Source: Paramicrobacterium chengjingii
GTDB lineage: Bacteria > Actinomycetota > Actinomycetes > Actinomycetales > Microbacteriaceae
DNA: 64,000 nucleotides
NCBI RefSeq assembly: GCF_011751765.2
Contig: NZ_CP061169.1
Coordinates: forward strand, 3,038,001-3,102,000
Direction: 5' to 3'
Shown here: positions 1-64,000 of the stretch, in pieces
Position numbering within the stretch: position 1 is the first letter of the stretch
How the letters are laid out: each line of letters begins with the position of its first letter
Program-made: the position numbers and the translations under genes
The notes under the pieces: model-generated
What the model was told of the DNA's origin: nothing
Databases searched by the model: none
Seen by the model: the letters and a program-made list of their open reading frames with translations, nothing else

Positions 1-1
1 C

Positions 2-1252
2 GTTCTTGCGGTGGCCGCAAGTGGGTGTGCTCCGCAAGGCGGAGGCGACAGCGACGTGCTGACCTACTGGTCAATGTGGAAAGAAGGAGAGGCCCAGCAG
101 AAAGTCATGGCACAGGCCATCGCCGATTTCGAAGACGAGACCGGAATCACTGTAGACGTTCAGTGGCAGGGCCGAGACAACGTGAAGAAAGTTGTTCCGA
201 CGCTCAACACCAATAAGGTCCCCGACCTTCTCGATGGCTCGTTCGCAAAGCTTGCGCCCATTCTGGCCGAAACGGGTCAGGCTGCACCGCTCACGGGCGC
301 GTACGACACGAAGGTCGATGGCGAAACCGCGTCGCAGCTCATTCCTCGCAAATACCGTGACGTCGGGAGTCTGACGACCGAGGGCGCCGACGCTCCATGG
401 ATGCTGCCGTATTCACTGACTAGCGATGCCATGTGGTTCAACGCGGCTGAGCACCCCGAACTCGCAGAGAACCCTCCCGCGACCTGGGAGGATTTCACCG
501 ACACCCTCGATGACCTCAAGGCTGATGGCGAAACTCCCATCGGCATCGATGGTGATGTGTCGGGCTACAACGCGTACTGGTACACCACGCTCATGATGCG
601 TCTCGAAGGCCCAGGCTCGCTCAAGAAGATGGCTGCAGACGAGTCGGGCGAGGCGTGGGACTCTCCCGAGGCGCTGAAGGCAGCGCAGATGGTGTCGGAA
701 CTCGTCGAGGGCGGCTATTTCATCGATGGCTACAACGCCAGCAAATGGCCCGCTCAGCAGCAGAATTGGGCTGCGAACAAGGCGGCGCTGATGTTCAACG
801 GAACCTGGATCCCCACAGAAACCGGTCCGTACGCTGCAGACGGCTTCGAATATTCGTCATTCCCCTTCCCTGCCGTTGGTGACGGCCCGGTGTCGCAACG
901 TGCGGACTTTGTCGGTTTTGCCGTCACGGCCAAGGCGCACAACTCGAAAAACGCGCAGAAATTCGCTTCGTTCTTCCTCGGCAAGGAGTACCAGGATGCC
1001 TTGGGGACCGAGGCGGGCATTCTCCCGATTCGAGCGGATGCCGCTGTGGGCGACGACATGGTGTCGGTCAAAGAGGCTCTCGATAACGCCGATTCGTTTT
1101 ACCAACAGAATGACGGAATCACCTTCCCCGGGTACTCCGAGAAACTCCTGTGGCCAACGCTCGACAAGCTCGTGCTCGGAACCGTAACGCCCGAGCAGTT
1201 CATTGACCAGATGAAGTCTGGCCAGGCGGACTATTGGAAGCAGAACTCATGA
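2..1252 (+). CDS. Sugar ABC transporter solute-binding lipoprotein (5' partial)
   Basis: Extracellular substrate-binding lipoprotein of a carbohydrate ABC importer (family 1 type). The left window edge cuts it inside the signal peptide: the frame is open from base 2 and reads VLAVAASGCA, a lipobox with the lipidated cysteine at codon 26-28. The GTG at base 11 is therefore not the true start. The mature part has the usual layout, with an early aromatic segment (LTYWSMW) and a C-terminal helix ending near EQFIDQMKSGQADYW. Its stop overlaps the ATG of the downstream permease (ATGA), so it is the first visible gene of an operon with two permeases, a sulfatase and a chondroitin-lyase-like enzyme. 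That context suggests that glycosaminoglycan oligosaccharides are the ligand (inference). No ATPase gene is present, so a shared MsiK/UgpC-type ATPase is expected. Confidence 0.93.
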   Translation, partial: VLAVAASGCAPQGGGDSDVLTYWSMWKEGEAQQKVMAQAIADFEDETGITVDVQWQGRDNVKKVVPTLNTNKVPDLLDGSFAKLAPILAETGQAAPLTGAYDTKVDGETASQLIPRKYRDVGSLTTEGADAPWMLPYSLTSDAMWFNAAEHPELAENPPATWEDFTDTLDDLKADGETPIGIDGDVSGYNAYWYTTLMMRLEGPGSLKKMAADESGEAWDSPEALKAAQMVSELVEGGYFIDGYNASKWPAQQQNWAANKAALMFNGTWIPTETGPYAADGFEYSSFPFPAVGDGPVSQRADFVGFAVTAKAHNSKNAQKFASFFLGKEYQDALGTEAGILPIRADAAVGDDMVSVKEALDNADSFYQQNDGITFPGYSEKLLWPTLDKLVLGTVTPEQFIDQMKSGQADYWKQNS

Positions 1253-2217
1253 CTGAAACGGCTCGCCTCGTCCGGGCCCGGCGCACCGCTGGTGCGGGCA
1301 CCCATCAGGGTATTCGCACCAGCGGCAACGCCATCGACCGAGGCCGAAAGAAGCTTTTCGTGCCGTTCGTCGGGCCGGCCTTCTTGTTCTACACGATCTT
1401 GTTTGTCGTACCTGCTCTCTTCGCCGTCTGGATCAGCTTCAACAAGTGGGCAGGCGCCGGTCCGATGGAGTTCGTCGGATTCAAGAACTACGTGAGGCTG
1501 TTTTCCGACAGACTCTTCATTCAGTCGTTCGTCAACACTCTCCTGCTGCTCTTCGTCGTTGGAATCGCAATCTTCGTGATCGCCTTCGGTCTCACCCTCG
1601 TGCTGCGAGACATGGTCGGACGCAAGGTCGCGCGCTCGGTGATTTTCTTTCCGCACCTTGTCAATGCCATGATCTTCGGGGTTCTTGCCGGGTTCATTTT
1701 CAACCCCGGTGGACTCGTCAATACTCTGCTCGGTGGGTTCGGTGTCACCGACCCTCCAGCCTGGTTGTCTCACGAAAACATGTTTCCACTCATCATGGTG
1801 ATGATGACCTGGATCACGACCGGGTATTTCACCACAATCTTGATGGCCGGAGTCGACCGGATACCCCCGTACTACTACGAGGATTGCGCACTCGCCGGCG
1901 CAAACGCCTGGCAGCGCCTTCGCTATGTCATCCTCCCGCTGACGTGGGACGTCTTCGGCACCTGTGCAGTGCTCTGGACGATCTCGTCCGTGAAAATCTT
2001 CGAGATCATCTGGGTCTTCGGTGGATCGACAGGGCAGGGAATGCCTCCGACGCAGACATGGAGCACGGCCGTCTACACCTACGTCACTGCCTTCTCGGGA
2101 GAATCAATCCCTGCCTACGGCTCGGCGACAGCATCCGCCGTGCTCTCACTCGCCCTCGTCTCTGTGCTCGTCGTGCTGCTTCGTCGCGTGATGAAGCGCG
2201 ATGCCGTGGAGTTCTAG
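1249..2217 (+). CDS. Sugar ABC transporter permease (MalF/UgpA type)
   Basis: Inner-membrane permease, 322 residues, of a carbohydrate ABC importer. It has a basic cytosolic N-terminus, then a hydrophobic segment (FVGPAFLFYTILFVVPALF) and about six membrane helices. An EAA-type cytoplasmic loop (YYYEDCALAGANAWQ, followed by the LPLTW end) is where the ATPase docks. The ATG at 1249 is chosen because it overlaps the stop of the binding-protein gene by 4 bp. An in-frame TTG 15 bp upstream would lie inside the preceding gene. It pairs with the next permease 9 bp downstream. The substrate is inferred from the sulfatase and PL8 lyase in the same operon. Confidence 0.93.
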   Translation: MTETARLVRARRTAGAGTHQGIRTSGNAIDRGRKKLFVPFVGPAFLFYTILFVVPALFAVWISFNKWAGAGPMEFVGFKNYVRLFSDRLFIQSFVNTLLLLFVVGIAIFVIAFGLTLVLRDMVGRKVARSVIFFPHLVNAMIFGVLAGFIFNPGGLVNTLLGGFGVTDPPAWLSHENMFPLIMVMMTWITTGYFTTILMAGVDRIPPYYYEDCALAGANAWQRLRYVILPLTWDVFGTCAVLWTISSVKIFEIIWVFGGSTGQGMPPTQTWSTAVYTYVTAFSGESIPAYGSATASAVLSLALVSVLVVLLRRVMKRDAVEF

Positions 2218-2226
2218 GAGGAACCG

Positions 2227-3150
2227 ATGACTATGACCGAGATCACACCAACAGAATCGGCCGTGCAACCGGCATCCGCCCCTCGTCGCCGTCGCCACAA
2301 ACGCGGCGCCGCAATCAGGAACGATCGCAGCGTGCTACGTGGAATCGGGCTCGTCGTTCTCTGGCTCTTCGTCGCACTAAACATCGGCTGGATGGTCTGG
2401 ATGGTCATTCAGGCATTCCGCGACACGCGATCCATTCTGAGCGACCCGTGGGGTTTGCCGACGTCGTTCGATCCGATCAACTTCGTCACGGCGTGGACTG
2501 TCGGCGACTTCGCCACGGCGACACTCAATAGCGTTGTCACAACGACGGTTTCGTCGGTATTGACCGTCGCGGTTGCGGCCCCCGCCGCCTACTATCTCAG
2601 CCGCGTCGACAACAAGCTGACGCAGTCGCTCACGATGTATTTCGTCTTGGGCCTCGGCATTCCCGCACAGGTGATTCTCATTCCGTTGTTCGTCATGCTC
2701 AATCAGGTGTATCTGACCGACAGTCTCATCGGGCTCAACCTCGTGTACATCGGCGTATCGATGCCATTCACGGTGTTTCTGCTCACGGCGTTCTTCCGGT
2801 CGCTTCCACTTGAGATGGAGGAGGCGGCCGCGCTCGACGGCACGACGGCCTTTGGCACGTTCTGGCGCATCACGCTGCCCCTGGCAAAGGGCGGCATCGT
2901 CACGGCGTTCGTTCTGCAAGTGATCTCCCATTGGAACGAGACGCTGCTTGCGCTGACCCTCATGCAGTCGACAGAGAACTACACGCTGCCGGTCGCGCTC
3001 ATATCGTTCATTCAGCAGCAGACGTATTCGGGCGCCGACTGGGGCGGGCTCTTCGCGGGCTTGTGCATCGTGGTCATCCCAATGCTGATCATCTACCTGT
3101 GGCTCGGACGACGTCTGACGGAGGGGCTCACTCTCGGCATGGGCAAGTGA
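2227..3150 (+). CDS. Sugar ABC transporter permease (MalG/UgpE type)
   Basis: Second inner-membrane permease of the same importer, 307 residues. A basic cytosolic N-terminal tail (about 35 residues) precedes six predicted helices, and the EAA loop reads EMEEAAALDGTTAFGTFW followed by ITLPL, typical of MalG-family subunits. A strong ribosome binding site (TAGGAGGAACC) sits just before the ATG at 2227, and the upstream stop is only 9 bp away. The stop at 3148-3150 overlaps the GTG of the sulfatase gene by 4 bp, which indicates translational coupling of uptake with sulfate-ester cleavage. Confidence 0.93.
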   Translation: MTMTEITPTESAVQPASAPRRRRHKRGAAIRNDRSVLRGIGLVVLWLFVALNIGWMVWMVIQAFRDTRSILSDPWGLPTSFDPINFVTAWTVGDFATATLNSVVTTTVSSVLTVAVAAPAAYYLSRVDNKLTQSLTMYFVLGLGIPAQVILIPLFVMLNQVYLTDSLIGLNLVYIGVSMPFTVFLLTAFFRSLPLEMEEAAALDGTTAFGTFWRITLPLAKGGIVTAFVLQVISHWNETLLALTLMQSTENYTLPVALISFIQQQTYSGADWGGLFAGLCIVVIPMLIIYLWLGRRLTEGLTLGMGK

Positions 3151-4511
3151 CAACTGAGTCGGGCCAACAGCCCAACATCCTGCTGATCATGGCGGATCAG
3201 CTTGGTGCGCACGTGCTTGATCGGGATGCGGAGTTCTCAGACACTCCGCATCTCGATCGGCTCGCCGAGTCGGGTGCCGACTTTGAGCGTGCATACGTGA
3301 CCTTTCCCCTCTGCGTACCCTCTCGAGCAAGCATGCTGACAGGGCGGATGCCGCATGAGCTCGGCATTTCGGGAAATGCTCTGGGCAGTAGGAGCGCCGA
3401 ATCAGAACCTGCCCTCGACGAGAACAGTCTCGGGCATGTGCTGCGCCGTGCCGGATATGACTGCGCGTACGCCGGAAAATGGCACGCAACATCACCGAGC
3501 GCACCGGACGGAACCGGCTTCGACGTGCTGAGCCCATTCGGGGATGCTGGACTTGCCGACGCGTGCGCGGAGTGGATTCGTGCTCGCAACGGCGAAACAC
3601 CATACTTTCTCTGTGCGTCGTTTGACGACCCGCACACCATCTGCGAATACGCACGTCGACAGCCGATGCCGTACGGAGACACACGGCGAGCGCCGATCTC
3701 GGATGCACCACCGCTTCCCGCCAACTTCGAGCCAGCTCCGTTTGAACCCGAAGCAGTTCGCTTCGAGAAGCACGCTGCACAGAACGTGTACGCGACGGAG
3801 CACTACACGCCAGAGGAGTGGCGCGAGTATCGCTACGCGTATCGTCAGCTCATTTCACGTTTCGACGGCTACGTGGGCACCCTGCTCGGCGCCCTCGGCG
3901 ACGGCGATGCTGAGAACACGATAGTCATCGTCACGAGTGACCACGGAGACGGCGACGCATCGCACCGGTGGAATCAGAAGACAGCGCTCTTCGAGGAGTG
4001 CGTGCGGGTTCCACTCATCGTCGCCGGGCCGGGAGTTCCACGAACAACAGTGACCGAGCCGGTGTCGGTATGTCTCGATCTCGTGCCGACCGTGAGCGAG
4101 ATTGCGGGCGTGAGCGCGACGCCCGACGACACGCAGCCCACACGACGCGGCGTACCGCTTCCGCTCGGCGGCCCCGGGCATCCTGTTGAGCGAGACATCG
4201 TCGTGCAGACCCGATTTGAGCGACCCGGTCCGCCACTCACGAGCGGACGCGCGCTCTACGCCGGCGCCTACAAGTACACCGTCTACAGCTGGGGACGCCA
4301 TCGCGAACAGCTGCACGACATCGAGCGAGACCCCGGCGAACAGCGCAATCTTGCCGTCGAGTCGCGGTACGACAATGTTCTCGACGATCTGCGACTGCGA
4401 CTGCTCACGTGGTGCCGAGACACAGACGATAGGGATGCTCTGAAGTTTCTCGTGATTCCGGCAAGCGCCGACGACAGCATCCGGAGCGAGATCTTCGCGA
4501 TTCCGTACTGA
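3147..4511 (+). CDS. Cysteine-type sulfatase
   Basis: Arylsulfatase-family hydrolase, 454 residues, that should remove sulfate esters. The metal-binding N-terminus is clear (NILLIMADQLGAH), and the maturation motif CVPSR is at residues 56-60, where Cys56 would become formylglycine. A second metal site reads VIVTSDHGD. The GTG at 3147 overlaps the permease stop (GTGA) and places the family motif NILLIMADQ at residues 10-18; a longer in-frame extension into the permease gene is rejected. No signal peptide is visible, so it probably acts in the cytoplasm on imported sulfated saccharides. A formylglycine-generating enzyme is needed but is not in the window. The linked chondroitin-lyase-like gene suggests N-acetylgalactosamine- or uronate-sulfate substrates (inference). 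Confidence 0.92.
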   Translation: MTTESGQQPNILLIMADQLGAHVLDRDAEFSDTPHLDRLAESGADFERAYVTFPLCVPSRASMLTGRMPHELGISGNALGSRSAESEPALDENSLGHVLRRAGYDCAYAGKWHATSPSAPDGTGFDVLSPFGDAGLADACAEWIRARNGETPYFLCASFDDPHTICEYARRQPMPYGDTRRAPISDAPPLPANFEPAPFEPEAVRFEKHAAQNVYATEHYTPEEWREYRYAYRQLISRFDGYVGTLLGALGDGDAENTIVIVTSDHGDGDASHRWNQKTALFEECVRVPLIVAGPGVPRTTVTEPVSVCLDLVPTVSEIAGVSATPDDTQPTRRGVPLPLGGPGHPVERDIVVQTRFERPGPPLTSGRALYAGAYKYTVYSWGRHREQLHDIERDPGEQRNLAVESRYDNVLDDLRLRLLTWCRDTDDRDALKFLVIPASADDSIRSEIFAIPY

Positions 4512-4617
4512 ATGCTTTCTCGAATCGCGGGAGGTCACATCCACGGGTTTGCGAATGAGTCTTGAATTCTCCTTCCACTCTTGGCTGGGATACGAGCACA
4601 GTCACAAGGAGGTACTG

Positions 4618-7600
4618 ATGAAACTCAGCCGTCGCGGTGTTCTCACCGCCGGAATCGTCGCCGGTGCGACCGTACCGAACATCTCGGGCCTGTCGGCGGC
4701 GGGCGCGACACCCCGTGGTGGTGTACGAACCGGTGCAGCAATCACAGACATCGAGAAGCGCGCAGAAGAGCTCGATCCCCCGATCTTCCTTCTTGAAAGT
4801 CGTGTGCCGAAGCAGTTCAGCGCCGATGAGAACTCGACGATCGAGATCTCGGCCGAGCGTGCAAAGGTCGGCTTGCACAGCCTTGCGTGGACCTATGCCG
4901 CGGGGTCGGTTCTCACCGTCAAGCAGCCGCTGCGATATGCCGCGAGCTCTTACGCCGTCGGCGACGACCAGGCATGGATGGGCACTGTCGACACGTTCTG
5001 CGTGTGGATCTACAACGAGACCCCGACAGACAAGCCACTGCGCATCGAATTTGGGCGCGGCGCGAACTCCGACTGCTGGTTCGACTTCGGCCTCGACTTC
5101 ACAGGCTGGCGAACATGCTGGGTTCGCTTCGGCTACGACACCGAGGGCACACCGCACCACGGCATGAACCGCGTGCGCTTTATCGCGCCCACGCACGAGG
5201 GGCGTCTCTTTATCGACCAGGTGATCCTCAACACCGAGATGCGACCTGACCACCCGACCCCAGACGACCAGGTGCCCACTGTGCAGCCTGAGATCGCCAC
5301 CGCCGATAACCACCACTGGCTGGCGCTCCTTGAGTTTCGGTCGGCTCTCGCCGAGCATCCGCTTCCACCCGCAGCGAGCACCGATGGCGTCGCCGATGTG
5401 CGAGAGCGTCTTCTCGCGTCGCTTGCGGGCAAGCCGTCCGTGTCAGCCGAAGCCCTCGCAACGCTGACCTCGACGGTCGACGCTCTCGGCACCCCCGCTC
5501 TTACGGACGACTCCACGCCGATCGGAACCGGCTCCTTCGTCAACGGCTACCAGAGCGCCATCTGGCCGATCGAGCTGCGCAGCGACATCGCCGAGTTCGC
5601 GTCTGTCGTCACCCTGCGCAAAGTGACGGATGCCATGCTTACCGTTGCGCAGGCGGTAAAAGCATCACGCGATCAGAACGCGTCGACTGCCGCAGGATTC
5701 GCGACGCTGTACCTTCGACTCTTCGCGCATCTCGAAGACCAAGGTTTCGCCACGGGCAGTGCGCAAGGCAGCATCCATCACATCGGCTATCAGTACCGCG
5801 GGTTCGCCGACTCGCTCCTGCTCGCCCAGCCTGTTCTCGAGAACAACAAACTGTGGGATCGGGCACGGAGCAATCTGTCGTGGTTCTTCGGGATTGGCCG
5901 GCTGACGCAGGACTTCAGCGATCCTTCACACTACGGCGGCCTGGTCGACGTGCTGAACACGCTGTTGCAGGGCCTGATCATCTCCGGGCTGACACAAGAC
6001 GACGAGAGTGAGCAGGCAACAGTGCTGACGGCCGTGACCTCGTGGCTCAACCGTGCGCTCACGCACTCGCCCGGCCTGTCGGGTGGGTTCAAGCCCGACG
6101 GCACCACGTTTCACCACATGGGCCCGTACCCGGACTACGCTCGCGACGCATTCGCGGGAATGAGCCCCGTTATCGCACTTCTGCACGGAACTGCCTTCGG
6201 GGTGTCTGCCGAGGCACGGCAGGTGCTGCGCACGGCCCTCCTCACCCAACGACTTCATGCGAACACCACGCAGTGGCCCCTTTCTCTCACAGGCCGGCAC
6301 CCCACTGGCGACAAGGCGCTGCACGTCCCAACCTTTCAGCACCTTGCGGGCGTGCCTGACCCCGGTGCAGCTGGGCCATTCGACACCGCCGTTGCTTCCG
6401 CATTCCTGCGTCTGCTGCCTGCGCAGCCCACCAACGCGCAGAAGAAGTTTGCCGCAAAACTCACCGAAGCGGGAATCTCGAAGGAGCCAGCACCGGGCGG
6501 CAACTGGCAGCTCGGCTACGCTGCGTGCGGACTGCATCGTCGCGACGAATGGCTCGTCACAATGCGTGGGCACAGCCGCTACCTCTGGTCGACGGAGATC
6601 TATGACGGTGCCAACCTCTACGGGCGGTACTCGACGTACGGCACTGTGGAGATTCAGGCGGTGCCCGATGCCACCGGGCAGATCACTCATGCTGCAAACG
6701 GCTACGTTCAGCCGGGTTGGGACTGGAACCGCTTCCCCGGTGCCACGACGCGCCACCTCGGGTGGGAGCAGCTGAAGGCCGATCTCACGGGCACGATCGA
6801 GCAGATGGTGCTCACACGCTCTGCGTTCGCCGGCGCCGGATCGTGGAAAGGCGCGCACGGTGTCTTCGGCATGCATCTCATGGAGCATCCATTTTTCGAC
6901 GAGACGCACACGGCACGCCTCTCGCGGTTCAGCTTTGACGACCTCATCGTTGTGCTCGGTAGCGACATCTCGAACGAAAGCGCGAACGCTGAAACCGAGA
7001 CGACGCTCTATCAGGTGCGCGTTCCCGACGGCAGCGCCACGGGTGCCGACTCGACACAAACGCTGACGGAGGGCACACCGCTCGTCGATCCGCTCGGAAA
7101 CGGATACTACGTGGCCTCTGGTCAGAAGCTCCGCACGATCTCTGCGGCTCAGTCGGGCCCTGACCAGTCGGGGGCGAAGACGGGGAGCGCGGAGTATCAG
7201 ACGGCACTTCTGCGTCACGGCACCGCGCCGAACTCACTGGGCTATGAGTACGCGATCCTCGTGCAGGCCGGCGAGGCAAAGACGCGGGAGTTCACGACAA
7301 AGATGACGACGGATGCCGCGCCCTACACGGTTGTGCGCAAGGATGCCGCTGCACACGTCGTCAGCCATCGGGGCACCGCCATAACGGCATCCGTGTGCTT
7401 CTCTGCCGTCAATGACCTCACAGGCACGGTCACCGGCACAGACACTCCCTGTCTTCTTATGGAACACGTGAATGGGGAGAAGCTGGAATTGTCGGTCACG
7501 GACCCCGACCTGCACCTGTACGAGGGCGACGACCCCGACCAGTTCGCGGCCGACGGCACATACGAGGGCCGCATGACGAGTTACTCGCGGCCGTGGCGTG

Positions 7601-7758
7601 CCAACGTGAGTGCCGAGTCGACGGTTACGTTGACTCTTGCCGGACGGTGGTCGTGCACGGCGGAGGGCGCCACAGCATCCATCTCAGGTGATGCCACAAC
7701 GCTCACCGTCACGTGTCAGCACGCGGCAAGCCGGGATCTCACGTTGACGTCTGCGTGA
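4618..7758 (+). CDS. Exported PL8 chondroitin-ABC-lyase-like enzyme
   Basis: Polysaccharide lyase of 1046 residues that aligns from end to end with what I recall of the Proteus vulgaris chondroitin sulfate ABC lyase family (about 1020 residues). The N-terminal jelly-roll region (about 40-200) is followed by an alpha/alpha toroid and C-terminal beta sheets. Residues matching the known catalytic set are present: His388 in SIHHIGYQY, His500 and Tyr507 in FHHMGPYPDYA, Arg560 in SLTGRHP and Glu660 in WSTEIYDGANLYGRY. The ATG at 4618 follows AAGGAGG and opens a Tat-type signal (KLSRRGVLTAG), so the enzyme is exported. An upstream in-frame ATG at 4549 would bury that signal and is rejected. The product would be unsaturated disaccharides for the linked importer. 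Family assignment is strong; exact glycan preference is open. Confidence 0.9.
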   Translation: MKLSRRGVLTAGIVAGATVPNISGLSAAGATPRGGVRTGAAITDIEKRAEELDPPIFLLESRVPKQFSADENSTIEISAERAKVGLHSLAWTYAAGSVLTVKQPLRYAASSYAVGDDQAWMGTVDTFCVWIYNETPTDKPLRIEFGRGANSDCWFDFGLDFTGWRTCWVRFGYDTEGTPHHGMNRVRFIAPTHEGRLFIDQVILNTEMRPDHPTPDDQVPTVQPEIATADNHHWLALLEFRSALAEHPLPPAASTDGVADVRERLLASLAGKPSVSAEALATLTSTVDALGTPALTDDSTPIGTGSFVNGYQSAIWPIELRSDIAEFASVVTLRKVTDAMLTVAQAVKASRDQNASTAAGFATLYLRLFAHLEDQGFATGSAQGSIHHIGYQYRGFADSLLLAQPVLENNKLWDRARSNLSWFFGIGRLTQDFSDPSHYGGLVDVLNTLLQGLIISGLTQDDESEQATVLTAVTSWLNRALTHSPGLSGGFKPDGTTFHHMGPYPDYARDAFAGMSPVIALLHGTAFGVSAEARQVLRTALLTQRLHANTTQWPLSLTGRHPTGDKALHVPTFQHLAGVPDPGAAGPFDTAVASAFLRLLPAQPTNAQKKFAAKLTEAGISKEPAPGGNWQLGYAACGLHRRDEWLVTMRGHSRYLWSTEIYDGANLYGRYSTYGTVEIQAVPDATGQITHAANGYVQPGWDWNRFPGATTRHLGWEQLKADLTGTIEQMVLTRSAFAGAGSWKGAHGVFGMHLMEHPFFDETHTARLSRFSFDDLIVVLGSDISNESANAETETTLYQVRVPDGSATGADSTQTLTEGTPLVDPLGNGYYVASGQKLRTISAAQSGPDQSGAKTGSAEYQTALLRHGTAPNSLGYEYAILVQAGEAKTREFTTKMTTDAAPYTVVRKDAAAHVVSHRGTAITASVCFSAVNDLTGTVTGTDTPCLLMEHVNGEKLELSVTDPDLHLYEGDDPDQFAADGTYEGRMTSYSRPWRANVSAESTVTLTLAGRWSCTAEGATASISGDATTLTVTCQHAASRDLTLTSA

Positions 7759-7780
7759 CTGTCGCTTGAACGACCCGACG

Positions 7781-8107
7781 TCACCCTTCGCGAATGGTCA
7801 TCGAGACGATTTTGTCCCCGGCAGTCTCGAAGGCAAACGAGCTGCGGCCGTTCGCCCAGGTGCTCTTCCAGTCGCCGACGACGGTCACCGCGGAGCCGCT
7901 CTGATCGACCTCTTCGGGGGTGAGCACACCGGTCGCGCCGATGAACTCTTTGTCGCTCCAGCCCTTGATCGCGTCGCGTCCGGTAAAGATGCGACCCCAG
8001 TCATCGACGAAGCCATCCTCGGTGAATGCGTCGAGAAAACCGGCCTCGTCGTGTGCGTTGACGGCATCGATGAAAGACTGCACGGGTTGGGGAACGGATG
8101 CGCTCAG
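7781..8107 (-). CDS. SnoaL/NTF2-like small protein (probable CTG start)
   Basis: Small cone-shaped-fold protein of the SnoaL/NTF2-like group, about 108 residues, of unknown role. The conserved start of these proteins (PxPVQxFIDAVNAHDxxxFLxAFTEDG, followed by a DWGR segment) is visible. The first conventional start is GTG at 8083, which would cut into this conserved block. In-frame codons continue upstream as LSASVPQP to a CTG at 8105-8107, which lies 6 bp after a perfect AAGGAG (minus strand, 8114-8119). I therefore prefer the CTG start. It is convergent with the PL8 lyase gene and downstream of the MFS gene on the same strand. No catalytic function can be assigned. Confidence 0.75.
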   Translation of the reverse strand: MSASVPQPVQSFIDAVNAHDEAGFLDAFTEDGFVDDWGRIFTGRDAIKGWSDKEFIGATGVLTPEEVDQSGSAVTVVGDWKSTWANGRSSFAFETAGDKIVSMTIREG

Positions 8108-8224
8108 GCTGTGCTCCTTGTGTCGGCGGTGTGACAGGCCCAGTCAACGCGACGGGCGCAGCCGTGTCTACCCCGGGGAATGAGCAGTGGCCACGAATCC
8201 TCGTAAATTTCGGCTGCCCACCAG

Positions 8225-9418
8225 CTACCCGGCCGTGCCCTCATCATCGCTTGGCGCAGCCGTCGATGCCCAAGCTGCGCACACAAGGCTCGCCCCGGTT
8301 ACGCCGAAGACGATGGCGGCGCCACCGAGCACGGAGAGCCCGGCGACAACGAGCGGTATCACGGTCTGTCCGGCGCGATTGCCGACCAGACGAAGTGATG
8401 CTGCCACTCCCCTCTGACGCACCGGTGCCAGAAGTGTGATCCACGACATGGTGAGAGGCTGGACGGTTCCTGCCGCAAGCCCATAGATCACCATCGCTAC
8501 GGTGAGCCCAAATACTCCGAGTGGCAAGGCGAGAGCCATGAGGCTCAACGCCGAGAGAATCGAGCCCGCCACGAGTATGTGCCGACGGCCAAATCGCCGG
8601 GTCAAATGCGAGAGTGTGATGCGTGAGGCCATCGTTGCAGCACCTCGCGCGACAAGCATGATCGTGATCCACGATGCGGCAAAACCTCTCTCCTGGCTGA
8701 GCAGAGGAAGGTACGCGAGCACGATGTCAAGCGACGAGAGCACAAGGCTGCTCACGATGAGCGCGCGCAGAACACCACTCATGCGCAGGAGCTGCACGGC
8801 ACCGCGCAGCACGGGGCGAGGTCTGCCGTTTCTCGACGCCGTCGATCTGCTGTGTACCGGGGGAATCAGCAGCGAGAGAATGAGGCAGAGGGAGGCCATA
8901 CAGGTGACGATTCCCGCAATCATCGCGAACGGCGGAACATCAGCACCGTCGTCGTGAGGCAGCGAGAGCAGCACGGGCCCGAGCATCTGACCCGTCGACG
9001 TGACAAACGTATAGAGACCAAACGCCGAGTCGAGCCGCGCCGGAGCAGCCGCACGCATCACCCAAGCCTGCTCTCCGACAACGGAGAAGAGCACGCCAAG
9101 ACCCAGCAACACCGTAGCTGCGAGCAAACCGAGAAGTGATCCACCGGCCAGAAGCGCAGCAAACCCGGCTGCGAGAAAGGACAACGCTCCGATCACAAGA
9201 CAGAGACGCTCCCCCACGTGATCCGCCATCCGCCCGGCGGGGAGGGCGAACACGAGCGGGGGTATCGCAAACGCCGCTGTGGCAACGCCGAGCCACGACG
9301 AGCTATACCCCAGCTCGAGAATGGCGTAGGAAATCGCGGGACGCAACGCGTAGCTGATCATCTGCACGAACAAAGCGTGCACAAGCAGAACACTCAGAAC
9401 TCCGCGTCGTGTTGCCAC
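8225..9418 (-). CDS. MFS transporter
   Basis: Major facilitator superfamily membrane protein, 397 residues with about 12 hydrophobic segments. The loop between helices 2 and 3 contains PAGRMADHVGER, a variant of the MFS signature, and a similar basic loop (LTRRFGRRH) follows the central region. The GTG start at 9418 lies only 17 bp from the stop of the GalD-like gene, so it may be the last gene of the divergent aromatic/tricarboxylate operon and move a pathway substrate or product (inference). A general drug-efflux function cannot be excluded. Confidence 0.88.
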   Translation of the reverse strand: MATRRGVLSVLLVHALFVQMISYALRPAISYAILELGYSSSWLGVATAAFAIPPLVFALPAGRMADHVGERLCLVIGALSFLAAGFAALLAGGSLLGLLAATVLLGLGVLFSVVGEQAWVMRAAAPARLDSAFGLYTFVTSTGQMLGPVLLSLPHDDGADVPPFAMIAGIVTCMASLCLILSLLIPPVHSRSTASRNGRPRPVLRGAVQLLRMSGVLRALIVSSLVLSSLDIVLAYLPLLSQERGFAASWITIMLVARGAATMASRITLSHLTRRFGRRHILVAGSILSALSLMALALPLGVFGLTVAMVIYGLAAGTVQPLTMSWITLLAPVRQRGVAASLRLVGNRAGQTVIPLVVAGLSVLGGAAIVFGVTGASLVCAAWASTAAPSDDEGTAG

Positions 9419-9435
9419 CCTCCGTCGCCGGTCCG

Positions 9436-10512
9436 TCAGAGAGACGGTCGGGCAAACACACGGCCGTCAAAGAGCTTCCGAGCTGTGCGAACAACTGCGG
9501 TGCGCACTACCTGCGCCTCGTCGAGCTCAACCTCGACCTCGAGCGAGCCCGTCGGATGCTCAATTGCCATCCGCGGCAGCCCAGCAGAACGCGCGATGTC
9601 ATCGGTGACGGTGCCGGGCAACGCCACAGCGACTGCGACGCTTGCCGCACCGAGAACGCCAATGGACGTATGGCAGCGATGCGGAATAAACGTGCGCGTG
9701 CGAACCGCGCCGCCGGATACCGGTTTCGAGACAATCGTGATTTTGGGCACTGTCGTCTCCGAGACATCACCCAGTCTCATGACGGGTCCTGCCGCACGCC
9801 GCAGTCGCTCGAGAACTCTTCGCAACTCCGTCGATGCTTCCAACTCCTCGGGCGACTCGCCACCGCTTATCCCGAGTTCTGACGCGGCGACCACAATCAC
9901 GGGCATGCCGTTGTCGATCAATGTGACCGGTATGCCTTCGACGAGATCCGTCGCGTTTCCTGTTGGCAGCAGGGCACCGCAGCTCGAACCGGCGGTGTCG
10001 TCGAAGTCGATGATCACCGGTGCAGCTGTCCCGGGCACTCCGTCGATGCGCGTGCGCCCGTCGTAGACCACAGCCCCGTCTTCGATCTGAACCGTCGCTG
10101 TTGCGACCCCGCCCGTGTTCATCATGCGTATCGGAACTGTCGTGTGACCATCTCGAGAAGGAACGAGTTCTCGCTCGACAGCGAAAGGTCCGACACCGGC
10201 AAGGATATTGCCGCAATTCTGCTGAGTGGAGACTCGAGCCTCGTCGACGACTACCTGGAGAAACAGATAGTCGACGCCACTCTCGTTGGCCGAAACTATC
10301 GCCACCTTGCTCGTGAGCGGATGAGCCCCGCCAATGCCATCGATCTGTCTGACATCGGGAGATCCCATAATGCGCAGCAGAATATCGTCACGTTCGAGGG
10401 GATCGTGCGGCAGCTCCTCGGCAAGAAAATACACTCCCTTCGATGTGCCGCCCCGCATGAGCATGCACCTGATTCCCCCGTTTGTCACGACATCACTTTC
10501 CCTCTGCCCCAT
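9436..10512 (-). CDS. galD: 4-oxalomesaconate tautomerase (GalD, PrpF family)
   Basis: PrpF-family isomerase, 358 residues. It closely matches remembered Pseudomonas putida GalD through the block CMLMRGGTSKGVYFL (residues 16-30), MGSPDVRQIDGIGGAHPLTS, QNCGNILAGVGPF, CGALLPTGN and FIPHRCHTSIGV. GalD interconverts keto and enol 4-oxalomesaconate in gallate and protocatechuate 4,5-cleavage pathways. The ATG at 10512 is preferred because the family starts here; a longer reading frame upstream runs into the preceding gene. It shares an operon with a GalB-type hydratase, and an RraA-type aldolase is in the opposite operon. The specific GalD resemblance is stronger than that to 2-methylaconitate isomerase, the main alternative. 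Confidence 0.87.
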   Translation of the reverse strand: MGQRESDVVTNGGIRCMLMRGGTSKGVYFLAEELPHDPLERDDILLRIMGSPDVRQIDGIGGAHPLTSKVAIVSANESGVDYLFLQVVVDEARVSTQQNCGNILAGVGPFAVERELVPSRDGHTTVPIRMMNTGGVATATVQIEDGAVVYDGRTRIDGVPGTAAPVIIDFDDTAGSSCGALLPTGNATDLVEGIPVTLIDNGMPVIVVAASELGISGGESPEELEASTELRRVLERLRRAAGPVMRLGDVSETTVPKITIVSKPVSGGAVRTRTFIPHRCHTSIGVLGAASVAVAVALPGTVTDDIARSAGLPRMAIEHPTGSLEVEVELDEAQVVRTAVVRTARKLFDGRVFARPSL

Positions 10513-10601
10513 GACTCGAATTCCCTCTTCGCCCGATTCTTGCGGCGCAGTTCGGGGAGGCCCTCCTGTGGCGGTGAGCTCTCCCCGAGCTGGCCACTCA
10601 G

Positions 10602-11708
10602 TCAACCCGTGTATCCGAAGATGTCCATCCACAGCTCGGCATCCGACTCGAGATTGTCAAGTGATTCCTCAAGGCTTGCGCGATGCACGAATTCCGTGTC
10701 GGCCGCCGGCAACTCGACATCGCCGATCGTCGGGCTAGGCATGTCCTTATGCACCGGGTAGTCTCCCATCGAAGCCGCGAGCTTCTGACCGTCAGCAGAC
10801 AGCAACCAGTTGACGAAGACCGTGACGGCGTTCGCCTTCTCGGTCGATGCTGACATTCCCAGGTAGAAGGGATAGGCCGCCGCGCCCTCGTCCGGCGTCG
10901 CGATCGTAATTGGGGCACCGTCAAGCGACGCGCTGTATGCCGTGGCAACCGGAATGGTTCCCACCGAGATCTCACCGCGCGCAAGCGAATCGGTCAGAGA
11001 CGCCGACGAGTCGAAGATTCGAGGGTCGTTTGCAGCGTAATCCTCAAGCCAGTCCTGCCCGAGAGCATCCAGTTGGAATCTCGTCAACGCCGCTGTGCTT
11101 CCACCCGCGCCGACCTGCACGATCCCGCTCTTTCCTGCGAACTCTGAATCGAGAAGATCGTTCCAATTCTTCGGGGCATCCTCTTCTGAAACCACCTGGT
11201 TGTTGTAGCCGAAGCTGTAAATCCGGTCGTAGCTGCTGTAGTACAGGCCGTCATCGTACGTCGCTTCGGGAATCAGGGCAGAACTGATGTCGTCCGTGAG
11301 TTCGACCGGCTCGAATACACCAGCATCGGCAAAGCCAGCGACGAGATCCTCGCCGGATGTGCGAATCACATCCGCCCCGAGCTTCTTCGCCGCCCGCTCA
11401 CTGAGTACTCTCTCGGAGAGCTTGTTCGGAGCGAGCCTTACGATTTCGACGTCAATTCCGGTCGCCTCGGTGAACGCCTCCGTGACATCACTCTCTGATT
11501 GCTCGCTCGCACCGGTGTAGAACACGATCGAGCCCTCGGACTGCGCGGCCTCGTAGACCTCCGCGGGGGCGATGATCTCGCCGTTGATGACGAGATCACC
11601 ATTTTCGTTAGTCTCTGCCGATCCGTCACCGCCTCCGCCACTGCAGCCGGTGAGCAGCAGACCTGCGGCAGCCAAGGTCGCGAGCGCCGTTGTCGTACGC
11701 TTTCTCAT
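10602..11708 (-). CDS. ABC transporter binding lipoprotein, Fe(3+)/organic-anion type
   Basis: Lipoprotein of 368 residues with a clear signal and lipobox (LLLTGCSGGGG) and the family-1 fold of AfuA/FbpA binding proteins (VFYTGASEQSE near the start of the mature domain). Iron-binding members usually have paired tyrosines in the C-terminal lobe. Here that region reads VATAYSAS, so the ligand is probably not ferric iron. Together with the permease, the ATPase and the GalB/GalD-type enzymes in the same operon this suggests uptake of an anionic organic acid (inference). A ribosome binding site (AGAGGAAT) precedes the ATG. Confidence 0.88.
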   Translation of the reverse strand: MRKRTTTALATLAAAGLLLTGCSGGGGDGSAETNENGDLVINGEIIAPAEVYEAAQSEGSIVFYTGASEQSESDVTEAFTEATGIDVEIVRLAPNKLSERVLSERAAKKLGADVIRTSGEDLVAGFADAGVFEPVELTDDISSALIPEATYDDGLYYSSYDRIYSFGYNNQVVSEEDAPKNWNDLLDSEFAGKSGIVQVGAGGSTAALTRFQLDALGQDWLEDYAANDPRIFDSSASLTDSLARGEISVGTIPVATAYSASLDGAPITIATPDEGAAAYPFYLGMSASTEKANAVTVFVNWLLSADGQKLAASMGDYPVHKDMPSPTIGDVELPAADTEFVHRASLEESLDNLESDAELWMDIFGYTG

Positions 11709-11728
11709 GTCAATTCCTCTCTGAATTG

Positions 11729-13477
11729 CTATCTGGTGTTACGTGGGTCGGCGCCGAATCGGCGAGCGATGTAGGCAAGCACGAAGATCACAACGCAATA
11801 GAGCAGGCTGGTAGCCGCGCTGCGCTGCAAGATCCCGTTCTCAAAGTCGTCGAAGATCACGATTGAGATGAGCCGCGTGTCCGTCGTAAAGAGGAACAAC
11901 GGCACGGTGAGCTCACGCATCGACAGCATGAGCAGAAGCAGAAACGTCGAGGTAAGAGGGACGCGCAAGAGCGGAACAGTCACCTTCCAGATCGCACGTA
12001 TACGACCGGCACCATGCATCACAGCACTGTCTTCGAGGTCTCGATGGATCTGCAGAATCGATGAGCTCGCCCCTTGATAGCCCTGCGGCATCTGAGCTGC
12101 GATGAACGCGATGATGAGCACGAGCAGAGTGCCGTATACAGGAAGCGGCAACATCAGCCAGGTCCAAAGCAGGCCAAGACCAAGAACAATCGACGGCACC
12201 GCCAGCGGCAGCATGCTGATGTACCCCAGCCCGTTGCGCCCCGGAAGCGTCGTGCGGTTCACGAGATAGGAAACGATGAACGACAGGAGCGTTCCGATCA
12301 AAGCCGCGGCAATGGCGACGACGACCGAATTGACTGTTGCTCTCAAAACAACATCATTGCTGAGGGCCTCGATAAAGGCTCCCAACCCGAGCGCGTCGGA
12401 GCTGAATGCACCGAGAACCGTATTGACGTATGGCGACTCGTGAATCGTGACAAAAAGGAGCGCCAGCATCGGCAGAACTGTGGAGAGCACGAAGTACACG
12501 CAGCCGATCACAAGAGCTGGAATACGAAACCAGCCCAGATTGACAGGCGTCAACCTCAGACCCTTTCCCGAGACCGTCGTGTAGGTGCGCTTCGATACGA
12601 TTCTGCGCTGGATCGCTGTGACGATCAGCACGATGACGACAAGCGCGATTGCGACAGCGGCTGCCTCGTTGCCGCGTGCGGGAGCCGCGTTCATGAGGCG
12701 GTAGATGTAGGTCGGAAGAGTATCGACGCGCCCCGCGTTGCCGACGATCTGGGCCACGGGGAAGTTCTCCACCGTGAGCGTAAAAATCAGGATTGCCGCC
12801 CCCAGGATTGCCGGAAGGGAAAGCGGAAACGTGATTTTTCGCAACACGGTTCTCGGTGACGATCCGTGTACCCGTGCCGCCTCCTCGAGGTCGGGGTTCA
12901 TCAGACTCAACGATGAGTGAATGAGGAGGAACGCATAGGGCGCGTAATAGATGCCGAGTACGAAGATGAGGCCCGTGATGTTGAAGATATCGGCGATGGC
13001 CGGAACCCCGAGATCGCGCGCCAGGATGTTGAGTAGCCCTGCGTTCGGGCCGGCAAGCAGCGACCAGGCCAGCGCCCCGACGTATGACGGCAAGAACATC
13101 GGAACAAGTCCGACGAAGTAGAGGAACCGACGGGCCGGAGCGTTCGTGCGTGCAGCGACGAACGCCAGGAATGCTCCGACGGCAAGCGCGAGCAGCGAAG
13201 AGCCGACGCCGACGATCAACGAATTGACCGCGGCACCGCGTACACCGGGGCCAAGCAGCGTCGCGAAGTTCTTGAGTGTGAGATTGACGAGGTCAATGTT
13301 GCCCGGCCTCGGCGTCGATGTGCTGAACGCGGAGATAACGACGAGAGCGATGGGCAGGAGGATCAGTACTGCGAGGACACCATAGAGGATCACGGGAACG
13401 GTCACGCGTCGGGCGCTCGACCGCGCGCGCCCGGCCGCGCGTGCGCCGCGCGAGATCTCTGTCTGCTCAGCAGTCAC
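11729..13477 (-). CDS. ABC transporter permease, duplicated FbpB/AfuB type
   Basis: Membrane protein of 582 residues made of two fused permease halves, each with about six helices and its own EAA loop. The first loop reads DLEEAARVHGSSPRTVLRKI and the second DLEDSAVMHGAGRIRAIWKV. This internal duplication is normal for ferric-type importers and for related phosphonate and organic-anion systems. The GTG start overlaps the stop of the ATPase gene (GTGA), and the binding-protein gene follows after 20 bp. It forms the channel of the transporter in the galB-galD operon. Confidence 0.92.
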   Translation of the reverse strand: MTAEQTEISRGARAAGRARSSARRVTVPVILYGVLAVLILLPIALVVISAFSTSTPRPGNIDLVNLTLKNFATLLGPGVRGAAVNSLIVGVGSSLLALAVGAFLAFVAARTNAPARRFLYFVGLVPMFLPSYVGALAWSLLAGPNAGLLNILARDLGVPAIADIFNITGLIFVLGIYYAPYAFLLIHSSLSLMNPDLEEAARVHGSSPRTVLRKITFPLSLPAILGAAILIFTLTVENFPVAQIVGNAGRVDTLPTYIYRLMNAAPARGNEAAAVAIALVVIVLIVTAIQRRIVSKRTYTTVSGKGLRLTPVNLGWFRIPALVIGCVYFVLSTVLPMLALLFVTIHESPYVNTVLGAFSSDALGLGAFIEALSNDVVLRATVNSVVVAIAAALIGTLLSFIVSYLVNRTTLPGRNGLGYISMLPLAVPSIVLGLGLLWTWLMLPLPVYGTLLVLIIAFIAAQMPQGYQGASSSILQIHRDLEDSAVMHGAGRIRAIWKVTVPLLRVPLTSTFLLLLMLSMRELTVPLFLFTTDTRLISIVIFDDFENGILQRSAATSLLYCVVIFVLAYIARRFGADPRNTR

Positions 13478-14625
13478 GAGCGCGACACTCCCAACGCAGC
13501 GGTGCTCTCTGGAACGAAGTCCCCGGCCACCGCAGTATCGACGCCCTCCACGTCGAGAGGCAGAACCTGGATGGCACCCGCAGCGATGCCCACGGGGGTT
13601 CCGCTGCCCGCTTCTCGCTCGACGAGCTGGTGTTTGCTCCCCAAAATGTGCAACTCAGCGCCGCCCTCGATGCGCACGCGGTATGCGGCGGTCGCCCCTT
13701 GAAACTCGCGCGTGACGATTTCTCCAACGAGGACGTTCTCCGTAGCGGCGGCCGCGGTCTCACCGATCACGATGTCTTCGGCTCTGATGCAGGCGCGCAA
13801 AGAACCCGAGTGCTCGTAGCGCTCGACTCTCAGTCGCTGATCGGAGCCAACGAGTTGCACCGTGTTCGAGTCCACTGCCGTGACGGGAAGGCTATTCGTC
13901 ACACCGAGAAAATCAGCGATAGATGCGCTAAGCGGTCGCGAATAGATCTCATTCGGCGTGCCGATTTGCACGATTCTTCCGAACTGCATCATTGCTATGC
14001 GATCGGCGAGAGCCAGAGCCTCTTCCTGGTCGTGCGTGACATAGATCGACGTCAGCCCCAATCGAGACTGAAGCTCACGAAGATCACCTCTCAGACGCTG
14101 TCTGAGTCGTGCATCGAGGTTCGACAACGGCTCGTCAAGGAGCATCACCGACGGCGCCATGACGAGACTTCGTGCCAGGGCGACTCGCTGCATCTGACCG
14201 CCAGAGAGCATGCTTGCCCCACGGTCAGCAAAGCCCTCCAACCCAACGATCTCGAGAGTCTCGTGCACTTTCCGCTTGATCTCTGATCTCGACGTTCGTT
14301 TCATCTGAAGCGAGAACGCGACGTTCTCGAACACGGTCATGTGCGGCCAGATCGCATATGACTGGAACACCATGCCGATGTTCCGCTTATGGGACGGACG
14401 ATCGATGCCGCGGTCGCTGTCGAATAGAGTTTGATCTCCGACGGTGATCGTGCCCGTGTCGGGCGTCTCCAGGCCGGCAATACAGCGCATCGTGCTCGTC
14501 TTGCCACATCCCGACTGCCCGAGCAGCACGAGCGCTTCGCCTTCCGCGATCTCGAGACCCAGCTTCTCCACGGCGACTGTGTCGCCATAGCTCAGAGTGA
14601 GATCGCTGACGCGGATATGACTCAT
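13474..14625 (-). CDS. ABC transporter ATP-binding protein (FbpC/PotA type)
   Basis: Cytoplasmic ATPase of 383 residues for the adjacent permease. Walker A is GQSGCGKTS, the signature is MLSGGQMQRVALARS, Walker B is VMLLDEPLSNLDAR and the switch histidine follows in YVTHDQEEALALADR. The C-terminal ~130 residues form a TOBE-like domain as in FbpC and PotA, which often senses substrate or a regulator. It starts with ATG overlapping the stop of the GalB-like gene (ATGA) and ends overlapping the permease start, so the four genes are translationally coupled. Confidence 0.93.
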   Translation of the reverse strand: MSHIRVSDLTLSYGDTVAVEKLGLEIAEGEALVLLGQSGCGKTSTMRCIAGLETPDTGTITVGDQTLFDSDRGIDRPSHKRNIGMVFQSYAIWPHMTVFENVAFSLQMKRTSRSEIKRKVHETLEIVGLEGFADRGASMLSGGQMQRVALARSLVMAPSVMLLDEPLSNLDARLRQRLRGDLRELQSRLGLTSIYVTHDQEEALALADRIAMMQFGRIVQIGTPNEIYSRPLSASIADFLGVTNSLPVTAVDSNTVQLVGSDQRLRVERYEHSGSLRACIRAEDIVIGETAAAATENVLVGEIVTREFQGATAAYRVRIEGGAELHILGSKHQLVEREAGSGTPVGIAAGAIQVLPLDVEGVDTAVAGDFVPESTAALGVSRS

Positions 14626-15338
14626 AGCGACTCCACGACGTTGGGAACGATGCGCTGGAACGCTTCCGCCTGACGTATCTCTTTGTTGCCCGTCACCTTG
14701 CGCGCATGATTCCCGCGGTGCTCGGCGCGTTCGGCATAGTACTGCTGAAGGTACGACTGCGCCTTCATCGCCGACATCGCCTGCTTCTTCTTGTCGAAGA
14801 CGCTCGTGATGTCGACGAAGACCGATGGCACAAATCCGCAGAGGTCAGGTTGATGTGGCTCGAAGACAAGAAACTCACTCGGCGGAGCCGTGCGGAACCC
14901 AGCCTCCACCACGGCCCCTGCCGTGAGGAGCCTCGCCTTGGCGACGACCGTAAACGCGACGGGGTGGTCAGGGTTGAATGGATCCTTGTCCACGTGCGTG
15001 AGAACGATATGAGGCGCATAGTCGCGCATCAGGTCTGCGAGTCGATCGACCCCCGTCTGGTCGACGTTCAGTGGGTAGTCGCCGAGATCAAGAGACTCGA
15101 AGGTTGCTCCGACCGCCGCCGCTGCTTCAGTCGCCTCGGCGTGACGATGCTTCTTGACGTTCTCTTCCGTCTGCCCTGGAATCTTCCAGAGCTCTCCCGA
15201 TTCTCCGCGTTCACCGTACGAGAGCGAGATGACGCGTGCTTCTCCCCCGCTTTCTGTGTGCTTTGCGATCGCGCCAGCCGCGCGCCAGACGAAATCGGCA
15301 CTGTGAGCTCCGACAACCAGCATTCTCCGTGTGCTCAT
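14622..15338 (-). CDS. galB: 4-oxalomesaconate hydratase (GalB, PIG-L fold)
   Basis: PIG-L/LmbE-fold protein, 238 residues. In place of the deacetylase motif AHPDDE it has AHSADFVWR (residues 11-19), which I recall from P. putida GalB, the zinc-dependent 4-oxalomesaconate hydratase. Further shared blocks are LSYGERGES, LDLGDYPL, VLTHVDKDPFNPDHP and FEPHQPD. GalB hydrates 4-oxalomesaconate to 4-carboxy-4-hydroxy-2-oxoadipate. Automated annotation may call this a deacetylase; the variant motif and the GalD-like gene in the operon argue for hydratase. It overlaps the dehydrogenase gene upstream and the ATPase gene downstream by ATGA. Confidence 0.87.
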   Translation of the reverse strand: MSTRRMLVVGAHSADFVWRAAGAIAKHTESGGEARVISLSYGERGESGELWKIPGQTEENVKKHRHAEATEAAAAVGATFESLDLGDYPLNVDQTGVDRLADLMRDYAPHIVLTHVDKDPFNPDHPVAFTVVAKARLLTAGAVVEAGFRTAPPSEFLVFEPHQPDLCGFVPSVFVDITSVFDKKKQAMSAMKAQSYLQQYYAERAEHRGNHARKVTGNKEIRQAEAFQRIVPNVVESL

Positions 15339-16162
15339 GCGTGGGAGGTGTCCTTTCCATGTCTCGAGGCGGGCGATGACCCGGCTCCTGATCGTGATTC
15401 ATCGCGCAGCTGCGATAGCCACGCGTGAGCGGCCTTGGTGGACCAGTTCGGCGCACCAAGGGAGTCGAGGTATGCAGCGGCATCCTCAGTTTCGTGAGTG
15501 CGCCGATCGGCATGTTCACGCGAACCTGTGATGAGGCGTTCGATGAGTGCGTGCGGATCACCGCTGAATTCGGCGGCGATCTGATCGCGCAGCCATTCCC
15601 GCTGGCCGGCGCTCTCTGCCGCAGTGTCGCTTTCGAGAATGACGGCGGCGAGGCCCTTCATGAAGACGCTGCGGAGGAGTTTTCGGCCAGCGGCATCTCC
15701 TGCCGCACCGCCAATCGACTCGACCGGCGCCCCCGTCTGCTTCATGACTTGGGCAAAGCGGTCCGCCCCGTCGCCGCTCGCCATAAGCGGAGTGAGAACC
15801 CCGCCGCGTGGCACTGGGGCGAGCACCGCGACATCGGCGAAGAGGATCTGATGCTTCTGCGCAACCTCCGACATCGTCGATTTGAGGTCAGGTGAACCGG
15901 TATTGAAATCGGCAAACACTGCCCCGGGAGCCATCGCGGCGATGGCATCCGCGCCCACGTTGAGCGCCGCACGCGCGCCGACAAGACTCACGACGAGCGT
16001 GGCATCGGATACTGCGCCCTCCACGGTCGACGCCTGAGCGATTCCTTCCGCGTCAAGACGCGTATATGGGTCGAAACCCGCAACGGTGAAGCCGGCATCC
16101 CTCATGCCTCGGGCGTACAGCCCGCCAGCTTCGCCCAGCCCGATGATCGCGACGGTGGTCAT
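15335..16162 (-). CDS. 6-phosphogluconate/hydroxyisobutyrate dehydrogenase-like (DUF1932-type)
   Basis: NAD(P)-dependent oxidoreductase of 275 residues. The Rossmann motif is VAIIGLGEAGGLYARGM, followed by the strand segment VVSLVGARAAL, the ADFNTGSPD block and a helical C-terminal domain (AAGDAAGRKLLRSVFMKGL) of the kind found in DUF1932 proteins. It is the first gene of the leftward operon. The ATG at 16162 follows GGGAGGAAC and is chosen over a TTG one codon upstream. Family members oxidise small hydroxy acids; the substrate here is unknown. In context it could generate 4-oxalomesaconate or a related keto acid (inference). Confidence 0.82.
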   Translation of the reverse strand: MTTVAIIGLGEAGGLYARGMRDAGFTVAGFDPYTRLDAEGIAQASTVEGAVSDATLVVSLVGARAALNVGADAIAAMAPGAVFADFNTGSPDLKSTMSEVAQKHQILFADVAVLAPVPRGGVLTPLMASGDGADRFAQVMKQTGAPVESIGGAAGDAAGRKLLRSVFMKGLAAVILESDTAAESAGQREWLRDQIAAEFSGDPHALIERLITGSREHADRRTHETEDAAAYLDSLGAPNWSTKAAHAWLSQLRDESRSGAGSSPASRHGKDTSHA

Positions 16163-16203
16163 CAACGTTCCTCCCTCGATCCATGAGTCTCGGGAGAGAA
16201 CGT

Positions 16204-16220
16204 ATTACATTGTCAACAAT
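16204..16220. promoter_or_regulatory. GntR operator 1 and leftward -10 candidate
   Basis: The inverted repeat ATTGT-CA-ACAAT lies at 16209-16220, within the 13-mer TACATTGTCAACA (16206-16218). On the minus strand TGTAAT (16204-16209) is a good -10 hexamer for the operon starting at 16162, so a bound repressor would block the promoter. The same 13-mer occurs, inverted, at 17048-17060 in front of the rightward operon. The form fits FCD-type GntR operators; the adjacent GntR gene is the likely ligand-responsive regulator (inference). Confidence 0.6.
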
Positions 16221-16324
16221 TCTGCAACCAAAAATGCTTTCGTAATTGGTAAGCATTAATACGTCAAATGTAATCATTTTTGTTTACAGTTAGTTCAACA
16301 CTGTCGATCACCAGGGGGATTCAG

Positions 16325-16978
16325 GTGCCCAAGACCGCAACGACTCAGCGACACGACGGGGCATTCGTCACAGACAAACTTCGCCGCGCCATCACGGCGG
16401 GAGAGCTGGCTCCAAACCAACGCCTGATCGAGGCTGATCTCACCGAGCAGTATGACGCCAGTCGCGGAGCCGTTCGCCTAGCCCTCGCCAACCTCGCAGC
16501 AGAGGGCCTGGTCGAGCGCATCCAGAATCGCGGCTCACGAGTGCGTGCCATTGACCTCGACGAGGCGCTCGAGATCGTTGAATTGCGCGCAGCACTCGAG
16601 TCCATTTGCGCTGCCAAGGCCGCCGAACGAGCAGATGGTGCGGGAATCGCCAAGCTTCATGCCGTCGGCGAGCGCATGAGCGCTGCCGTGGAGGCCGGCG
16701 ACAGCGAGACCTATTCCGAAGGCAACCGTGAGCTGCACGAGCTCATTCTCACGCTCAGCCAGATGAAAGTCGCGCCCGGAGTGGTGAGTCGCCTCCGAGC
16801 TCAGAACGTGCGGTACCGCATCCGCCTAGCAAGGCACCACAATCGCCCGGCCGTATCGCTGCCTGAGCATCTTGAGATTATCGATGCCATCAGCGCGCAC
16901 GACAGCGATCGTGCGGCAGCAGCAATGGGCGCGCACTTGAGGAGCGTTTTGAACGCCACTCGCGAATACTTTTCCTAG
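16325..16978 (+). CDS. GntR-family regulator (FCD type)
   Basis: DNA-binding regulator of 217 residues. The N-terminal winged helix is clear (LRRAITAGELAPNQRLIEAD, then YDASRGAVRLALANLAAEG and the wing LVERIQNRGSRV). The C-terminal helical FCD domain spans about 75-210 and includes ELRAALESICAAKAAE and a basic/histidine segment (RLARHHNRPAVSLPEHLEI). The GTG at 16325 follows AGGGGG with 6 bp spacing and is preferred to an upstream TTG. It lies between the two catabolic operons, and matching operator repeats stand in front of both. It is probably a repressor released by a pathway intermediate (inference). Confidence 0.9.
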   Translation: MPKTATTQRHDGAFVTDKLRRAITAGELAPNQRLIEADLTEQYDASRGAVRLALANLAAEGLVERIQNRGSRVRAIDLDEALEIVELRAALESICAAKAAERADGAGIAKLHAVGERMSAAVEAGDSETYSEGNRELHELILTLSQMKVAPGVVSRLRAQNVRYRIRLARHHNRPAVSLPEHLEIIDAISAHDSDRAAAAMGAHLRSVLNATREYFS

Positions 16979-17028
16979 GCCGCCGTCAGCAACGTATAGC
17001 CAAAATTGCTTCCTGCGAGAACTCGTCG

Positions 17029-17060
17029 TTGACACTGTCTACAAAAATGTTGACAATGTA
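17029..17060 (+). promoter_or_regulatory. Rightward promoter with GntR operator 2
   Basis: TTGACA (17029-17034) is followed after 17 bp by GACAAT (17052-17057), a plausible sigma-70-type promoter for the gene at 17090. TGTTGACAATGTA (17048-17060) is the exact reverse complement of the 13-mer TACATTGTCAACA upstream of the leftward operon. The operator overlaps the -10 element, as at the other site, which suggests repression. Confidence 0.6.
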
Positions 17061-17089
17061 GAGAACGAAATTGATCGCAAAGGAGCGCC

Positions 17090-18061
17090 ATGACTGCACA
17101 CCCGCAGCCCAGTGAACAAGCACGCGAGCTCGTAACGGGCGCTTACGACGTCCACGTGCACATCGCACCAGACGTTATGAAACGCCGCATTTCGGATCTC
17201 GACCTTGCCGTGCGCTTTGCCGAGCTCACGATGGCCGGCTTCGTGCTGAAGTCTCACTACGTTCCCACTGCCGAACGAGCGAGCGTTGTCAGGGCGGTCC
17301 ACCCCGAGGTCGACGTGCTCGGCGCCATCACGCTCAACGCAGCAGTCGGCGGCATGAACCCCGTCGCCGTCGAGATCGCGGGTCGAAGCGGTGCGCAGTT
17401 CGTCTGGCTGCCAACAGTCGACAGCGACAATCAGAGGAGTTGTCTCGCAGAGGAACCCGAGGGCGCCACTCCACCGATGTGGGCACAGCTGCAGCAGGAT
17501 CTTCGAGATGCGGGCATAGACAGCCCGTCCGTCGACGTCGTCGATTCACACGGCCAGATCACACGCGAAACCCTGCAGGTGCTCGACGTGATTGCCAAAC
17601 ACGACATGACGCTTGCAACGGGCCACCTTCACGGGGATGAATCGTCGATCGTCGTCGACGCGGCTCGGGAGCGCGGCGTGCGACGAATTGTGATCACCCA
17701 TCCGGAGTTCACCTCACAGCGCATCTCGGTGGAGAACCAGCGAAACTTCATTCCCTCTGGCGCACTCCTCGAGCGCTGCTTCACGACACCGCTGACGGGG
17801 AAAGTCAGTTGGGACGATTGGCTCGGCAACATTCGGGCGACCGGACCCGAGAATTCCGTCATCAGCTCTGACCTCGGTCAACCATTCAACCCACCCGTCG
17901 AAGACGGCTTGGCGCTCGCGGCCGACGTGCTTCTCACAGACGGCTTCTCTCCCGACGACGTGCGCCTGATGACAGTGCACAATTCGCGGTGGCTTGCGGG
18001 AGCTTCTGCACTTGAAGGCGCACCAGCCGAACACATCGAGGCACGGGGAGTGCGGAAATGA
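17090..18061 (+). CDS. Amidohydrolase-fold protein (DUF6282-like)
   Basis: Metal-dependent TIM-barrel hydrolase candidate, 323 residues. The amidohydrolase-superfamily ligands are in place: His22-x-His24 in YDVHVHIAPDV, His179/His181 in ATGHLHGDE, His204 in VITHPEF and Asp261 in SSDLGQPF; Lys54 in VLKSHY may complete a mono- or binuclear site. I recall this as a family of unknown function (DUF6282). It opens the rightward operon, after AAAGGAG and an operator-overlapped promoter, and is coupled by ATGA to an ABC ATPase. With galB, galC and galD nearby, a lactonase or amidase feeding 4-oxalomesaconate, for example from 2-pyrone-4,6-dicarboxylate, is an attractive hypothesis but not shown. Confidence 0.8.
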   Translation: MTAHPQPSEQARELVTGAYDVHVHIAPDVMKRRISDLDLAVRFAELTMAGFVLKSHYVPTAERASVVRAVHPEVDVLGAITLNAAVGGMNPVAVEIAGRSGAQFVWLPTVDSDNQRSCLAEEPEGATPPMWAQLQQDLRDAGIDSPSVDVVDSHGQITRETLQVLDVIAKHDMTLATGHLHGDESSIVVDAARERGVRRIVITHPEFTSQRISVENQRNFIPSGALLERCFTTPLTGKVSWDDWLGNIRATGPENSVISSDLGQPFNPPVEDGLALAADVLLTDGFSPDDVRLMTVHNSRWLAGASALEGAPAEHIEARGVRK

Positions 18062-18825
18062 CCACGGTCCTCGAGATCGAGCACCTCACAAAAGAGTTTC
18101 AACGCGACGACGTCGCGACGGTTGCGCTCCGCGACTTCAGCCTGACGATTGAGCGCGGAACATTCGTGACTGTTCTCGGCCGGTCAGGATGCGGAAAATC
18201 GACAATGCTCAACCTCCTTTCCGGACTATCGAAACCCACGTCGGGTCGAGTTCTGCACAACGGCAACGCCCATACGCGCCCCACTCCCGAGATCGGCTAC
18301 CTGACGCAGAGCGATACGCTCATGCCGTGGCGCACGGTGCTTCGCAACGTCGAGATGCCACTCGAGATCGCCGGCCGCGAGAAGACAGAGCGCAGCGAGC
18401 TCGCGCGCGACCTCATCTCCCGAGTCGGGCTCGACGGTTTCGCCGACAGCTACCCTCGTGAGCTCTCAGGCGGAATGAGACGTCGCGCAAGCCTTGCACG
18501 GATGCTCGCCTACGGCGCAGAGACGATCCTCATGGACGAGCCATTCGGCGCGCTCGATGCCCAATTGCGAACCGAGCTCCAGGGCGAACTTCTCCGTCTC
18601 TGGTCGCAAACGGGTCAAACCATCATTTTCGTCACGCACGACATCGACGAGGCGCTGCTGCTCGGTGACCGCGTAGTCGTGCTCGGCCCTCTGGGCAGGA
18701 TCCTTCTTGATCGCGAGATCGATATTGCGCGACCTCGCGATCCCGACAGCACGACTGTCGATCCCCGATTCATCGAGTTGCATCTCGAACTAGCAAACGC
18801 TCTCAAAGAAGGGGCACGGCAGTGA
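18058..18825 (+). CDS. ABC transporter ATP-binding protein (NitT/TauT type)
   Basis: ATPase of 255 residues. It has Walker A (GRSGCGKST), Q-loop region (GYLTQSDTLMPWRTV), signature (LSGGMRRRASLARML) and Walker B (TILMDEPFGALDAQLR), followed by the switch histidine FVTHDIDEALLLGDR. The MPWRTV motif after the Q-loop is characteristic of the nitrate/sulfonate/taurine branch, which also contains importers for aromatic carboxylates. The gene overlaps the hydrolase gene before it and the permease gene after it by 4 bp each. Confidence 0.93.
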   Translation: MTTVLEIEHLTKEFQRDDVATVALRDFSLTIERGTFVTVLGRSGCGKSTMLNLLSGLSKPTSGRVLHNGNAHTRPTPEIGYLTQSDTLMPWRTVLRNVEMPLEIAGREKTERSELARDLISRVGLDGFADSYPRELSGGMRRRASLARMLAYGAETILMDEPFGALDAQLRTELQGELLRLWSQTGQTIIFVTHDIDEALLLGDRVVVLGPLGRILLDREIDIARPRDPDSTTVDPRFIELHLELANALKEGARQ

Positions 18826-19685
18826 CTGCCGCGCAGACCATCACCATGAACGACACAGCCCGAACCCCCGCGGCCAGCGGTCCCGTCAAAGAAGCTCGCA
18901 AACGCACCTGGTGGGGAAAGAACGGTCGCCAAACATCAGTCTGGATGCTGCGAGTCGCGCTGTTTCTCATATTCCTCGTCGCGTGGTACATCGCAAGTCT
19001 CGTTGTTCCGAACCCGATGTTCATCTCCACCCCCGTCGCTGTGTGGAACCAGCTGGTGGAGTGGATCGTCGACGGCACAATTGTCTTTCACTCGTGGATC
19101 ACGATTCAGGAGGTGGCTCTCGGATACGTTATCGGTGTTCTCACGGGTGCCGTCGCCGGGTTCATCCTCGCTTCCATCCATCTCATTTACGACGTGTTCG
19201 AGCCGTTCATGATGGCCCTGTACTCAATTCCAAAAGTGGCGTTGGCCCCGCTGTTCATCGTGTGGTTCGGTATCGGGATCGATATGAAGATCATCCTCGC
19301 CGCCGTGAGCGTCTTCTTCCTTGTCTTCCTGAACACGGCATCCGGCGTGAGGGAAGTCGATCGTGGCCTCATCGATGCCGTCCGGCTGATGGGCGGCAAT
19401 AAACGAGATGTGGCATTCAAAGTTGTGCTGCCCGCGTCGATGGCGGGTCTGCTGACGGGCCTGAAGGTCTCGATCCCGTATGCGCTTATCGGGGCAGTGA
19501 TCGGAGAACTTGTCGCATCGAACCGCGGACTCGGCTATCTCATCAACGATTCTGCGGCCCAATTCAACACGGCCGGCGTCTTCGCTGCTGTCGCCGTACT
19601 GACAGTTCTCGCGATGCTGCTCAACGGCGTCGTCGCTCTCATCTCGACTCGCACCAACCGGTGGAAGCCCTTGGGCGAAGCGTAA
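18822..19685 (+). CDS. ABC transporter permease (NitT/TauT type)
   Basis: Inner-membrane permease of 287 residues with a polar ~45-residue N-terminus and six predicted helices. The subfamily motif ALYSIPKVALAPLFIVWFGIG is present in the middle, and an EAA-like loop reads IDAVRLMGGNKRDVAFKVVLP. The GTG start overlaps the ATPase stop. It should form the channel for the binding protein encoded 46 bp downstream. Confidence 0.92.
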   Translation: MTAAQTITMNDTARTPAASGPVKEARKRTWWGKNGRQTSVWMLRVALFLIFLVAWYIASLVVPNPMFISTPVAVWNQLVEWIVDGTIVFHSWITIQEVALGYVIGVLTGAVAGFILASIHLIYDVFEPFMMALYSIPKVALAPLFIVWFGIGIDMKIILAAVSVFFLVFLNTASGVREVDRGLIDAVRLMGGNKRDVAFKVVLPASMAGLLTGLKVSIPYALIGAVIGELVASNRGLGYLINDSAAQFNTAGVFAAVAVLTVLAMLLNGVVALISTRTNRWKPLGEA

Positions 19686-19731
19686 GTCGCAGCATCCACA
19701 CCATCACAACTCAGTGAGGAGTTCATCAATC

Positions 19732-20778
19732 ATGACAAAACACAGCACACGACGACTCGTAAAGTCGTTCGCCGCAGCAGCGGCAGTTCTCGGGCTCGGA
19801 CTCTCGATGACAGCCTGCTCGGGCGGCGGCGGGAGCGGAGGCAGCGGTGACGCCGACACTCTCAATGTCGGGCAGATCAGCGACTCAATCGCGTTCTTCC
19901 CGCTGTACGTCGCCGAAGAGAATGGCTATTTTGACGATGAGGGCGTCAATCTCGGCGAACGCCCGCGTCTGGGAACCGGCGCAAAGCTTGCCGCCGCGTT
20001 GACGTCGGGGTCCATCGACATTGCCGCTGGCGTCATCACCGACGCGTTCAATCTGCACGAGAACAACGACAAGACGCGGATCACCGGTTCTCTCGTGACC
20101 GAATACTACGTCGACATCATCGTCGGCCCCGACTACGAAGGACCGGGAGCTGATGCGCCACTCGAAGAGCGTGTGACGTCTCTTGTGGGAAAGAACATCG
20201 GAATCACGGGTCCGGGCTCCGGAACCGAGGCTCTCGTGAAGTATCTGTTCCAGTCAATTGACAAGGATCCCGCCAAAGACTCGACTCTCGTCAACCTCGG
20301 CGGGTCGACGACGGGGGCGCTTGGGGCGCTGTCAGAGGGTCAGGTTGATGCGCTTGCGTTCTTCCAGCCTGTTGGGCAGATGGCCGAGTCGCAAGATGTC
20401 GGAGAGATCTACATCTCGCCTCAACGCGGGGACATACCTGAGATGGCGGGTCAGCTTCATGGCACACTCTTCAGCACGACGACTGCGCTCGATGCGAAAT
20501 CCGAGCAGATCAAGGGGTTCAACAAGGCGATCGACTCCGCGCTCGGCTTCATCGCCGACAACCCAGACGACGCGGCGAAGCTACTCAAGACCTATCTCAA
20601 GGCAACCGATCAGGCAACAGTGGATGCCCTCATCAAACTACTCCCCGAAGAGATGGCAACATCGACAACCGTGCCGCAGGACGGATACGAGAAGGCCGTG
20701 AACTTCCATGTCGATTCCGGTTTGATTCCAGAGGGTCCCGCGTACGACGACATTGTCTGGGACGAGGTGAAAGAGTAG
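19732..20778 (+). CDS. ABC transporter binding lipoprotein (NitT/TauT type)
   Basis: Binding lipoprotein of 348 residues. The signal peptide ends in the lipobox SMTACSGGGG. The mature domain follows the SsuA/ThiY-like pattern: an early segment AFFPLYVAEENGYFDDEGV, then GSIDIAAGVITDAF and GPGSGTEALVKYLF. The ATG at 19732 is chosen because it begins the signal peptide; an in-frame GTG six codons upstream overlaps the ribosome binding region. It is the substrate-recognition subunit of the importer in the rightward operon. A polycarboxylate or aromatic acid ligand is inferred from neighbours only. Confidence 0.9.
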   Translation: MTKHSTRRLVKSFAAAAAVLGLGLSMTACSGGGGSGGSGDADTLNVGQISDSIAFFPLYVAEENGYFDDEGVNLGERPRLGTGAKLAAALTSGSIDIAAGVITDAFNLHENNDKTRITGSLVTEYYVDIIVGPDYEGPGADAPLEERVTSLVGKNIGITGPGSGTEALVKYLFQSIDKDPAKDSTLVNLGGSTTGALGALSEGQVDALAFFQPVGQMAESQDVGEIYISPQRGDIPEMAGQLHGTLFSTTTALDAKSEQIKGFNKAIDSALGFIADNPDDAAKLLKTYLKATDQATVDALIKLLPEEMATSTTVPQDGYEKAVNFHVDSGLIPEGPAYDDIVWDEVKE

Positions 20779-20780
20779 CC

Positions 20781-21380
20781 ATGCCCATTACCGAAAGCGA
20801 GATTCGCAATCGTCTCAGTTCCGTGGCTGTCAGCCAGATCGGTGACGTCATGGATCGACTCGGCCTTGTCGACAGCGCTATCTCTCCCGTGTGGAAAGGT
20901 GCTCGTTTCGTCGGACGCGCGGTGACGGTGTTGACCGCAGCGGGAGACAACAAGGTGATCCACGACGTGATCCCAACCTTGCGTGAGGGCGACGTGCTCG
21001 TTATCAATGGCCAGGGGTCGACGTCGCGAGCCTTGATCGGAGAGCTCATGGCCGAACGAGGGCAGCGCAAAGGCTGCGTCGCCTACGTCATCGACGGTGC
21101 GATCAGAGATGTCGACGAAATCGGTGAGCTTCGCTTTCCCGTCTATGCGCGGGCAATCACTCCCGCCGGACCCTATCGAAACGGCCCCGGACGAATTGGA
21201 GTGCCCGTGGCCATTGGTGGAGTGGTGGTCTCTCCTGGGGATTGGATCGTTGGGGACGCCGACGGCCTCGTCGTCATTTCGAACGACGATGTTGACGTTG
21301 TGCTCGTCGACGCCGAGCGCAAACGAGAGAAGGAAGCTCAGCAACAGCTCGACATCAGGGCCGGCCTGGTCGACGTGTGA
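20781..21380 (+). CDS. galC: RraA-type 4-carboxy-4-hydroxy-2-oxoadipate aldolase (GalC-like)
   Basis: RraA-fold class II aldolase, 199 residues. The active-site segment GELMAERGQRKGCVAYVIDG followed by AIRDVDEI keeps the Arg-Asp pair that binds substrate and metal in HMG/CHA aldolases, and a C-terminal DWIVGDADGLVVI segment closes the fold. CHA aldolase splits 4-carboxy-4-hydroxy-2-oxoadipate to pyruvate and oxaloacetate. It completes the GalD-GalB-GalC route with genes in the divergent operon. Members that only regulate RNase E exist, but the context favours an aldolase. It starts 2 bp after the binding-protein stop and is followed by a strong terminator. Confidence 0.85.
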   Translation: MPITESEIRNRLSSVAVSQIGDVMDRLGLVDSAISPVWKGARFVGRAVTVLTAAGDNKVIHDVIPTLREGDVLVINGQGSTSRALIGELMAERGQRKGCVAYVIDGAIRDVDEIGELRFPVYARAITPAGPYRNGPGRIGVPVAIGGVVVSPGDWIVGDADGLVVISNDDVDVVLVDAERKREKEAQQQLDIRAGLVDV

Positions 21381-21386
21381 ACGTCC

Positions 21387-21429
21387 CGTGAAAACGCCCG
21401 GTCAGCGCTTGCGGCCGGGCGTTTTCACG
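21387..21429 (+). terminator. Strong hairpin terminator after galC-like gene
   Basis: A 15-bp stem pairs 21387-21401 (ending GTGAAAACGCCCGG) perfectly with 21415-21429, with a 13-nt loop. The 3' arm carries TTTT and a pyrimidine-rich stretch follows. It lies 7 bp after the aldolase stop and would end the rightward operon. Confidence 0.85.
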
Positions 21430-21516
21430 TCTGGCACCATTCCCCTTTTCACCGGAGACGCCTAGTGTCGGGAGTACAGCGCAGTGGCGCTGCCGCCCGA
21501 ACCACCGGAGGTTACC

Positions 21517-22053
21517 GTGAGCAAGAACGAAACCGTTGAAGTTCCCAGCGACGCAGGGCCCCGCCGCACACGACGACAGAACGCCGAACGCGGGTTCATC
21601 GCCCCAAAACGCCTGATTGACAGTTTGCAGAAAGTGCTCGTCGACTTGATCGAACTGCATCTTCAAGGCAAGCAGGCGCATTGGAACGTCGTGGGCACGA
21701 ACTTCCGTGACACTCATCTGCTGCTCGACGAGATCGTTGCTACGGCGAGAGAAGCAAGTGACGATGTGGCTGAGCGCATGCGCGCACTCCATGCCATTCC
21801 CGACGGCCGATCAGAAATCGTCGCAGCCACCACGACATTGCCCAAGTTCCCACAGGGAGAGATCAGCACAACCGTCGTCGTCGATCTCATCACGGCTGCG
21901 ATCGAGGCGACAGTCGGAACGATGCGAGACGTTCATGACGGTGTCGACGAAGACGACCCGACGACGGCAGACATTCTGCACGGAATTATCGAGCCGCTCG
22001 AGCAGTTTGCCTGGTTCGTCAGCGCCGAGACGCGCTCCCCGCGCAAAAAGTAG
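21517..22053 (+). CDS. dps: Dps-family DNA-binding ferritin
   Basis: Dps protein of 178 residues that would oxidise and store iron and protect DNA. The conserved ferroxidase helix region is seen in GKQAHWNVVGTNFRDTHLLLD followed by EIVATAREASDDVAERM, and a C-terminal PLEQFAWFVSAE segment is typical. The N-terminal ~25 residues are charged (PRRTRRQ) and could bind DNA; a C-terminal RSPRKK tail is also basic. GTG at 21517 follows CGGAGG and is preferred to an upstream start at 21484. It stands alone between the galC terminator and an OsmC gene. Confidence 0.92.
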   Translation: MSKNETVEVPSDAGPRRTRRQNAERGFIAPKRLIDSLQKVLVDLIELHLQGKQAHWNVVGTNFRDTHLLLDEIVATAREASDDVAERMRALHAIPDGRSEIVAATTTLPKFPQGEISTTVVVDLITAAIEATVGTMRDVHDGVDEDDPTTADILHGIIEPLEQFAWFVSAETRSPRKK

Positions 22054-22154
22054 AGGGAGCTTCGGCGGGTCACGCCCCACCGTTCTGACTCTGGGACGTT
22101 ACCGTTCATTACGTCTCGGTGGTGCTGACGCCACAGACGGCGTTGAATCGTCGC

Positions 22155-22706
22155 ATGAGCACTTTCGCGCCCGCAGCCACAACGACCCCGAACGCCGACG
22201 AACCGCAGTTCAAATCTGTGCGCGCCCGCGGAACGTGGCAGACGCGAATGACCACCGACGTCAGCATCCGCGATTTCGAATTTCGCACAGACGAGCCTGA
22301 GCCTGCCGGCGGCACGAACAGTGCGCCGACACCCATGGAGTTCATCGCCGGCGCCCTCAACGGGTGCATCACCGTCGTGATCGAGTCCGTCGCCGCCGAG
22401 CTCAACCTCTCACTGCGTGCACTCGACACCGCTTCGCACGCCCACATGGACGTGCGCGGTTTTCACGGCACAGCCGACGTGTCACCCCATTTTCACGACT
22501 ATGCCCTGACGATTCAGATCGATGTGGATGCTGACGACAGCCAGCGTGCCGAGCTGGTTCGGCTGAGCGAGAAGCGCTGCCCGGCGATCAACCTCGTGCG
22601 GGACGCCGGCGTCGACTTCACGATCGACTGGCAGTTCGTGCAGGCGGCGCAGGTGCCCGTTGTCAATCATGTGTCAGCAACCCAGTCCACCGGAATCGAG
22701 CAATGA
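22155..22706 (+). CDS. OsmC-family protein
   Basis: OsmC/Ohr-fold protein, 183 residues, usually a thiol peroxidase or a stress protein. Two cysteines that match family positions occur in GALNGCITVVIESVA and EKRCPAINLVRDAG. ATG at 22155 is favoured over a GTG 36 bp upstream; neither has an obvious ribosome binding site. The stop overlaps the ATG of the sodium:solute symporter gene. The preceding Dps gene suggests an oxidative-stress setting. Confidence 0.87.
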   Translation: MSTFAPAATTTPNADEPQFKSVRARGTWQTRMTTDVSIRDFEFRTDEPEPAGGTNSAPTPMEFIAGALNGCITVVIESVAAELNLSLRALDTASHAHMDVRGFHGTADVSPHFHDYALTIQIDVDADDSQRAELVRLSEKRCPAINLVRDAGVDFTIDWQFVQAAQVPVVNHVSATQSTGIEQ

Positions 22707-24358
22707 CCGCTCCGGGTCTCTGGACAATCGGGCTCGCGATCGGCTACACGATCGCTCTCGTTGTCGTCGGTCGTCTACTGCAACGTCGCGCAGCGGCATC
22801 CGATAAGGGTATTGCCAGCTTCTTCGTCGGCGGACGCAGCTTCAGCAAATGGACTGTGGCATTCTGCATTACCGGGCTGTTCTCTGGCTCAAGCTTCATT
22901 TCGATCATGGAGCTGAGCTACCGCACCGGCGTCTCTGCCATCTGTTACGGCATTGCCGAGACGGTGCAGGTGATTCTCATCGCGCTTCTGCTCGTCAAGC
23001 CACTTCGAGAGCGGCTCGTGGTCACCGTCACCGGAATCATCGGAGAGCGCTTTGGCCGGCTCGCACAGGGAATCTCGGGCACAATCACCGCGTTCACGTT
23101 CCCGATGTGGTCGGTCGCGACGGCAATCGCGTTCGCCTCTGCGCTGCACGCGTTCACCTCGCTGTCGATCTACGCCGCAATCGCCGTTACCGCGGTGCTT
23201 CTTCTGTTCTTCTTGTGGGCAGGTGGCATGCGCGCCGTCGCATTCACTCAGACCATGAACTGCGTCGTCTTTCTCGCAATGCTCGCCGTTGGAATCACTG
23301 CATTCCTCATCAACCCCGGCGTCGACGGGCTGGCGGAGCTCGCCCAGTCGCGACCGGAGATGGTCGATCCGACGAGCGCGGGCGTGACGCTCATTGCTGC
23401 CTGGTTCGGAACGTTCGTCGTGAATGTGCTGCTCGCGCAGGCCGCCTTTCAGATGAGCCTCTCGTGTCGCACTCCAGCCGACGGGCAGAAGGGCCTCTTC
23501 ATCGCCGCCGGGCTCGGCTTGCCGCTCATTATTCTTGGCGTCGTTCTCGGCACGGCAGCCGCGATCGTTGTGCCAAACGAGGCGCTTCCGCTCGTCGCGA
23601 CACCTCGATACATCGCAGAGGTGTTGCCCGCTCCCCTCACGGGAGTGTTCTTTCTCGGCATCTGGGCGTGCGCGCTTGGCTGGGCTGGCCCGTGCCAGTT
23701 CTCGGGTGCGACAAGTCTTGGCCGCGACGTCGGACGTGCCATCCGCCCCCACGCAACCGAGGCCGACCTTGTGCGGTACACCCGCTGGTCGCTCGTGCTG
23801 CTCACGATTCTCATGATCGGGTTCGCATTCCTGCGCACCGAGCAGGCTGCATGGTGGAATGTGCTGGCATGGACACTGCGCAATGGCGCAACGCTCGCTC
23901 CCGTGCTTGCGGCATTCTTCTGGCCGTTGGCCACGCGAAAGGCGGCGATTCCGGCGATGGTGGCGGGCTTCGTCTCGGGTCTGCTCTGGTATCACTGGGG
24001 CGCGTGGTCTCCCACGGAGTTCTTCCTCGGCATCCACCCGGTCTGGGTCGGCATGGCCACGAACGTTGTCGTGATGATCGCACTCACGCTCGTGAGCACA
24101 CGGTGGACATGGACATCGGATGCCGCGGCACGCCGCCGTGGAACGGGCTTCGCGATTGCCACGGTCGCTGCGGCCGCAGTCACGATTCCCGCGGCTCCGT
24201 GGCTGCACGGTCTCGGGTTGTCTGGTCTCGCGTACTTCGCCGTACTCGCTGTTGCATCGACGACGGTCTTCTTCTGGACCGTTCCTGCCAGCAAACCGGA
24301 TGCTGGAGCACCGTCCGGCAGCAACCTGAAATCAGAAGCTCAGGTCTCCGCCAACTGA
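22703..24358 (+). CDS. Sodium:solute symporter (SSS family)
   Basis: Membrane transporter of 551 residues with about 13 hydrophobic segments and the SSS pattern: FFVGGRSFSKWTVAFCITG near residue 40, then GSSFISIMELSYRTGV and later GWAGPCQFSGATSLGRDV. It is coupled to the OsmC gene by ATGA. The substrate is unknown; SSS members move sugars, amino acids, carboxylates or urea with sodium. It faces the FAD monooxygenase gene convergently. Confidence 0.88.
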   Translation: MTAPGLWTIGLAIGYTIALVVVGRLLQRRAAASDKGIASFFVGGRSFSKWTVAFCITGLFSGSSFISIMELSYRTGVSAICYGIAETVQVILIALLLVKPLRERLVVTVTGIIGERFGRLAQGISGTITAFTFPMWSVATAIAFASALHAFTSLSIYAAIAVTAVLLLFFLWAGGMRAVAFTQTMNCVVFLAMLAVGITAFLINPGVDGLAELAQSRPEMVDPTSAGVTLIAAWFGTFVVNVLLAQAAFQMSLSCRTPADGQKGLFIAAGLGLPLIILGVVLGTAAAIVVPNEALPLVATPRYIAEVLPAPLTGVFFLGIWACALGWAGPCQFSGATSLGRDVGRAIRPHATEADLVRYTRWSLVLLTILMIGFAFLRTEQAAWWNVLAWTLRNGATLAPVLAAFFWPLATRKAAIPAMVAGFVSGLLWYHWGAWSPTEFFLGIHPVWVGMATNVVVMIALTLVSTRWTWTSDAAARRRGTGFAIATVAAAAVTIPAAPWLHGLGLSGLAYFAVLAVASTTVFFWTVPASKPDAGAPSGSNLKSEAQVSAN

Positions 24359-24386
24359 GTTCACCGACCCGAAGCGCCCCGAGCGA

Positions 24387-25982
24387 TCACCCGATAACAC
24401 TCGTCGTCGCACGTGCCGGGGCGGCCACCGCTCTCAGCGCCTCGGTCAGCGCGACGGTGCTCTCGGTCGACTCTGATCTGGCACGCCACGCGATGTAACC
24501 ATCGGGCCTCACGAGCACAGCACCGTGCGCATCTATGCCGTAAGCGTCACCGAATGCACCCGGCTCGACGGGGGCGACCTCATCGCCCATACGCACGATA
24601 TCCATCGGAATTCCCAGCGACTCAGCTGCGTTGCGACCAGCGTCGCCCCACCGGTCATCCTCTGTCAGAAGCATCCACCTGCCACGAAACAGGTCTAACG
24701 TCGAGCGTTTCTCGCCGTCAACCATCACCCACACGTGAGGCGCACGCGTGCCGGGCTGCCCCTTCCACATGTCGGGCGTCTGAGCCGAGGGAAGGCTCGC
24801 GTCTGCATCGAGCACGGAGGATGAACGGTAAAGCTGACCGAGTTCGATCGCCGCGTCGTCGAGAACGGGCACACTCGATTCTCCCGTTTCGAGGTGAGCT
24901 TTGAAATCGGCCCGGGCGAACAGCTGATCGTGCCGCAGAAGCGCGATCGGCCGACGTTCGGCATCGTAGGTGTCGAGCAGATCCGTGTTCGATTCGCCGG
25001 CGAGCACGGCGGCTAATTTCCACGCGAGGTTGTGCGCGTCGTCGATTCCGGTATTCGCGCCAAATCCACCGCGGTTGGGCGGCAGCTGGTGTGCAGAGTC
25101 GCCCGCGAGAAACACACGCCCAGCCGAGAAGCGATCGGCAATCAGGGCACTCAGTTCCCAGCGGCCGCTCGTGATTAACTCGACAGGCACGTCATTTCGT
25201 CCGATTGCCGCCTTCACGAGATCGAGCTGCTCATCCGCGCTGCGCTCGATGTCGTCGCTGAGCATCAGCACCCACCGTCCGTCTGAGTATGTTGTCAGAA
25301 ACGCGGTCAGCTCGGGCTGTTCGATGTCGAATTGAACGATCCCGTCCTGCAGGTATTCTTCAAGCGGCGCCCGAAACAGAATGCTGCGTTGTATGCTCAG
25401 ATGCCCGCGCCCCGTCCTTTCGATGCCAAGGCCTTCGCGCACGCCACTGTCTCCGCCGTCCGCAGCAATGACGTAGTGCGCGTCAACGTCATATTCACGC
25501 CCGCTTTGGCGGTCACGCACCGTCGCGGTCACCCCGTCGTCTCTCTCAACCAGGTCACGCAGCTCGGTGCCGAGCCGCAGTTCAGCACCCAGTTCACGGG
25601 CACGATCGCGCAGAATCGGCTCCAGTTGATCCTGAGTGATCGCCTTTGCAGTCACGGGCGAGAACTCGGCTCCATACGAACCGTCTCCTCGTGGAGTCCA
25701 CGGGTGCTCCTCGAACCATGTGCCTGCGAGGCTCTGCACGCGAGCACGTCCGGGAGGCCTCATGCCTTGCAAAGATGCGGGCACGTCAATGCCGACCTGG
25801 CGAAAGTGCTCGATCGTGCGGGTGGTGAACCCGATGGCACGCGGATGCTGCGAGCTCCCCGTGTGCTTATCGATCACGATCACCGGAACGTCATGCCACG
25901 CGAGAAACACAGCGGCCGAGAGCCCGACGAGGCTTCCTCCGATGATGAGCACAGGCGTCGTGGTGGTGTCGTTGACAGTCAT
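24387..25982 (-). CDS. FAD-dependent aromatic monooxygenase (PheA/TfdB class)
   Basis: Flavoprotein hydroxylase of 531 residues. The dinucleotide-binding start is VLIIGGSLVGLSAAVFLAWH, the DG motif is VIAADGGDSGVR and the second FAD motif is RVFLAGDSAHQLPPNRGGFG followed by ANTGIDDAHNLAWKL. The C-terminal ~150 residues form the thioredoxin-like domain common in phenol and polyketide hydroxylases and rifampicin monooxygenases. ATG at 25982 follows AAGGAAGAT. It is divergent from a TetR gene with a repeat-rich operator between them, so it is probably induced by the phenolic or antibiotic substrate (inference). Confidence 0.9.
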   Translation of the reverse strand: MTVNDTTTTPVLIIGGSLVGLSAAVFLAWHDVPVIVIDKHTGSSQHPRAIGFTTRTIEHFRQVGIDVPASLQGMRPPGRARVQSLAGTWFEEHPWTPRGDGSYGAEFSPVTAKAITQDQLEPILRDRARELGAELRLGTELRDLVERDDGVTATVRDRQSGREYDVDAHYVIAADGGDSGVREGLGIERTGRGHLSIQRSILFRAPLEEYLQDGIVQFDIEQPELTAFLTTYSDGRWVLMLSDDIERSADEQLDLVKAAIGRNDVPVELITSGRWELSALIADRFSAGRVFLAGDSAHQLPPNRGGFGANTGIDDAHNLAWKLAAVLAGESNTDLLDTYDAERRPIALLRHDQLFARADFKAHLETGESSVPVLDDAAIELGQLYRSSSVLDADASLPSAQTPDMWKGQPGTRAPHVWVMVDGEKRSTLDLFRGRWMLLTEDDRWGDAGRNAAESLGIPMDIVRMGDEVAPVEPGAFGDAYGIDAHGAVLVRPDGYIAWRARSESTESTVALTEALRAVAAPARATTSVIG

Positions 25983-26034
25983 ATGGATCTTCCTTTCGGC
26001 GGACAAGCGTGCTCCCTGAAATCCAGGAAAACAC

Positions 26035-26077
26035 AAGTGACTAATATTTGCAAGTCACTTACATTCGCAAACGACTT
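26035..26077. promoter_or_regulatory. TetR operator cluster, three 9-mers at 17-bp spacing
   Basis: Between the divergent monooxygenase and TetR genes three related 9-mers start at 26035 (AAGTGACTA), 26052 (AAGTCACTT, a perfect 4-1-4 palindrome) and 26069 (AAACGACTT). The first two also form an inverted repeat AAGTGACT/AGTCACTT. This is a strong candidate operator for the adjacent TetR regulator. Confidence 0.6.
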
Positions 26078-26100
26078 AAGACTTCCGCTATGCTGTCGTC

Positions 26101-26712
26101 ATGAGCGTCGAACCAGCCGGGCGTCGGGAGAGAAAGAACCTGCAGACCCGCCGAGCACTTGCTGAAGCCGCCTTGGTGCTCTTCATGCGCAAGGGATACG
26201 ACCAGGTCAGCGTCAAAGAGATCGCCGACGCCGTGGACATCTCGGTTCCTACCTTGTTTCGGCACGTTCCCGATGGAAAAGAAGCGCTGATCTTCGACGA
26301 CGGCACCGAACGCCGCGAGAGCATCCTCGCGGCAGTTCATGAGCGGCGAGACGGGCAGACCGTCATCTCGGCGCTTCACGAATTCATGGCGAGCCGCGGA
26401 CCCTTCGTGGCCCACCCGTCAGCCGAACTCCGCCGACGCACAGACCTCATTGTGAGCACGAAAGCCCTGCGCGACTACTCGCGCGTGCTCTGGGTTCGCT
26501 GCGAGGCTCCGCTTGCAGACGCCATAGCCGACGAGCTTGGTCGCCCCGCCAATGACGTCACCTCGCGCGCTCTTGCGCGGTACGTCCTTGAAACTCCGGA
26601 GCTTATCAGCGCCCACGACCCTGACCCGGCGGCTGCACTTGCCGAGGTATTCGAGCTGCTCGAGCGCGGAGTTCCCCGCTCATCATCATCGCGATCGTCC
26701 TCGCCGTCGTGA
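26101..26712 (+). CDS. TetR-family regulator
   Basis: Regulator of 203 residues. The N-terminal helix-turn-helix is typical (LAEAALVLFMRKGYDQVSVK, EIADAVDISVPTLFRHVPDGKE). The C-terminal ligand domain is helical. It lies divergently to the FAD monooxygenase gene and probably represses it. The last eleven residues (SSSSRSSSPS region) look like read-through of low-complexity sequence, and the stop TGA overlaps a possible GTG of a small downstream frame. Confidence 0.9.
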   Translation: MSVEPAGRRERKNLQTRRALAEAALVLFMRKGYDQVSVKEIADAVDISVPTLFRHVPDGKEALIFDDGTERRESILAAVHERRDGQTVISALHEFMASRGPFVAHPSAELRRRTDLIVSTKALRDYSRVLWVRCEAPLADAIADELGRPANDVTSRALARYVLETPELISAHDPDPAAALAEVFELLERGVPRSSSSRSSSPS

Positions 26713-26870
26713 TTTCGCGACGAGACTCGATCGTGCCGGAGCACCCGGCCCCCACAGGCATCCCCTCCCCCGAGACGCGCTTGCCTGCGATCGAAAGGTT
26801 GCGTCAACGCAAGGTCATCGGCGCCGCCGAATACGAGGCAAAGCGTGCCGAGAGTATCGGGCGGATCTAG
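26709..26870 (+). CDS. Possible small SHOCT-like protein
   Basis: A short frame of 53 codons begins with GTG overlapping the TetR stop (GTGA). Its C-terminus (IERLRQRKVIGAAEYEAKRAE) resembles a SHOCT domain, a short helical hairpin often found after a membrane segment. Directly upstream the same frame encodes a hydrophobic stretch (SPLIIIAIVLAVVIS, 26673-26717) but has no ATG, GTG or TTG back to a stop at 26622. Either the protein is made from the GTG without a membrane segment, an unusual start is used, or there is a frameshift. Function unknown. Confidence 0.4.
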   Translation: MISRRDSIVPEHPAPTGIPSPETRLPAIERLRQRKVIGAAEYEAKRAESIGRI

Positions 26871-26881
26871 CTCAACCAGGT

Positions 26882-27736
26882 TCAGCTCGCCAGTGATGCC
26901 AGAACCTCGCGCGCCGTCCGGGGTTCACGCCCGAGCAACTCACGTAGCGTCATAGCGGTGCCAGCAAAGTATCCGCCCGCCGCAGCCTGAAAGACGCCCA
27001 GCGTGAACTGGGCAGCGCGTTCGTTTGTGCCGCCATCAACCTGAGCGCCGACCCATTCGTCAGAGTCGAGCACCGAAACATGGATGCTGCGCCCAACGAG
27101 CTCCGACACGATTATCGCAATGTCGTCGAAGGTCGGCGCACTGCTCGCCGTGAGAGTGACCGGCCCGTCGTACCGACCATCGGAGGCGAGAATCAGCGAT
27201 GCAGCTTCAGCGGCATCCTCTCGAGCGGTCCACGAGACGGGGCCAGTGCCCGGCACAGTGATCACTCCCGTCTCGCGCCAGGAACCAAGCAGCCACTGGA
27301 GGGAATGCGCGTAGAAACCGTTGCGCAGCGAGGTCCAGGCAACGCCTGACTCCTCGAGCATCCACTCGGTCGCCGCATGGTCGCGAGCCGGCGCAAATGG
27401 ATTCTGCGGGTGAGCTCCCTGATGACTCGTATAGAGAATGCGGCCGACTCCCGCGGCAACGGCGCCATCGATGGCTGCCCGATGCAGGCTCACGGCATTG
27501 GCCATCGGATCGCTGGACGAGACCAGCAGCAGCTGATCTGCGCCGTTGAAAGCGTGGGGAAGGGTAGCTGGATCGTCGTAGTCGGCGCGACGCACCTCGA
27601 TGCCGCGGTCGGCGAATCGCTGCGCCTTCTGCGGGTCACGCACGGCGACCGCAATGGTCTCAGGCGAGTGTGTCTCGAGTAGGTGATCGACAACGGCTCC
27701 GCCGAGGGCTCCCGTTGCTCCCGTGGCGACAATCAT
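26882..27736 (-). CDS. NmrA/QOR2-type NAD(P)H-dependent reductase
   Basis: Atypical short-chain dehydrogenase of 284 residues. It has a Rossmann start (MIVATGATGALGGAVVDHLLE), the SSSDPMANAVSLH segment and the NGFYAHSL segment found in quinone reductase QorB/NmrA-like proteins. These lack the usual Tyr-x-x-x-Lys motif and reduce quinones or sense redox state. It is divergent from a TetR gene, with repeats between them. Confidence 0.85.
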   Translation of the reverse strand: MIVATGATGALGGAVVDHLLETHSPETIAVAVRDPQKAQRFADRGIEVRRADYDDPATLPHAFNGADQLLLVSSSDPMANAVSLHRAAIDGAVAAGVGRILYTSHQGAHPQNPFAPARDHAATEWMLEESGVAWTSLRNGFYAHSLQWLLGSWRETGVITVPGTGPVSWTAREDAAEAASLILASDGRYDGPVTLTASSAPTFDDIAIIVSELVGRSIHVSVLDSDEWVGAQVDGGTNERAAQFTLGVFQAAAGGYFAGTAMTLRELLGREPRTAREVLASLAS

Positions 27737-27777
27737 TGATACTCCTTGTACGCATATCGTTGAGAACAGGCTTACGT

Positions 27778-27813
27778 TATCACTGGAATATCACCGATAG
27801 CAATATGGCGATA
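27778..27813. promoter_or_regulatory. Candidate TetR operator (TATCACC repeats)
   Basis: TATCAC occurs at 27778 and 27789 (11 bp apart), and TATCACC (27789-27795) forms an imperfect inverted repeat with GGCGATA (27807-27813), six of seven positions. The site lies directly before the TetR start and between two divergent genes. Confidence 0.45.
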
Positions 27814-27820
27814 CCATTGG

Positions 27821-28552
27821 ATGGTGGATGACATTTCGCACAGCCCAGAACAGACAGACGCACGATCTGCGATCATCGACGCCGCGGCGCGCCTTCTGAA
27901 TGACAAGGGTGCGGATGCCGTCACGACGCGACGCGTCTCCGCCGAAGCTGGCGTCCAGCCGCCAACGCTCTACCGCATTTTCGGCGACAAGAACGGCCTG
28001 CTCGATGCCGTCGCCGAGCATGTGATGGCAGAGTTCGTCGCCGCCAAGTCGGCCACCGTCAGCGCCGCGCTGGCCAACGACACAGACCCTGTCGACGATC
28101 TGCGCGCCGGATGGGAGATGCAGATCGAGTTCGGTCTGCGCAATCCCGTGCTCTTCTCGCTGGTGAATGCGCCAGAGCGCGGTTCGGCATCGCCGGCAGC
28201 ACAGGCGGGACTCGAGATTCTGCAGACTCGGGTGCATCGCGTGGCGGCGGCCGGCCGTCTGAGGGTCAGCGAACGTCGGGCGGTCGACCTCATCCGGTCG
28301 GCGGGATCGGGCGTCACATTCACACTGCTGACGACACCGCCAGACGACCGCGACCCCACGCTGGGCACGGCGATGATCGACGCTGTGCTGCGCGAGATTC
28401 TTGTCGACGCACCCGAAAGGCCCCGCGACAGCCGCCACGCGACCGCCGTTGCGTTTCGTGCGATCGCGCCAGAGCTCACTGCGTTGAGCGACGCAGAGCG
28501 CGGGTTGCTCGTCGATTGGCTCGACCGCGCAATCGACGGCGAGGCCCGCTGA
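27821..28552 (+). CDS. TetR-family regulator
   Basis: Regulator of 243 residues with an N-terminal helix-turn-helix (AIIDAAARLLNDKGADAVTTR, VSAEAGVQPPTLYRIFGDKNG) and a long helical ligand domain. It is divergent from the NmrA-like reductase gene and probably controls it. It faces the XRE-family gene convergently with a 23-bp gap. Confidence 0.9.
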   Translation: MVDDISHSPEQTDARSAIIDAAARLLNDKGADAVTTRRVSAEAGVQPPTLYRIFGDKNGLLDAVAEHVMAEFVAAKSATVSAALANDTDPVDDLRAGWEMQIEFGLRNPVLFSLVNAPERGSASPAAQAGLEILQTRVHRVAAAGRLRVSERRAVDLIRSAGSGVTFTLLTTPPDDRDPTLGTAMIDAVLREILVDAPERPRDSRHATAVAFRAIAPELTALSDAERGLLVDWLDRAIDGEAR

Positions 28553-28575
28553 GCACGGTGCCGGCAGACAGGATG

Positions 28576-29454
28576 CTACTCCGCGCTGACCCGAGCGGAC
28601 GCACGGCTCGATGTCACAGCAGAGACACGAAGGAAATCGAGTTTTGCCGCGGCATCCGACCTCGTTGCCGCCGTGTAGGCCACGATGCGCACATCAGCTC
28701 CAGCTACCGTGAACACATCGCAGTCGAGCACGACGGTGCCGATGAGTCGATTGCGCACGACCTTGCGTTCTGACCTGTGTTCGCCCACCGCACCGCCCTG
28801 CCACAGACGCGCGAACGTCGTACTCGACGTCAGAAGTTCGTCGATGAGAATCGCCACGTTGCGATCGTCAGGGTAGCGGCCACGCACGCGCCGCAGATCG
28901 GCAACGAGCGACGCAGAGAACTCTCCGGTCGTCGATACAGCGGTGATCGACCCGGCCGGCGTCACTCCGTCAATCTCTGCAAAATGCCGGCGGAGCAGAT
29001 TCCACTCGCTTCCAGCGCGCAATGAGGGGTCGTCGAGCAGCGCCTCCCAGAGAGGCGTCCACGTAATGAGATCCCAGGACGCTGAGAATACCGCGAGCGG
29101 AACTTCGCCGAGACGCGCCATCAGTCGCTGGGCACCCGGTGGAACGTGAGTCGGCACCGTGCGCGGTGACGGCGGGAGCAGCCCGGCGAGGATGTACAGA
29201 TGGTCACGTTCGGCGTCACTCAGCTGCAGAGCCCGCGCCAGCGACGTGGCAACCTGCTCAGAAGGCCGGCGCGCACGACCCTGCTCGAGGCGCACCAGAT
29301 AGTCAACGCTCACTCCGGCGAGCGCGGCGAGCTCTTCGCGCCGCAGCCCAGGTGACCGCCGCCCATTGCCGACAGGCAGACTGACGTCGACGGGCGAGAG
29401 GCGATCGCGCCACAGTCGAAGCATCGGGCCGAGGTCACCGTGCGCAGCATCCAT
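28576..29454 (-). CDS. XRE-family regulator with MmyB-like C-terminal domain
   Basis: Regulator of 292 residues. The XRE helix-turn-helix sits at about 35-90 (SPGLRREELAALAGVSVDYL, VRLEQGRARRPSEQV). The C-terminal ~180 residues match the MmyB-like ligand domain: FSASWDLITWTPLWEALLDD and the HRSERKVVRNRLIGTVVLDCD segment. This architecture is very common in actinomycetes beside a short-chain dehydrogenase that it controls, as here, where an SDR gene is divergent 101 bp away. A weak GGTACTG-c-CAGACC repeat lies near 29490. Confidence 0.9.
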   Translation of the reverse strand: MDAAHGDLGPMLRLWRDRLSPVDVSLPVGNGRRSPGLRREELAALAGVSVDYLVRLEQGRARRPSEQVATSLARALQLSDAERDHLYILAGLLPPSPRTVPTHVPPGAQRLMARLGEVPLAVFSASWDLITWTPLWEALLDDPSLRAGSEWNLLRRHFAEIDGVTPAGSITAVSTTGEFSASLVADLRRVRGRYPDDRNVAILIDELLTSSTTFARLWQGGAVGEHRSERKVVRNRLIGTVVLDCDVFTVAGADVRIVAYTAATRSDAAAKLDFLRVSAVTSSRASARVSAE

Positions 29455-29555
29455 AAATCAAGTCTCGCAGTGCGCCGGGAATTCTGGGTGGTACTGCCAG
29501 ACCCCATGCAGAACCGTGCCACGACTGATCGGCACACGAGGCGAAGACTCGAAGC

Positions 29556-30248
29556 ATGACAACGACACTGATCACCGGAGCGAACAAAGGCCTCGGATAC
29601 GAAACCGCCCGCCGACTCATCGAGGCAGGGCACACGGTATGGATGGCTGCACGCGACGAGCAGCGCGGCCGCACGGCAGCCGACGAGCTGGGTGGTAGCT
29701 TCGTTCAACTCGACGTGACCGACGACCAGTCAGTGGCGGATGCTGCCGAGACAATCGCGAATGCCGGAGGTCTCGACGTGCTGATCAACAACGCGGGCAT
29801 ACACGGCGCTCTTGGCGACCCGATTCAACTGACCGCAGCTGACGCTCTCGACGTGTACAACACGAACGTCGCGAGCGTTGTGAGAATGACCCACGCATTC
29901 GTGCCGGTCCTGCGCGATTCAAGCATCCCGACAATCGTCAACGTGTCGAGTGGAATGGGATCGTTCACGTTCGTGCTCGACCCGGAACGCGTGGAATCAA
30001 GCCTGATCATGCCGCTCTATCAGTCGTCGAAGTCGGCTGTCACGATGCTTACCGTGCAATACGCGAAGGCGCTGCCCGATATGCGAGTGAACGCCGCGGA
30101 TCCCGGCTACACCAAGACGGACTTCAACGAGGGACACGGCCACTTCACAGTGCAGGAGGGAACTGACGCGATCGTCGAGCTGGCGACCCGCGAAGGCTCA
30201 GGGCCGACAGGGACGATCATCGATCGCACGGGCGTTGTGCCCTTCTAG
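29556..30248 (+). CDS. Short-chain dehydrogenase/reductase
   Basis: Classical SDR of 230 residues. Cofactor motif TTTLITGANKGLGYETARRL, structural motif NNAG (in LDVLINNAGIHG), catalytic Ser in VNVSSGMGSF and Tyr-x-x-x-Lys in PLYQSSKSAVT are all present, followed by ADPGYTKTDFN. The substrate is unknown. It is paired with the divergent XRE/MmyB regulator, a widespread arrangement. Confidence 0.9.
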   Translation: MTTTLITGANKGLGYETARRLIEAGHTVWMAARDEQRGRTAADELGGSFVQLDVTDDQSVADAAETIANAGGLDVLINNAGIHGALGDPIQLTAADALDVYNTNVASVVRMTHAFVPVLRDSSIPTIVNVSSGMGSFTFVLDPERVESSLIMPLYQSSKSAVTMLTVQYAKALPDMRVNAADPGYTKTDFNEGHGHFTVQEGTDAIVELATREGSGPTGTIIDRTGVVPF

Positions 30249-30273
30249 AGCACACAGGGCGTAGATTCGAAGC

Positions 30274-30489
30274 ATGGCAAAGACGACGTGGAAAGAACTG
30301 TCAGCGGGAAAACGCACGTTCATCGTGCTGCTCATCATGGTGCAGCTCGCGCTCACGGGCGCCGCGCACGCTGACATCGCGAAGAGCCGTGAGAGTGAGC
30401 TGACAGCATCCAAGCGCACCTGGCGCATGATCTCGCTGATCGACGTCGTCGGCCCGCTTGCGTACTTTCTCGCGGGTCGCCGCCGCTAG
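30274..30489 (+). CDS. Small membrane protein (PLD-nuclease N-terminal type)
   Basis: Protein of 71 residues with two hydrophobic helices (FIVLLIMVQLALTGAAHADI and ISLIDVVGPLAYFLAGRRR). The WRMISLIDVVGPLAYF pattern is that of the PLDc_N family of small membrane proteins of unknown function. It lies 25 bp after the SDR gene and may be cotranscribed. A long hairpin follows. Confidence 0.75.
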   Translation: MAKTTWKELSAGKRTFIVLLIMVQLALTGAAHADIAKSRESELTASKRTWRMISLIDVVGPLAYFLAGRRR

Positions 30490-30545
30490 CCGCACGCTTC
30501 GGTACGTCAACGTGCCCAGATCTCAGCGATGCCCCGCCTCGACAG

Positions 30546-30609
30546 CAATCGGGGGCCAACTTTTGCTATCACCCGGCGCGTCTTGATAGCAAAAGTTGGC
30601 CCTCGATTG
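30546..30609. terminator. 26-bp near-perfect hairpin between convergent genes
   Basis: Bases 30546-30571 pair with 30584-30609 at 25 of 26 positions (single mismatch near base 7), leaving a 12-nt loop. Each arm contains GCCAACTTTTGCTATCA or its complement. It sits between the small membrane protein gene (+) and the aldehyde dehydrogenase gene (-) and could end transcription from both sides. Its length is also compatible with a mobile palindromic repeat. The remaining sequence between 30490 and 30639 holds no visible gene. Confidence 0.75.
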
Positions 30610-30639
30610 TGCAGCGCATCGAGTCAGCGCCGCAGGAGG

Positions 30640-32151
30640 TCAGCCGCGGGCGGCATCTCCCCAGTTCACCGATTCTCCGGCGGGAGCGAAGCGCTGCGGC
30701 ACGTTCCACGGGTTCGCGTCTTGCAACGCCTCGGGCAGCAGCGACTGCGGGGCGTTCTGGTACGCGACGGGGCGTACGAATCGTGTGATCGCCGCCGTTC
30801 CGACTGAGGTGTTCGAGTCGTTCGTCGTCGCCGGCCACGGGCCGCCGTGCTGCATCGCCGGTGTCACCGCGACGCCCGTCGGCCAGCCGTTGAACAGCAC
30901 ACGTCCAGCGCCTTCGCTCAGCACGGCAACAAGTTCGCGCAGTGCATCAGACGCCTCGCCGTCGCCGTGATGAACGGTCGCTGTCAGGTTGCCGGGGAAG
31001 AGCTCCTCGGCAAGCGCCGCGAGGTCATCACTGGCGGAATACTGAACAACAACGCTCAGCGGCCCGAAGCTCTCGTCGAGCAGTCGGTCACGCTGCGCCA
31101 CGAGCGTCGCGGCGTCGGTGACGACGATCGTCGGCGTCGCCCAGCCCTGACCATCAACATCCCGCTCGAGGCTTCCCACGGCGATCGCCCGCACACCATC
31201 GGTGGAGAGAATCGCATCGCGGCGCTCGCCGTAGCCGTCGGCAATGCGCGGGTTGAGCATGCGGTGAGGTTGGGCTTCGGATGCCGCCTCGGCGATGCCC
31301 TGCTCGAGCGGCGCCGCATCGGGAACGAACACGAATCCCGGCTTCGTGCAGAGCTGGCCTGCAGAACCGCCGACGCTGGTCACGAGACCCGAGGCGATCT
31401 CGGCGGCCCGCTCCGAGATCGCCTGTTCGGTGACGAACACCGGGTTGACGCTGCCGAGCTCTCCATAGAACGGGATCGGCTTCGGGCGAGCTGCGGCGAT
31501 GTCGGCCAGCATCCGGCCGATCTTCGTCGATCCCGTGAACGAGCCTGCGGCGATGAGCGGATGCTTCAGAAGGTCGACACCACGCTGCTGCCCCGAGATC
31601 GTCTGGAAAACGTGCTCGGGAAGCCCGGCACCGGTGAGCGCCTCAGTGATGACGCGCGCGGTCTCGGCCGAGAGCTCGGGGTGCCCCGAGTGCGTCTTGA
31701 CGACGAGGGAGCAGCCCGATGCCAGCGCGGCAGCAGTGTCGCCGCCTGCCACAGAAAACGCGAAGGGGAAGTTGCTCGCCGCGAAGTTGATGACCGGCCC
31801 GACCGGCGTCAGGTAGCGGCGCACATCGGGGCGCGGTCCGAGCGCAAAGTTCGGATCGGCGGCGTCGATGCGTGCGTCGAGGTACGAACCGTCGACGACG
31901 GTGTCTGCGAATACACGAAGCTGAACGGCGGTGCGCTTGAGCTCACCGCGCAAGCGCCCCTCGGCAAGCCCGGTCTCGGCCATGCCGATCGGAACGAGCG
32001 CATCAGCATTCGCCTCAAGCGCGTCGGCTGCAGCCACGATGGCGCGTGCACGCACAGCGGGTGAAATGCGCGACAGCGCACGGAACGCCCCATCGGCGTT
32101 CTGCGCGATCTCATCGACACTCGTGGTTGTGGCGCTGGTGTCCGTTGTCAT
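30640..32151 (-). CDS. 2-ketoglutarate semialdehyde dehydrogenase
   Basis: Aldehyde dehydrogenase of 503 residues. Catalytic positions are visible: Asn127 in AASNFPFAFS, Lys152 in LVVKTHSGHPE, Glu231 in FYGELGSVNPVF and nucleophile Cys268 in GGSAGQLCTKPG. The GGSAGQLCTKPG and FYGELGSVNP blocks are specific to the ketoglutarate semialdehyde (2,5-dioxovalerate) group. It is the last gene of the hydroxyproline operon and oxidises the semialdehyde released by the deaminase to 2-oxoglutarate. Only 10 bp separate it from the epimerase gene. Confidence 0.93.
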   Translation of the reverse strand: MTTDTSATTTSVDEIAQNADGAFRALSRISPAVRARAIVAAADALEANADALVPIGMAETGLAEGRLRGELKRTAVQLRVFADTVVDGSYLDARIDAADPNFALGPRPDVRRYLTPVGPVINFAASNFPFAFSVAGGDTAAALASGCSLVVKTHSGHPELSAETARVITEALTGAGLPEHVFQTISGQQRGVDLLKHPLIAAGSFTGSTKIGRMLADIAAARPKPIPFYGELGSVNPVFVTEQAISERAAEIASGLVTSVGGSAGQLCTKPGFVFVPDAAPLEQGIAEAASEAQPHRMLNPRIADGYGERRDAILSTDGVRAIAVGSLERDVDGQGWATPTIVVTDAATLVAQRDRLLDESFGPLSVVVQYSASDDLAALAEELFPGNLTATVHHGDGEASDALRELVAVLSEGAGRVLFNGWPTGVAVTPAMQHGGPWPATTNDSNTSVGTAAITRFVRPVAYQNAPQSLLPEALQDANPWNVPQRFAPAGESVNWGDAARG

Positions 32152-32161
32152 ATGTGTCCTC

Positions 32162-33163
32162 CTAGAAGACGAATCCGGTCGGGAAAGGGTCCGTCGGGTC
32201 GAGCAGGTACTGCCCCATGCCCGTCACCCAAGCCCGCCCGGTGATGGTCGGAATGACGGCGGGCGTGCCGTCTACCTCGGTCTCGGCGATGATCCGCCCC
32301 GTGAAGCGGCTGCCGATGAACGATTCGTTGACGAAGTCGGTGTCGAGCGCGAGCTCACCGCGCGCCCACAGCTCGGCCATGCGGGCGGAGGTTCCCGTGC
32401 CGCATGGCGAGCGGTCGAACCAGCCAGGGTGAATCGCCATGGCGTGGCGCGAAAGCTGCGCGTTGGAGTCGGGCGCGATGAACTCGACGTGATGGCAGTG
32501 GTCGACGCCGGAGATCGACGGATGCTTCGGAGCATCCTGCTCGTTGATCGCCGCCATGATCGCCAGGCCCGCATCAAGGATCTCTTGCTGACGCGTGCGG
32601 TCGAAGGACAGTCCGACGTCGTTGAGATTCACCATGGCGTAGTAATTGCCGCCGAACGCGAGCGAGTAGGGCACCTCGCCGAGGCCGGGAACTGTGATCA
32701 CAGCATCCAGTCTGTCGACAAAGCTGGGAACATTCTCGATTGTGACGGCGTCCGCGTGCCCATCGCTCACGTCGACGCGGGCGATCACGAGACCGGCCGG
32801 GGTGTCGAGGCGAATCGTGGTGACGGGTTCGACGACCTCCACCATGCCTGTTTCGACGAGCACGGTGGCTGTGCCGATCGTGCCGTGGCCGCACATGGGA
32901 AGGCAGCCGGATGCTTCGATGTACACGATGCCCCAGTCGCAATCGTCCCGCGTGGGAGGCTGCAGCAGTGCGCCGCTCATGGACGCATGGCCACGCGGCT
33001 CGTTCATGAGAAACTGCCGCAGTTCATCCATGTGCTCGATGACGTGCAGTCGCTTGTCGTTCATGGTCGCCCCAGGGATGACGCCGACGCCGCCCGTTAC
33101 GACGCGCGTCGGCATCCCCTCGGTGTGTGAATCGACCGCGGTGATCACACGGCTTGCTCGCAT
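32162..33163 (-). CDS. 4-hydroxyproline 2-epimerase (proline racemase family)
   Basis: Proline-racemase-fold enzyme, 333 residues, cofactor-independent. Both catalytic cysteines are present: Cys91 in LPMCGHGTIG and Cys254 in DRSPCGTGTSAR. The start TAVDSHTEGMPTRVV, the DKRLHVIEHMDELRQFLMNE segment and NEPRGHASMSGAL are typical of 4-hydroxyproline epimerases. It converts trans-4-hydroxy-L-proline to cis-4-hydroxy-D-proline. Position between the deaminase and semialdehyde dehydrogenase genes of the same operon makes epimerase far more likely than proline racemase. Confidence 0.92.
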   Translation of the reverse strand: MRASRVITAVDSHTEGMPTRVVTGGVGVIPGATMNDKRLHVIEHMDELRQFLMNEPRGHASMSGALLQPPTRDDCDWGIVYIEASGCLPMCGHGTIGTATVLVETGMVEVVEPVTTIRLDTPAGLVIARVDVSDGHADAVTIENVPSFVDRLDAVITVPGLGEVPYSLAFGGNYYAMVNLNDVGLSFDRTRQQEILDAGLAIMAAINEQDAPKHPSISGVDHCHHVEFIAPDSNAQLSRHAMAIHPGWFDRSPCGTGTSARMAELWARGELALDTDFVNESFIGSRFTGRIIAETEVDGTPAVIPTITGRAWVTGMGQYLLDPTDPFPTGFVF

Positions 33164-33172
33164 ATGAAAACC

Positions 33173-34087
33173 CTAGCGGCTCGCGATGTAGTCGAGGGCG
33201 CGCTTGGTGTCGCGCGTGACTCCCTCGATCTGCTCTGCCGAGAGCGGTCCGCGCGGCGGACGGGTGCGACCACCGTAGGTGTTGCCCGCAACATCCTGAG
33301 ACAGCTTGATCGCTTGAACGAACTCGGTCTCGGAGTCCCACCAGAACACCGGGCGCAGCTCGCGGTACAGGTCGCGCGCCTCGTCGATCTTGCCCGCATA
33401 CACGAGCTCGCAGATCTCAGCGGACTCCTTCGGGAACACGTTGGGGTACCCGGCGAACCAGCCGACGGCTCCGGCGACGAGCGACTCGAAGAGCAGATCA
33501 TCAGCACCGGCGACGACGTCGATGTCGCAGGCATCCTGAATGTCCATGACCCGGCGGATGTCGGTGGAGAACTCCTTGACGGCGACAACGTTCTCGAGCT
33601 TCGCCAGCTCGGCGATCAGGTCGGGCGTGAGGTCAACCTTGGTGTCGAGGGGGTTGTTGTAGAGCATCATCGGCAGGCCGACCTCGTTCACCTTGCTGTA
33701 GTGCTCAATCACCTCGTCGCGGTTGGCGCGGTAGATGGTGGGCGGAAGGCACAGCACGGCGTCCGCTCCGTCTTCCTTCGCATACTCGGCCCACTGCACG
33801 GCCTGGTGCCAGCCGACTCCGTGCACTCCGGCAACGACGATGCCGCGACCGGCGACAGCCTCGACGGCGACCTGGATCACCTTGCGACGCTCGTCGTCTG
33901 TGAGCGACGAGTACTCGCCGAGCGACCCGTTGGGGCCGACGCCGCGGCATCCGTTCTCGATCAGAAAGTTGCAGTGTTCGGCGAACTTCTCGTAGTCAAC
34001 AGCGAGCCCTGCGGGAGCGCTTGCGTCTTCTTTGAACGGAAGAGTCGTCGCGACGACGACGCCTCCGAGGTCAAACTTCTTGCTCAT
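33173..34087 (-). CDS. 1-pyrroline-4-hydroxy-2-carboxylate deaminase (DapA family)
   Basis: DHDPS/NAL-superfamily TIM barrel, 304 residues. The Schiff-base lysine is in VVAVKEFSTD and the catalytic tyrosine in MMLYNNPLD; the substrate loop reads GPNGSLGEYSSLT. In hydroxyproline catabolism such enzymes dehydrate and deaminate 1-pyrroline-4-hydroxy-2-carboxylate to 2-ketoglutarate semialdehyde. The gene lies between the dehydrogenase subunits and the epimerase with gaps of about 10 bp. A dihydrodipicolinate synthase role is unlikely in this context. Confidence 0.92.
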   Translation of the reverse strand: MSKKFDLGGVVVATTLPFKEDASAPAGLAVDYEKFAEHCNFLIENGCRGVGPNGSLGEYSSLTDDERRKVIQVAVEAVAGRGIVVAGVHGVGWHQAVQWAEYAKEDGADAVLCLPPTIYRANRDEVIEHYSKVNEVGLPMMLYNNPLDTKVDLTPDLIAELAKLENVVAVKEFSTDIRRVMDIQDACDIDVVAGADDLLFESLVAGAVGWFAGYPNVFPKESAEICELVYAGKIDEARDLYRELRPVFWWDSETEFVQAIKLSQDVAGNTYGGRTRPPRGPLSAEQIEGVTRDTKRALDYIASR

Positions 34088-34097
34088 TGCTTACCTT

Positions 34098-35525
34098 TCA
34101 GTGTTTCTTCTGGTGCGACGTTTCTTCGGTTGGAAGTTCCACGGATGCATTGGCGAGATCGCCGATGCGCACCGGGGAGACGATGGGTCTGCGGTCTGTT
34201 GCAACGCCGTCGGCAAACGTGCCGCCGAGCAGCTCCTCGACGCTGCGCCCGCAGATGCGGCCCTGGCAGATGCCGAGGCCAGCGCGTGTCGAGAGTTTGA
34301 GTGAGCGGAGCCCGCACGAGGCGGTCTGCGACTGGATGCTGGCGAGCTCACCGCTCGTCACCTCTTCACAGCGGCACACCGTTGTGTCGTCGCGCAACCA
34401 ACTGGTCCAGCCGGGGCGCGGGGCGTGCACAGCGTCGAGTCGGTCGCCGAACGAGACGAAGCGGTCGCGTGCGCGAGCGGCACGGCTGATCTCTGCCGAC
34501 CGTGGGCCGCGCGCGGCGAAATGCCCCGCGATGGAGCCTTCGGCAAGCGCAGCATCGGCACCGGCGATCCCGGTCAGCTCACCCGCGGCGTAGACACCCC
34601 GGATGCTGGTCTGCTGACGCACATCGACCTCGACGAACCGCTCGGCGGTGATGCTGCATCCTGCCGCGATCGCCAACTCGAGGCGCGGTGTGAATCCGTG
34701 GCTGACGCAGACAGCATCCGTTTCGATCGTCGTCTCGGTTCCTGCAATGGGTGACCAGCTCGCGTCGACGCGAGCGACGGTCGCCGCCTCGACGCGGTCG
34801 GTGCCGTGCGCCTCAATGACCGCGCGGCCCGTGAAATACGGGATGCCGTGGCGCACGTGTCCCGCAACATAGCCGGCGAGCTCCGGCATCTTGCCGACGG
34901 CGGCCCCGAGCTGCCAGGGCTTCGCACCCCAGCCGCGCATAAGCGCCGCGGTTGTCGTCGCCTCGTACACGCCGAGAACGCGAGCGCCGGTGAGCGCAAG
35001 CGACTGGGCAACGGGAAGCAGAAAGGGCCCCGCCCCGGCGACGATGGCGCGTGATCCGAGGGCGATGCGCTCTGACTTCGCGAGGGCTTGAGCGGCGCCG
35101 GCCGTGTAGACGCCGGGCAGGGTCCAACCGGGGAACGGAAGGGTACGGTCGTGCGCGCCAGTGGCCAGAATGAGCGCCTCTGGCTCGAGCGTGAGTGCCG
35201 TTCGGCCCACGGAGTCGACGGGGCCGACGTGCGCGTGAACCCGGGGAGCGCCGTCGTCTCGCTGCTCGATAAGCCACACCTGCGCATTCTGAACGAGCGT
35301 GCACGACGGATGCTGCGTCACCTCGCTCGCGAGAGCCTCGAACGTGCTCCAGCCGTGGTGCAGAACACGCTGCTTCGCCGCGTGGGCTGCGTCGGGAAGG
35401 TGCCGCCAGAACTGGCCGCCGAGCTGATCGGACGAGTCGAGTAGGGTGACGTCCGCACCGGCGCGAAGTGCCGAGCGGGCTGCAGCGAGCCCAGCGGGGC
35501 CTGCGCCGATGACGACGATTGTCAT
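34098..35525 (-). CDS. D-hydroxyproline dehydrogenase, FAD/NAD subunit with BFD-like cluster domain
   Basis: Flavoprotein of 475 residues of the HcnB/OoxA group. An N-terminal FAD-binding motif (TIVVIGAGPAGLAAARSAL) and a second dinucleotide motif (AIVAGAGPFLLPVAQSLAL) are followed by a C-terminal BFD-type [2Fe-2S] domain with cysteines in TTVCRCEEV and GICQGRICG. With the 2Fe-2S protein and the DAAO-like subunit encoded just upstream it should form a three-subunit amino-acid dehydrogenase that oxidises cis-4-hydroxy-D-proline and passes electrons to the respiratory chain. The 4-bp overlaps tie the three genes together. Confidence 0.88.
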   Translation of the reverse strand: MTIVVIGAGPAGLAAARSALRAGADVTLLDSSDQLGGQFWRHLPDAAHAAKQRVLHHGWSTFEALASEVTQHPSCTLVQNAQVWLIEQRDDGAPRVHAHVGPVDSVGRTALTLEPEALILATGAHDRTLPFPGWTLPGVYTAGAAQALAKSERIALGSRAIVAGAGPFLLPVAQSLALTGARVLGVYEATTTAALMRGWGAKPWQLGAAVGKMPELAGYVAGHVRHGIPYFTGRAVIEAHGTDRVEAATVARVDASWSPIAGTETTIETDAVCVSHGFTPRLELAIAAGCSITAERFVEVDVRQQTSIRGVYAAGELTGIAGADAALAEGSIAGHFAARGPRSAEISRAARARDRFVSFGDRLDAVHAPRPGWTSWLRDDTTVCRCEEVTSGELASIQSQTASCGLRSLKLSTRAGLGICQGRICGRSVEELLGGTFADGVATDRRPIVSPVRIGDLANASVELPTEETSHQKKH

Positions 35526-35854
35526 GATGCCTCGCCTTCCTCGCTCGGGCGGGCCTCATTCTGCAGTGCGACGACATCTCCGTCGCAGGCGCGACGCTGG
35601 CAGGCGCGCACGTCTCGCTCATCGCCGACGGTGAGAATGCAGTCGTAGCAGACGCCGATGCCGCAGAAGATGCCGCGCGGTCGACGGTCGCGGCTCGTCG
35701 TGCGCCAGGAGTCGCGACCGTTCTCAAGCAGCACGCCCGCGATCGTGCTCCCGGAAGATCCCGTGAGCTGTTCGCCGTCGACGATGATGCTGACGTGTTC
35801 GGCGTCGATGCGCTCGGTCGGGTCGTGCTCGGGGGACAGGCGGTGCGCGGTCAT
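35522..35854 (-). CDS. D-hydroxyproline dehydrogenase, [2Fe-2S] subunit
   Basis: Small iron-sulfur protein of 110 residues (HcnA-like). The cluster cysteines follow the plant-ferredoxin pattern: GIFCGIGVCYDCILTV and then DVRACQRRAC. It sits between the two flavoprotein genes, overlapping both by 4 bp, and links their redox centres. The N-terminal ~20 residues are variable. Confidence 0.9.
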   Translation of the reverse strand: MTAHRLSPEHDPTERIDAEHVSIIVDGEQLTGSSGSTIAGVLLENGRDSWRTTSRDRRPRGIFCGIGVCYDCILTVGDERDVRACQRRACDGDVVALQNEARPSEEGEAS

Positions 35855-37044
35855 GCGGCACTCTCCTCTGCCGTCAGGGCTGCGGCGAGCGACGGGCGCG
35901 CAACACTGAAGGCGTCGGCGTCAAGTTCTGGTGTGCGGCCCGCGTAGAGGTCGCTCACGAGGTCGGCCGTCGAGATCGACAGACCGATGCCGGCGCCCTC
36001 GTGGCCGGTCGCGTGCCAGAGGCCGGGAAGGCGATGGTCGGGGCCGATGACCGGCAGATGGTCGGGCATGAACGGCCGAAATCCGCCGTAGGCGCGCATA
36101 ATGCTTGCGGTGCGCAGAAACGGGAAGACGCGGGTGCTCTTGGCCGCGATCTCACGGATCACCTCGGCGCGCAGTCGAGAATCGAAGCCGATCTGCTCAC
36201 GGCTCGATCCGATCAGCACGGTGCCGGCTGCCGTCGACTCGATGACGCTCGACGTCTGCAGCGCCGCGTCGTTGGACTGCGTCGCGCCGAAGTAGTCACC
36301 GTCATACACCTTGCGGAAGATGCGGTGAGGCATCCGCGTGGTGACGAGCACGACGCCCCGGCGCGGGCGAACGGGAAGAGTAACGCCCATCCTCGACGCG
36401 ACGTCTGCGGCCCAGGGGCCCGCCGCGTTGATGACCGCCGGTGCGGCCACCGCACCGGCGGTCGTCTGCACGCCCGTGAGCTCGCCTGTGGCCGAGCGGA
36501 TGCTGCTGAGCACGTCTACGCCGCAGCGCACGTCGGCTCCCGCATGACGAGCAGACGCCAACAGCGCTTCTGTGGCGATGACTGGCTGCACCTGGGAGTC
36601 CTGCGGGTAAGCGACGGCCGCTGTGATGCCGGGGTTGATGTGTGGCTCGAGGCTGAGTGCCTCGCTGATGTCGATGATCTGCGCGTCAACGCCCGCATCG
36701 GCCTGCGAGCGAGCAAAGTGCTTAAGCGGCTCGGCGCCGGCCTCGGTCGTCGCAACCACGAGGCCGCCCTTGCGCTCGAACTCGATATCGGGAAATCCTG
36801 CGCCGAGCTCATCGGCGAGTTCGGCTGCGAGCTTGATCCAGCGGCCGTTTGCGTGCAGTGCAAGCTCGAGCTCGCGCCCCGGGGCTTTGTCGGAGACGAG
36901 CAGGTTGCCTTCGCCCTGTCCGCTCGTGCCGGCCGCGGCCGCAGCGCGCTCGAGAACGACAACGCTCACGCCATCACGACTGAGGGCACGGGCGATCGCT
37001 GCGCCGACGATGCCGGCGCCGATGATCGCGACGTCGTACCCCAT
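35851..37044 (-). CDS. D-hydroxyproline dehydrogenase, DAAO-like FAD subunit
   Basis: FAD-dependent amine oxidoreductase of 397 residues in the HcnC/DadA group. The FAD motif is YDVAIIGAGIVGAAIARALS, followed by GTSGQGEGNLLVSD and later AYGGFRPFMPDHLPVIGP with HATGHEGAGIGLS, typical of sarcosine/proline/hydroxyproline oxidoreductases. It should hold the catalytic site that oxidises cis-4-hydroxy-D-proline to 1-pyrroline-4-hydroxy-2-carboxylate. It is the first gene of the operon; the upstream region contains regulatory repeats. SD GGAGAGGG precedes the ATG. Confidence 0.92.
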   Translation of the reverse strand: MGYDVAIIGAGIVGAAIARALSRDGVSVVVLERAAAAAGTSGQGEGNLLVSDKAPGRELELALHANGRWIKLAAELADELGAGFPDIEFERKGGLVVATTEAGAEPLKHFARSQADAGVDAQIIDISEALSLEPHINPGITAAVAYPQDSQVQPVIATEALLASARHAGADVRCGVDVLSSIRSATGELTGVQTTAGAVAAPAVINAAGPWAADVASRMGVTLPVRPRRGVVLVTTRMPHRIFRKVYDGDYFGATQSNDAALQTSSVIESTAAGTVLIGSSREQIGFDSRLRAEVIREIAAKSTRVFPFLRTASIMRAYGGFRPFMPDHLPVIGPDHRLPGLWHATGHEGAGIGLSISTADLVSDLYAGRTPELDADAFSVARPSLAAALTAEESAA

Positions 37045-37070
37045 GTCACCCTCTCCCTCGTGAGCCTGTC

Positions 37071-37115
37071 ATATGTAATATGTCACACATTGCTAAATTT
37101 GTGAAGTGCTTCACA
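37071..37115. promoter_or_regulatory. Regulon operator A and inverted repeat upstream of hydroxyproline operon
   Basis: The 17-mer ATATGTAATATGTCACA (37071-37087) recurs identically at 50837-50853 in front of the AGCS symporter gene. Its core TGTCACA (37081-37087) also appears, with small changes, before the GH127 and metalloprotease genes. A second element, TGTGAAG-TG-CTTCACA (37100-37115), is a 7-2-7 inverted repeat unique to this site. The GntR protein encoded at 37228-37902 is the obvious candidate to bind (inference). Confidence 0.65.
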
Positions 37116-37156
37116 CGATTTCCCTCTGAGAATCACGGTCCGCGTGGGCAACCGTC

Positions 37157-37196
37157 AAAAATGGCGACGTGCGACACGAGAACTTCGCCACTTTTG
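37157..37196 (-). terminator. Terminator of the peptide-uptake/GntR operon
   Basis: AAAAATGGCGA (37157-37167) pairs with TCGCCACTTTT (37185-37195) with one mismatch; a small inner stem CGTG/CACG lies in the loop. Read on the minus strand the 3' arm ends in TTTTT. It follows the GntR gene by about 30 bp and separates the upstream peptide/GntR operon from the hydroxyproline operon. Confidence 0.65.
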
Positions 37197-37227
37197 GCCA
37201 CTGCTCATGCGGCGGTGACGTCGATCA

Positions 37228-37902
37228 TCACGCAGCATCCTCGGGCTTGCCCGACCACCAGCCGAGCGTGTGGTGGATGTGCCGCGCCATGAGGTCGCGG
37301 GCACCCTCCTGGTCGCCCGCCGCCAGCAGCTGAAGCAGCTCGACGTGCTCTGCAGCCGAGTCCTGCAGCTTCTGCGTCTTCACCATCGACGCAAGTCCGA
37401 CGAGACGTGTGCGTGACCGCAGGTCGGCGACGACCTCGGCGAGATGCCGGTTGCCGAGCAGCCGCGTGAGCGCCATGTGAAACGCGTGATCCGACTGCAG
37501 ATATGTGGCCAGGTCGCCTCCCGCGGCGCCGGCGACAATCTCGTCGGCGAGCGCACGCAGTTCGCCCATGCGCTCGGACGGAAAACTCGCCGCCAGCTCG
37601 TACATGGCCGGGGGCTCAAGCCACAATCGCACCTTGGCGATCTGCGCGAGCTCCTCTTCGCTCACGCTCGTGACGCGAAAACCCTTATTGCGCACCGGTT
37701 CGACGAACCCGCGCCGCGCGAGCCCGAGCATGGCCTCGCGCACCGGCGTGGCTGAGACGCCGAACTTGCCGGCGAGAGTCGGCACTGTCAGCAGCTCTCC
37801 CGGAGCCAGCTCCCCCGAGATAATGCCCGTCGACAGCATCTGCTGCACGTAGTCGCGCAGACTCGACTGCTGCGGTATGGGCTGAATCGCACTCGTCGAC
37901 AT
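37228..37902 (-). CDS. GntR-family regulator (FCD type) of hydroxyproline genes
   Basis: Regulator of 224 residues. The winged helix covers about 14-80 (YVQQMLSTGIISGELAPGEL, FGVSATPVREAMLGLARRG, wing VEPVRNKGFRV). The FCD domain has the metal-binding pattern with Asp/His in SDHAFHMALTRLLGN, His in AEHVELLQLL and His in ARHIHHTLGWW. It lies between the peptidase genes and the hydroxyproline operon on the same strand. Repeats with a TGTYACA core upstream of four transcription units in this region are its likely targets, and free hydroxyproline or an intermediate is the likely ligand (inference). Confidence 0.92.
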   Translation of the reverse strand: MSTSAIQPIPQQSSLRDYVQQMLSTGIISGELAPGELLTVPTLAGKFGVSATPVREAMLGLARRGFVEPVRNKGFRVTSVSEEELAQIAKVRLWLEPPAMYELAASFPSERMGELRALADEIVAGAAGGDLATYLQSDHAFHMALTRLLGNRHLAEVVADLRSRTRLVGLASMVKTQKLQDSAAEHVELLQLLAAGDQEGARDLMARHIHHTLGWWSGKPEDAA

Positions 37903-37916
37903 CTAATTCCGTCCCC

Positions 37917-39362
37917 TCACGAGCTCTCTGCACCGAGATGTTTTGCTGTCCACGCTTCGATTCCGTCTGCGCTGATCGGGAGCGCGTCAGAGAGCACTTC
38001 TGAGTCTCGTTCCGTGACCAAGATATCGTCTTCGAGACGAACACCGATGCCCCTCAACTCAGGGGGCACTGTCTCGTCGAAGGCGTGGAAGTACAATCCG
38101 GGCTCTACCGTGAGCACCATACCGTCTGTGAGCGGTGCTCCCTGATAAGCGGAGTAGTCGGCCCGTGCGCAGTCGTGAACGTCGAGCCCGAGGTGATGGC
38201 CGACGCCGCAGACGATGTACCGGCGATGCTGCTGCCCCCGCTCGCTCAGCGCCTCGTCGACCGAGACCGGAAGCAGCCCCCAGTCGTCGAGCCCACGAGC
38301 GATCACCTCCATCATCACTGTGTGGAAGTCGCTGAACTGCGCGCCAGGACGCACCGCGTCGAGCCCTGCCCGATGCGCTTTCTCGACGAGGTCGTGCACC
38401 TGTCGCTGTGCGGGCGAGAACGTGCCTGAGACCGGGAGCGTGCGCGTGACGTCCGCCGTATAGAAGGTGCGCGCTTCAACGCCCATGTCGAGCAGAAGCG
38501 CATCTCCCTCGACGACATCGCCATCGCAGCGCACCCAGTGCAGAATCGGCGCGTGGTCTCCGCTGCCCACGATCGTGGAGTAGCCGGGGCCGTTTCCGTG
38601 CGTTCGGGAATGCCGCTCGAACGTTCCCTGCAGCCAGCGTTCTCCCCCACCAGCAACCGCGCGCGGAATCTCGCGAGCGACGGCGGCGAAGCCGTTCACC
38701 GTGTCGTCGACGGCGCGACGCAACTGCCCGATCTCCCACGCGTCTTTGATCATGCGCAGTTCCGAGAGTTCTCTCTCCAGTCGATCGGATGCCGGCTGGC
38801 CCGCCAGCGCGTCGGGCACCGTTGCCGTATCCAGCCGGCCTGCCACGTGCGGGTCACGGAGTCCGCGCAGGTCGACGTCGAGCTGTCCGCGCCCGCGCAC
38901 CTCGATCTGCAGCGCCTGCGACCACTCGCCGAGCGAGGGCGCCGGCCCGACCCACAGCTCGCCGTGGGCCGCATTGCCGAAGAAGTCGGTGTCGCCGGGA
39001 TACGCGGGTTCGGGAACGTAGAGCACGGCATCGTGTCCGCCCGAGCGTGCACTCAGCACGATAACGGCGTCTTCGGCCGTGCATCCGGTGAGCCAGAAGA
39101 ACCCGCTGTCGGGCCGAAAGTCGAAAGCGCAGTCGTTCACGCGAATCGGCGCGGTGCCCGAGAAGACCACAATGCTCTCGCCCGCGAACTGTGCGCTCAA
39201 CCGCTCCCTGTGCTGTGCCGACGCCGCAGCCGCGCCCGGCTCAACGCTCGGCGCACGGTCGGGCGTCGCCCACCCCTGCCCCATGAAGCGCGTGAACTCC
39301 TCGATCTGCGCGAGCCGCGGCATCCTGGCGTCTTTTCCTGTTGGCATCGACCGTGCGTTCAT
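37917..39362 (-). CDS. Aminopeptidase P (Xaa-Pro, M24B)
   Basis: Metallopeptidase of 481 residues that removes an N-terminal residue next to proline (or hydroxyproline). Pita-bread-fold ligands are present: Asp in LLLDMGVEA and TADVTRTLPVSG, His in VCGVGHHLGLDVHDC, Glu in VLTVEPGLYF and GVRLEDDILVT. The N-terminal domain with FSGTAPIRVNDC and the ADSGFFWLTG-like segment FRPDSGFFWLTGC is that of bacterial PepP. No signal peptide, so cytoplasmic. It is coupled (ATGA) to the prolyl iminopeptidase gene and follows the oligopeptide importer, so it should process imported Pro/Hyp-rich peptides. Confidence 0.92.
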   Translation of the reverse strand: MNARSMPTGKDARMPRLAQIEEFTRFMGQGWATPDRAPSVEPGAAAASAQHRERLSAQFAGESIVVFSGTAPIRVNDCAFDFRPDSGFFWLTGCTAEDAVIVLSARSGGHDAVLYVPEPAYPGDTDFFGNAAHGELWVGPAPSLGEWSQALQIEVRGRGQLDVDLRGLRDPHVAGRLDTATVPDALAGQPASDRLERELSELRMIKDAWEIGQLRRAVDDTVNGFAAVAREIPRAVAGGGERWLQGTFERHSRTHGNGPGYSTIVGSGDHAPILHWVRCDGDVVEGDALLLDMGVEARTFYTADVTRTLPVSGTFSPAQRQVHDLVEKAHRAGLDAVRPGAQFSDFHTVMMEVIARGLDDWGLLPVSVDEALSERGQQHRRYIVCGVGHHLGLDVHDCARADYSAYQGAPLTDGMVLTVEPGLYFHAFDETVPPELRGIGVRLEDDILVTERDSEVLSDALPISADGIEAWTAKHLGAESS

Positions 39363-40678
39363 CGTGACCCCTTCGTGTTGTCGATCGGCCCGCCGAACTC
39401 GGCGACCATCTGGCGCAGACGCGACACAACCGTGCCCGACCCGATGCCGTCGTGTTCGAATTCGTTCGTCACCCAGCCGCGCGCATTGCCCACGCGGCTC
39501 ACGGTGTCGAGCTGCAGGTGCGCGTCGACGTACATGTCGTCGTAATACACGGCGGCGGCCACCGGCACCTCATTGTCTCGAAGTCTGTCGTGATCGTAGA
39601 GAGGGCCCCAGTCATCGCGGCTGGCGAGCAGCTCGACAGCGGGTGTGAACGGCTTGAGCAGCCTGATCTCGTCGAACATCCACGGGTACATCATCTCGCC
39701 GGTGAACAGCAGAGGCCGTGCGTCGTCTGAGAACTCCGGATGCCGCTCGTGCTCTCGCTGCGCAGCCCACGCCGTCGCTCCCGCACCGCGATGCCCGTAG
39801 ATCGACTCCTGCATCACGGCGAACAGCGGGTTGTCGGCGAACGATGTGCGGGCGAGCACCTGCGCGAGAAATGTGTCGCTCAGTTCAGCGTCGCCTGCCG
39901 TCGTGGCGAATGCCTCGTCGAACAGCCAGTGCATGCGCTCGAAACCGGGCTTCATGCCGAAGTCGATGCCAAGGCTCTGCAGCCGTCGCACCGTAAGCAC
40001 GTCGCCGTCTGGCAGCAGCACGTCGTTCTGAGCCAGACGATCGGCGACGCGCGACACCGTGTCGACGTCGCCCGGGTAGCGCTTCTGAAACACGCGGTTC
40101 TTCGCCGCTGTTCGCGGATACGTGCGGCGATATACCTCCGCGGCTGCGGGATCGAGCCCCGCCAAACCACCCGTGACGTAGCATGCAGCGAGCCCGTCTG
40201 GCGCGTGCGAGAGGTAGCTGAGCGTGAGAAACCCGCCGTAACTCTGCCCGAGAGTCTCCCAGCGCCCGCCGCCGAACTCGTGCACCCGCAGATGCTCGAG
40301 GTCGCGCACGATCGAGTCGGCGCGAAAGCACGCGAGGTAGTCAGCCTGGTTCTGTGCGCCGTCGATCGCCTGAATGCCGCGCGCATCGACACGGCTGCTT
40401 CGTCCCGTGCCGCGCTGGTCGGGCAGAATCACCCGGTGGGTCTTCAGCAGCTCGCCGATCCATCCCGACGCGTCGACGGGGCGCGGAGATTTGCCGCCGG
40501 GACCCCCCTGAAGATAGACGATCGCGGGCAGCGTCTCGTTCTGCTTGTCTGCGGCCACGAGCTCGCGCGCGAAGACCGTAATCTGCCGGGAGTCGCCGTC
40601 ATCAAACCAGTTGAGCGGCACGACCAACTCATGATCGACGACGTGGATTCCCGGCATCGTGTAGCTGTCGACGATCAC
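39359..40678 (-). CDS. Prolyl iminopeptidase-type alpha/beta hydrolase (S33)
   Basis: Serine peptidase of 439 residues, which would cleave N-terminal proline or hydroxyproline. The oxyanion motif is YLQGGPGG (residues 55-62, where HGGPG is usual), the DQRGTGRSS block follows and the nucleophile is Ser146 in TLGQSYGGF. These are hallmarks of the larger ~430-residue actinobacterial proline iminopeptidases. GTG at 40678 follows GAGAAGGAG and overlaps the ATPase stop (GTGA); a longer frame upstream is rejected. It completes peptide breakdown together with aminopeptidase P. Confidence 0.9.
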   Translation of the reverse strand: MIVDSYTMPGIHVVDHELVVPLNWFDDGDSRQITVFARELVAADKQNETLPAIVYLQGGPGGKSPRPVDASGWIGELLKTHRVILPDQRGTGRSSRVDARGIQAIDGAQNQADYLACFRADSIVRDLEHLRVHEFGGGRWETLGQSYGGFLTLSYLSHAPDGLAACYVTGGLAGLDPAAAEVYRRTYPRTAAKNRVFQKRYPGDVDTVSRVADRLAQNDVLLPDGDVLTVRRLQSLGIDFGMKPGFERMHWLFDEAFATTAGDAELSDTFLAQVLARTSFADNPLFAVMQESIYGHRGAGATAWAAQREHERHPEFSDDARPLLFTGEMMYPWMFDEIRLLKPFTPAVELLASRDDWGPLYDHDRLRDNEVPVAAAVYYDDMYVDAHLQLDTVSRVGNARGWVTNEFEHDGIGSGTVVSRLRQMVAEFGGPIDNTKGSR

Positions 40679-41526
40679 GAGTTCTCCTTCTCCGCATTTT
40701 TGACGCGCGCGGCTTCCCACTCGGGATTGATCTGCGGAACGGCGCTCAGCAGCTCACGCGTGTACTCGTGCTGCGGGGCGTCGAAGATGCTGTCACGGTC
40801 ACCGTGCTCCACGATCTGCCCCTTGTGCACCACGGCAACCGAATCGGCGATGTGGCGAACGACGGCGAGGTCGTGGGCGATGAAGATGTAGCTCAGGTCA
40901 CGTTCGCGCTGCAGATCTTTGAGCAGCTTGATCACAACGGCCTGCACCGACACGTCCAATGCCGATACGGCCTCGTCACACACGACGAGGCTTGGGCCAA
41001 CGGCGAGCGCGCGGGCGATGCCGATGCGCTGCGCCTGCCCTCCAGAAAATTGCCCGGGGTACCGCTGGCTGTGATCGGGGTTGAGGCCCACTCTGTCCAT
41101 GAGGTCGCGCACGAACTCGCGGCGCTTTGTCGGCGGTTTCACTCGCTGGTAATCAAGGGGCGCCATGACGATGCGTTCGACGGTGTGCTTGGGGTTGAGA
41201 GACGAGAACGGGTCCTGAAACACCACCTGCACCTTCGAGCGGAAGTGCGCGAGCTCTTTCCCCTTCGCGTGTGTCACGTCGACACCGTCGAGCAGCACGT
41301 TTCCCGACGTGGGCTCAAGCAGCTTTGCCGCGATGCGTGCCATCGTCGACTTGCCGCTGCCCGATTCCCCGACGATCGCGAGCGTCTCACGTGCGTTCAC
41401 GGCGAAGCTCACGTCGTCGACGGCGGTGAACTCGTTCTTGCCCGAGAACACGACACCGCTCCCCTGTGTGATGAACGTCTTCGTGAGGCCCTTGACCTCC
41501 AGCAGCGGTGTGCGGGCGTCACTCAT
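40675..41526 (-). CDS. Oligopeptide ABC transporter ATPase (DppF/OppF type)
   Basis: ATPase of 283 residues. Walker A is GESGSGKST, the signature is QFSGGQAQRIGIARAL and Walker B is LVVCDEAVSALDVSVQ, with the peptide-family segment VQVVFQDPFSSLNPKHTV before it. The C-terminal ~45 residues match the OppF extension (HEYTRELLSAVPQ) but the iron-sulfur cysteines found in some homologues are not obvious. It overlaps the partner ATPase gene by 8 bp and the iminopeptidase gene by 4 bp. Confidence 0.93.
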   Translation of the reverse strand: MSDARTPLLEVKGLTKTFITQGSGVVFSGKNEFTAVDDVSFAVNARETLAIVGESGSGKSTMARIAAKLLEPTSGNVLLDGVDVTHAKGKELAHFRSKVQVVFQDPFSSLNPKHTVERIVMAPLDYQRVKPPTKRREFVRDLMDRVGLNPDHSQRYPGQFSGGQAQRIGIARALAVGPSLVVCDEAVSALDVSVQAVVIKLLKDLQRERDLSYIFIAHDLAVVRHIADSVAVVHKGQIVEHGDRDSIFDAPQHEYTRELLSAVPQINPEWEAARVKNAEKENS

Positions 41527-42412
41527 GGCTCACCCCCTTGATGTCTCCGACCACGTCGGTGATGCGCGGAACGGCGTCAAGCAGTGCCTTCGTGTACGAC
41601 GACCGCGGGTTCGAGAAGATCTCGGCTACCGGAGCATGCTCGCGCGTCTCACCGTTCTGCATCACGAGCACCTCGTCGGCGACCTCGCTGACGACGGCGA
41701 GATCGTGCGTAATGAACAGCATCCCCGTTCCGGTCTCTTCTTGCAGCTCGGTCATGAGCTCGAGAATCTGTGCTTGCACCGTTACGTCGAGAGCCGTGGT
41801 GGGCTCGTCGGCGATAATCAGATCGGGTTCGAGGCAGAGCGCCATGGCGATCATGATGCGCTGCCTCATTCCGCCAGAGAACTGGTGCGGATAATGGTCG
41901 ACACGGCGTTCCGGGTCAGCGATCTTTACCCGCCGCATGGCGTTGATCGCAACCTTTCTGCCGTCTCGCTTCGACCCTCCGCGGTGGGCGCGATAGGCCT
42001 CACTGATCTGCAGCCCGACCGTGTAATACGGGTTGAGAGACGAGAGCGGGTCTTGAAAGATCATGGCGATCTTCTCCCCGCGCACTCGGCGCATCTCGTG
42101 ATCGGAGCGGTCGAGCAGATCATGGCCAAAGAACCGGATGCGGCCGGTCGTCGCCCCGCCGTCGGGAAGCAGCCCCATGATGGCGAGCGATGTCATCGAC
42201 TTGCCCGAGCCGGACTCGCCGACGATGCCGAGCGTCTTGCCCGGCTCGATGCGAAACGAGGAGTCCTTGACGACGTCAATCGGGCCGCGAACGGTTTGGA
42301 ATGTCACCGTGAGGTTCTCCACCTCGAGCAGCGACGATCCGTCAATCGGAATCGAAACGGTCTTGAGGGAGCCCGTCTTGGGTGCCGTGTTCTTCGTGGT
42401 TGGTCGTCTCAT
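41519..42412 (-). CDS. Oligopeptide ABC transporter ATPase (DppD/OppD type)
   Basis: ATPase of 297 residues. Walker A is GESGSGKSM, the signature is QFSGGMRQRIMIAMAL and Walker B is LIIADEPTTALDVTVQ; MIFQDPLSSLNPYYTV precedes the signature. The C-terminal block SSYTKALLDAVPRI is typical. A ~25-residue N-terminal extension is polar. It starts with ATG overlapping the permease stop (ATGA). Confidence 0.93.
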   Translation of the reverse strand: MRRPTTKNTAPKTGSLKTVSIPIDGSSLLEVENLTVTFQTVRGPIDVVKDSSFRIEPGKTLGIVGESGSGKSMTSLAIMGLLPDGGATTGRIRFFGHDLLDRSDHEMRRVRGEKIAMIFQDPLSSLNPYYTVGLQISEAYRAHRGGSKRDGRKVAINAMRRVKIADPERRVDHYPHQFSGGMRQRIMIAMALCLEPDLIIADEPTTALDVTVQAQILELMTELQEETGTGMLFITHDLAVVSEVADEVLVMQNGETREHAPVAEIFSNPRSSYTKALLDAVPRITDVVGDIKGVSHE

Positions 42413-43404
42413 TGCGTCTTCACCCTCACTCTCGGGTCGAGCACCGAATAGAGCAGGTCGACGCCGATGTTCGCGACAACCACGAGCGCGGCGGCGAGAA
42501 GCGTGACTCCCATGATGACGGGCTGGTCGTTCTGGGTAATCGAGTCGGCGGTGAGCTTACCCACACCGTTGAGGCCGAACACGGTCTCGGTGATGAGCGC
42601 ACCGCCGAGAAGCGATGCGAAGTCCATACCGAACAGTGTCACCGCTGGCGTCAGCGCAGGTCGCAATGCGTGGCGTCGCAGGACGAGCCCCGGCGCGAGT
42701 CCCTTCGCACGAGCCGTGCGAATGAACCCCTGCCCGAGAGTATCGATGACGTTCGCCCGCACCAGCCTGGTATACATGGCCGCGTACATGAACGCGAGCA
42801 CTGCCCACGGCATGATGTACGCCTGGAACCACTGCACAGGATCGTCACTGAATGGAACGGCGTTAGGAAAGGGCAGCCACTTCAGCTTGACGACAAAAAC
42901 GTACTGCAGCACGAGGGCGACGAAGTAGTTCGGCAGGCTGATCCCCGACAGTGCGGCGACCATCGTGCTGCGATCCCACCAAGTGCCTCGCTTGACGGCG
43001 CCGAGAAGTCCTCCGCCGACACCGGCGAAGAGCCACAGGACTGCAGCGCCGACGGCGAGGGTGACGCTGACGGGAAGCCGCTGGATGATCATGTCGAGCA
43101 CCGATTGGCTGGTCTGGAAGCTGTAGCCGAGGCACGGCGCTGCACAGTGCACGGCGTTGACGCCCTCGCCATAGTCGCGTCCGATGAAAAGTCCGGAGAT
43201 GAACACCCAGACCTGCTCCCAGAAGGGCCTGTCGAGCCCCAGCTGCTCATGAATGTCGGCGATGCGATCGGGAGTACAGGTCTTACCGCAGATCATGTAG
43301 GCGGGGTCGGGCGACAGCACGAAGAACACCGTGTACGTAAACACAGTGATGAGGAACAGCACGACGATGCCGGCAAGAACACGTTTGAGAATGTAGAACA
43401 GCAT
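42409..43404 (-). CDS. Oligopeptide ABC transporter permease (DppB type)
   Basis: Permease of 331 residues with six helices, the first at LAGIVVLFLITVFTYTVFFV. The extended periplasmic loop after helix 1 contains four cysteines (ICGKTC and HCAAPC), unusual for the family and possibly disulfide-bonded. The EAA loop reads YIRT-like FIRTARAKGLAPGLVLRRHA. ATG at 43404 shares a base with the stop of the next gene (TGATG). A much longer open frame continues upstream through the DppC gene and is not the true start. Confidence 0.92.
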   Translation of the reverse strand: MLFYILKRVLAGIVVLFLITVFTYTVFFVLSPDPAYMICGKTCTPDRIADIHEQLGLDRPFWEQVWVFISGLFIGRDYGEGVNAVHCAAPCLGYSFQTSQSVLDMIIQRLPVSVTLAVGAAVLWLFAGVGGGLLGAVKRGTWWDRSTMVAALSGISLPNYFVALVLQYVFVVKLKWLPFPNAVPFSDDPVQWFQAYIMPWAVLAFMYAAMYTRLVRANVIDTLGQGFIRTARAKGLAPGLVLRRHALRPALTPAVTLFGMDFASLLGGALITETVFGLNGVGKLTADSITQNDQPVIMGVTLLAAALVVVANIGVDLLYSVLDPRVRVKTQ

Positions 43405-44366
43405 CAGGCAGCATCCCCCGCATCGAGTTGCTTCTGCAGGTGGTCGCCCACAACGGTGAACGCGAGCACTGTAAAGAAGAGGAACAGACCAGGAATCATG
43501 AAGTAGGTCGGGTCGACCGCGTACCACGACACTGATGACGCGATCATCTGACCCCAGGAGGGCGTTGGCGGGGTGACGCCGACACCAAGAAACGACAGCG
43601 CGGCTTCCGTGCCGATGTACTGCGGCACAGACAGCGTCGACAGCACGATGATCGTTCCGCGAAGATTGGGAAGTATTTCTTTGAACGCGATGCGTCCCGG
43701 GCTCGCACCCGACGCTCGCGCCGACTCGACGAACTCGCCGTTGCGCAGAGACATCGTCTGTCCACGTACGACGCGTGCCGTGTAGGGCCAGGCAAAAACG
43801 CTCAGCACGATCACGAGGAGTAACGGCCGGTTGCCCGCGGGTAATGCCGAGAGCAGCGCGATCATGAAGATGAGCGCGGGGAACGCCATGAGAAAGTCCA
43901 TCAACCGTGAGATCAGCTGATCGAGGATGCCGCCGAAGAACCCGGCGAGCATGCCGAATACGACGCCGAGAATTGTCGTCACGATGGTGGCACTGACGGC
44001 AATGGTGAGAGAGACCTGCGCACCGTATGCAATGCGCATGAAAACGTCGCGCCCGCTGCCAGGCTCGACGCCGAACCAATGCTCGGCACCAGCGCCGCCC
44101 CACGGGCCGATGGGCAGCCCGCCGAGAGCGGGATCGATCGCTGACTCGTCGTAGCTATAGGGACCGACGCCGGTGATCTGCTCGAGCAGCGGCGCACACA
44201 GCGCCAAAAGCACGATGAACACGATCCAGATTGCGCTGATCACGACGGACGGTGTGCTTCGCAACGCGGCGACCACCCGTTTCACGGGGCTCGGGGCGCT
44301 GCCGCCGCTCAGCGACGACAGCACCCCTTTCGAGCCTGCCGCGAGTTCACTCGCAGGTGCTGACAT
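43404..44366 (-). CDS. Oligopeptide ABC transporter permease (DppC type)
   Basis: Permease of 320 residues. A polar N-terminus of ~35 residues precedes helix 1 (VISAIWIVFIVLLALCAPLL). The periplasmic segment with PIGPWGGAGAEHWFGVEPGSG matches the DppC pattern HxFGTDxxGRD, followed by GRDVFMRIAYG. The EAA loop reads FVESARASGASPGRIAFKEI. It lies 3 bp after the binding-protein stop. Confidence 0.93.
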   Translation of the reverse strand: MSAPASELAAGSKGVLSSLSGGSAPSPVKRVVAALRSTPSVVISAIWIVFIVLLALCAPLLEQITGVGPYSYDESAIDPALGGLPIGPWGGAGAEHWFGVEPGSGRDVFMRIAYGAQVSLTIAVSATIVTTILGVVFGMLAGFFGGILDQLISRLMDFLMAFPALIFMIALLSALPAGNRPLLLVIVLSVFAWPYTARVVRGQTMSLRNGEFVESARASGASPGRIAFKEILPNLRGTIIVLSTLSVPQYIGTEAALSFLGVGVTPPTPSWGQMIASSVSWYAVDPTYFMIPGLFLFFTVLAFTVVGDHLQKQLDAGDAA

Positions 44367-44369
44367 GTA

Positions 44370-46058
44370 CTACTCGTCCACGCTCTTCACACCGACGATG
44401 GCGTAGTCAATGCCGCCCGAGTACCCGATGTGCAGGTAGGCATTTGCAATGTTGCTGCCTGTCACGGTTACCGTCTTTTCCCAGGTGAGCGGAACGGCGG
44501 GAGCTGACTCGAGAATCTGCTTGTCGAGTGCACCCCAGGCCTTGTTCGCCTCGTCAACATCAGTCATCGCACGGATCTCATCCATACGAGTGTTGACCTC
44601 GTCGTTGTCGAACTGAGCGACGTTCGAGTTGCCCTGGTCGAAGATCTGGCTTCCCTCGAACAGCGGCGGCAGGAAGGTGGCGCCGGTTGGCCAGTCAGGG
44701 CACCAGCCCGCGATGGCAGCATCCGTCTGCTGGCTCGGGGTACCGATGATCTGCCAGTACTTCGCAGTGTCCACGACGTTCAGCTTTACATCGATGTTGG
44801 CCTTGGCCAGCGACTCCTGAATGGACTCGGCCTGCGCCTGCGTAACGGGAACGGCGCGCATATCGAGGCTCAGTTCAAAGCCATCAGCGTAGCCCGCTTC
44901 GGCAAGCAGTTCCTTTGCCTTCTTCGGGTCACCCGCGTTCTCGTCACTCGGGTAGAGGTCGAAGTCTTCGTGACCCGTCACCGACGGCGGCAGCATCGTG
45001 TTGGCGATGTCGGCGAGCGCCGGGCCGCCTGTAGCTGTCTGCACCGACTTCTTGTCGATTGCGTAGGAGATCGCCTGGCGCACCTTGACGTCATTGAGCG
45101 GCTCTTTTGTCGTGTTGAGCGCGAGGTACGTGGTGCAGCCCTTGAGACCTTCGAGCGTTCGCTCTTGAACCGATGGTTCCTGAATGCGCGAGAGCGACGA
45201 CGCCAGAATGATGCCGGTAATGGCGTTCTTGTCGTCGCCCTGGTCGGCGATCATACGCTCGTCGATCGTCGAGTTGTCGAGGCCGAGTGTCCACACGAAC
45301 TTGTCCGGGTTCGCCGTGCGAACCTCGTCGCTGCCTTGCTCCCAGTACTCGTTGCGCTCAAGCACGATCGTGCTGCCCGGCTTATAGTCGGTGACTACGT
45401 ACGGTCCAGACGAGATCGGCTGCTTGTCAATGCTCTTCGTCGTCACATTTCCGTCGGCGGGGAACGGCGTGTACACGGGCTGGGCAACGGCACTGCTGAA
45501 GTCGGCGAACGGCTCTTTGAGATGGAAGACGATCGTCTTGTCGTCTGGCGTCTCGATCGAATCGAGGTGACCATCCTCGTAGACCCCGCCATACTCGTCT
45601 GCACCAGCGAGCAAGATCTTCGCGTACGGCGACCCAACGGCGATTGCGGGGTCGAGCGAGCGCTCCACACCGAAGCGCACGTCCTCACTCGTGATCTCTG
45701 AACCGTCCTGGAAGAAGATGTCGTCCTTCAACGTGAAGGTCCACTCGGTATTGTCCTCGTTCGGTGTACCCAGGTCGGTGGCGAGATCGGGAACAATCTT
45801 TGCGGGGTCTTCTGCGTTTCCCGGCGCGTAGGTTGTCAACGTGCGGTAGATCAGACGGTAGAAGTTGTTGACACCGCCGTCCCAACCCTGCGCGGGGTCG
45901 AGATGTGAGAAGTCGGTCGTGGCGAGAACATGCAGGGTGCCGCCCTTCACAACGTCGCCGCTTCCGCCGTCACCGGAGGCGTCGCCACCGCCGCTGCAGC
46001 CTGTGAGGGCGAGGGCCGCGGCGAGGCCCATTCCCAGCACCATATTGCGTTTCTTCAT
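44370..46058 (-). CDS. Oligopeptide ABC transporter binding lipoprotein (family 5)
   Basis: Binding lipoprotein of 562 residues with signal peptide MKKRNMVLGMGLAAALALTGC. The SBP family 5 signature is seen in WTFTLKDDIFFQDGSEITSE, DVRFGVERSLDP and YLALNTTKEPLNDVKVRQAI. ATG at 46058 is preferred over a start 13 codons upstream because it begins the signal. It is the recognition subunit for peptides; linked peptidases and hydroxyproline genes suggest short Pro/Hyp-containing (glyco)peptides (inference). Confidence 0.93.
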   Translation of the reverse strand: MKKRNMVLGMGLAAALALTGCSGGGDASGDGGSGDVVKGGTLHVLATTDFSHLDPAQGWDGGVNNFYRLIYRTLTTYAPGNAEDPAKIVPDLATDLGTPNEDNTEWTFTLKDDIFFQDGSEITSEDVRFGVERSLDPAIAVGSPYAKILLAGADEYGGVYEDGHLDSIETPDDKTIVFHLKEPFADFSSAVAQPVYTPFPADGNVTTKSIDKQPISSGPYVVTDYKPGSTIVLERNEYWEQGSDEVRTANPDKFVWTLGLDNSTIDERMIADQGDDKNAITGIILASSLSRIQEPSVQERTLEGLKGCTTYLALNTTKEPLNDVKVRQAISYAIDKKSVQTATGGPALADIANTMLPPSVTGHEDFDLYPSDENAGDPKKAKELLAEAGYADGFELSLDMRAVPVTQAQAESIQESLAKANIDVKLNVVDTAKYWQIIGTPSQQTDAAIAGWCPDWPTGATFLPPLFEGSQIFDQGNSNVAQFDNDEVNTRMDEIRAMTDVDEANKAWGALDKQILESAPAVPLTWEKTVTVTGSNIANAYLHIGYSGGIDYAIVGVKSVDE

Positions 46059-46076
46059 CAGTTCACTCTCTGTCGA

Positions 46077-46096
46077 TGCGGGCGTCCCTGCCCGCA
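46077..46096 (-). other. Small hairpin between GH127 and binding-protein genes
   Basis: TGCGGGC (46077-46083) pairs with GCCCGCA (46090-46096) around a 6-nt loop, 18 bp upstream of the binding-protein start. No U-tract follows on the minus strand. It may stabilise the binding-protein mRNA after processing or attenuate transcription; both are common reasons for higher binding-protein levels. Confidence 0.4.
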
Positions 46097-46115
46097 CTGT
46101 GGGTGTTTCAGGGGG

Positions 46116-48095
46116 TTAGGCCGTGCGCAGCCATACGCGCATTGCCTGGGCCTCACGGTTTCCCCACTGAAAGTAGGGAACGAGTGTGAGGTGCGTTCGG
46201 GCTGCGTCGTGCGCAGCCGGGTCTTGGTCGTCGATGTCGTCTCGAAGTTCCGGGTAGAGGTGCAGCTGGTCAAGCGGCGTCGCGGTGACGGCTCCGCTGA
46301 GCACGACACTCGGGCCCGAGGCGACAATCTGCCGCTGGTCGGGTTCGAACGCTTGCACGTCTCGGGGCGACACGACGAGTGAGTCGATGTCGCATTCGTT
46401 GTCTTGCTGCTCGGCACAGTAGACGAGGGGGCCGCGGGCGACGGCGAGGCTGCCGCGCACAGCATCCACTCGGGGGTCCGCCCCGTGGGCTCGTGCCCGC
46501 ATCGGCAGATTGATGCGGATGCTCTCGCCCGCAGCCACGCGATCAAAAGGTGCCCAGCTTCCGGCCTCGGCCGGTGTCATCTCGCCGTCGCGCTCGACGC
46601 TGGCGCCGTGCGCCCACGCCGGAATGCGCAGCGCGAGCGCCTGACCGTTTTCCGGCGCCGCCGTGACGGTGATGACGACGTCGCCGTCCCACGGGTAGCC
46701 GGTGGCGATCGTGAGCTCGAGGCCGTCGCGACGGATCTCGGATGCTGTGAGATTGGCGATGTGCAGCGTGTGTTCGTCTGCGAACGCGACGTGATCTTGC
46801 AGCTCCGACACCCAGCGGATGATGTTCGGCGGGCAGCAGGGGCAGCCGAACCATGCGCGCCGCAGCAGAGGCCCGTCGGATTCGTAGCCGGAGCGCTGCA
46901 TGTGATCGCCTCGGCGCTGCAGCGGATTGTCGTAAAAGAACGCACAGCCATCGTCGGAGAGCCCAACGGCGAAGGCGTTGTACTGCACGATCTCAAAGAT
47001 GTCGGCAAAGCGAGCTTCTCCGGTGCTCAACAGCATCCGCCATGCCCACTGCATGAGGGCGATGGCCGCACACGTCTCGTTGTAGGCACGCTCGCTCGGC
47101 AGTTCGAAACGGTCGCCGATGGCCTCGTCAGAGTGCCGGCTGCCGAGACCGCCCGTGATGTACAGCTTGCTCGCGACCATGTCGTCCCACAGGTGCAGCA
47201 CCGACCGTTCGAGGTCGTCTGCGCCCGTCTCGATCGCCACGTCCGTTGCACCGGACGCGAGGTACATCATGCGCACAGCGTGACCGGTAACCGAGTCCAG
47301 GTTGACAAACGGCACGAGGTCTTGGAAATACTCGCTCGTGAAGATCTTCGAGTCGATGCTTTGGTTGCCGCGGCGGCGCACCATGAGGTCGGCGAGCTCG
47401 AGGTATGTGCGGTTTTCGGTCTCTCGGAACAGCTCAACGAGAGCCATCTCCACCTCGGGATGCCCGCAGAATGCGAGCTTCTCGTCGGTGTGGGGGCCGA
47501 ACTTCTGCCAGACCAGATCGCTGAACCGCGCGGCGATGTCGAGAAGTCGAGGGTCGCCGAGCTGCCTGTTTGCGGCAACCGCGGCTTGGATCAGATGACC
47601 GAGCGAGTACAGCTCGTGACCCCAGGCGAGATCACTCCACGGCTCTTTGTCGATCGAGTCGGCTTGAAAATAGGTATTGAGGTAGCCGTCCGCGAGCTGG
47701 GCCTGCTGCATGAGTCCGATCGCTTCTTCGTAGAAGTCGCGAATGGACGCATCAAGGCTGACGGCGCGAGCGTCGGCGAGAGCGAGTTCGTAGGCGATGC
47801 CCTCGAGTGTTTTGTAGACATCGGTGTCGAGAAAGGGGTAGCGCCCGCGATACGGCTCGGTCGCGCCCCCGATGACGGCGCGGAAGTTGTCGAGGTTGCC
47901 AGCAAGCCGCAGCTGCTCGATGCTGTGCACGAGGGTCTGCTCTCGATTGCGGCGCTGCCACTGCCCGAGCAGTCCGTTGCTCGCCAGGGTCACCTCCGCG
48001 GCGCCGAGGGAGGCAAATCGGGATGCCGTCGATGCGACGGCGGGGCGGACGCTAGCGCTGTTCGCGGCGGATCGTGGTGTGTTAGGGAGTGGCAC
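46116..48095 (-). CDS. GH127 beta-L-arabinofuranosidase-like enzyme
   Basis: Glycoside hydrolase of 659 residues in the GH127 (former DUF1680) family. The unusual zinc-cysteine site known from Bifidobacterium longum HypBA1 is conserved: Glu340 and Cys342 in AYNETCAAIA and Cys420-Cys421 in FGCPCCPPNIIRW, corresponding to Glu338, Cys340, Cys417 (nucleophile) and Cys418 there. A GSRHSDEAIGDRFELP segment matches the acid/base region. HypBA1 removes beta-L-arabinofuranose from arabinosylated hydroxyproline. No signal peptide, so it should act on imported glycopeptides. It precedes the peptide importer on the same strand. Other GH127 activities exist, so arabinose specificity is inferred. Confidence 0.88.
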   Translation of the reverse strand: MPLPNTPRSAANSASVRPAVASTASRFASLGAAEVTLASNGLLGQWQRRNREQTLVHSIEQLRLAGNLDNFRAVIGGATEPYRGRYPFLDTDVYKTLEGIAYELALADARAVSLDASIRDFYEEAIGLMQQAQLADGYLNTYFQADSIDKEPWSDLAWGHELYSLGHLIQAAVAANRQLGDPRLLDIAARFSDLVWQKFGPHTDEKLAFCGHPEVEMALVELFRETENRTYLELADLMVRRRGNQSIDSKIFTSEYFQDLVPFVNLDSVTGHAVRMMYLASGATDVAIETGADDLERSVLHLWDDMVASKLYITGGLGSRHSDEAIGDRFELPSERAYNETCAAIALMQWAWRMLLSTGEARFADIFEIVQYNAFAVGLSDDGCAFFYDNPLQRRGDHMQRSGYESDGPLLRRAWFGCPCCPPNIIRWVSELQDHVAFADEHTLHIANLTASEIRRDGLELTIATGYPWDGDVVITVTAAPENGQALALRIPAWAHGASVERDGEMTPAEAGSWAPFDRVAAGESIRINLPMRARAHGADPRVDAVRGSLAVARGPLVYCAEQQDNECDIDSLVVSPRDVQAFEPDQRQIVASGPSVVLSGAVTATPLDQLHLYPELRDDIDDQDPAAHDAARTHLTLVPYFQWGNREAQAMRVWLRTA

Positions 48096-48142
48096 GGTAC
48101 CTCACTGCTCTGTGACTTAAGGCTCGGTGACCTGTAGTGGGT

Positions 48143-48154
48143 GATATGTTACAC
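48143..48154. promoter_or_regulatory. Regulon operator C upstream of GH127
   Basis: GATATGTTACAC (core TGTTACA at 48147-48153) matches the GTGATATGT and TGTYACA parts of the operators at 37071 and 50837. It lies 48 bp upstream of the GH127 start, in the position expected for control of the GH127/peptide-importer operon. Confidence 0.5.
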
Positions 48155-48450
48155 GGTACGACGAGGGCAAAGTCAATGCCTCGTAACCGAAATGTGACCG
48201 TTCACACAAAATGTCGTCCATTCCCGAATCAATCAGTTCCGAGGGGTACCCAAGGCCCTCGCCCGACTGTATAGTCATCGGCATCGAGTGCGTGCGGTCT
48301 ACGAGTTGCACCACTCGACGAAGTTCCTCCGACCATCTATCGGCGACCGTCGACCGCAGGCGAACGGTTCCCGAGAGCGACAGGTATACGTCGCTCAGCA
48401 GCATCCTGATCACCTCGAGTGAATCGACAGCTTTCTCCTGCGCGTATCTG
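48155..48450. other. Intergenic stretch without a convincing gene
   Basis: The divergent gap between the GH127 and metalloprotease genes is 435 bp. A minus-strand open frame (48117-48461) encodes a segment DVYLSLSGTVRLRS with reasonable codon use, but its second half looks non-coding and it has no good ribosome binding site. It may be the remnant of a GntR FCD domain. Otherwise the stretch shows only the flanking operators. Confidence 0.35.
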
Positions 48451-48452
48451 TG

Positions 48453-48465
48453 ATGTGTCACACGT
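48453..48465. promoter_or_regulatory. Regulon operator D upstream of the metalloprotease
   Basis: ATGTGTCACACGT contains the palindrome GTGT-C-ACAC and the core TGTCACA (48456-48462) shared with the other three sites of the proposed regulon. It is 66 bp upstream of the metalloprotease start. Confidence 0.45.
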
Positions 48466-48530
48466 CACGACGCGATGGCGAGGGCTTCACTACCCATGTA
48501 TCGACACTCGAGTTCTGAAGGAGAACCGCT

Positions 48531-50744
48531 ATGTCGCGAACACGAATACTGGCGGGAGGTGCACTGGTGACATCATTGTTGATGGCTCCAGCACTCCTGC
48601 TCGGCGCTGCGCCCGCCGCTGCCACAGATGCCCCGATCGCCGTCGCCGCTGACGGCACTGTGCCCGTTGATCCCCGTTTCGACGGCCCGCAGATCACCGA
48701 GATCCGGGTGATCAACGAGCAGAAGTTTCTCGAGATCTACTGGGACCGCTACGTCGACGAGAACGAAGCTGTGAGCCCCGAGAACATCGTGCTCACCAAC
48801 GGCAGTCGCACAATCAATCTGACGGCGAAGCCCGCAACCGGGCGCACCGATTCCGTCTTCTTCGATCAAAAGAACGAGCAGATGGCGGCGACCGAAGCCA
48901 ATAGCATGGAGCGGCTGCCCGACGATCTGCACCTGGCGAGCATTGCCTACACAGGAACGATCGATGTGACCGAGCCGCTGACGCTCACGGTGAACGGCAC
49001 GGCGATCGTCGATGAGCAGGGCAGGTCTGCCGAGAGCGCCGAATACACCAGCATCCCGAAACTCGACTATTACACGCAGTCCGTCACGACAGACACCGGC
49101 ATCGTCGTGAAGGCGAACCCTCGTGTTGAAGCCGGCACGCTGGCCCTCGCGGCCGAGCAGGTCGATGTCGAGCTGGCGAAAACCGAGACCGGCATCGCCG
49201 CGCAGATGGCGAACTTCGGATGCTCGCTCGCCGTCTACGCGTCGCGGGAGAACGCGTATCTCATTCCCGAGCACCGCGGTGGCTACGATCCCGAGATGTA
49301 CGACGTGGAAGGATACGGCGGCAGCACCTACAACAATTGCGTCTCGTCGATTTCCGAGCGCAACGTGCTGCGCACGCGCGGCAACGCCGACCCGTTTCTC
49401 AACACGAGCTATCCGAATGAGAACATTCTGATTCACGAATTCGGCCACGCCGTGAAGCTTGTCGGAATCGAGACGATGGACGACACGACGCTGGCAAATG
49501 AGTTCTACGCCGCGTACGAGAATGCGTATCTCACGGGGCTCTGGCCCAACACGTATGCCATCGGCAACAGCGACGAGTTTTTCGCCACCCTGTCGGCGAT
49601 CTGGTTCGACGTCATGGCCGAGAAGCCCGACTGGAGCGACGGCGTGCGAAGCCCCATCAACACCCGAGCCGAGCTCAAAGAGTACGACCCCACGTCATTT
49701 GCGTTCTTCGAGAAGATCTACCCGTCAGACCTGACGCTGCCTGCGCCGTGGGATGAGCCGGCACCCGATGAATACCATGGCGACTACACCGAACTGCCGG
49801 ACCAAGAACCTCGCACGACGGCGACCGAAGTCGCGTTCGGAACCGATCAGTTTCGCATCTCGACGCAGACCATCAGCGGCGATTTTCAGATCGACCAGTT
49901 CGCGGGCGATGCCGAGCATCCTGGTCGCGATGTCTGCGTCTGGTTCACCTGGGGTGGCGGGGTGTGGTCGATTGACTATAGCGACGGTCTCTACACGATC
50001 AGCGCGTCAGATGGCAGCGGTGTGCTCTCGGCCACGTCGGAGACCGAAGTGCGCTATGCCGACGTCAGTGCAGACGAATTTGACGACAGCCAGAAATGGG
50101 TGTTCACGCCCGACGCGTCAACACCGGATGCCCCCTACGACGGTCAGCTCGTGAACGCGGCGAACGGCCGTGCTCTCGCGCTCGACGGCCGCGCGAACAC
50201 CGGTGTCTCGCTGACTCTCACGGCACCCGATTCCGGCACCCGCTGGATGCTCGAAGACACGACGCGCACCGAGGTGCAGGGCACGGCCGCCTACGTGCTT
50301 CCCGTTTCGGTGTCGCTGACGTCAGAGGGACAGGATGCTCGCACGCTCGACGTCGCACAGCAGGGCTTCACCCTGCCCAGCATCGCTGACGTCGCCGGAG
50401 CCGACTGGCAGCGAGAGGGCTACACGTTCTCTGGCTGGCGAATCGTGGGCGACGACAGCATCCTCCCGTCTGACTGGGCGATTCCCGATGACACGACGGC
50501 CCTCTCGCTGGAAGCCGTGTGGGAAGCCGCCGAACTGCCTGGACAACCGGAGGATCCGGCAGCTCCAGCTGATGATGCAGCCTCTGCAGGTGATGCCCCG
50601 TCAGACGCGGCGTCGGATGCGTCGGGCGAGCTACCGCGCACGGGTGGTGACATCGTCGGCGCCGTCGCGGCAGCCGTTCTCGCATTGCTCGTCGGCGGTG
50701 GACTGCTTGTCGCACGGCGAGTCACCTCACGCGCCGCAAAGTAG
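48531..50744 (+). CDS. Sortase-anchored zinc metalloprotease (lethal-factor/PPEP-like motif)
   Basis: Surface protein of 737 residues. A signal peptide (LVTSLLMAPALLLGAAPAAA) is followed by an adhesin-like domain to about residue 190, a gluzincin-type protease domain with HEFGH (302-306) and, 43 residues later, Glu349 in NSDEFFATLSAIWF, then a region resembling a ricin-type trefoil (about 430-590), and the sorting signal LPRTG (701-705), a membrane helix and RRVTSRAAK. The pair HEFGHAV plus an EFFA-type motif resembles anthrax lethal factor and Pro-Pro endopeptidases (peptidase M34). That, and the hydroxyproline locus around it, suggests cleavage of Pro/Hyp-rich proteins (inference). AAGGAG precedes the ATG. 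Confidence 0.82.
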   Translation: MSRTRILAGGALVTSLLMAPALLLGAAPAAATDAPIAVAADGTVPVDPRFDGPQITEIRVINEQKFLEIYWDRYVDENEAVSPENIVLTNGSRTINLTAKPATGRTDSVFFDQKNEQMAATEANSMERLPDDLHLASIAYTGTIDVTEPLTLTVNGTAIVDEQGRSAESAEYTSIPKLDYYTQSVTTDTGIVVKANPRVEAGTLALAAEQVDVELAKTETGIAAQMANFGCSLAVYASRENAYLIPEHRGGYDPEMYDVEGYGGSTYNNCVSSISERNVLRTRGNADPFLNTSYPNENILIHEFGHAVKLVGIETMDDTTLANEFYAAYENAYLTGLWPNTYAIGNSDEFFATLSAIWFDVMAEKPDWSDGVRSPINTRAELKEYDPTSFAFFEKIYPSDLTLPAPWDEPAPDEYHGDYTELPDQEPRTTATEVAFGTDQFRISTQTISGDFQIDQFAGDAEHPGRDVCVWFTWGGGVWSIDYSDGLYTISASDGSGVLSATSETEVRYADVSADEFDDSQKWVFTPDASTPDAPYDGQLVNAANGRALALDGRANTGVSLTLTAPDSGTRWMLEDTTRTEVQGTAAYVLPVSVSLTSEGQDARTLDVAQQGFTLPSIADVAGADWQREGYTFSGWRIVGDDSILPSDWAIPDDTTALSLEAVWEAAELPGQPEDPAAPADDAASAGDAPSDAASDASGELPRTGGDIVGAVAAAVLALLVGGGLLVARRVTSRAAK

Positions 50745-50756
50745 CGCGATTCACCG

Positions 50757-50791
50757 AATGGTGCGGGTGCCGTGAAGGCACCCGCACCATT
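50757..50791 (+). terminator. Intrinsic terminator after the metalloprotease
   Basis: AATGGTGCGGGTGCC (50757-50771) pairs perfectly with 50777-50791 around a 5-nt loop, followed by the T-rich run TTCTTTC. It lies 13 bp after the stop. Confidence 0.9.
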
Positions 50792-50836
50792 TCTTTCCCA
50801 CCAATGATCGGTCTCTTCTTCCCAACAGCCATAGTG

Positions 50837-50853
50837 ATATGTAATATGTCACA
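50837..50853. promoter_or_regulatory. Regulon operator B upstream of the AGCS operon
   Basis: ATATGTAATATGTCACA is identical over 17 bp to the site upstream of the hydroxyproline operon at 37071-37087. Extended by TG it includes the perfect palindrome ATGT-C-ACAT. It stands 73 bp before the symporter start. Confidence 0.65.
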
Positions 50854-50925
50854 TGTTTTAAATTTTTCCACTGATCCTGTTCACCGACGAACGCAGCGTC
50901 ACGACACGACGACAGTAAGGAAGAC

Positions 50926-52404
50926 ATGGACGTCCTCACGTCAATCAATGACCTCATCTGGAATCCGATGGCCTATCTCGCTCTCGGGCTCGGTCTGTTC
51001 TTCACGATCCTCACGCGCGGTGTTCAATTTCGTCGCATCCCCGATATGATCCGGGAGCTCGGTGCCAAGAAGGACACCCCCGACGGCAACTCACCATTGC
51101 AGGCAGTGCTGCTGACGCTCGCGAGCCGCGTCGGCGTCGGCAACATCGCCGGCGTGGCCACCGCCATCTACGCCGGTGGCCCGGGAGCAATGTTTTGGAT
51201 GGTGCTGTGCGCCCTGCTCGGCTCAGCGAGCGCATATGCCGAATCGACCCTGGCCCAGGTGTTCAAGACGAAGATCGACGGTGAGCACAGAGGCGGTGTC
51301 CCCTATTACGTCGAGAAGGGGCTCAAGGCGAAGTGGCTCGCCGTCATTCTCGCCGCGATGATCCTCGTGGGCTACGGGTTCGTGTTCCCCGGCGTGCAGT
51401 CGAACAACATCGCGCAGAGCGTGAACGAAGCATTCAGCATCCCACTCTGGGCGACTGCCCTGTTTGTCACAGCACTTCTCGCTGTTGTCATCGTCGGCGG
51501 CACTAAGCGCATCGTCGCTGTCGCTCAGGTGTTTGTTCCCTTCATGGCAGCGGGCTACATCATCGCCACGATCGTCATGCTGTCGCTGAACGTCGAGCAG
51601 ATCTGGCCGACCATGACACTCGTCTTCTCGAGCGCCTTCGGTGTCAACCAGGTGTTCGGCGGAATTCTCGGCGCGGCTGTCGCCTGGGGAGTTCGCCGCG
51701 CGGTGTTCTCCAACGTCGCCGGCGTCGGCGAGGGCACGTTTGGCGCAGCATCCGCCGCCGTGCGCCACCCTGCCAAGCAGGGCCTCGTGCAGGCATTCTC
51801 GATCTTCATCGACACCGTCGTCGTCTGCAACGCGACGGGAATCATGATCCTCATCTCTGGCATCTACGATGTCGCAGACGAAAACGGCGCCCTGATCTTC
51901 AGCGGCGCACACGGAATTGAGGCGGGTCCCGGCTACACTCAGGCCGCTATCGACACGATTGCTCCGGGAATCGGCCCGGGTTTCGTCGCCGTCGCGCTGT
52001 TCTTCTTCGCTTTCACCACGCTCATCGCGTTCTACTACATCGCCAAGACCAACCTCGTGTACCTGTTCCGAGGTCGTGCCGCGGTGATCGCCGACTGGGT
52101 GCTCAAGGTCGGCATGGTCGCCATCACGTTCTACGGCAGTGTCGAATCCCCCACGGTCATCTGGGCGATCGGCGATATCGGCTACGGTTCGATCGGCTGG
52201 GTGAACATGATCTGCATTCTCCTGCTGAGCCCCGTCGTGTATAAGGTGACGCGCGACTACGACAGGCAGCGCAAAGCGGGCAAGGATCTCACGTTCAATC
52301 CTGAAGCGCTCGGCATCAAGCGTGCGCACTTCTGGATGCAGGACCACACGGGCACAATCGCGCGGGCGAGGGCCGAACGACTCTCAGACCTCGACGAGCT
52401 GTAG
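50926..52404 (+). CDS. Amino acid:cation symporter (AGCS family)
   Basis: Membrane transporter of 492 residues of the alanine/glycine:cation symporter family. Family motifs are LTLASRVGVGNIAGVATAIYAGGPGA (read as LASRVGVGNIAGVATAI), the GGVPYYVEKGL segment and GEGTFGAASAAVRHP. AGCS members take up alanine, glycine or proline-like amino acids with sodium. It starts an operon of transport and amino-acid metabolism genes controlled by the shared 17-mer operator; uptake of free hydroxyproline or proline is the simplest proposal (inference). Confidence 0.9.
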   Translation: MDVLTSINDLIWNPMAYLALGLGLFFTILTRGVQFRRIPDMIRELGAKKDTPDGNSPLQAVLLTLASRVGVGNIAGVATAIYAGGPGAMFWMVLCALLGSASAYAESTLAQVFKTKIDGEHRGGVPYYVEKGLKAKWLAVILAAMILVGYGFVFPGVQSNNIAQSVNEAFSIPLWATALFVTALLAVVIVGGTKRIVAVAQVFVPFMAAGYIIATIVMLSLNVEQIWPTMTLVFSSAFGVNQVFGGILGAAVAWGVRRAVFSNVAGVGEGTFGAASAAVRHPAKQGLVQAFSIFIDTVVVCNATGIMILISGIYDVADENGALIFSGAHGIEAGPGYTQAAIDTIAPGIGPGFVAVALFFFAFTTLIAFYYIAKTNLVYLFRGRAAVIADWVLKVGMVAITFYGSVESPTVIWAIGDIGYGSIGWVNMICILLLSPVVYKVTRDYDRQRKAGKDLTFNPEALGIKRAHFWMQDHTGTIARARAERLSDLDEL

Positions 52405-52457
52405 CCATCACCCCATCGAACAAGAACACAACTGATCATTTCGACAAAGGAGTCCCC

Positions 52458-53813
52458 GTGACCGAAACGACGGCAACGGAACAACGCCGTGTACGTAAAG
52501 TAATGTCCGCGTCGGCGATAGGCCACTTTGTCGAATGGTTCGACTTCGCTGTCTACGCCTATGCCGCCCCGGTCATCGCCATGCAGTTCTTTCCGGAATT
52601 CGACGCAACGGCGGCTTTGCTTTCGACGTTCGCCGTGTACACGGTGGGATTCGTCGCGAGACCGGTCGGAGCATTCATGCTCGGTGCTCTCGGTGACCGC
52701 TACGGACGCAAGCGCATCTTGGCAAGCATCATTCTGCTGATGGGGCTCTCCACCACCCTCATCGGATTGCTGCCCACGTACGCGGTCATCGGAGTAGCGG
52801 CACCCCTGCTTCTCGTTCTTCTGCGCATACTGCAGGGATTGTCTGCGGCAGGCGAGACGATTGGATCCAACTCCTTCGTCGCCGAGCACTCTCCCATTGC
52901 GACACGTGGCCGAAACGTGGGCATCGTCTACACAGCATCCAATCTGCCTCCCGTGCTCGCAGCGCTACTCGTACTTGGCCTCACCACAGCGCTCAGCCCG
53001 GACTCGTACGAGGCGTGGGGCTGGCGCATTCCGTTCCTTCTGGGAGCCCCGCTGGCGATCATCGGTCTGTACATTCGCACCCGTGTCGACGAGTCTCCGG
53101 CCTTCGTCGAGATGCGCGAGACGAAAAAGGTTGAGAAGGCTCCGATTCGCGCGGTGTTCGCTGAGCACTGGCGCGCCATGCTCTTTGTCTTCTCGATGGC
53201 TGCCGTCGCGAGCCTCGGCTACTACTCTCTGACGGGCTACTTCTACTCGTACATGACTGTGACGCTCGGTCTTTCTTCTCAGCACGCGCTCATTTCGAAC
53301 AGCATCGCGCTGCTCATCACCTTCGTCACCGTGCCGATCGCCGCAATGGTGTCGGACCGCATCGGCAGAAAACGGATGCTGCTTATCGGCATCGCATTCA
53401 GCGCGGTCATTGCTCTGCCCGCATACCTGCTCGTCGGTGTGGGAACACTCGGAGCCGTCATCATCGCCCAGGCGCTTCTGGGCTTCGGGCTCGGCCTCGT
53501 GTTCGGGCCAGCTGGCCCGGCCTACGTCGAGATGTTCCCGGCACGCGTGCGCTACACGGGCGCGTCGATCAGCTATAACCTTGCCTTCACCATCTTCGGT
53601 GGAACAGCACCGCTGCTCGCGACCGCTCTGATCACGTGGACCGGGTCCACCATTGCCCCGGCCTGGTACATCGTCGCCGTCACGATTCTCGCCTTCGCCG
53701 TGCTGCTTCGCATGCCAGAGACGCGGTCCCGTTCAATGCGCGACGAGGCTATTATGGCCGCGGCTGCCAAGGGGGAGCACTCGAACGAACCGTCGCAACC
53801 TGAAAGACTCTGA
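52458..53813 (+). CDS. Metabolite:proton symporter (MHS/ProP-like MFS)
   Basis: Major facilitator of 451 residues with 12 predicted helices. MHS-family motifs are clear: GHFVEWFDFAVYAYAAPVIA at the start, LGALGDRYGRKRIL in the loop between helices 2 and 3, and GETIGSNSFVAEH later. Relatives import proline, betaine, citrate or ketoglutarate. The GTG start follows AAAGGAG. It lies in the AGCS operon, 3 bp before a proline-racemase-family gene, so a proline or hydroxyproline isomer is the likely cargo (inference). Confidence 0.9.
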   Translation: MTETTATEQRRVRKVMSASAIGHFVEWFDFAVYAYAAPVIAMQFFPEFDATAALLSTFAVYTVGFVARPVGAFMLGALGDRYGRKRILASIILLMGLSTTLIGLLPTYAVIGVAAPLLLVLLRILQGLSAAGETIGSNSFVAEHSPIATRGRNVGIVYTASNLPPVLAALLVLGLTTALSPDSYEAWGWRIPFLLGAPLAIIGLYIRTRVDESPAFVEMRETKKVEKAPIRAVFAEHWRAMLFVFSMAAVASLGYYSLTGYFYSYMTVTLGLSSQHALISNSIALLITFVTVPIAAMVSDRIGRKRMLLIGIAFSAVIALPAYLLVGVGTLGAVIIAQALLGFGLGLVFGPAGPAYVEMFPARVRYTGASISYNLAFTIFGGTAPLLATALITWTGSTIAPAWYIVAVTILAFAVLLRMPETRSRSMRDEAIMAAAAKGEHSNEPSQPERL

Positions 53814-53816
53814 AGC

Positions 53817-54839
53817 ATGGATGCTGTCAGCACCGTCGACTTTCACACGGCAGGCGAACCGTTTCGCATCGTCGTCGACGCTGGCGTGCCGCTCGCGGGC
53901 GACACCGTGGCAGAGCGCCGCATGCACGCCATGGCGCCGGAGTCACGGCTCGACGTGCTGCGAAAGATTCTCTGCTTCGAACCGCGCGGCCACGCCGACA
54001 TGTACGGCGGGTTCATCACGCCGCCCGACGATGACGGCGCCGATTTCGGCGTTCTGTTTTGGCACAAAGACGGGTTCTCGACGGCGTGCGGGCACGGCAC
54101 AATCGCCCTCGGCGCGTGGGCTGTCGAAACCGCACTGGTGGCGGCCCCCGACACCGGTGCGAGAGATGTCGTGATCGACGTACCCTCGGGCCGCGTCACT
54201 GCTCGCGTTCACACGGAAGCGGGTCTGGTCACGAGCGTCGACTTCGTCAACGTGCCCAGCTACATGCTTGCCACAGCGGTGCCCGTCGCGACATCGCGCG
54301 GAGATGCGGAGGTCGATGTGTCATACGGCGGTGCGATCTACGCACAGCTCGACGCCGCATCCGTTGGCCTGCGCATCGAGCCACGCAACATCGACGCGCT
54401 CATCGCGGTGGGCCGTGAGATCAAGTGGGCCCTGAACGACGCAGCCGTGGCGCAGCATCCGGGCGACCCGCGTCTGAGTGGCGTCTACGGCACGATTCTG
54501 TTCGAGCAGCTTGAGCCACCGGATGCCACGCCGCACACGTTCACGCAGCGCAACGTCACTGTCTTCGCCGACGGGCAGGTCGACCGGTCGCCGTGCGGAT
54601 CGGGCACCGCAGCTCGCATCGCCACGCTCGCGGCAACGAGGTCGATGCGCGACGAGGACGTTCTGCTGCACGACTCGATCGTCGGCTCGAGGTTCACAGG
54701 CAGCATCCGCTCACGTACGCGAGTGCACAACCGCGATGCCGTCGTGCCGCAGGTGACGGGCATGGCCTATCGCACTGGCGAAAGCACCTTCACCGTTGAC
54801 CCCCGAGACCCTCTGATCCCTGGCTTCGTTCTGAGATAG
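53817..54839 (+). CDS. Second proline-racemase-family enzyme (Cys/Cys type)
   Basis: Proline-racemase-fold protein of 340 residues, paralogous to the epimerase at 32162-33163 but clearly divergent. Active-site cysteines are Cys91 in FSTACGHGTIALG and Cys260 in DRSPCGSGTAAR. The Cys/Cys pair is usual for racemases and epimerases; trans-3-hydroxyproline dehydratases usually have Thr at the second position. Its neighbour is an ornithine-cyclodeaminase-family gene, a pairing typical for the trans-3-hydroxyproline route. The product is therefore ambiguous: racemase/epimerase by motif, dehydratase by context. Confidence 0.88.
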   Translation: MDAVSTVDFHTAGEPFRIVVDAGVPLAGDTVAERRMHAMAPESRLDVLRKILCFEPRGHADMYGGFITPPDDDGADFGVLFWHKDGFSTACGHGTIALGAWAVETALVAAPDTGARDVVIDVPSGRVTARVHTEAGLVTSVDFVNVPSYMLATAVPVATSRGDAEVDVSYGGAIYAQLDAASVGLRIEPRNIDALIAVGREIKWALNDAAVAQHPGDPRLSGVYGTILFEQLEPPDATPHTFTQRNVTVFADGQVDRSPCGSGTAARIATLAATRSMRDEDVLLHDSIVGSRFTGSIRSRTRVHNRDAVVPQVTGMAYRTGESTFTVDPRDPLIPGFVLR

Positions 54840-54841
54840 CG

Positions 54842-55882
54842 ATGCCGAGAAAGCGAGTGCCGACAATGATGACCTACGTTGACGCCGAGACCGTTCGCGC
54901 GACTCTGACCCCGGATGCGGCTGTCGAGGCGATCCGCGAGACTCTTCGGCGGGGCTTCGACCCGGCCGATGACATTCCTCGGCAGCTGCTGCCGATTCCC
55001 GGCGGAGAGTTGCTGGTGATGCCCTCAGCCACCCAGCAGGCAACGGGCATCAAGGTGCTCACTGTCGGACCGGACGCCCCGAACCGAACGGTGCCGCGCA
55101 TTCAGGGACAGTACCTGCTGTTCGACGCAGAGACGCTGTCGCCGCGCATGATGCTCGACGGCATTGCGCTCACGTCGCTGCGTACTCCGGCGGTCTCGTT
55201 CGCACCGATCGCGCCGCTGCTCACCGAGAGCGCCGAGCCGCTCGCTGTCGTGATCGTCGGCACGGGCGCACAGGGAGTCGCCCACGAGGCGACGCTCCGG
55301 GATCTGCTCGGCGGCCGTCGTGAGGTCGCGATCACCTACGTCGGCCGCACACGTCCTAACTGGTGTGAGCGTTGGGCTGAGACCGGCACTGACGAGGCGC
55401 GAGCTGCTATCGAGGCATCCGATCTGATCGTCTGCGCGAGCACGGCGAAGGCTCCAGTTCTCGAGAACGACTGGGTAAAACCGGATGCTGTCGTGATCGC
55501 GCTCGGCTCGCATGACCCTGCCGAACGCGAGCTTCCCAGTGATCTGATGGTACGTGCGCAGATCGTGGTGGAAGAGGTCGACACAGCGTTCCGCAGCGGG
55601 GGTGACATCGTGATGGCTGCGGCTGACGGCTCGATCACACGTGAGAATCTGATTCCGATGCGGGCGGTGATCCGCGGCGAGCACGAGCTTCACCGTGACT
55701 CCCCCATTGTCGTCAAGACGACGGGTATGTCGTGGGAAGACCTCGCGCTGGCGACGGCGATCGCGAACCTCCTCGACAACGAAATGGCAGAAGACGTGGA
55801 GGCGTACGACATTGCGAAGGCCGACGATGACGGCACGCGAGTCAGCCACGACGAAGTGACAACGTACGAGCTATCGGAGTGA
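54842..55882 (+). CDS. Ornithine cyclodeaminase/mu-crystallin family reductase
   Basis: NAD(P)-binding protein of 346 residues. Substrate-site residues are seen in TGIKVLTVGP and LTSLRTPAVS, the Rossmann motif is VVIVGTGAQGVAHEATLRD and the ALGSHDPAERELP segment follows. Bacterial relatives include 1-pyrroline-2-carboxylate reductases (LhpI), which convert the product of 3-hydroxyproline dehydration or D-proline oxidation to L-proline. It lies 2 bp after the second racemase-family gene. True ornithine cyclodeaminase activity is possible but less likely here. The start could also be the ATG at 54869 or 54872. Confidence 0.87.
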   Translation: MPRKRVPTMMTYVDAETVRATLTPDAAVEAIRETLRRGFDPADDIPRQLLPIPGGELLVMPSATQQATGIKVLTVGPDAPNRTVPRIQGQYLLFDAETLSPRMMLDGIALTSLRTPAVSFAPIAPLLTESAEPLAVVIVGTGAQGVAHEATLRDLLGGRREVAITYVGRTRPNWCERWAETGTDEARAAIEASDLIVCASTAKAPVLENDWVKPDAVVIALGSHDPAERELPSDLMVRAQIVVEEVDTAFRSGGDIVMAAADGSITRENLIPMRAVIRGEHELHRDSPIVVKTTGMSWEDLALATAIANLLDNEMAEDVEAYDIAKADDDGTRVSHDEVTTYELSE

Positions 55883-55957
55883 AGCTATCGCCTGACAGGT
55901 GCACAGGGACCGCTGCTGGGATGTCCTGTGCATAAGCCGCTCAATCAGGAACACAAC

Positions 55958-56000
55958 GTTGAGGGAAGGAAGCACCTCGCAGAGGCGCCCTTCCCTCAAC
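55958..56000. terminator. Bidirectional terminator between AGCS operon and PTS genes
   Basis: GTTGAGGGAAGG (55958-55969) pairs perfectly with CCTTCCCTCAAC (55989-56000); the loop contains a small CTC/GAG stem. It lies between the convergent reductase gene and EIIC gene. The rest of 55883-56036 shows no gene. Confidence 0.8.
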
Positions 56001-56036
56001 ATCCCCCTTCGCGGCGGTGCCAGGGCGCCGCCACGA

Positions 56037-57500
56037 TCAACTGGCGCTTTGCTTCTCCTTCTCTGCGAGGAACGCATCACGCTTCGCGCCAGGCACCCAT
56101 CCCGTGTCGACGACCTTCCTCTGGAAGATCGATGCCACAACAACGAGCACCACGCTGATCACGATGCACAGCACAACCCCGAGTCCGGTCGGGCCGATCA
56201 CGCTCACACCGATGAGAGAACCGAACCAGCCGAAGTCGGCGTCCCCGAACGTGCTGTTGGCGAAGCCGAACTCGCCGAGCACAAGCAGCAAGATTGCGGG
56301 CAGGATCGTAATGATCACTCCATTGACGAAGCCACCAAGTGCCGCGCCGATTCGTCCCCCTGATGCGTTGCCGAAGACTCCAGCACCCCCACCCGTGAAG
56401 AAGTGCGGAACCATTCCCGGCAAGATCAACGCCAATCCAAACATCGGATTGAGCCAGATCGCCAGCAGCAAAAGAGCGATGAGACCGCCCACAAACGAGC
56501 TAATGAATCCGATCAGAACGGCGTTCGCAGCAAATGGGAAAATGATGGGAACATCGAGCGCTGGCTTCGCTCCGGGAACGATCTTCTCGGCAACGCCCTG
56601 GAACGCCGGAACCAGTTCACCGAGCACGGTTCGCACGCCGTAGAGAATCACCGCAACGCCGACGCCGAATTGCAAAGCAAGGGCGAAGCCAGCCATGATC
56701 GTCGCTCCAGCGTCTTCGCCTCCGAGAAGCTTCGTCGTGGCCCCGGGGTCGACAATAAGCCCCCAGATCGCGAACACCATGTAGATAAGGACCATCGAGA
56801 GTGCTGTCGCAACCATCGAATCGCGCAGGAAGCTCAGCCCCTTGGGGAACGTGATTTCCTCCGTCGACCGGCTTCGACCACCTGTTGCTTGCCCGACAGC
56901 ACCGGCGGCGATGTAGCCAGCCGATCCGAAGTGGCCCATTGCAATCGTGTCGTCACCCGTGATCTTCTTCATCCACGGATGCGCAAAGGCGGGCATGACG
57001 ACCATGATCACCCCGAGCAGCACGGCGCCGATGATCACGACAAGCCAGCTGAGATCCTCACCGAACCCCACGGTCAGCACGACGCTGAGGAGGAGTGCCA
57101 TAAAGACCATGTGGTGCCCCGTAAGGAAGATGTATTTGAGCGGAGTGAACCTCGCCAAGACCAGCATCACGATGAACCCCAGCACAAGCACATAGGCGCT
57201 TGTCGCACCGTACTGTTCCGAGGCTAGGGCTGTGATGACCTCGTTCGTCGGGATCACGCCTTGCGCGCCCGTCACCGCAAGAATGAGCTTTCCCAACGGA
57301 TCCAGCGACCCCGTCACAACGTTGGCGCCAGCACCGAGAATGAGGAAGCCTAGCGCGGCTTTCAACCCACCGCCGATGACCTGTCCCGCTGACCGGCGCA
57401 ACGCCATCAGACCAATCGCCGTGATGATACCGATCAGGTATGCGGGCACATTCAGTATCTGCTGCCCGATGAAATTGAGTACAACAACTAGCCACTCCAT
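56037..57500 (-). CDS. ulaA: PTS ascorbate-type EIIC (UlaA/SgaT family)
   Basis: Membrane permease of 487 residues, the EIIC of the ascorbate/galactitol-class PTS. Typical blocks are GLKAALGFLILGAGANVV near residue 50, FLTGHHMVFMALLL, FGSAGYIAAGAVGQ and GMVPHFFTGGGAGVFGNASG. It should transport a sugar acid or alditol while EIIB phosphorylates it. ATG follows AAGGAG. It is the distal gene of the EIIA-EIIB-EIIC series. True ascorbate use is uncertain because the usual UlaD-G enzymes are absent and a transketolase is linked. Confidence 0.9.
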   Translation of the reverse strand: MEWLVVVLNFIGQQILNVPAYLIGIITAIGLMALRRSAGQVIGGGLKAALGFLILGAGANVVTGSLDPLGKLILAVTGAQGVIPTNEVITALASEQYGATSAYVLVLGFIVMLVLARFTPLKYIFLTGHHMVFMALLLSVVLTVGFGEDLSWLVVIIGAVLLGVIMVVMPAFAHPWMKKITGDDTIAMGHFGSAGYIAAGAVGQATGGRSRSTEEITFPKGLSFLRDSMVATALSMVLIYMVFAIWGLIVDPGATTKLLGGEDAGATIMAGFALALQFGVGVAVILYGVRTVLGELVPAFQGVAEKIVPGAKPALDVPIIFPFAANAVLIGFISSFVGGLIALLLLAIWLNPMFGLALILPGMVPHFFTGGGAGVFGNASGGRIGAALGGFVNGVIITILPAILLLVLGEFGFANSTFGDADFGWFGSLIGVSVIGPTGLGVVLCIVISVVLVVVASIFQRKVVDTGWVPGAKRDAFLAEKEKQSAS

Positions 57501-57535
57501 TGGGGCTCCTTCCCTCTATCGCTCCAGCACCGCTG

Positions 57536-57811
57536 TCAGCGATTCACGCTTTTCTCGAGCTTTTCTGTGATCTCGTTGACGTCGGTGAAGTTCTTAATCA
57601 CGATCACCTCTGCCTTGACCTCGCCGACTTCGTCAGCGAGCTCGGCTGACGTCAAGACGACATCGGCCGTTCGAGCTGCACCCCGTGCCGTGCCGATATC
57701 TGCTGCCTCGACGTCGGCATCGACGCCCATCGCGCGCAAGGCCTTTTCGGCATTCATCTTGAGCAGCACCGACGTGCCTATCCCCATGCCACACACGGCC
57801 ACGATTTTCAT
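57536..57811 (-). CDS. PTS ascorbate-type EIIB (UlaB family)
   Basis: Cytoplasmic phosphocarrier of 91 residues with the phospho-accepting Cys7 in VAVCGMGIGTSVLL, the loop typical for the lactose/ascorbate EIIB fold. ATG at 57811 is chosen with AAGGAC upstream; a GTG directly before it is less well placed. It lies 35 bp upstream of the EIIC gene. Confidence 0.9.
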   Translation of the reverse strand: MKIVAVCGMGIGTSVLLKMNAEKALRAMGVDADVEAADIGTARGAARTADVVLTSAELADEVGEVKAEVIVIKNFTDVNEITEKLEKSVNR

Positions 57812-57865
57812 CACTTCGTCCTTCTTTCGGGTTGTCCATTTCCAGGTAATGCATCTGCTTTGAAC

Positions 57866-58330
57866 TCAGGTGCTCTCACTCGAAGCGACGCGCCTCAGGA
57901 TGGCGCGAATTTCGTCCGCCGTTTCTGCACTCATGAGCTCAGCAAGAACGTCGTCATGAGAGAGCACCTCTGCAAGCTCCGCCATGACGGCGAGGTGTTC
58001 CTCGTGGTCAGTGGCGGCAAGCCCTACGACGAGACTCACCGGGTCGTTCGATTCGCTTCCGAAATCCACTGGCTTCTTCAGCGAGACCCAGCTCAGACCC
58101 TTCCGCAACACTGCATCAGACGGACGGGAATGCGCGAGTGCAAATCCGGGTGCGACGACAATATAGGGGCCGTGGTCATCGACAGCCTTGAGCATTTCTT
58201 CCGTGTAGCGATCCGTCGTCACACCCTGGTTAGCAAGGCCGCGCCCTGCCCAACGAATCGCGTCACGCCAATCGCGCGCCACGGTCTGTGTGAAGACGGC
58301 AGAGTCGGGAAGCTGATCTGCCAGGCCCAT
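57866..58330 (-). CDS. PTS EIIA (mannitol/fructose/ascorbate type)
   Basis: Cytoplasmic EIIA domain of 154 residues. The phospho-accepting histidine is His67 in APGFALAHSRPSD, with a preceding TEEMLKAVDDHGPYIVV block. ATG at 58330 follows a perfect AAGGAGG; the frame extends 21 codons upstream but without a ribosome binding site. It accepts phosphate from HPr and passes it to EIIB encoded 54 bp downstream. Confidence 0.92.
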   Translation of the reverse strand: MGLADQLPDSAVFTQTVARDWRDAIRWAGRGLANQGVTTDRYTEEMLKAVDDHGPYIVVAPGFALAHSRPSDAVLRKGLSWVSLKKPVDFGSESNDPVSLVVGLAATDHEEHLAVMAELAEVLSHDDVLAELMSAETADEIRAILRRVASSEST

Positions 58331-58439
58331 GCTCCAACCTCCTTTGGCCAGTGCATTATGTGAGTGATCTATTCGCATCTCACTTTTGCACACTTTTGTA
58401 CTAAAGCGCTAGAGGCACGAGCATCTCGACAGCCGCGAC

Positions 58440-59603
58440 TCATTCAACGCGAGGGCGCGTCAGCGCACTGATCCGCTCGGATTCAAAGAGCGCGTCGAGC
58501 GCAAGGGCGGAGGCACCACGAACACCCGCTTTGGATGCGAGGCGGGATGGCTCAACGACGAGTTTCTGTCGCGAATAGACATGAGCGGCCCCGAAGAGTG
58601 CTCGTCTGACTGCCCCGATGTAGCGCTCGCCCGCTTGGGCGAGGTTGCCTCCGATAACGACAGCTGAGGGATTCAGAAGACCGACGACGTCGGCGAGCGC
58701 ATAGCCGATGATCTCGCCGACGTCTTCTAAGAGCGCAAGGGCCTCCGAATTCTTGTCCTGCGCGAGAGCAACGATGTCCGCACTCGTGCGCACGTGCGCT
58801 CCCGACCTCACGAGACGATCGCGAATGGTCCCTCCGCTCGCCACCGTTTCGAGTCGCTTCAATGGCTCGCTGAGCCGGTCTCTGAGGGGTGCACTGAGCT
58901 GTCCCGCCCCGCCTCGGCTCCCCCGTACAACGTTGCCGTCCATGACGAATGCACACCCGATGCCGATCCCGGTCTTCACAACGACGAGATCGCGATACTC
59001 AGGCCACCCGTATCGGGCTTCACCGATCGCGAGAATATTGACGTCACGATCGACGGCGAACACGATGTCGTCTGGCCAGGTCGTGAAATAGTCCCGGACA
59101 CGCACGTTGTCCCACCGCGGATCGAGCTGCGGACTCCCCAGATACCCCGTTGTCGAGTCGACCGGGCCGGGCACGCCGACGCCAATGCCACGAATCCTGT
59201 CCCGCGCCCACCCGCCCTTCATCAGCAGAAAGTCAAACACCTGCTCCGCCCAGCTGAAGATCTCGCTCGGTCCGTCGAACAAGCCGATGTCCGCCTCGTC
59301 TTCTAACAGGACGGCTCCGACGACATCGGTGATCCCGACCCGAGAATGCGAACTGCCGATGTCGATCGCAAGAACGAGACCCAGTTCTGGATTGACCTCG
59401 AACTCTTCGCGAGGGCGCCCGCCGCCGCTTGCCGTGTGCCCCGCGCGAATAATGATGCGGTTGTCGATGAGCTCATCAAGGCGTCGGCTGAGGGTCACAC
59501 GGGACCACCCCAGCCCGTCCAGCAGATCGGTGCGAGTCGTCGCGCGACCCGACCGAATCAGGTCAAGTACGATCCCGGACCCGGTCATGTTTCTGCCTGA
59601 CAT
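58440..59603 (-). CDS. ROK-family regulator lacking the zinc motif
   Basis: Transcription factor of 387 residues. The N-terminal winged helix (residues ~8-70) reads LIRSGRATTRTDLLDGLGWS and VTLSRRLDELIDNRIIIRAG, and the ROK ATPase-like domain begins LVLAIDIGSSHSRVGITD. The conserved segment that normally carries ExGH and CxCGxxGCLE is replaced by GGAGQLSAPLRDRLSEPLKR, without cysteines, so zinc binding and kinase activity are lost. It is divergent from the transketolase gene and upstream of the PTS genes, with an operator in between, and is the likely sensor for the PTS substrate phosphate (inference). Confidence 0.9.
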   Translation of the reverse strand: MSGRNMTGSGIVLDLIRSGRATTRTDLLDGLGWSRVTLSRRLDELIDNRIIIRAGHTASGGGRPREEFEVNPELGLVLAIDIGSSHSRVGITDVVGAVLLEDEADIGLFDGPSEIFSWAEQVFDFLLMKGGWARDRIRGIGVGVPGPVDSTTGYLGSPQLDPRWDNVRVRDYFTTWPDDIVFAVDRDVNILAIGEARYGWPEYRDLVVVKTGIGIGCAFVMDGNVVRGSRGGAGQLSAPLRDRLSEPLKRLETVASGGTIRDRLVRSGAHVRTSADIVALAQDKNSEALALLEDVGEIIGYALADVVGLLNPSAVVIGGNLAQAGERYIGAVRRALFGAAHVYSRQKLVVEPSRLASKAGVRGASALALDALFESERISALTRPRVE

Positions 59604-59629
59604 CTACGGTTATCCTCCCTCTTGGCTTA

Positions 59630-59647
59630 AGTCTATTAGTAGACTAA
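59630..59647. promoter_or_regulatory. ROK operator between divergent genes
   Basis: AGTCTA-TTAG-TAGACT (59630-59645) overlaps TTAGT-AG-ACTAA (59636-59647), the latter resembling XylR/NagC-type ROK operators. It lies 10 bp before the transketolase start and 27 bp before the ROK start, so it could control both. Confidence 0.6.
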
Positions 59648-59657
59648 AGTCCACTAC

Positions 59658-61742
59658 ATGTCACCCAGCACAGCTGCTGTTCCGGGAAGCTCGATCATCC
59701 GCGGCGCTCGAAGCGACGCTGAGAGTCGTGCGGTCGCGGCAGCTATTGCCATTCCCGCGGTCGTCGTTCAGTCGAAAGGTCATGGACATGCGGGCACGGC
59801 GATGGCTATGGCACCTCTCGCCCATGTTCTGTTCCACCGCGTTCTCCGCCATAACCCCGCGGATCCCGAGTGGGAAGGTCGCGATCGATTCATACTCTCG
59901 GCCGGCCATGCGAGTCTACTGTTGTACACGCAACTGCATCTGTCGGGATACGACCTTGATTTGAGCGACATTGCGATGAGCCGGACGTTGGGGGCTCGGA
60001 CGCCGGGGCATCCAGAACTTGGGGTAACGCCGGGTGTAGAAATGTCTACCGGCCCCCTCGGCCAAGGGTTCGCCAGCGCTATCGGACTGGCAATCTCCTT
60101 GCGCCGCGATGAGTCTCTGCATGACGCGCACGAAGGGGTGTGGGGAGCCGACGTATTCACGCTTGCCGGTGACGGCTGTCTCCAGGAGGGCGTGTCAGCC
60201 GAGGCCGCGAGCTTGGCCGGAGCGCTCGGTGTCGACAATCTGGTCGCCATCTGGGACGACAACAGAATCACCATCGACGGACCAACAGATCTCGCGTTCT
60301 CAGAGAACGTCCGCGAGCGCTTCCGCGCGTACGGATGGAGAGTTCTCGACATCGTAGATTTTCACGACCTTGACGAGATCGAGCGGATCCTGACCGTCGC
60401 GCGCGAGCGAACCGGGCAGCCCACTCTCGTCGCTGTCCGGAGCGTAATAGCATCCCCCTCCACGAGCATCGAAGGGACCAGCGCTGCGCATGCAGGTGCG
60501 CTCGGCGAACTGGAGACGGCAAATGTTCTCGCGACGCTCGGCTTCTCACCTGATTCCACACTTACCACTCTCGTTGACGACAGTGTGCGTGAGGTCACTC
60601 GTGAGACGCAGAGCCGTGGAGTCGATTTGCACCGGAAGTGGCAAGAACGCGAGGAGCTCTGGCGTGCGCATCATCCGCAGCTCGCGCACCGCCGTGACGA
60701 GCTGATGCTGTCGGCTCCATTGCGCATGCCTCCGGCCGTGTCTGCAGCTGTGGAATCTGCCTTGGACGCTGTCACGCGGACCGACATCGAGACGCCCACG
60801 GCAACCAGGAAGACTAACGGGGCAGTGATCGCCGCACTCGCGTCCAAGGGAGTCCTCTTCGGAGGTTCAGCAGATCTGTCCGGGTCAACGAACGTCGCGA
60901 TTCCAGGGGACGCAGTCTCGGCAAGCCACCCTGAAGGTGACTTCATCCATTTCGGCATCCGCGAGCATGCGATGGCCGCAATTCTGTCTGGTATCGCTCT
61001 TCACGGCCTGTGGCGACCATACGGCTCGACCTACCTCGCATTCAGCGACTACCAGCGCCCCAGCATCCGACTTGCAGCGTTGATGAACCTGCCGACAACG
61101 TATATCTACACCCACGACTCAGTAGCGGTGGGCGAGGATGGGCCAACCCATCAGCCAGTTGAGCAGATTGCGTCTCTGCGCACGGTTCCCGGTCTTAGCG
61201 TCATCAGACCAGCGGATGCTGCCGAAGTTGTATCGGCGTGGAGAGCTGTTCTTTCGGGACCCGCGTCGCCCGTAGCCTTTGTACTCTCTCGTCAGGATGT
61301 CCCAGCGCTTCCCCCTCGAGAAAACCTCGATGACAAGGTGAGGCAGGGTGCTTATGTCGTGTGGCAACACGGCGAGGGAGACGACATCGCCCTGATCGCC
61401 ACGGGAAGCGAGGTCGCTCTCATCCTCGAGTCGGCTCGCGAGATCGCCCGCGACGGCACAGCTGTTCGCGTGATCTCGATGCCCTGTGTCGAATGGTTTG
61501 AACACGCAGACTCCGAATGGCGTCAATCGGTCCTCCCCGATGCGATTCGTGCGCGTGTCGCTGTTGAAGCAGGTCGTGGCGACGTCTGGTATCGATGGGT
61601 GGGTCTCAACGGTCGCGTCGTCGGGATCGATGAATTCGGTGAGTCAGGATCCGGGTCCGAGGTTCTCGCTCGCAAGGGAATCACGGTTTCTGCCGTCGTG
61701 AGTGCGGCACGCGAGACGCTTGCGGCGACCGCATCGGCATAA
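59658..61742 (+). CDS. Transketolase (PTS-linked paralogue)
   Basis: Full-length thiamine-diphosphate enzyme of 694 residues. The thiamine motif begins GDGCLQEGVSAEAA (171-184), with QSKGHGHAGTAMAMAPL (38-54) and the catalytic glutamate in FIHFGIREHAMAA. The usual SGHPG after the first histidine is GHGHAG here, and GDGDLMEGIS is GDGCLQEGVS, so it is a divergent paralogue. It probably acts on a phosphorylated pentulose or sugar acid derivative made by the linked PTS route. No ribosome binding site precedes the ATG and the operator lies only 10 bp upstream, so translation may be leaderless. Confidence 0.9.
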   Translation: MSPSTAAVPGSSIIRGARSDAESRAVAAAIAIPAVVVQSKGHGHAGTAMAMAPLAHVLFHRVLRHNPADPEWEGRDRFILSAGHASLLLYTQLHLSGYDLDLSDIAMSRTLGARTPGHPELGVTPGVEMSTGPLGQGFASAIGLAISLRRDESLHDAHEGVWGADVFTLAGDGCLQEGVSAEAASLAGALGVDNLVAIWDDNRITIDGPTDLAFSENVRERFRAYGWRVLDIVDFHDLDEIERILTVARERTGQPTLVAVRSVIASPSTSIEGTSAAHAGALGELETANVLATLGFSPDSTLTTLVDDSVREVTRETQSRGVDLHRKWQEREELWRAHHPQLAHRRDELMLSAPLRMPPAVSAAVESALDAVTRTDIETPTATRKTNGAVIAALASKGVLFGGSADLSGSTNVAIPGDAVSASHPEGDFIHFGIREHAMAAILSGIALHGLWRPYGSTYLAFSDYQRPSIRLAALMNLPTTYIYTHDSVAVGEDGPTHQPVEQIASLRTVPGLSVIRPADAAEVVSAWRAVLSGPASPVAFVLSRQDVPALPPRENLDDKVRQGAYVVWQHGEGDDIALIATGSEVALILESAREIARDGTAVRVISMPCVEWFEHADSEWRQSVLPDAIRARVAVEAGRGDVWYRWVGLNGRVVGIDEFGESGSGSEVLARKGITVSAVVSAARETLAATASA

Positions 61743-61800
61743 CGCGCGACACCGGACGCGGACGGCATCCGAGCCACTGAACACTCGCCCCGAGGATCCG

Positions 61801-61902
61801 ATGTACGAGTTCAACAGCACATCGCTTGGCGATAACTGGAGTGTCGTACACGATGCCGAGGGCCGCTAGACAGTCGCAGATGGCGCACTGAAATCGGGAC
61901 GC
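61801..61902 (+). pseudogene. Remnant resembling a DUF1349/GH43 C-terminal domain, with in-frame TAG
   Basis: An ATG at 61801 preceded by GAGGA opens FNSTSLGDNWSVVHDAEGR, then TAG (61867-61869), then TVADGALKSG. The pattern FxxxSLxxxWSVV...GRW-VADGAL is that of DUF1349-like concanavalin domains, and the TAG stands where Trp (TGG) is expected. No domain continues beyond about 61902. The rest of 61743-62014 shows no other gene. Identification is by remembered pattern only. Confidence 0.4.
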
Positions 61903-62014
61903 ACTCGATCGCGCGGCGAGGGATTCAGCTCGTTCAGTAACCGCAGAGCACACTCCATGTAGCGCTTCGAGTGGTTGGACTCGTGCGTGGAGTGTTTCCG
62001 GGGCCGCCGCGTAC

Positions 62015-63475
62015 TCAGGTGCGCGGCCTGGTATCTCGTCCGGGGTCCGGTCCGGTGTCGTTCTCGTCTCCGGGTTTGCGCCGCCTGCCCAGATACCGTC
62101 GGTTGACGTACCAGTCTGGTGGAACGAGTCTCGGGCGCCCGGTGTTGTCTCGGATGAGAGCCCATTCGCCGCGTTCAACCAGACGGTGATGCCACCAGCA
62201 CAACATGACACCGTTGGTGGTGTCGGTCTTCCCGTCGTTTGCCCACCCCTGCACGTGGTGTGCTTCACACAGCCAGGCAGGAATGTCACAGTCAGCAGCA
62301 ACACACGTGCCGCCATCGCGGGCGATCAGGGCGAGGCGTTGCTTCGGGCTGAACTCACGTCTGGCATACCCGAGGTTCAACACGTCACCGTGCTCATCGA
62401 TACGCACGTGTCGGGTGTCGCCGTCGCATCGCATCTGCTTCACGAACGACATGGGTAGCGGTGCCGGTGTTCCCGGTGACCAGGCAGCACCCGTACCGTT
62501 GTCGAGGTCAGTGTCTTTCACGGTGACCAACACGGTGGGTCCTCTGCCGTGCAGTTTCGGGGCGGACTGTTGTTTCCCGGTGCCGCCGATGATCGCTGTG
62601 AACACGTCGGCACGTTCCTGCTGCCTCGACCGTGCTTCCGGTTCTTCACCGTGGGCGGCGAGTTCTTCGGTCTCCATGAACTTCGGTGATGTTCTCTTCG
62701 ACATGAACGCGTCAAACACGGGTGTCACCTGTGCTGCCTGTTCCGGGGACAGGGTGCCGGTGATTCTCATACTCCCGTCGTCCTGGTGACGAAACACCAG
62801 AGCACGTGCTTCATGGAGTTCTTCCGCTGTGGGTTCCACACCATCCGGATCCAACGCAACACAGAACATGCGGGCCTGCTGACGCAGAGCATCAGCCGAC
62901 ACCGGAACCTCACCAAAAGCACCCGTCGCGTTACCCAACAGTGTGCTCTCGGCCCAGTCTGCTTGTTCCGGCGCCACCCGAGACAGTACCGGCGCCAACG
63001 CCGATGTGATCACCTCGGCAACATCGAGACCGATCGTGCCCTCGTTCAACGCGTCCGCTGTTTGGGTGAAGACCGGGTCCAACGGCAACCCTGTGTCAGA
63101 CACCCGCGGTGTGGCCTGTTCGGCGACCTTCGTGTAACGGTGCGCTGTGGAGTTCTTCACCCCCGTGACCCTCTCAAACAATGCCGTCGGACTGGATGAC
63201 CCGTGACGGGCAGCAAGACCATCAAACCCCGCATCCGTGCCCGAACGCCGGGCAATGTCACCGACATTGCCAATTTGGCGGCCCTCGACAATGCGGGTGA
63301 TGTTCCCCAACAGCCCGGTATAGGTCAGTAGAGCATCGGCAGACAGTGCGGCTGGGTCAATCTTGGCAAGCTCAGCAGCATCCGCCAGAATGTGCTCCGC
63401 GGCACGCACAGCTGCAGCATCCGGACCCTCCACAGGCTCGAAATCGGAGACTGTCGCTGTGTTTTGCATGACCAT
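62015..63475 (-). CDS. DUF222/HNH endonuclease (13E12-type)
   Basis: Protein of 486 residues with an N-terminal DUF222 region and a C-terminal HNH nuclease: metal and catalytic residues are in CVAADCDIPAWLCEAHH, TTNGVMLCWWHHRLVE. Such genes are present in many copies in Microbacteriaceae and mycobacteria and may behave as mobile elements; their role is unclear. The start could be either of two nearby ATGs (63475 or 63469). Flanking gene remnants suggest insertion or decay here. The 3' end is basic and low-complexity. Confidence 0.92.
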   Translation of the reverse strand: MVMQNTATVSDFEPVEGPDAAAVRAAEHILADAAELAKIDPAALSADALLTYTGLLGNITRIVEGRQIGNVGDIARRSGTDAGFDGLAARHGSSSPTALFERVTGVKNSTAHRYTKVAEQATPRVSDTGLPLDPVFTQTADALNEGTIGLDVAEVITSALAPVLSRVAPEQADWAESTLLGNATGAFGEVPVSADALRQQARMFCVALDPDGVEPTAEELHEARALVFRHQDDGSMRITGTLSPEQAAQVTPVFDAFMSKRTSPKFMETEELAAHGEEPEARSRQQERADVFTAIIGGTGKQQSAPKLHGRGPTVLVTVKDTDLDNGTGAAWSPGTPAPLPMSFVKQMRCDGDTRHVRIDEHGDVLNLGYARREFSPKQRLALIARDGGTCVAADCDIPAWLCEAHHVQGWANDGKTDTTNGVMLCWWHHRLVERGEWALIRDNTGRPRLVPPDWYVNRRYLGRRRKPGDENDTGPDPGRDTRPRT

Positions 63476-63602
63476 AGTTTGCCAGCAGCCACCGACATTT
63501 CTGCCGACATAAACCCCCGATCACACCATCATTGTGGATAACTCGCTAAACTTTCTACCTGTGGACGACTAAGCAGAATTGGGCACTGGCAACAGCTTCG
63601 AC

Positions 63603-63730
63603 TCAGCCCTTCAGCCCAGATTGCGCGAGGCCCTGAACGAATTGTTTCTGTGCGACCAAGAACACAGCGAGTACCGGCAGAACCGTCAATGTCGTCGCAC
63701 CGAGCTGCACGTTCTGAACTGCGTCGGCAC
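63603..63730 (-). pseudogene. C-terminal remnant of a MalG-type sugar ABC permease
   Basis: Minus-strand codons in frame with a TGA at 63603-63605 read ATTLTVLPVLAVFLVAQKQF followed by VQGLAQSGLKG, the typical end of carbohydrate ABC permeases (LPVLxxFLxxQxxFVQGxxxGxxKG). No N-terminal part or start remains; upstream runs directly into the next gene. Together with the nuclease gene next to it this marks deletion or insertion. The region 63476-63602 shows no gene. Confidence 0.65.
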
Positions 63731-63745
63731 TCGTGAACACGCGTC

Positions 63746-64000
63746 TCAGGATGGCGCAGCGATGGTGAGGAGTCGCGCTGCAAGGTCGGCGATCAAAGTT
63801 CTAAGCTCTGTGGGCTGGTCGACGATGACAGGACAGTCAAGCGCGGCGATCACAGGCGGGAGCCACTCAAGGCGCTCGGCGTTGATGTCGATACGGTGCC
63901 AGGTCGGTTCGTCATCGGTATTAGCATCCGAAAGCTTCTCGATTCGGGCAATGCTCGTAGGTAGGTGGTCGCGGATGCGCTCCTGACTGGCGTGCACACG
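63746..64000 (-). CDS. Probable WYL-domain regulator, C-terminal part (5' cut by window edge)
   Basis: Open frame of 84 residues that runs off the right edge. The visible end has the pattern WHRIDINAERLEWLPPVIAA, LDCPVIVDQPTELRTLIADL, AARL, matching the C-terminal extension of WYL-domain transcription factors (…WL..L...v.V..P.eLr..l..lA..L). It is cut before any DNA-binding domain, so the assignment is tentative. Confidence 0.6.
   Translation of the reverse strand, partial: RVHASQERIRDHLPTSIARIEKLSDANTDDEPTWHRIDINAERLEWLPPVIAALDCPVIVDQPTELRTLIADLAARLLTIAAPS

Follow-up and report, generated by a model that had tools for sequence, protein, structure and literature searches.

A candidate HypR-type regulon for use of hydroxyproline-O-arabinosylated peptides in Paramicrobacterium chengjingii and other actinobacteria

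Few proteins of the plant cell wall are as resistant as the hydroxyproline-rich glycoproteins (HRGPs), and little is known of their use as a whole by microbes. The HypBA1/HypBA2/HypAA system of Bifidobacterium longum and the XeHypBA1/BA2/AA system of Xanthomonas, as described, use a GH127 beta-L-arabinofuranosidase for the Hyp-linked arabinosides of plant HRGPs, with extracellular GH121 and GH43 enzymes making the first cuts; in B. longum the GH127 enzyme works in the cytoplasm alongside an ABC importer that likely takes beta-Ara2, of which the arabinose is used (PMC7263609, PMC6085000). Xanthomonas has been described as the only group of plant-pathogenic bacteria with the HypBA genes (PMC6085000). 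The HypR regulon of Streptomyces coelicolor (SCO6289-SCO6294 and SCO5912) includes a three-subunit dehydrogenase, a deaminase, an epimerase, a GntR-FCD repressor and a secreted metalloprotease, with the operator half-site ATGTCAC; its regulon table contains no GH127, Opp importer or proline peptidases (PMC6608401). HRGP degradation has been proposed in silico for Latescibacteria (WS3) from single-cell genomes, with GH127 acting on extensin arabinosides and with oligopeptide uptake; the available portion of that report mentions neither linked genes nor an operator nor a unit for Hyp catabolism (PMC4454575). Hyp catabolic neighborhoods containing 4HypE appear in a study of the proline racemase superfamily (eLife 2014; PMC4113996), in whose main text "oligopeptide" and "glycos-" do not occur and "peptidase" occurs once, so that under these terms it contains no account of a glycopeptide block.

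The locus analyzed here occupies positions 30640-55882 of the window, by which we mean the whole 64,000 nt stretch of Paramicrobacterium chengjingii contig NZ_CP061169.1. Matches to Pfam and NCBIfam profiles place within it all of the gene families listed in the initial annotation, with a correction to the extent of one gene: the open reading frame drawn at 42409-44103 is over-extended, and the real OppB gene lies at about 42409-43404, its start set from the profile match. The locus shares the GH127 enzyme and an ABC importer with the B. longum system, and the three-subunit dehydrogenase, deaminase, epimerase, GntR-FCD protein and half-site with the S. coelicolor regulon. Unlike the HypBA systems it combines an Opp-type importer with two proline peptidases and a full Hyp pathway, and no extracellular arabinosidase, GH121 or GH43 for longer arabinosides was seen within the locus. 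The described systems considered here use either arabinose or hydroxyproline, and the gene set here joins both to peptide import; we found no description of it as one system in the literature.

The locus is probably a HypR-type regulon through which the cell feeds on hydroxyproline-O-arabinosylated peptides derived from glycoproteins of the plant cell wall. With each reaction assigned from its protein family, a lipoprotein solute-binding protein (SBP) and OppBCDF would import short Pro/Hyp-rich peptides or glycopeptides, the cytoplasmic GH127 would remove beta-L-arabinofuranose, and aminopeptidase P together with the S33 prolyl aminopeptidase would free Hyp and Pro. Hyp would then be converted to 2-oxoglutarate by HypE, the three-subunit D-Hyp dehydrogenase, the deaminase and the aldehyde dehydrogenase (ALDH), and arabinose would pass to araBDA, encoded elsewhere or, in genome G006, in the operon itself. 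Until Hyp accumulates, the GntR-FCD protein would hold these units repressed through an operator that they share. In the window's genus the same operator precedes amino-acid transporters and a wall-anchored lectin-metalloprotease, by which peptides might be made outside the cell. That the importer carries a glycosylated peptide, and that de-arabinosylation precedes hydrolysis, are suppositions. So read, the gene set would name the missing middle steps of HRGP use, give both an orphan Opp importer and an orphan GH127 clade a substrate that can be tested, and widen the HypR regulon beyond collagen-type substrates to plant-type ones, in genera that live on plants and include Clavibacter, whose GH127 set differs from that of Xanthomonas.

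The GntR-FCD regulator (37228..37902, minus strand; PF00392 and PF07729) is HypR-like: the FCD metal residues Glu96, Asp138, His142, Glu185, His186 and His208 carry the same numbers as in S. coelicolor HypR. A palindromic candidate operator, GTGATATGTNATATGTCAC, new here, recurs in the window ahead of four likely promoters: those of the hydroxyproline operon (37068..37086, one mismatch), GH127 (48141..48159, four mismatches), the surface protease (48450..48468, three mismatches) and the AGCS symporter (50834..50852, no mismatch). Allowing up to four mismatches, these four sites are the only ones in the window, where 0.2 are expected, although two of the four had served to derive the consensus; with up to three mismatches the organism's own genome has three matches, all in the locus, and the control none. 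The hydroxyproline-operon site is kept in genomes G001, G003 and G004, and the GH127 site is kept in the genus. In other genera the half-site occurs at 14/14 promoters of the dehydrogenase DAO subunit and 14/17 GH127 promoters, giving 28/31 against 1/167 windows before 11 other genes of the block. It is found at both the GH127 and the hydroxyproline units in G121, although these are unlinked there, and also at both unlinked units in G006, where the GH127 site is weaker (two mismatches). The window's hydroxyproline-operon and AGCS sites have ATGTCAC in common with HypR's TACAATGTCAC and are predicted binding sites. All 12 Kribbella GH127 promoters contain TGCAATGTCAC, a sequence to which the hydroxyproline repressor HypR of Streptomyces binds (PMC6608401). 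Outside Microbacteriaceae and Kribbella the strict half-site is present at only 7/45 GH127, 5/9 DAO and 7/30 DHDPS promoters. The shared operator ties the units of the locus together, and the gene set is apparently co-regulated.

The surface protease (48531..50744, plus strand) has a signal peptide, a gluzincin domain, a beta-trefoil and an LPRTG anchor. Its match to Pfam ATLF scores 19.8 bits, under the gathering cut-off of 27.4, and 29 of the 44 family members in the alignment reach E<=0.001; His302, Glu303 and His306 of the HExxH motif (HEFGH) and the downstream Glu349 are invariant in all 44. We describe it as an ATLF/M34-like gluzincin with an LPXTG-type anchor, whereas the protease of the S. 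coelicolor regulon is an M9 collagenase (PMC6608401). The structure model is good and includes the beta-trefoil domain; among the matches listed mainly the trefoil is covered. The initial annotation put this anchored protease at the head of the chain. Its place there agrees with the operator at its promoter in the window's genus and with a 69-70% relative directly behind the M24 gene in two Isoptericola loci and one Krasilnikoviella locus; it is nevertheless missing from most loci. We regard it as possible, if somewhat unlikely, that the protein serves surface adhesion or host interaction and has borrowed the operator rather than feeding the importer. Such a role would suit its lectin-type trefoil, its rarity (4/299 Microbacteriaceae; only the window's own among 394 genomes of the class), its relatives in Bifidobacterium and a Lachnospiraceae MAG, and the finding of 0/3 strict half-sites before the gene in the three Promicromonosporaceae loci; the operator in the window's genus and the position behind M24 in those loci speak for the feeding role.

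Gene content, conservation, linkage and operator sharing can be read off the genomes directly, and the locus is more than a chance assembly because its gene order is kept in other genera. A GH127 ortholog (at least 52% identity) is present in 23 of 299 Microbacteriaceae genomes; HypE is encoded in 23/23 of these and in 43/276 of the others (Fisher p 2.5e-17, genomes treated without kinship correction), and at genus level in 8/8 versus 21/77 (p 9e-5, likewise uncorrected). GH127 and HypE lie within 16.5 kb of each other in 21 of the 23, with identical gene order in 20 of these 21. Among 69 named actinobacterial loci, many of them from few genera so that the counts are not independent, GH127-SBP-OppCBDF is contiguous in 67, often with the peptidases and hydroxyproline genes next. 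A hydroxyproline-type gene occurs within the flanks examined (up to 10 kb on each side) in 44 loci, 32 with HypE and/or the dehydrogenase and 12 with a DHDPS-family gene only, and was not found within those flanks in 25. HypE is encoded in 28 of 29 genomes lacking flank hydroxyproline genes, the 29 including four cut-off records. By contrast, in the DNA examined eight GH127 loci of at most 47% identity lack SBP, Opp permease, S33, M24 and hydroxyproline genes, two of the records being only 3.5 and 8.1 kb long; one of the eight has an OppD-like match (29%). The hydroxyproline genes stand downstream in some loci, divergently upstream in G056, Isoptericola, Krasilnikoviella, Terrabacter, an Intrasporangiaceae and some Streptomyces, downstream in another order in Nonomuraea, Streptomyces and Specibacter, and upstream in line in L166, a variety that points to more than one origin of the linkage. 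The joining of the GH127-peptide and hydroxyproline blocks noted in the initial annotation is thus conserved (21/23 Microbacteriaceae, 44/69 named loci, and a shared operator), and the proposal withstands the linkage test put forward there. The set is found in soil and plant-associated bacteria.

The locus could alternatively be a regulon for general scavenging of proline and hydroxyproline peptides from collagen, gelatin or any Hyp protein, with GH127 an occasional helper and glycopeptides a minor substrate. Another block of Opp, S33, M24 and Hyp genes, with the half-site and without a GH127 ortholog, is present in genomes G105 and G222, and in S. coelicolor a putative collagenase gene is under HypR control (PMC6608401). 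We nonetheless judge this improbable. GH127 is the first operon gene in the mapped loci (its occurrence in them is no evidence in itself, since the loci were found by searching for it), G024, without the ortholog, has a related DUF1680-type (GH146-like) glycosidase inside such an operon, and in G006 araBDA lies within the operon behind M24, where the hydroxyproline block usually is.

The importer consists of OppF/DppF (40675..41526) and OppD/DppD (41519..42412) ATPases, OppB/DppB (42409..43404) and OppC/DppC (43404..44366) permeases, all identified by profile matches, and a family 5 SBP lipoprotein (44370..46097; PF00496, lipobox-like LALTGC). It is adjoined by the S33 prolyl-aminopeptidase-like hydrolase (39359..40720; PF00561; best solved relative 8jgn, AT3g61540, E 7e-105) and aminopeptidase P (M24, Xaa-Pro; 37917..39362; PF00557, PF05195; best solved relatives the aminopeptidase P chains 4pv4 and 2bww), in whose sequence no signal-peptide-like stretch was seen; all seven genes are on the minus strand. 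The S33 gene is present in 63/69 named loci and M24 in 54/69. Import of sugar only, the SBP carrying beta-Ara2 or Hyp-arabinosides and the peptidases serving another purpose, would have parallels in B. longum, whose HypBA1 acts inside the cell on imported beta-Ara2 (PMC7263609, PMC6085000), and in G142, where a different GH127 is found next to the Hyp block together with genes for a CUT1-like sugar importer. It seems quite improbable for an Opp/Dpp-family importer whose SBP is nearest to a solved oligopeptide-binding protein (2wok), and which is directly followed by both proline-specific peptidases in 48/69 named loci and by S33 in 62/69. More speculatively, and on balance doubtfully, the importer may take intact arabinosylated Hyp peptides, with natural substrates that include, besides extensin fragments, glycopeptide signals secreted by plants (peptide hormones that are hydroxylated and beta-L-arabinosylated); plant-living actinobacteria, Clavibacter included, would then not only feed on plant peptide signals but also remove them.

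The GH127 gene (46116..48095, minus strand; PF07944 E 5.2e-77) encodes a presumed beta-L-arabinofuranosidase with catalytic, middle and C-terminal domains (PF07944, PF20736, PF20737) all over cut-off and, in its sequence, no signal-peptide-like stretch. Aligned with 4qjy, 6ex6 and 3wkw it retains the active-site residues, and H160, H212, H272, E324, E340, C342, Y388, C418, C420 and C421, which we take to correspond to the active-site residues of HypBA1, are invariant in 14 orthologs. In L121 and L154 the genes araB/araA are no more than 6 kb from GH127, araA is present in 23/23 GH127-ortholog genomes versus 55/92 others, and araBDA in the G006 block points indirectly to L-arabinose as the product. 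The suggestion that GH127 indicates plant Hyp-arabinosides is thereby strengthened, as it is by the GH146-like enzyme of G024. Action on another beta-linked sugar, for instance a pectic one freed by the same plant-wall breakdown, is very improbable given the invariant HypBA1 positions, the arabinose genes near GH127 in three loci and the shared Hyp operator, even though the family is not mono-functional, the nearest NCBIfam model is aceric acid hydrolase (364.5 bits, far under the cut-off of 950) and 6ex6 scores close to the arabinofuranosidases.

By family-level assignment, epimerase, D-Hyp dehydrogenase, Pyr4H2C deaminase and alpha-ketoglutaric semialdehyde (KGSA) dehydrogenase are encoded in one minus-strand unit. 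HypE, the 4-hydroxyproline 2-epimerase (32162..33163; PF05544 E 4.8e-125), is a Pro_racemase with both Cys (motifs CGHG and SPCGTG). The D-hydroxyproline dehydrogenase comprises a DAO subunit (35851..37044; PF01266 E 5.6e-68), a 2Fe-2S subunit (35522..35854; PF13510) and a FAD/NAD subunit with a BFD-like domain (34098..35525; PF07992 over and PF04324 under cut-off). The deaminase (33173..34087; PF00701) belongs to the DHDPS family, a named step of the hydroxyproline pathway (PMC6608401). The presumed KGSA dehydrogenase (30640..32151; PF00171), for the last step to 2-oxoglutarate, is the least certain member; its nearest solved chains, 3v4c and 1eyy, are aldehyde dehydrogenases, and the ALDH gene is also inside the operon in other genera.

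Downstream of the protease, on the plus strand, are the AGCS sodium:amino-acid symporter (50926..52404; PF01235, TIGR00835 over cut-off), a ProP-like MFS transporter (52458..53813), a second Pro_racemase-family enzyme (53817..54839) and a Delta1-pyrroline-2-carboxylate reductase-like OCD protein (54842..55882), the last three assigned from profile matches. The hallmark of trans-3-Hyp dehydratase is replacement of the second catalytic Cys by Thr (PMC4113996); the second Pro_racemase paralog retains both (SPCGSGT) and so is not a canonical trans-3-Hyp dehydratase. In the comparison of loci the ProP-like gene was not seen in G001 or G004 and is present in G003. An AGCS relative is preceded by the half-site in L075 and L099.

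All of the genes that the initial annotation had claimed for a surface-to-2-oxoglutarate route for hydroxyproline (Hyp)-rich glycopeptides (30640–55882) are present, as identified by Pfam and NCBIfam scans; the window belongs to a single-contig genome of 3.62 Mb. On the minus strand the order is GH127, a peptide-binding protein (SBP), OppC, OppB, OppD, OppF, an S33 hydrolase (prolyl-aminopeptidase-like), an M24 peptidase (aminopeptidase P) and a GntR-FCD regulator, with overlaps or gaps of no more than 18 bases. The hydroxyproline operon—DAO, 2Fe-2S and FAD/NAD dehydrogenase subunits, a DHDPS-type deaminase, HypE and ALDH, with gaps of 10 bases or less—starts 183 bases past the regulator on the same strand. 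The plus strand carries the surface protease and then AGCS, a ProP-like MFS protein, a second Pro_racemase paralog and an OCD protein, these last four spaced by 2 to 53 bases. The second paralog was considered as a standard trans-3-Hyp dehydratase and rejected, both Cys residues being present; within 53817–55882 it adjoins a P2C-reductase-like protein. For the S33 hydrolase (39359–40720) the best solved match is the plant protein AT3g61540 (E 7e-105), and matches to solved chains named proline iminopeptidase are far weaker (best E 3e-4). No Rfam match scored above gathering in 30000–56500, promoter and terminator scans gave results equal to or below those of shuffled sequence, and the structure prediction for the SBP (mean pLDDT 42) was left out of all conclusions.

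Conserved linkage of the GH127-peptide block to the hydroxyproline block, whose absence had been named beforehand as refuting the proposal, was found in Microbacteriaceae. GH127 is recognizable in 25 of 299 genomes (E≤1e-150), of which 23 qualify as carrying orthologs (at least 52% identity), and HypE lies within 16.5 kb of GH127 in 21 of these 23. HypE occurs in 66 of the 299 genomes (E≤1e-80): all 23 with a GH127 ortholog versus 43 of the 276 others. Neighbourhoods were fetched for 20 relatives, comprising 19 orthologs and one GH127 of 46% identity (genome G099), which is without linkage. The complete GH127-to-ALDH order is retained in 16 of the 19; in genome G056 the hydroxyproline genes are divergent and on the opposite side of GH127, and the GH127-to-peptidase part is isolated in G006 and G121, whose hydroxyproline genes lie at other sites. 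The remaining three orthologs (G150, G256 and G297) have the complete gene order. General synteny as the explanation of this linkage was rejected, the tested genes flanking the locus having no more than 34% identity in loci outside the genus. Genome G002, of the same genus, lacks a GH127 ortholog, HypE and the protease at the thresholds used, and because both gene sets are missing there, we regard the locus as an accessory unit in the genus.

A profile built from an alignment of 14 GH127s identified 80 named loci (L111–L190). Six of these (L184–L189, ≤40% identity) and L166 (48.8%) were excluded from the gene-content count, leaving 73 loci of at least 49%, of which 69 were counted and four with less than 9 kb downstream were not. 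Since the family and named sets overlap (for example, L111 is G003, L114 is G318, L115 is G046, L116 is G215, L118 is G304, L168 is G053 and L181 is G227), their counts are kept separate and not summed. Among the 69 loci, the SBP and four other Opp genes are present in 68, S33 in 63, M24 in 54 and the protease in four; GH127-SBP-OppCBDF is uninterrupted in 67, with S33 directly next in 62 and both S33 and M24 next in 48. A hydroxyproline-type gene falls inside the flank examined in 44 loci, of which 32 have HypE and/or the dehydrogenase and 12 solely a DHDPS-family gene near the flank end. Hydroxyproline genes are missing from the flank in 29 genomes (four with short records); 28 of these have HypE somewhere, at 12.7 kb from GH127 in an Arthrobacter record and about 33 kb in Glaciibacter. 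Among the genera represented are Plantibacter, Agromyces, Clavibacter, Okibacterium, Leifsonia, Glaciibacter, Planctomonas, Kribbella, Nonomuraea, Streptomyces, Streptosporangium, Isoptericola, Krasilnikoviella, Terrabacter, Arthrobacter and Specibacter. At least four arrangements connect the hydroxyproline genes with the GH127 block, and the DHDPS of linked loci outside Microbacteriaceae has from 44–53% up to 63–78% identity with that of the window; the association was therefore probably made more than once. Phylum-wide, a GH127 ortholog was found in two of 396 genomes (E≤1e-170), the window's own counted, and the system is thus uncommon. The recurring unmatched neighbours of GH127 that were listed are mostly restricted to one genus. 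A Clavibacter supernatant proteome paper gives five peptide SBPs, none of which we could match to the GH127 operon.

The units of the locus share a candidate operator, the 19-base palindrome GTGATATGTNATATGTCAC, a consensus taken from the DAO and AGCS sites. It occurs with one mismatch between GntR and DAO, four before GH127, three before the protease and none before AGCS, where 0.2 sites of up to four mismatches are expected per 64 kb (five Markov shuffles); all four sites are conserved in three further family genomes (G001, G003 and G004). At up to three mismatches the whole genome contains three sites, every one in this locus, and a reversed control gave none. In other genera, the half-site GTNATATGTCAC (up to one mismatch) precedes GH127 in 14 of 17 cases and DAO in 14 of 14, versus one of 167 control windows before 11 other block genes (OppF and the 2Fe-2S gene excluded), the single match being at the GntR gene. 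Among the 46 loci L061–L106 (several incomplete or without DAO), it precedes DAO in 20, the unlinked G006 and G121 among them, and is also found before an alternative SBP (G105, G222) and before AGCS relatives (G141, G293). An EIIC-GAT type PTS permease and a transketolase lie just outside the locus (56037–57500 and 59658–61742), with no operator site of up to four mismatches near either in the window scan.

The named set was scanned with the looser pattern T[AG]NN[AG]TGTCAC, using 74 loci with L166 included. The pattern precedes GH127 in 16 of 17 loci from Microbacteriaceae, in all 12 from Kribbella and in seven of 45 from elsewhere. DAO has it in 14 of 14 Microbacteriaceae loci and five of nine others, DHDPS in seven of 30, and the protease in the sole Microbacteriaceae locus and none of three others. 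As controls, 186 of 7400 random windows matched, and the 525 windows ahead of SBP, Opp, S33, M24, GntR and HypE genes gave no match. The Kribbella site TGCAATGTCAC is identical to two EMSA-bound sequences of HypR, the GntR-FCD hydroxyproline repressor of Streptomyces coelicolor, as listed in Table 1 of PMC6608401. That report describes induction of HypR targets by L-Hyp in vivo, HypR binding to DNA in vitro that is unchanged by L-Hyp, and loss of growth on L-Hyp upon deletion of SCO6293. The window's GntR has the six FCD residues of HypR at identical numbers. Taken together, the operator data, the Kribbella site and these residues put the GH127-peptide operon in a predicted hydroxyproline regulon, with little reliance on map distance.

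The solved relatives nearest to GH127 are 4qjy (a GH127 beta-L-arabinofuranosidase), 6ex6 (a six-hairpin glycosidase, which we take to be BT1003) and 3wkw (presumably HypBA1). The positions compared, which we assume to be those of the HypBA1 active site, are all kept in the window's GH127 and invariant in 14 orthologs. A simple hydrophobicity measure, which also scores the FAD-binding N-terminus of DAO highly, gave signal-peptide-like stretches in the SBP and the protease and none in GH127, S33 or M24. Past M24, the G006 operon continues with ribulokinase (753 bits), a candidate araD and L-arabinose isomerase (784 bits), the middle frame being read, from its sequence, as a putative L-ribulose-5-phosphate 4-epimerase. 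In one Arthrobacter and one Streptomyces locus, araB and araA are both found no more than 6 kb from GH127, and three Acidobacteria loci with distantly related GH127s have a 31–33% araB-like gene nearby; araA is present in all 23 GH127-ortholog genomes versus 55 of the 92 other genomes sampled from the family. The nearby ara genes and the co-occurrence of araA point to L-arabinose as the likely product of GH127.

The surface protease consists of a signal sequence, a gluzincin domain (HEFGH...Glu), a trefoil domain and an LPRTG anchor. Its nearest named relatives are in Paramicrobacterium fandaimingii (81%) and P. agarici (76%); it was found in four of 299 family genomes and, of 394 class genomes, in the window's own alone. 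We rejected the notion that it is unlinked outside the genus, as relatives of 69–70% stand immediately behind M24 in three loci, two from Isoptericola and one from Krasilnikoviella. The protease is preceded by the operator in the window's genus and, by analogy with the collagenase of the HypR regulon, may supply peptides. A phmmer search against the PDB gave no match at E≤1; fold searches with the protease model gave mainly beta-trefoil matches, with no metalloprotease among the matches listed, and are silent on the catalytic domain. In G003, a C-terminal piece of the protease (one TGA in the matching frame) and a piece of the second Pro_racemase lie beside fuller copies (L025:12020–12675); they appear to be a partial second copy of the plus-strand module that has since decayed.

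The proposed route would begin with surface cleavage by the protease, in this genus and a few others, and continue with Opp import of Pro/Hyp peptides, as family and linkage suggest. Beta-L-arabinofuranose would be removed in the cytoplasm, as judged by family, residues and the nearness of ara genes; the M24 and S33 enzymes would hydrolyse the peptides and Hyp would be converted to 2-oxoglutarate, both steps being predicted from enzyme families. The epimerase gene of the homologous S. coelicolor operon is described as required for growth on L-Hyp (PMC6608401). Conservation of the candidate operator supports co-regulation of these units. The individual parts are already known: as described, the HypBA systems of Bifidobacterium longum and Xanthomonas concern the arabinose side (PMC7263609, PMC6085000), and the HypR regulon consumes Hyp and includes a collagenase (PMC6608401). 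Within the open-access literature, which most subscription papers fall outside, we found no paper that unites Hyp catabolism with GH127, proline peptidases and a peptide importer in a single regulon.

Hydroxyproline loci without a GH127 ortholog were also compared (44 fetched, several incomplete). Two (G105 and G222) combine the hydroxyproline block with the S33 and M24 peptidases and a different Opp importer. In G024 (L065:5418–8300), SBP-Opp-S33-M24 is followed by a GH127-superfamily DUF1680 enzyme (PF07944, E 5e-74), which we take to resemble GH146, and by hydroxyproline genes. In G142 (L077:9277–19899), a GH127 of another clade lies beside CUT1-like sugar ABC genes and the hydroxyproline block, along with a LacI-like regulator and a GH2-like enzyme (importer type, regulator and enzyme all as read from sequence); this may be another means of coupling Hyp-arabinoside uptake to Hyp catabolism. 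In a tree read without support values, the sampled operon-linked GH127s form one clade, with the G024 and G142 enzymes outside it. Six loci without a GH127 ortholog (L070, L072, L073, L081, L091 and L092) have T3Dh and P2CR relatives, encoded on the strand opposite to DAO and about 7–9 kb ahead of it, and ABC-ATPase-like matches of 25–29% lie in between; a near-operator site, with zero to two mismatches to the half-site, lies ahead of T3Dh in all six.
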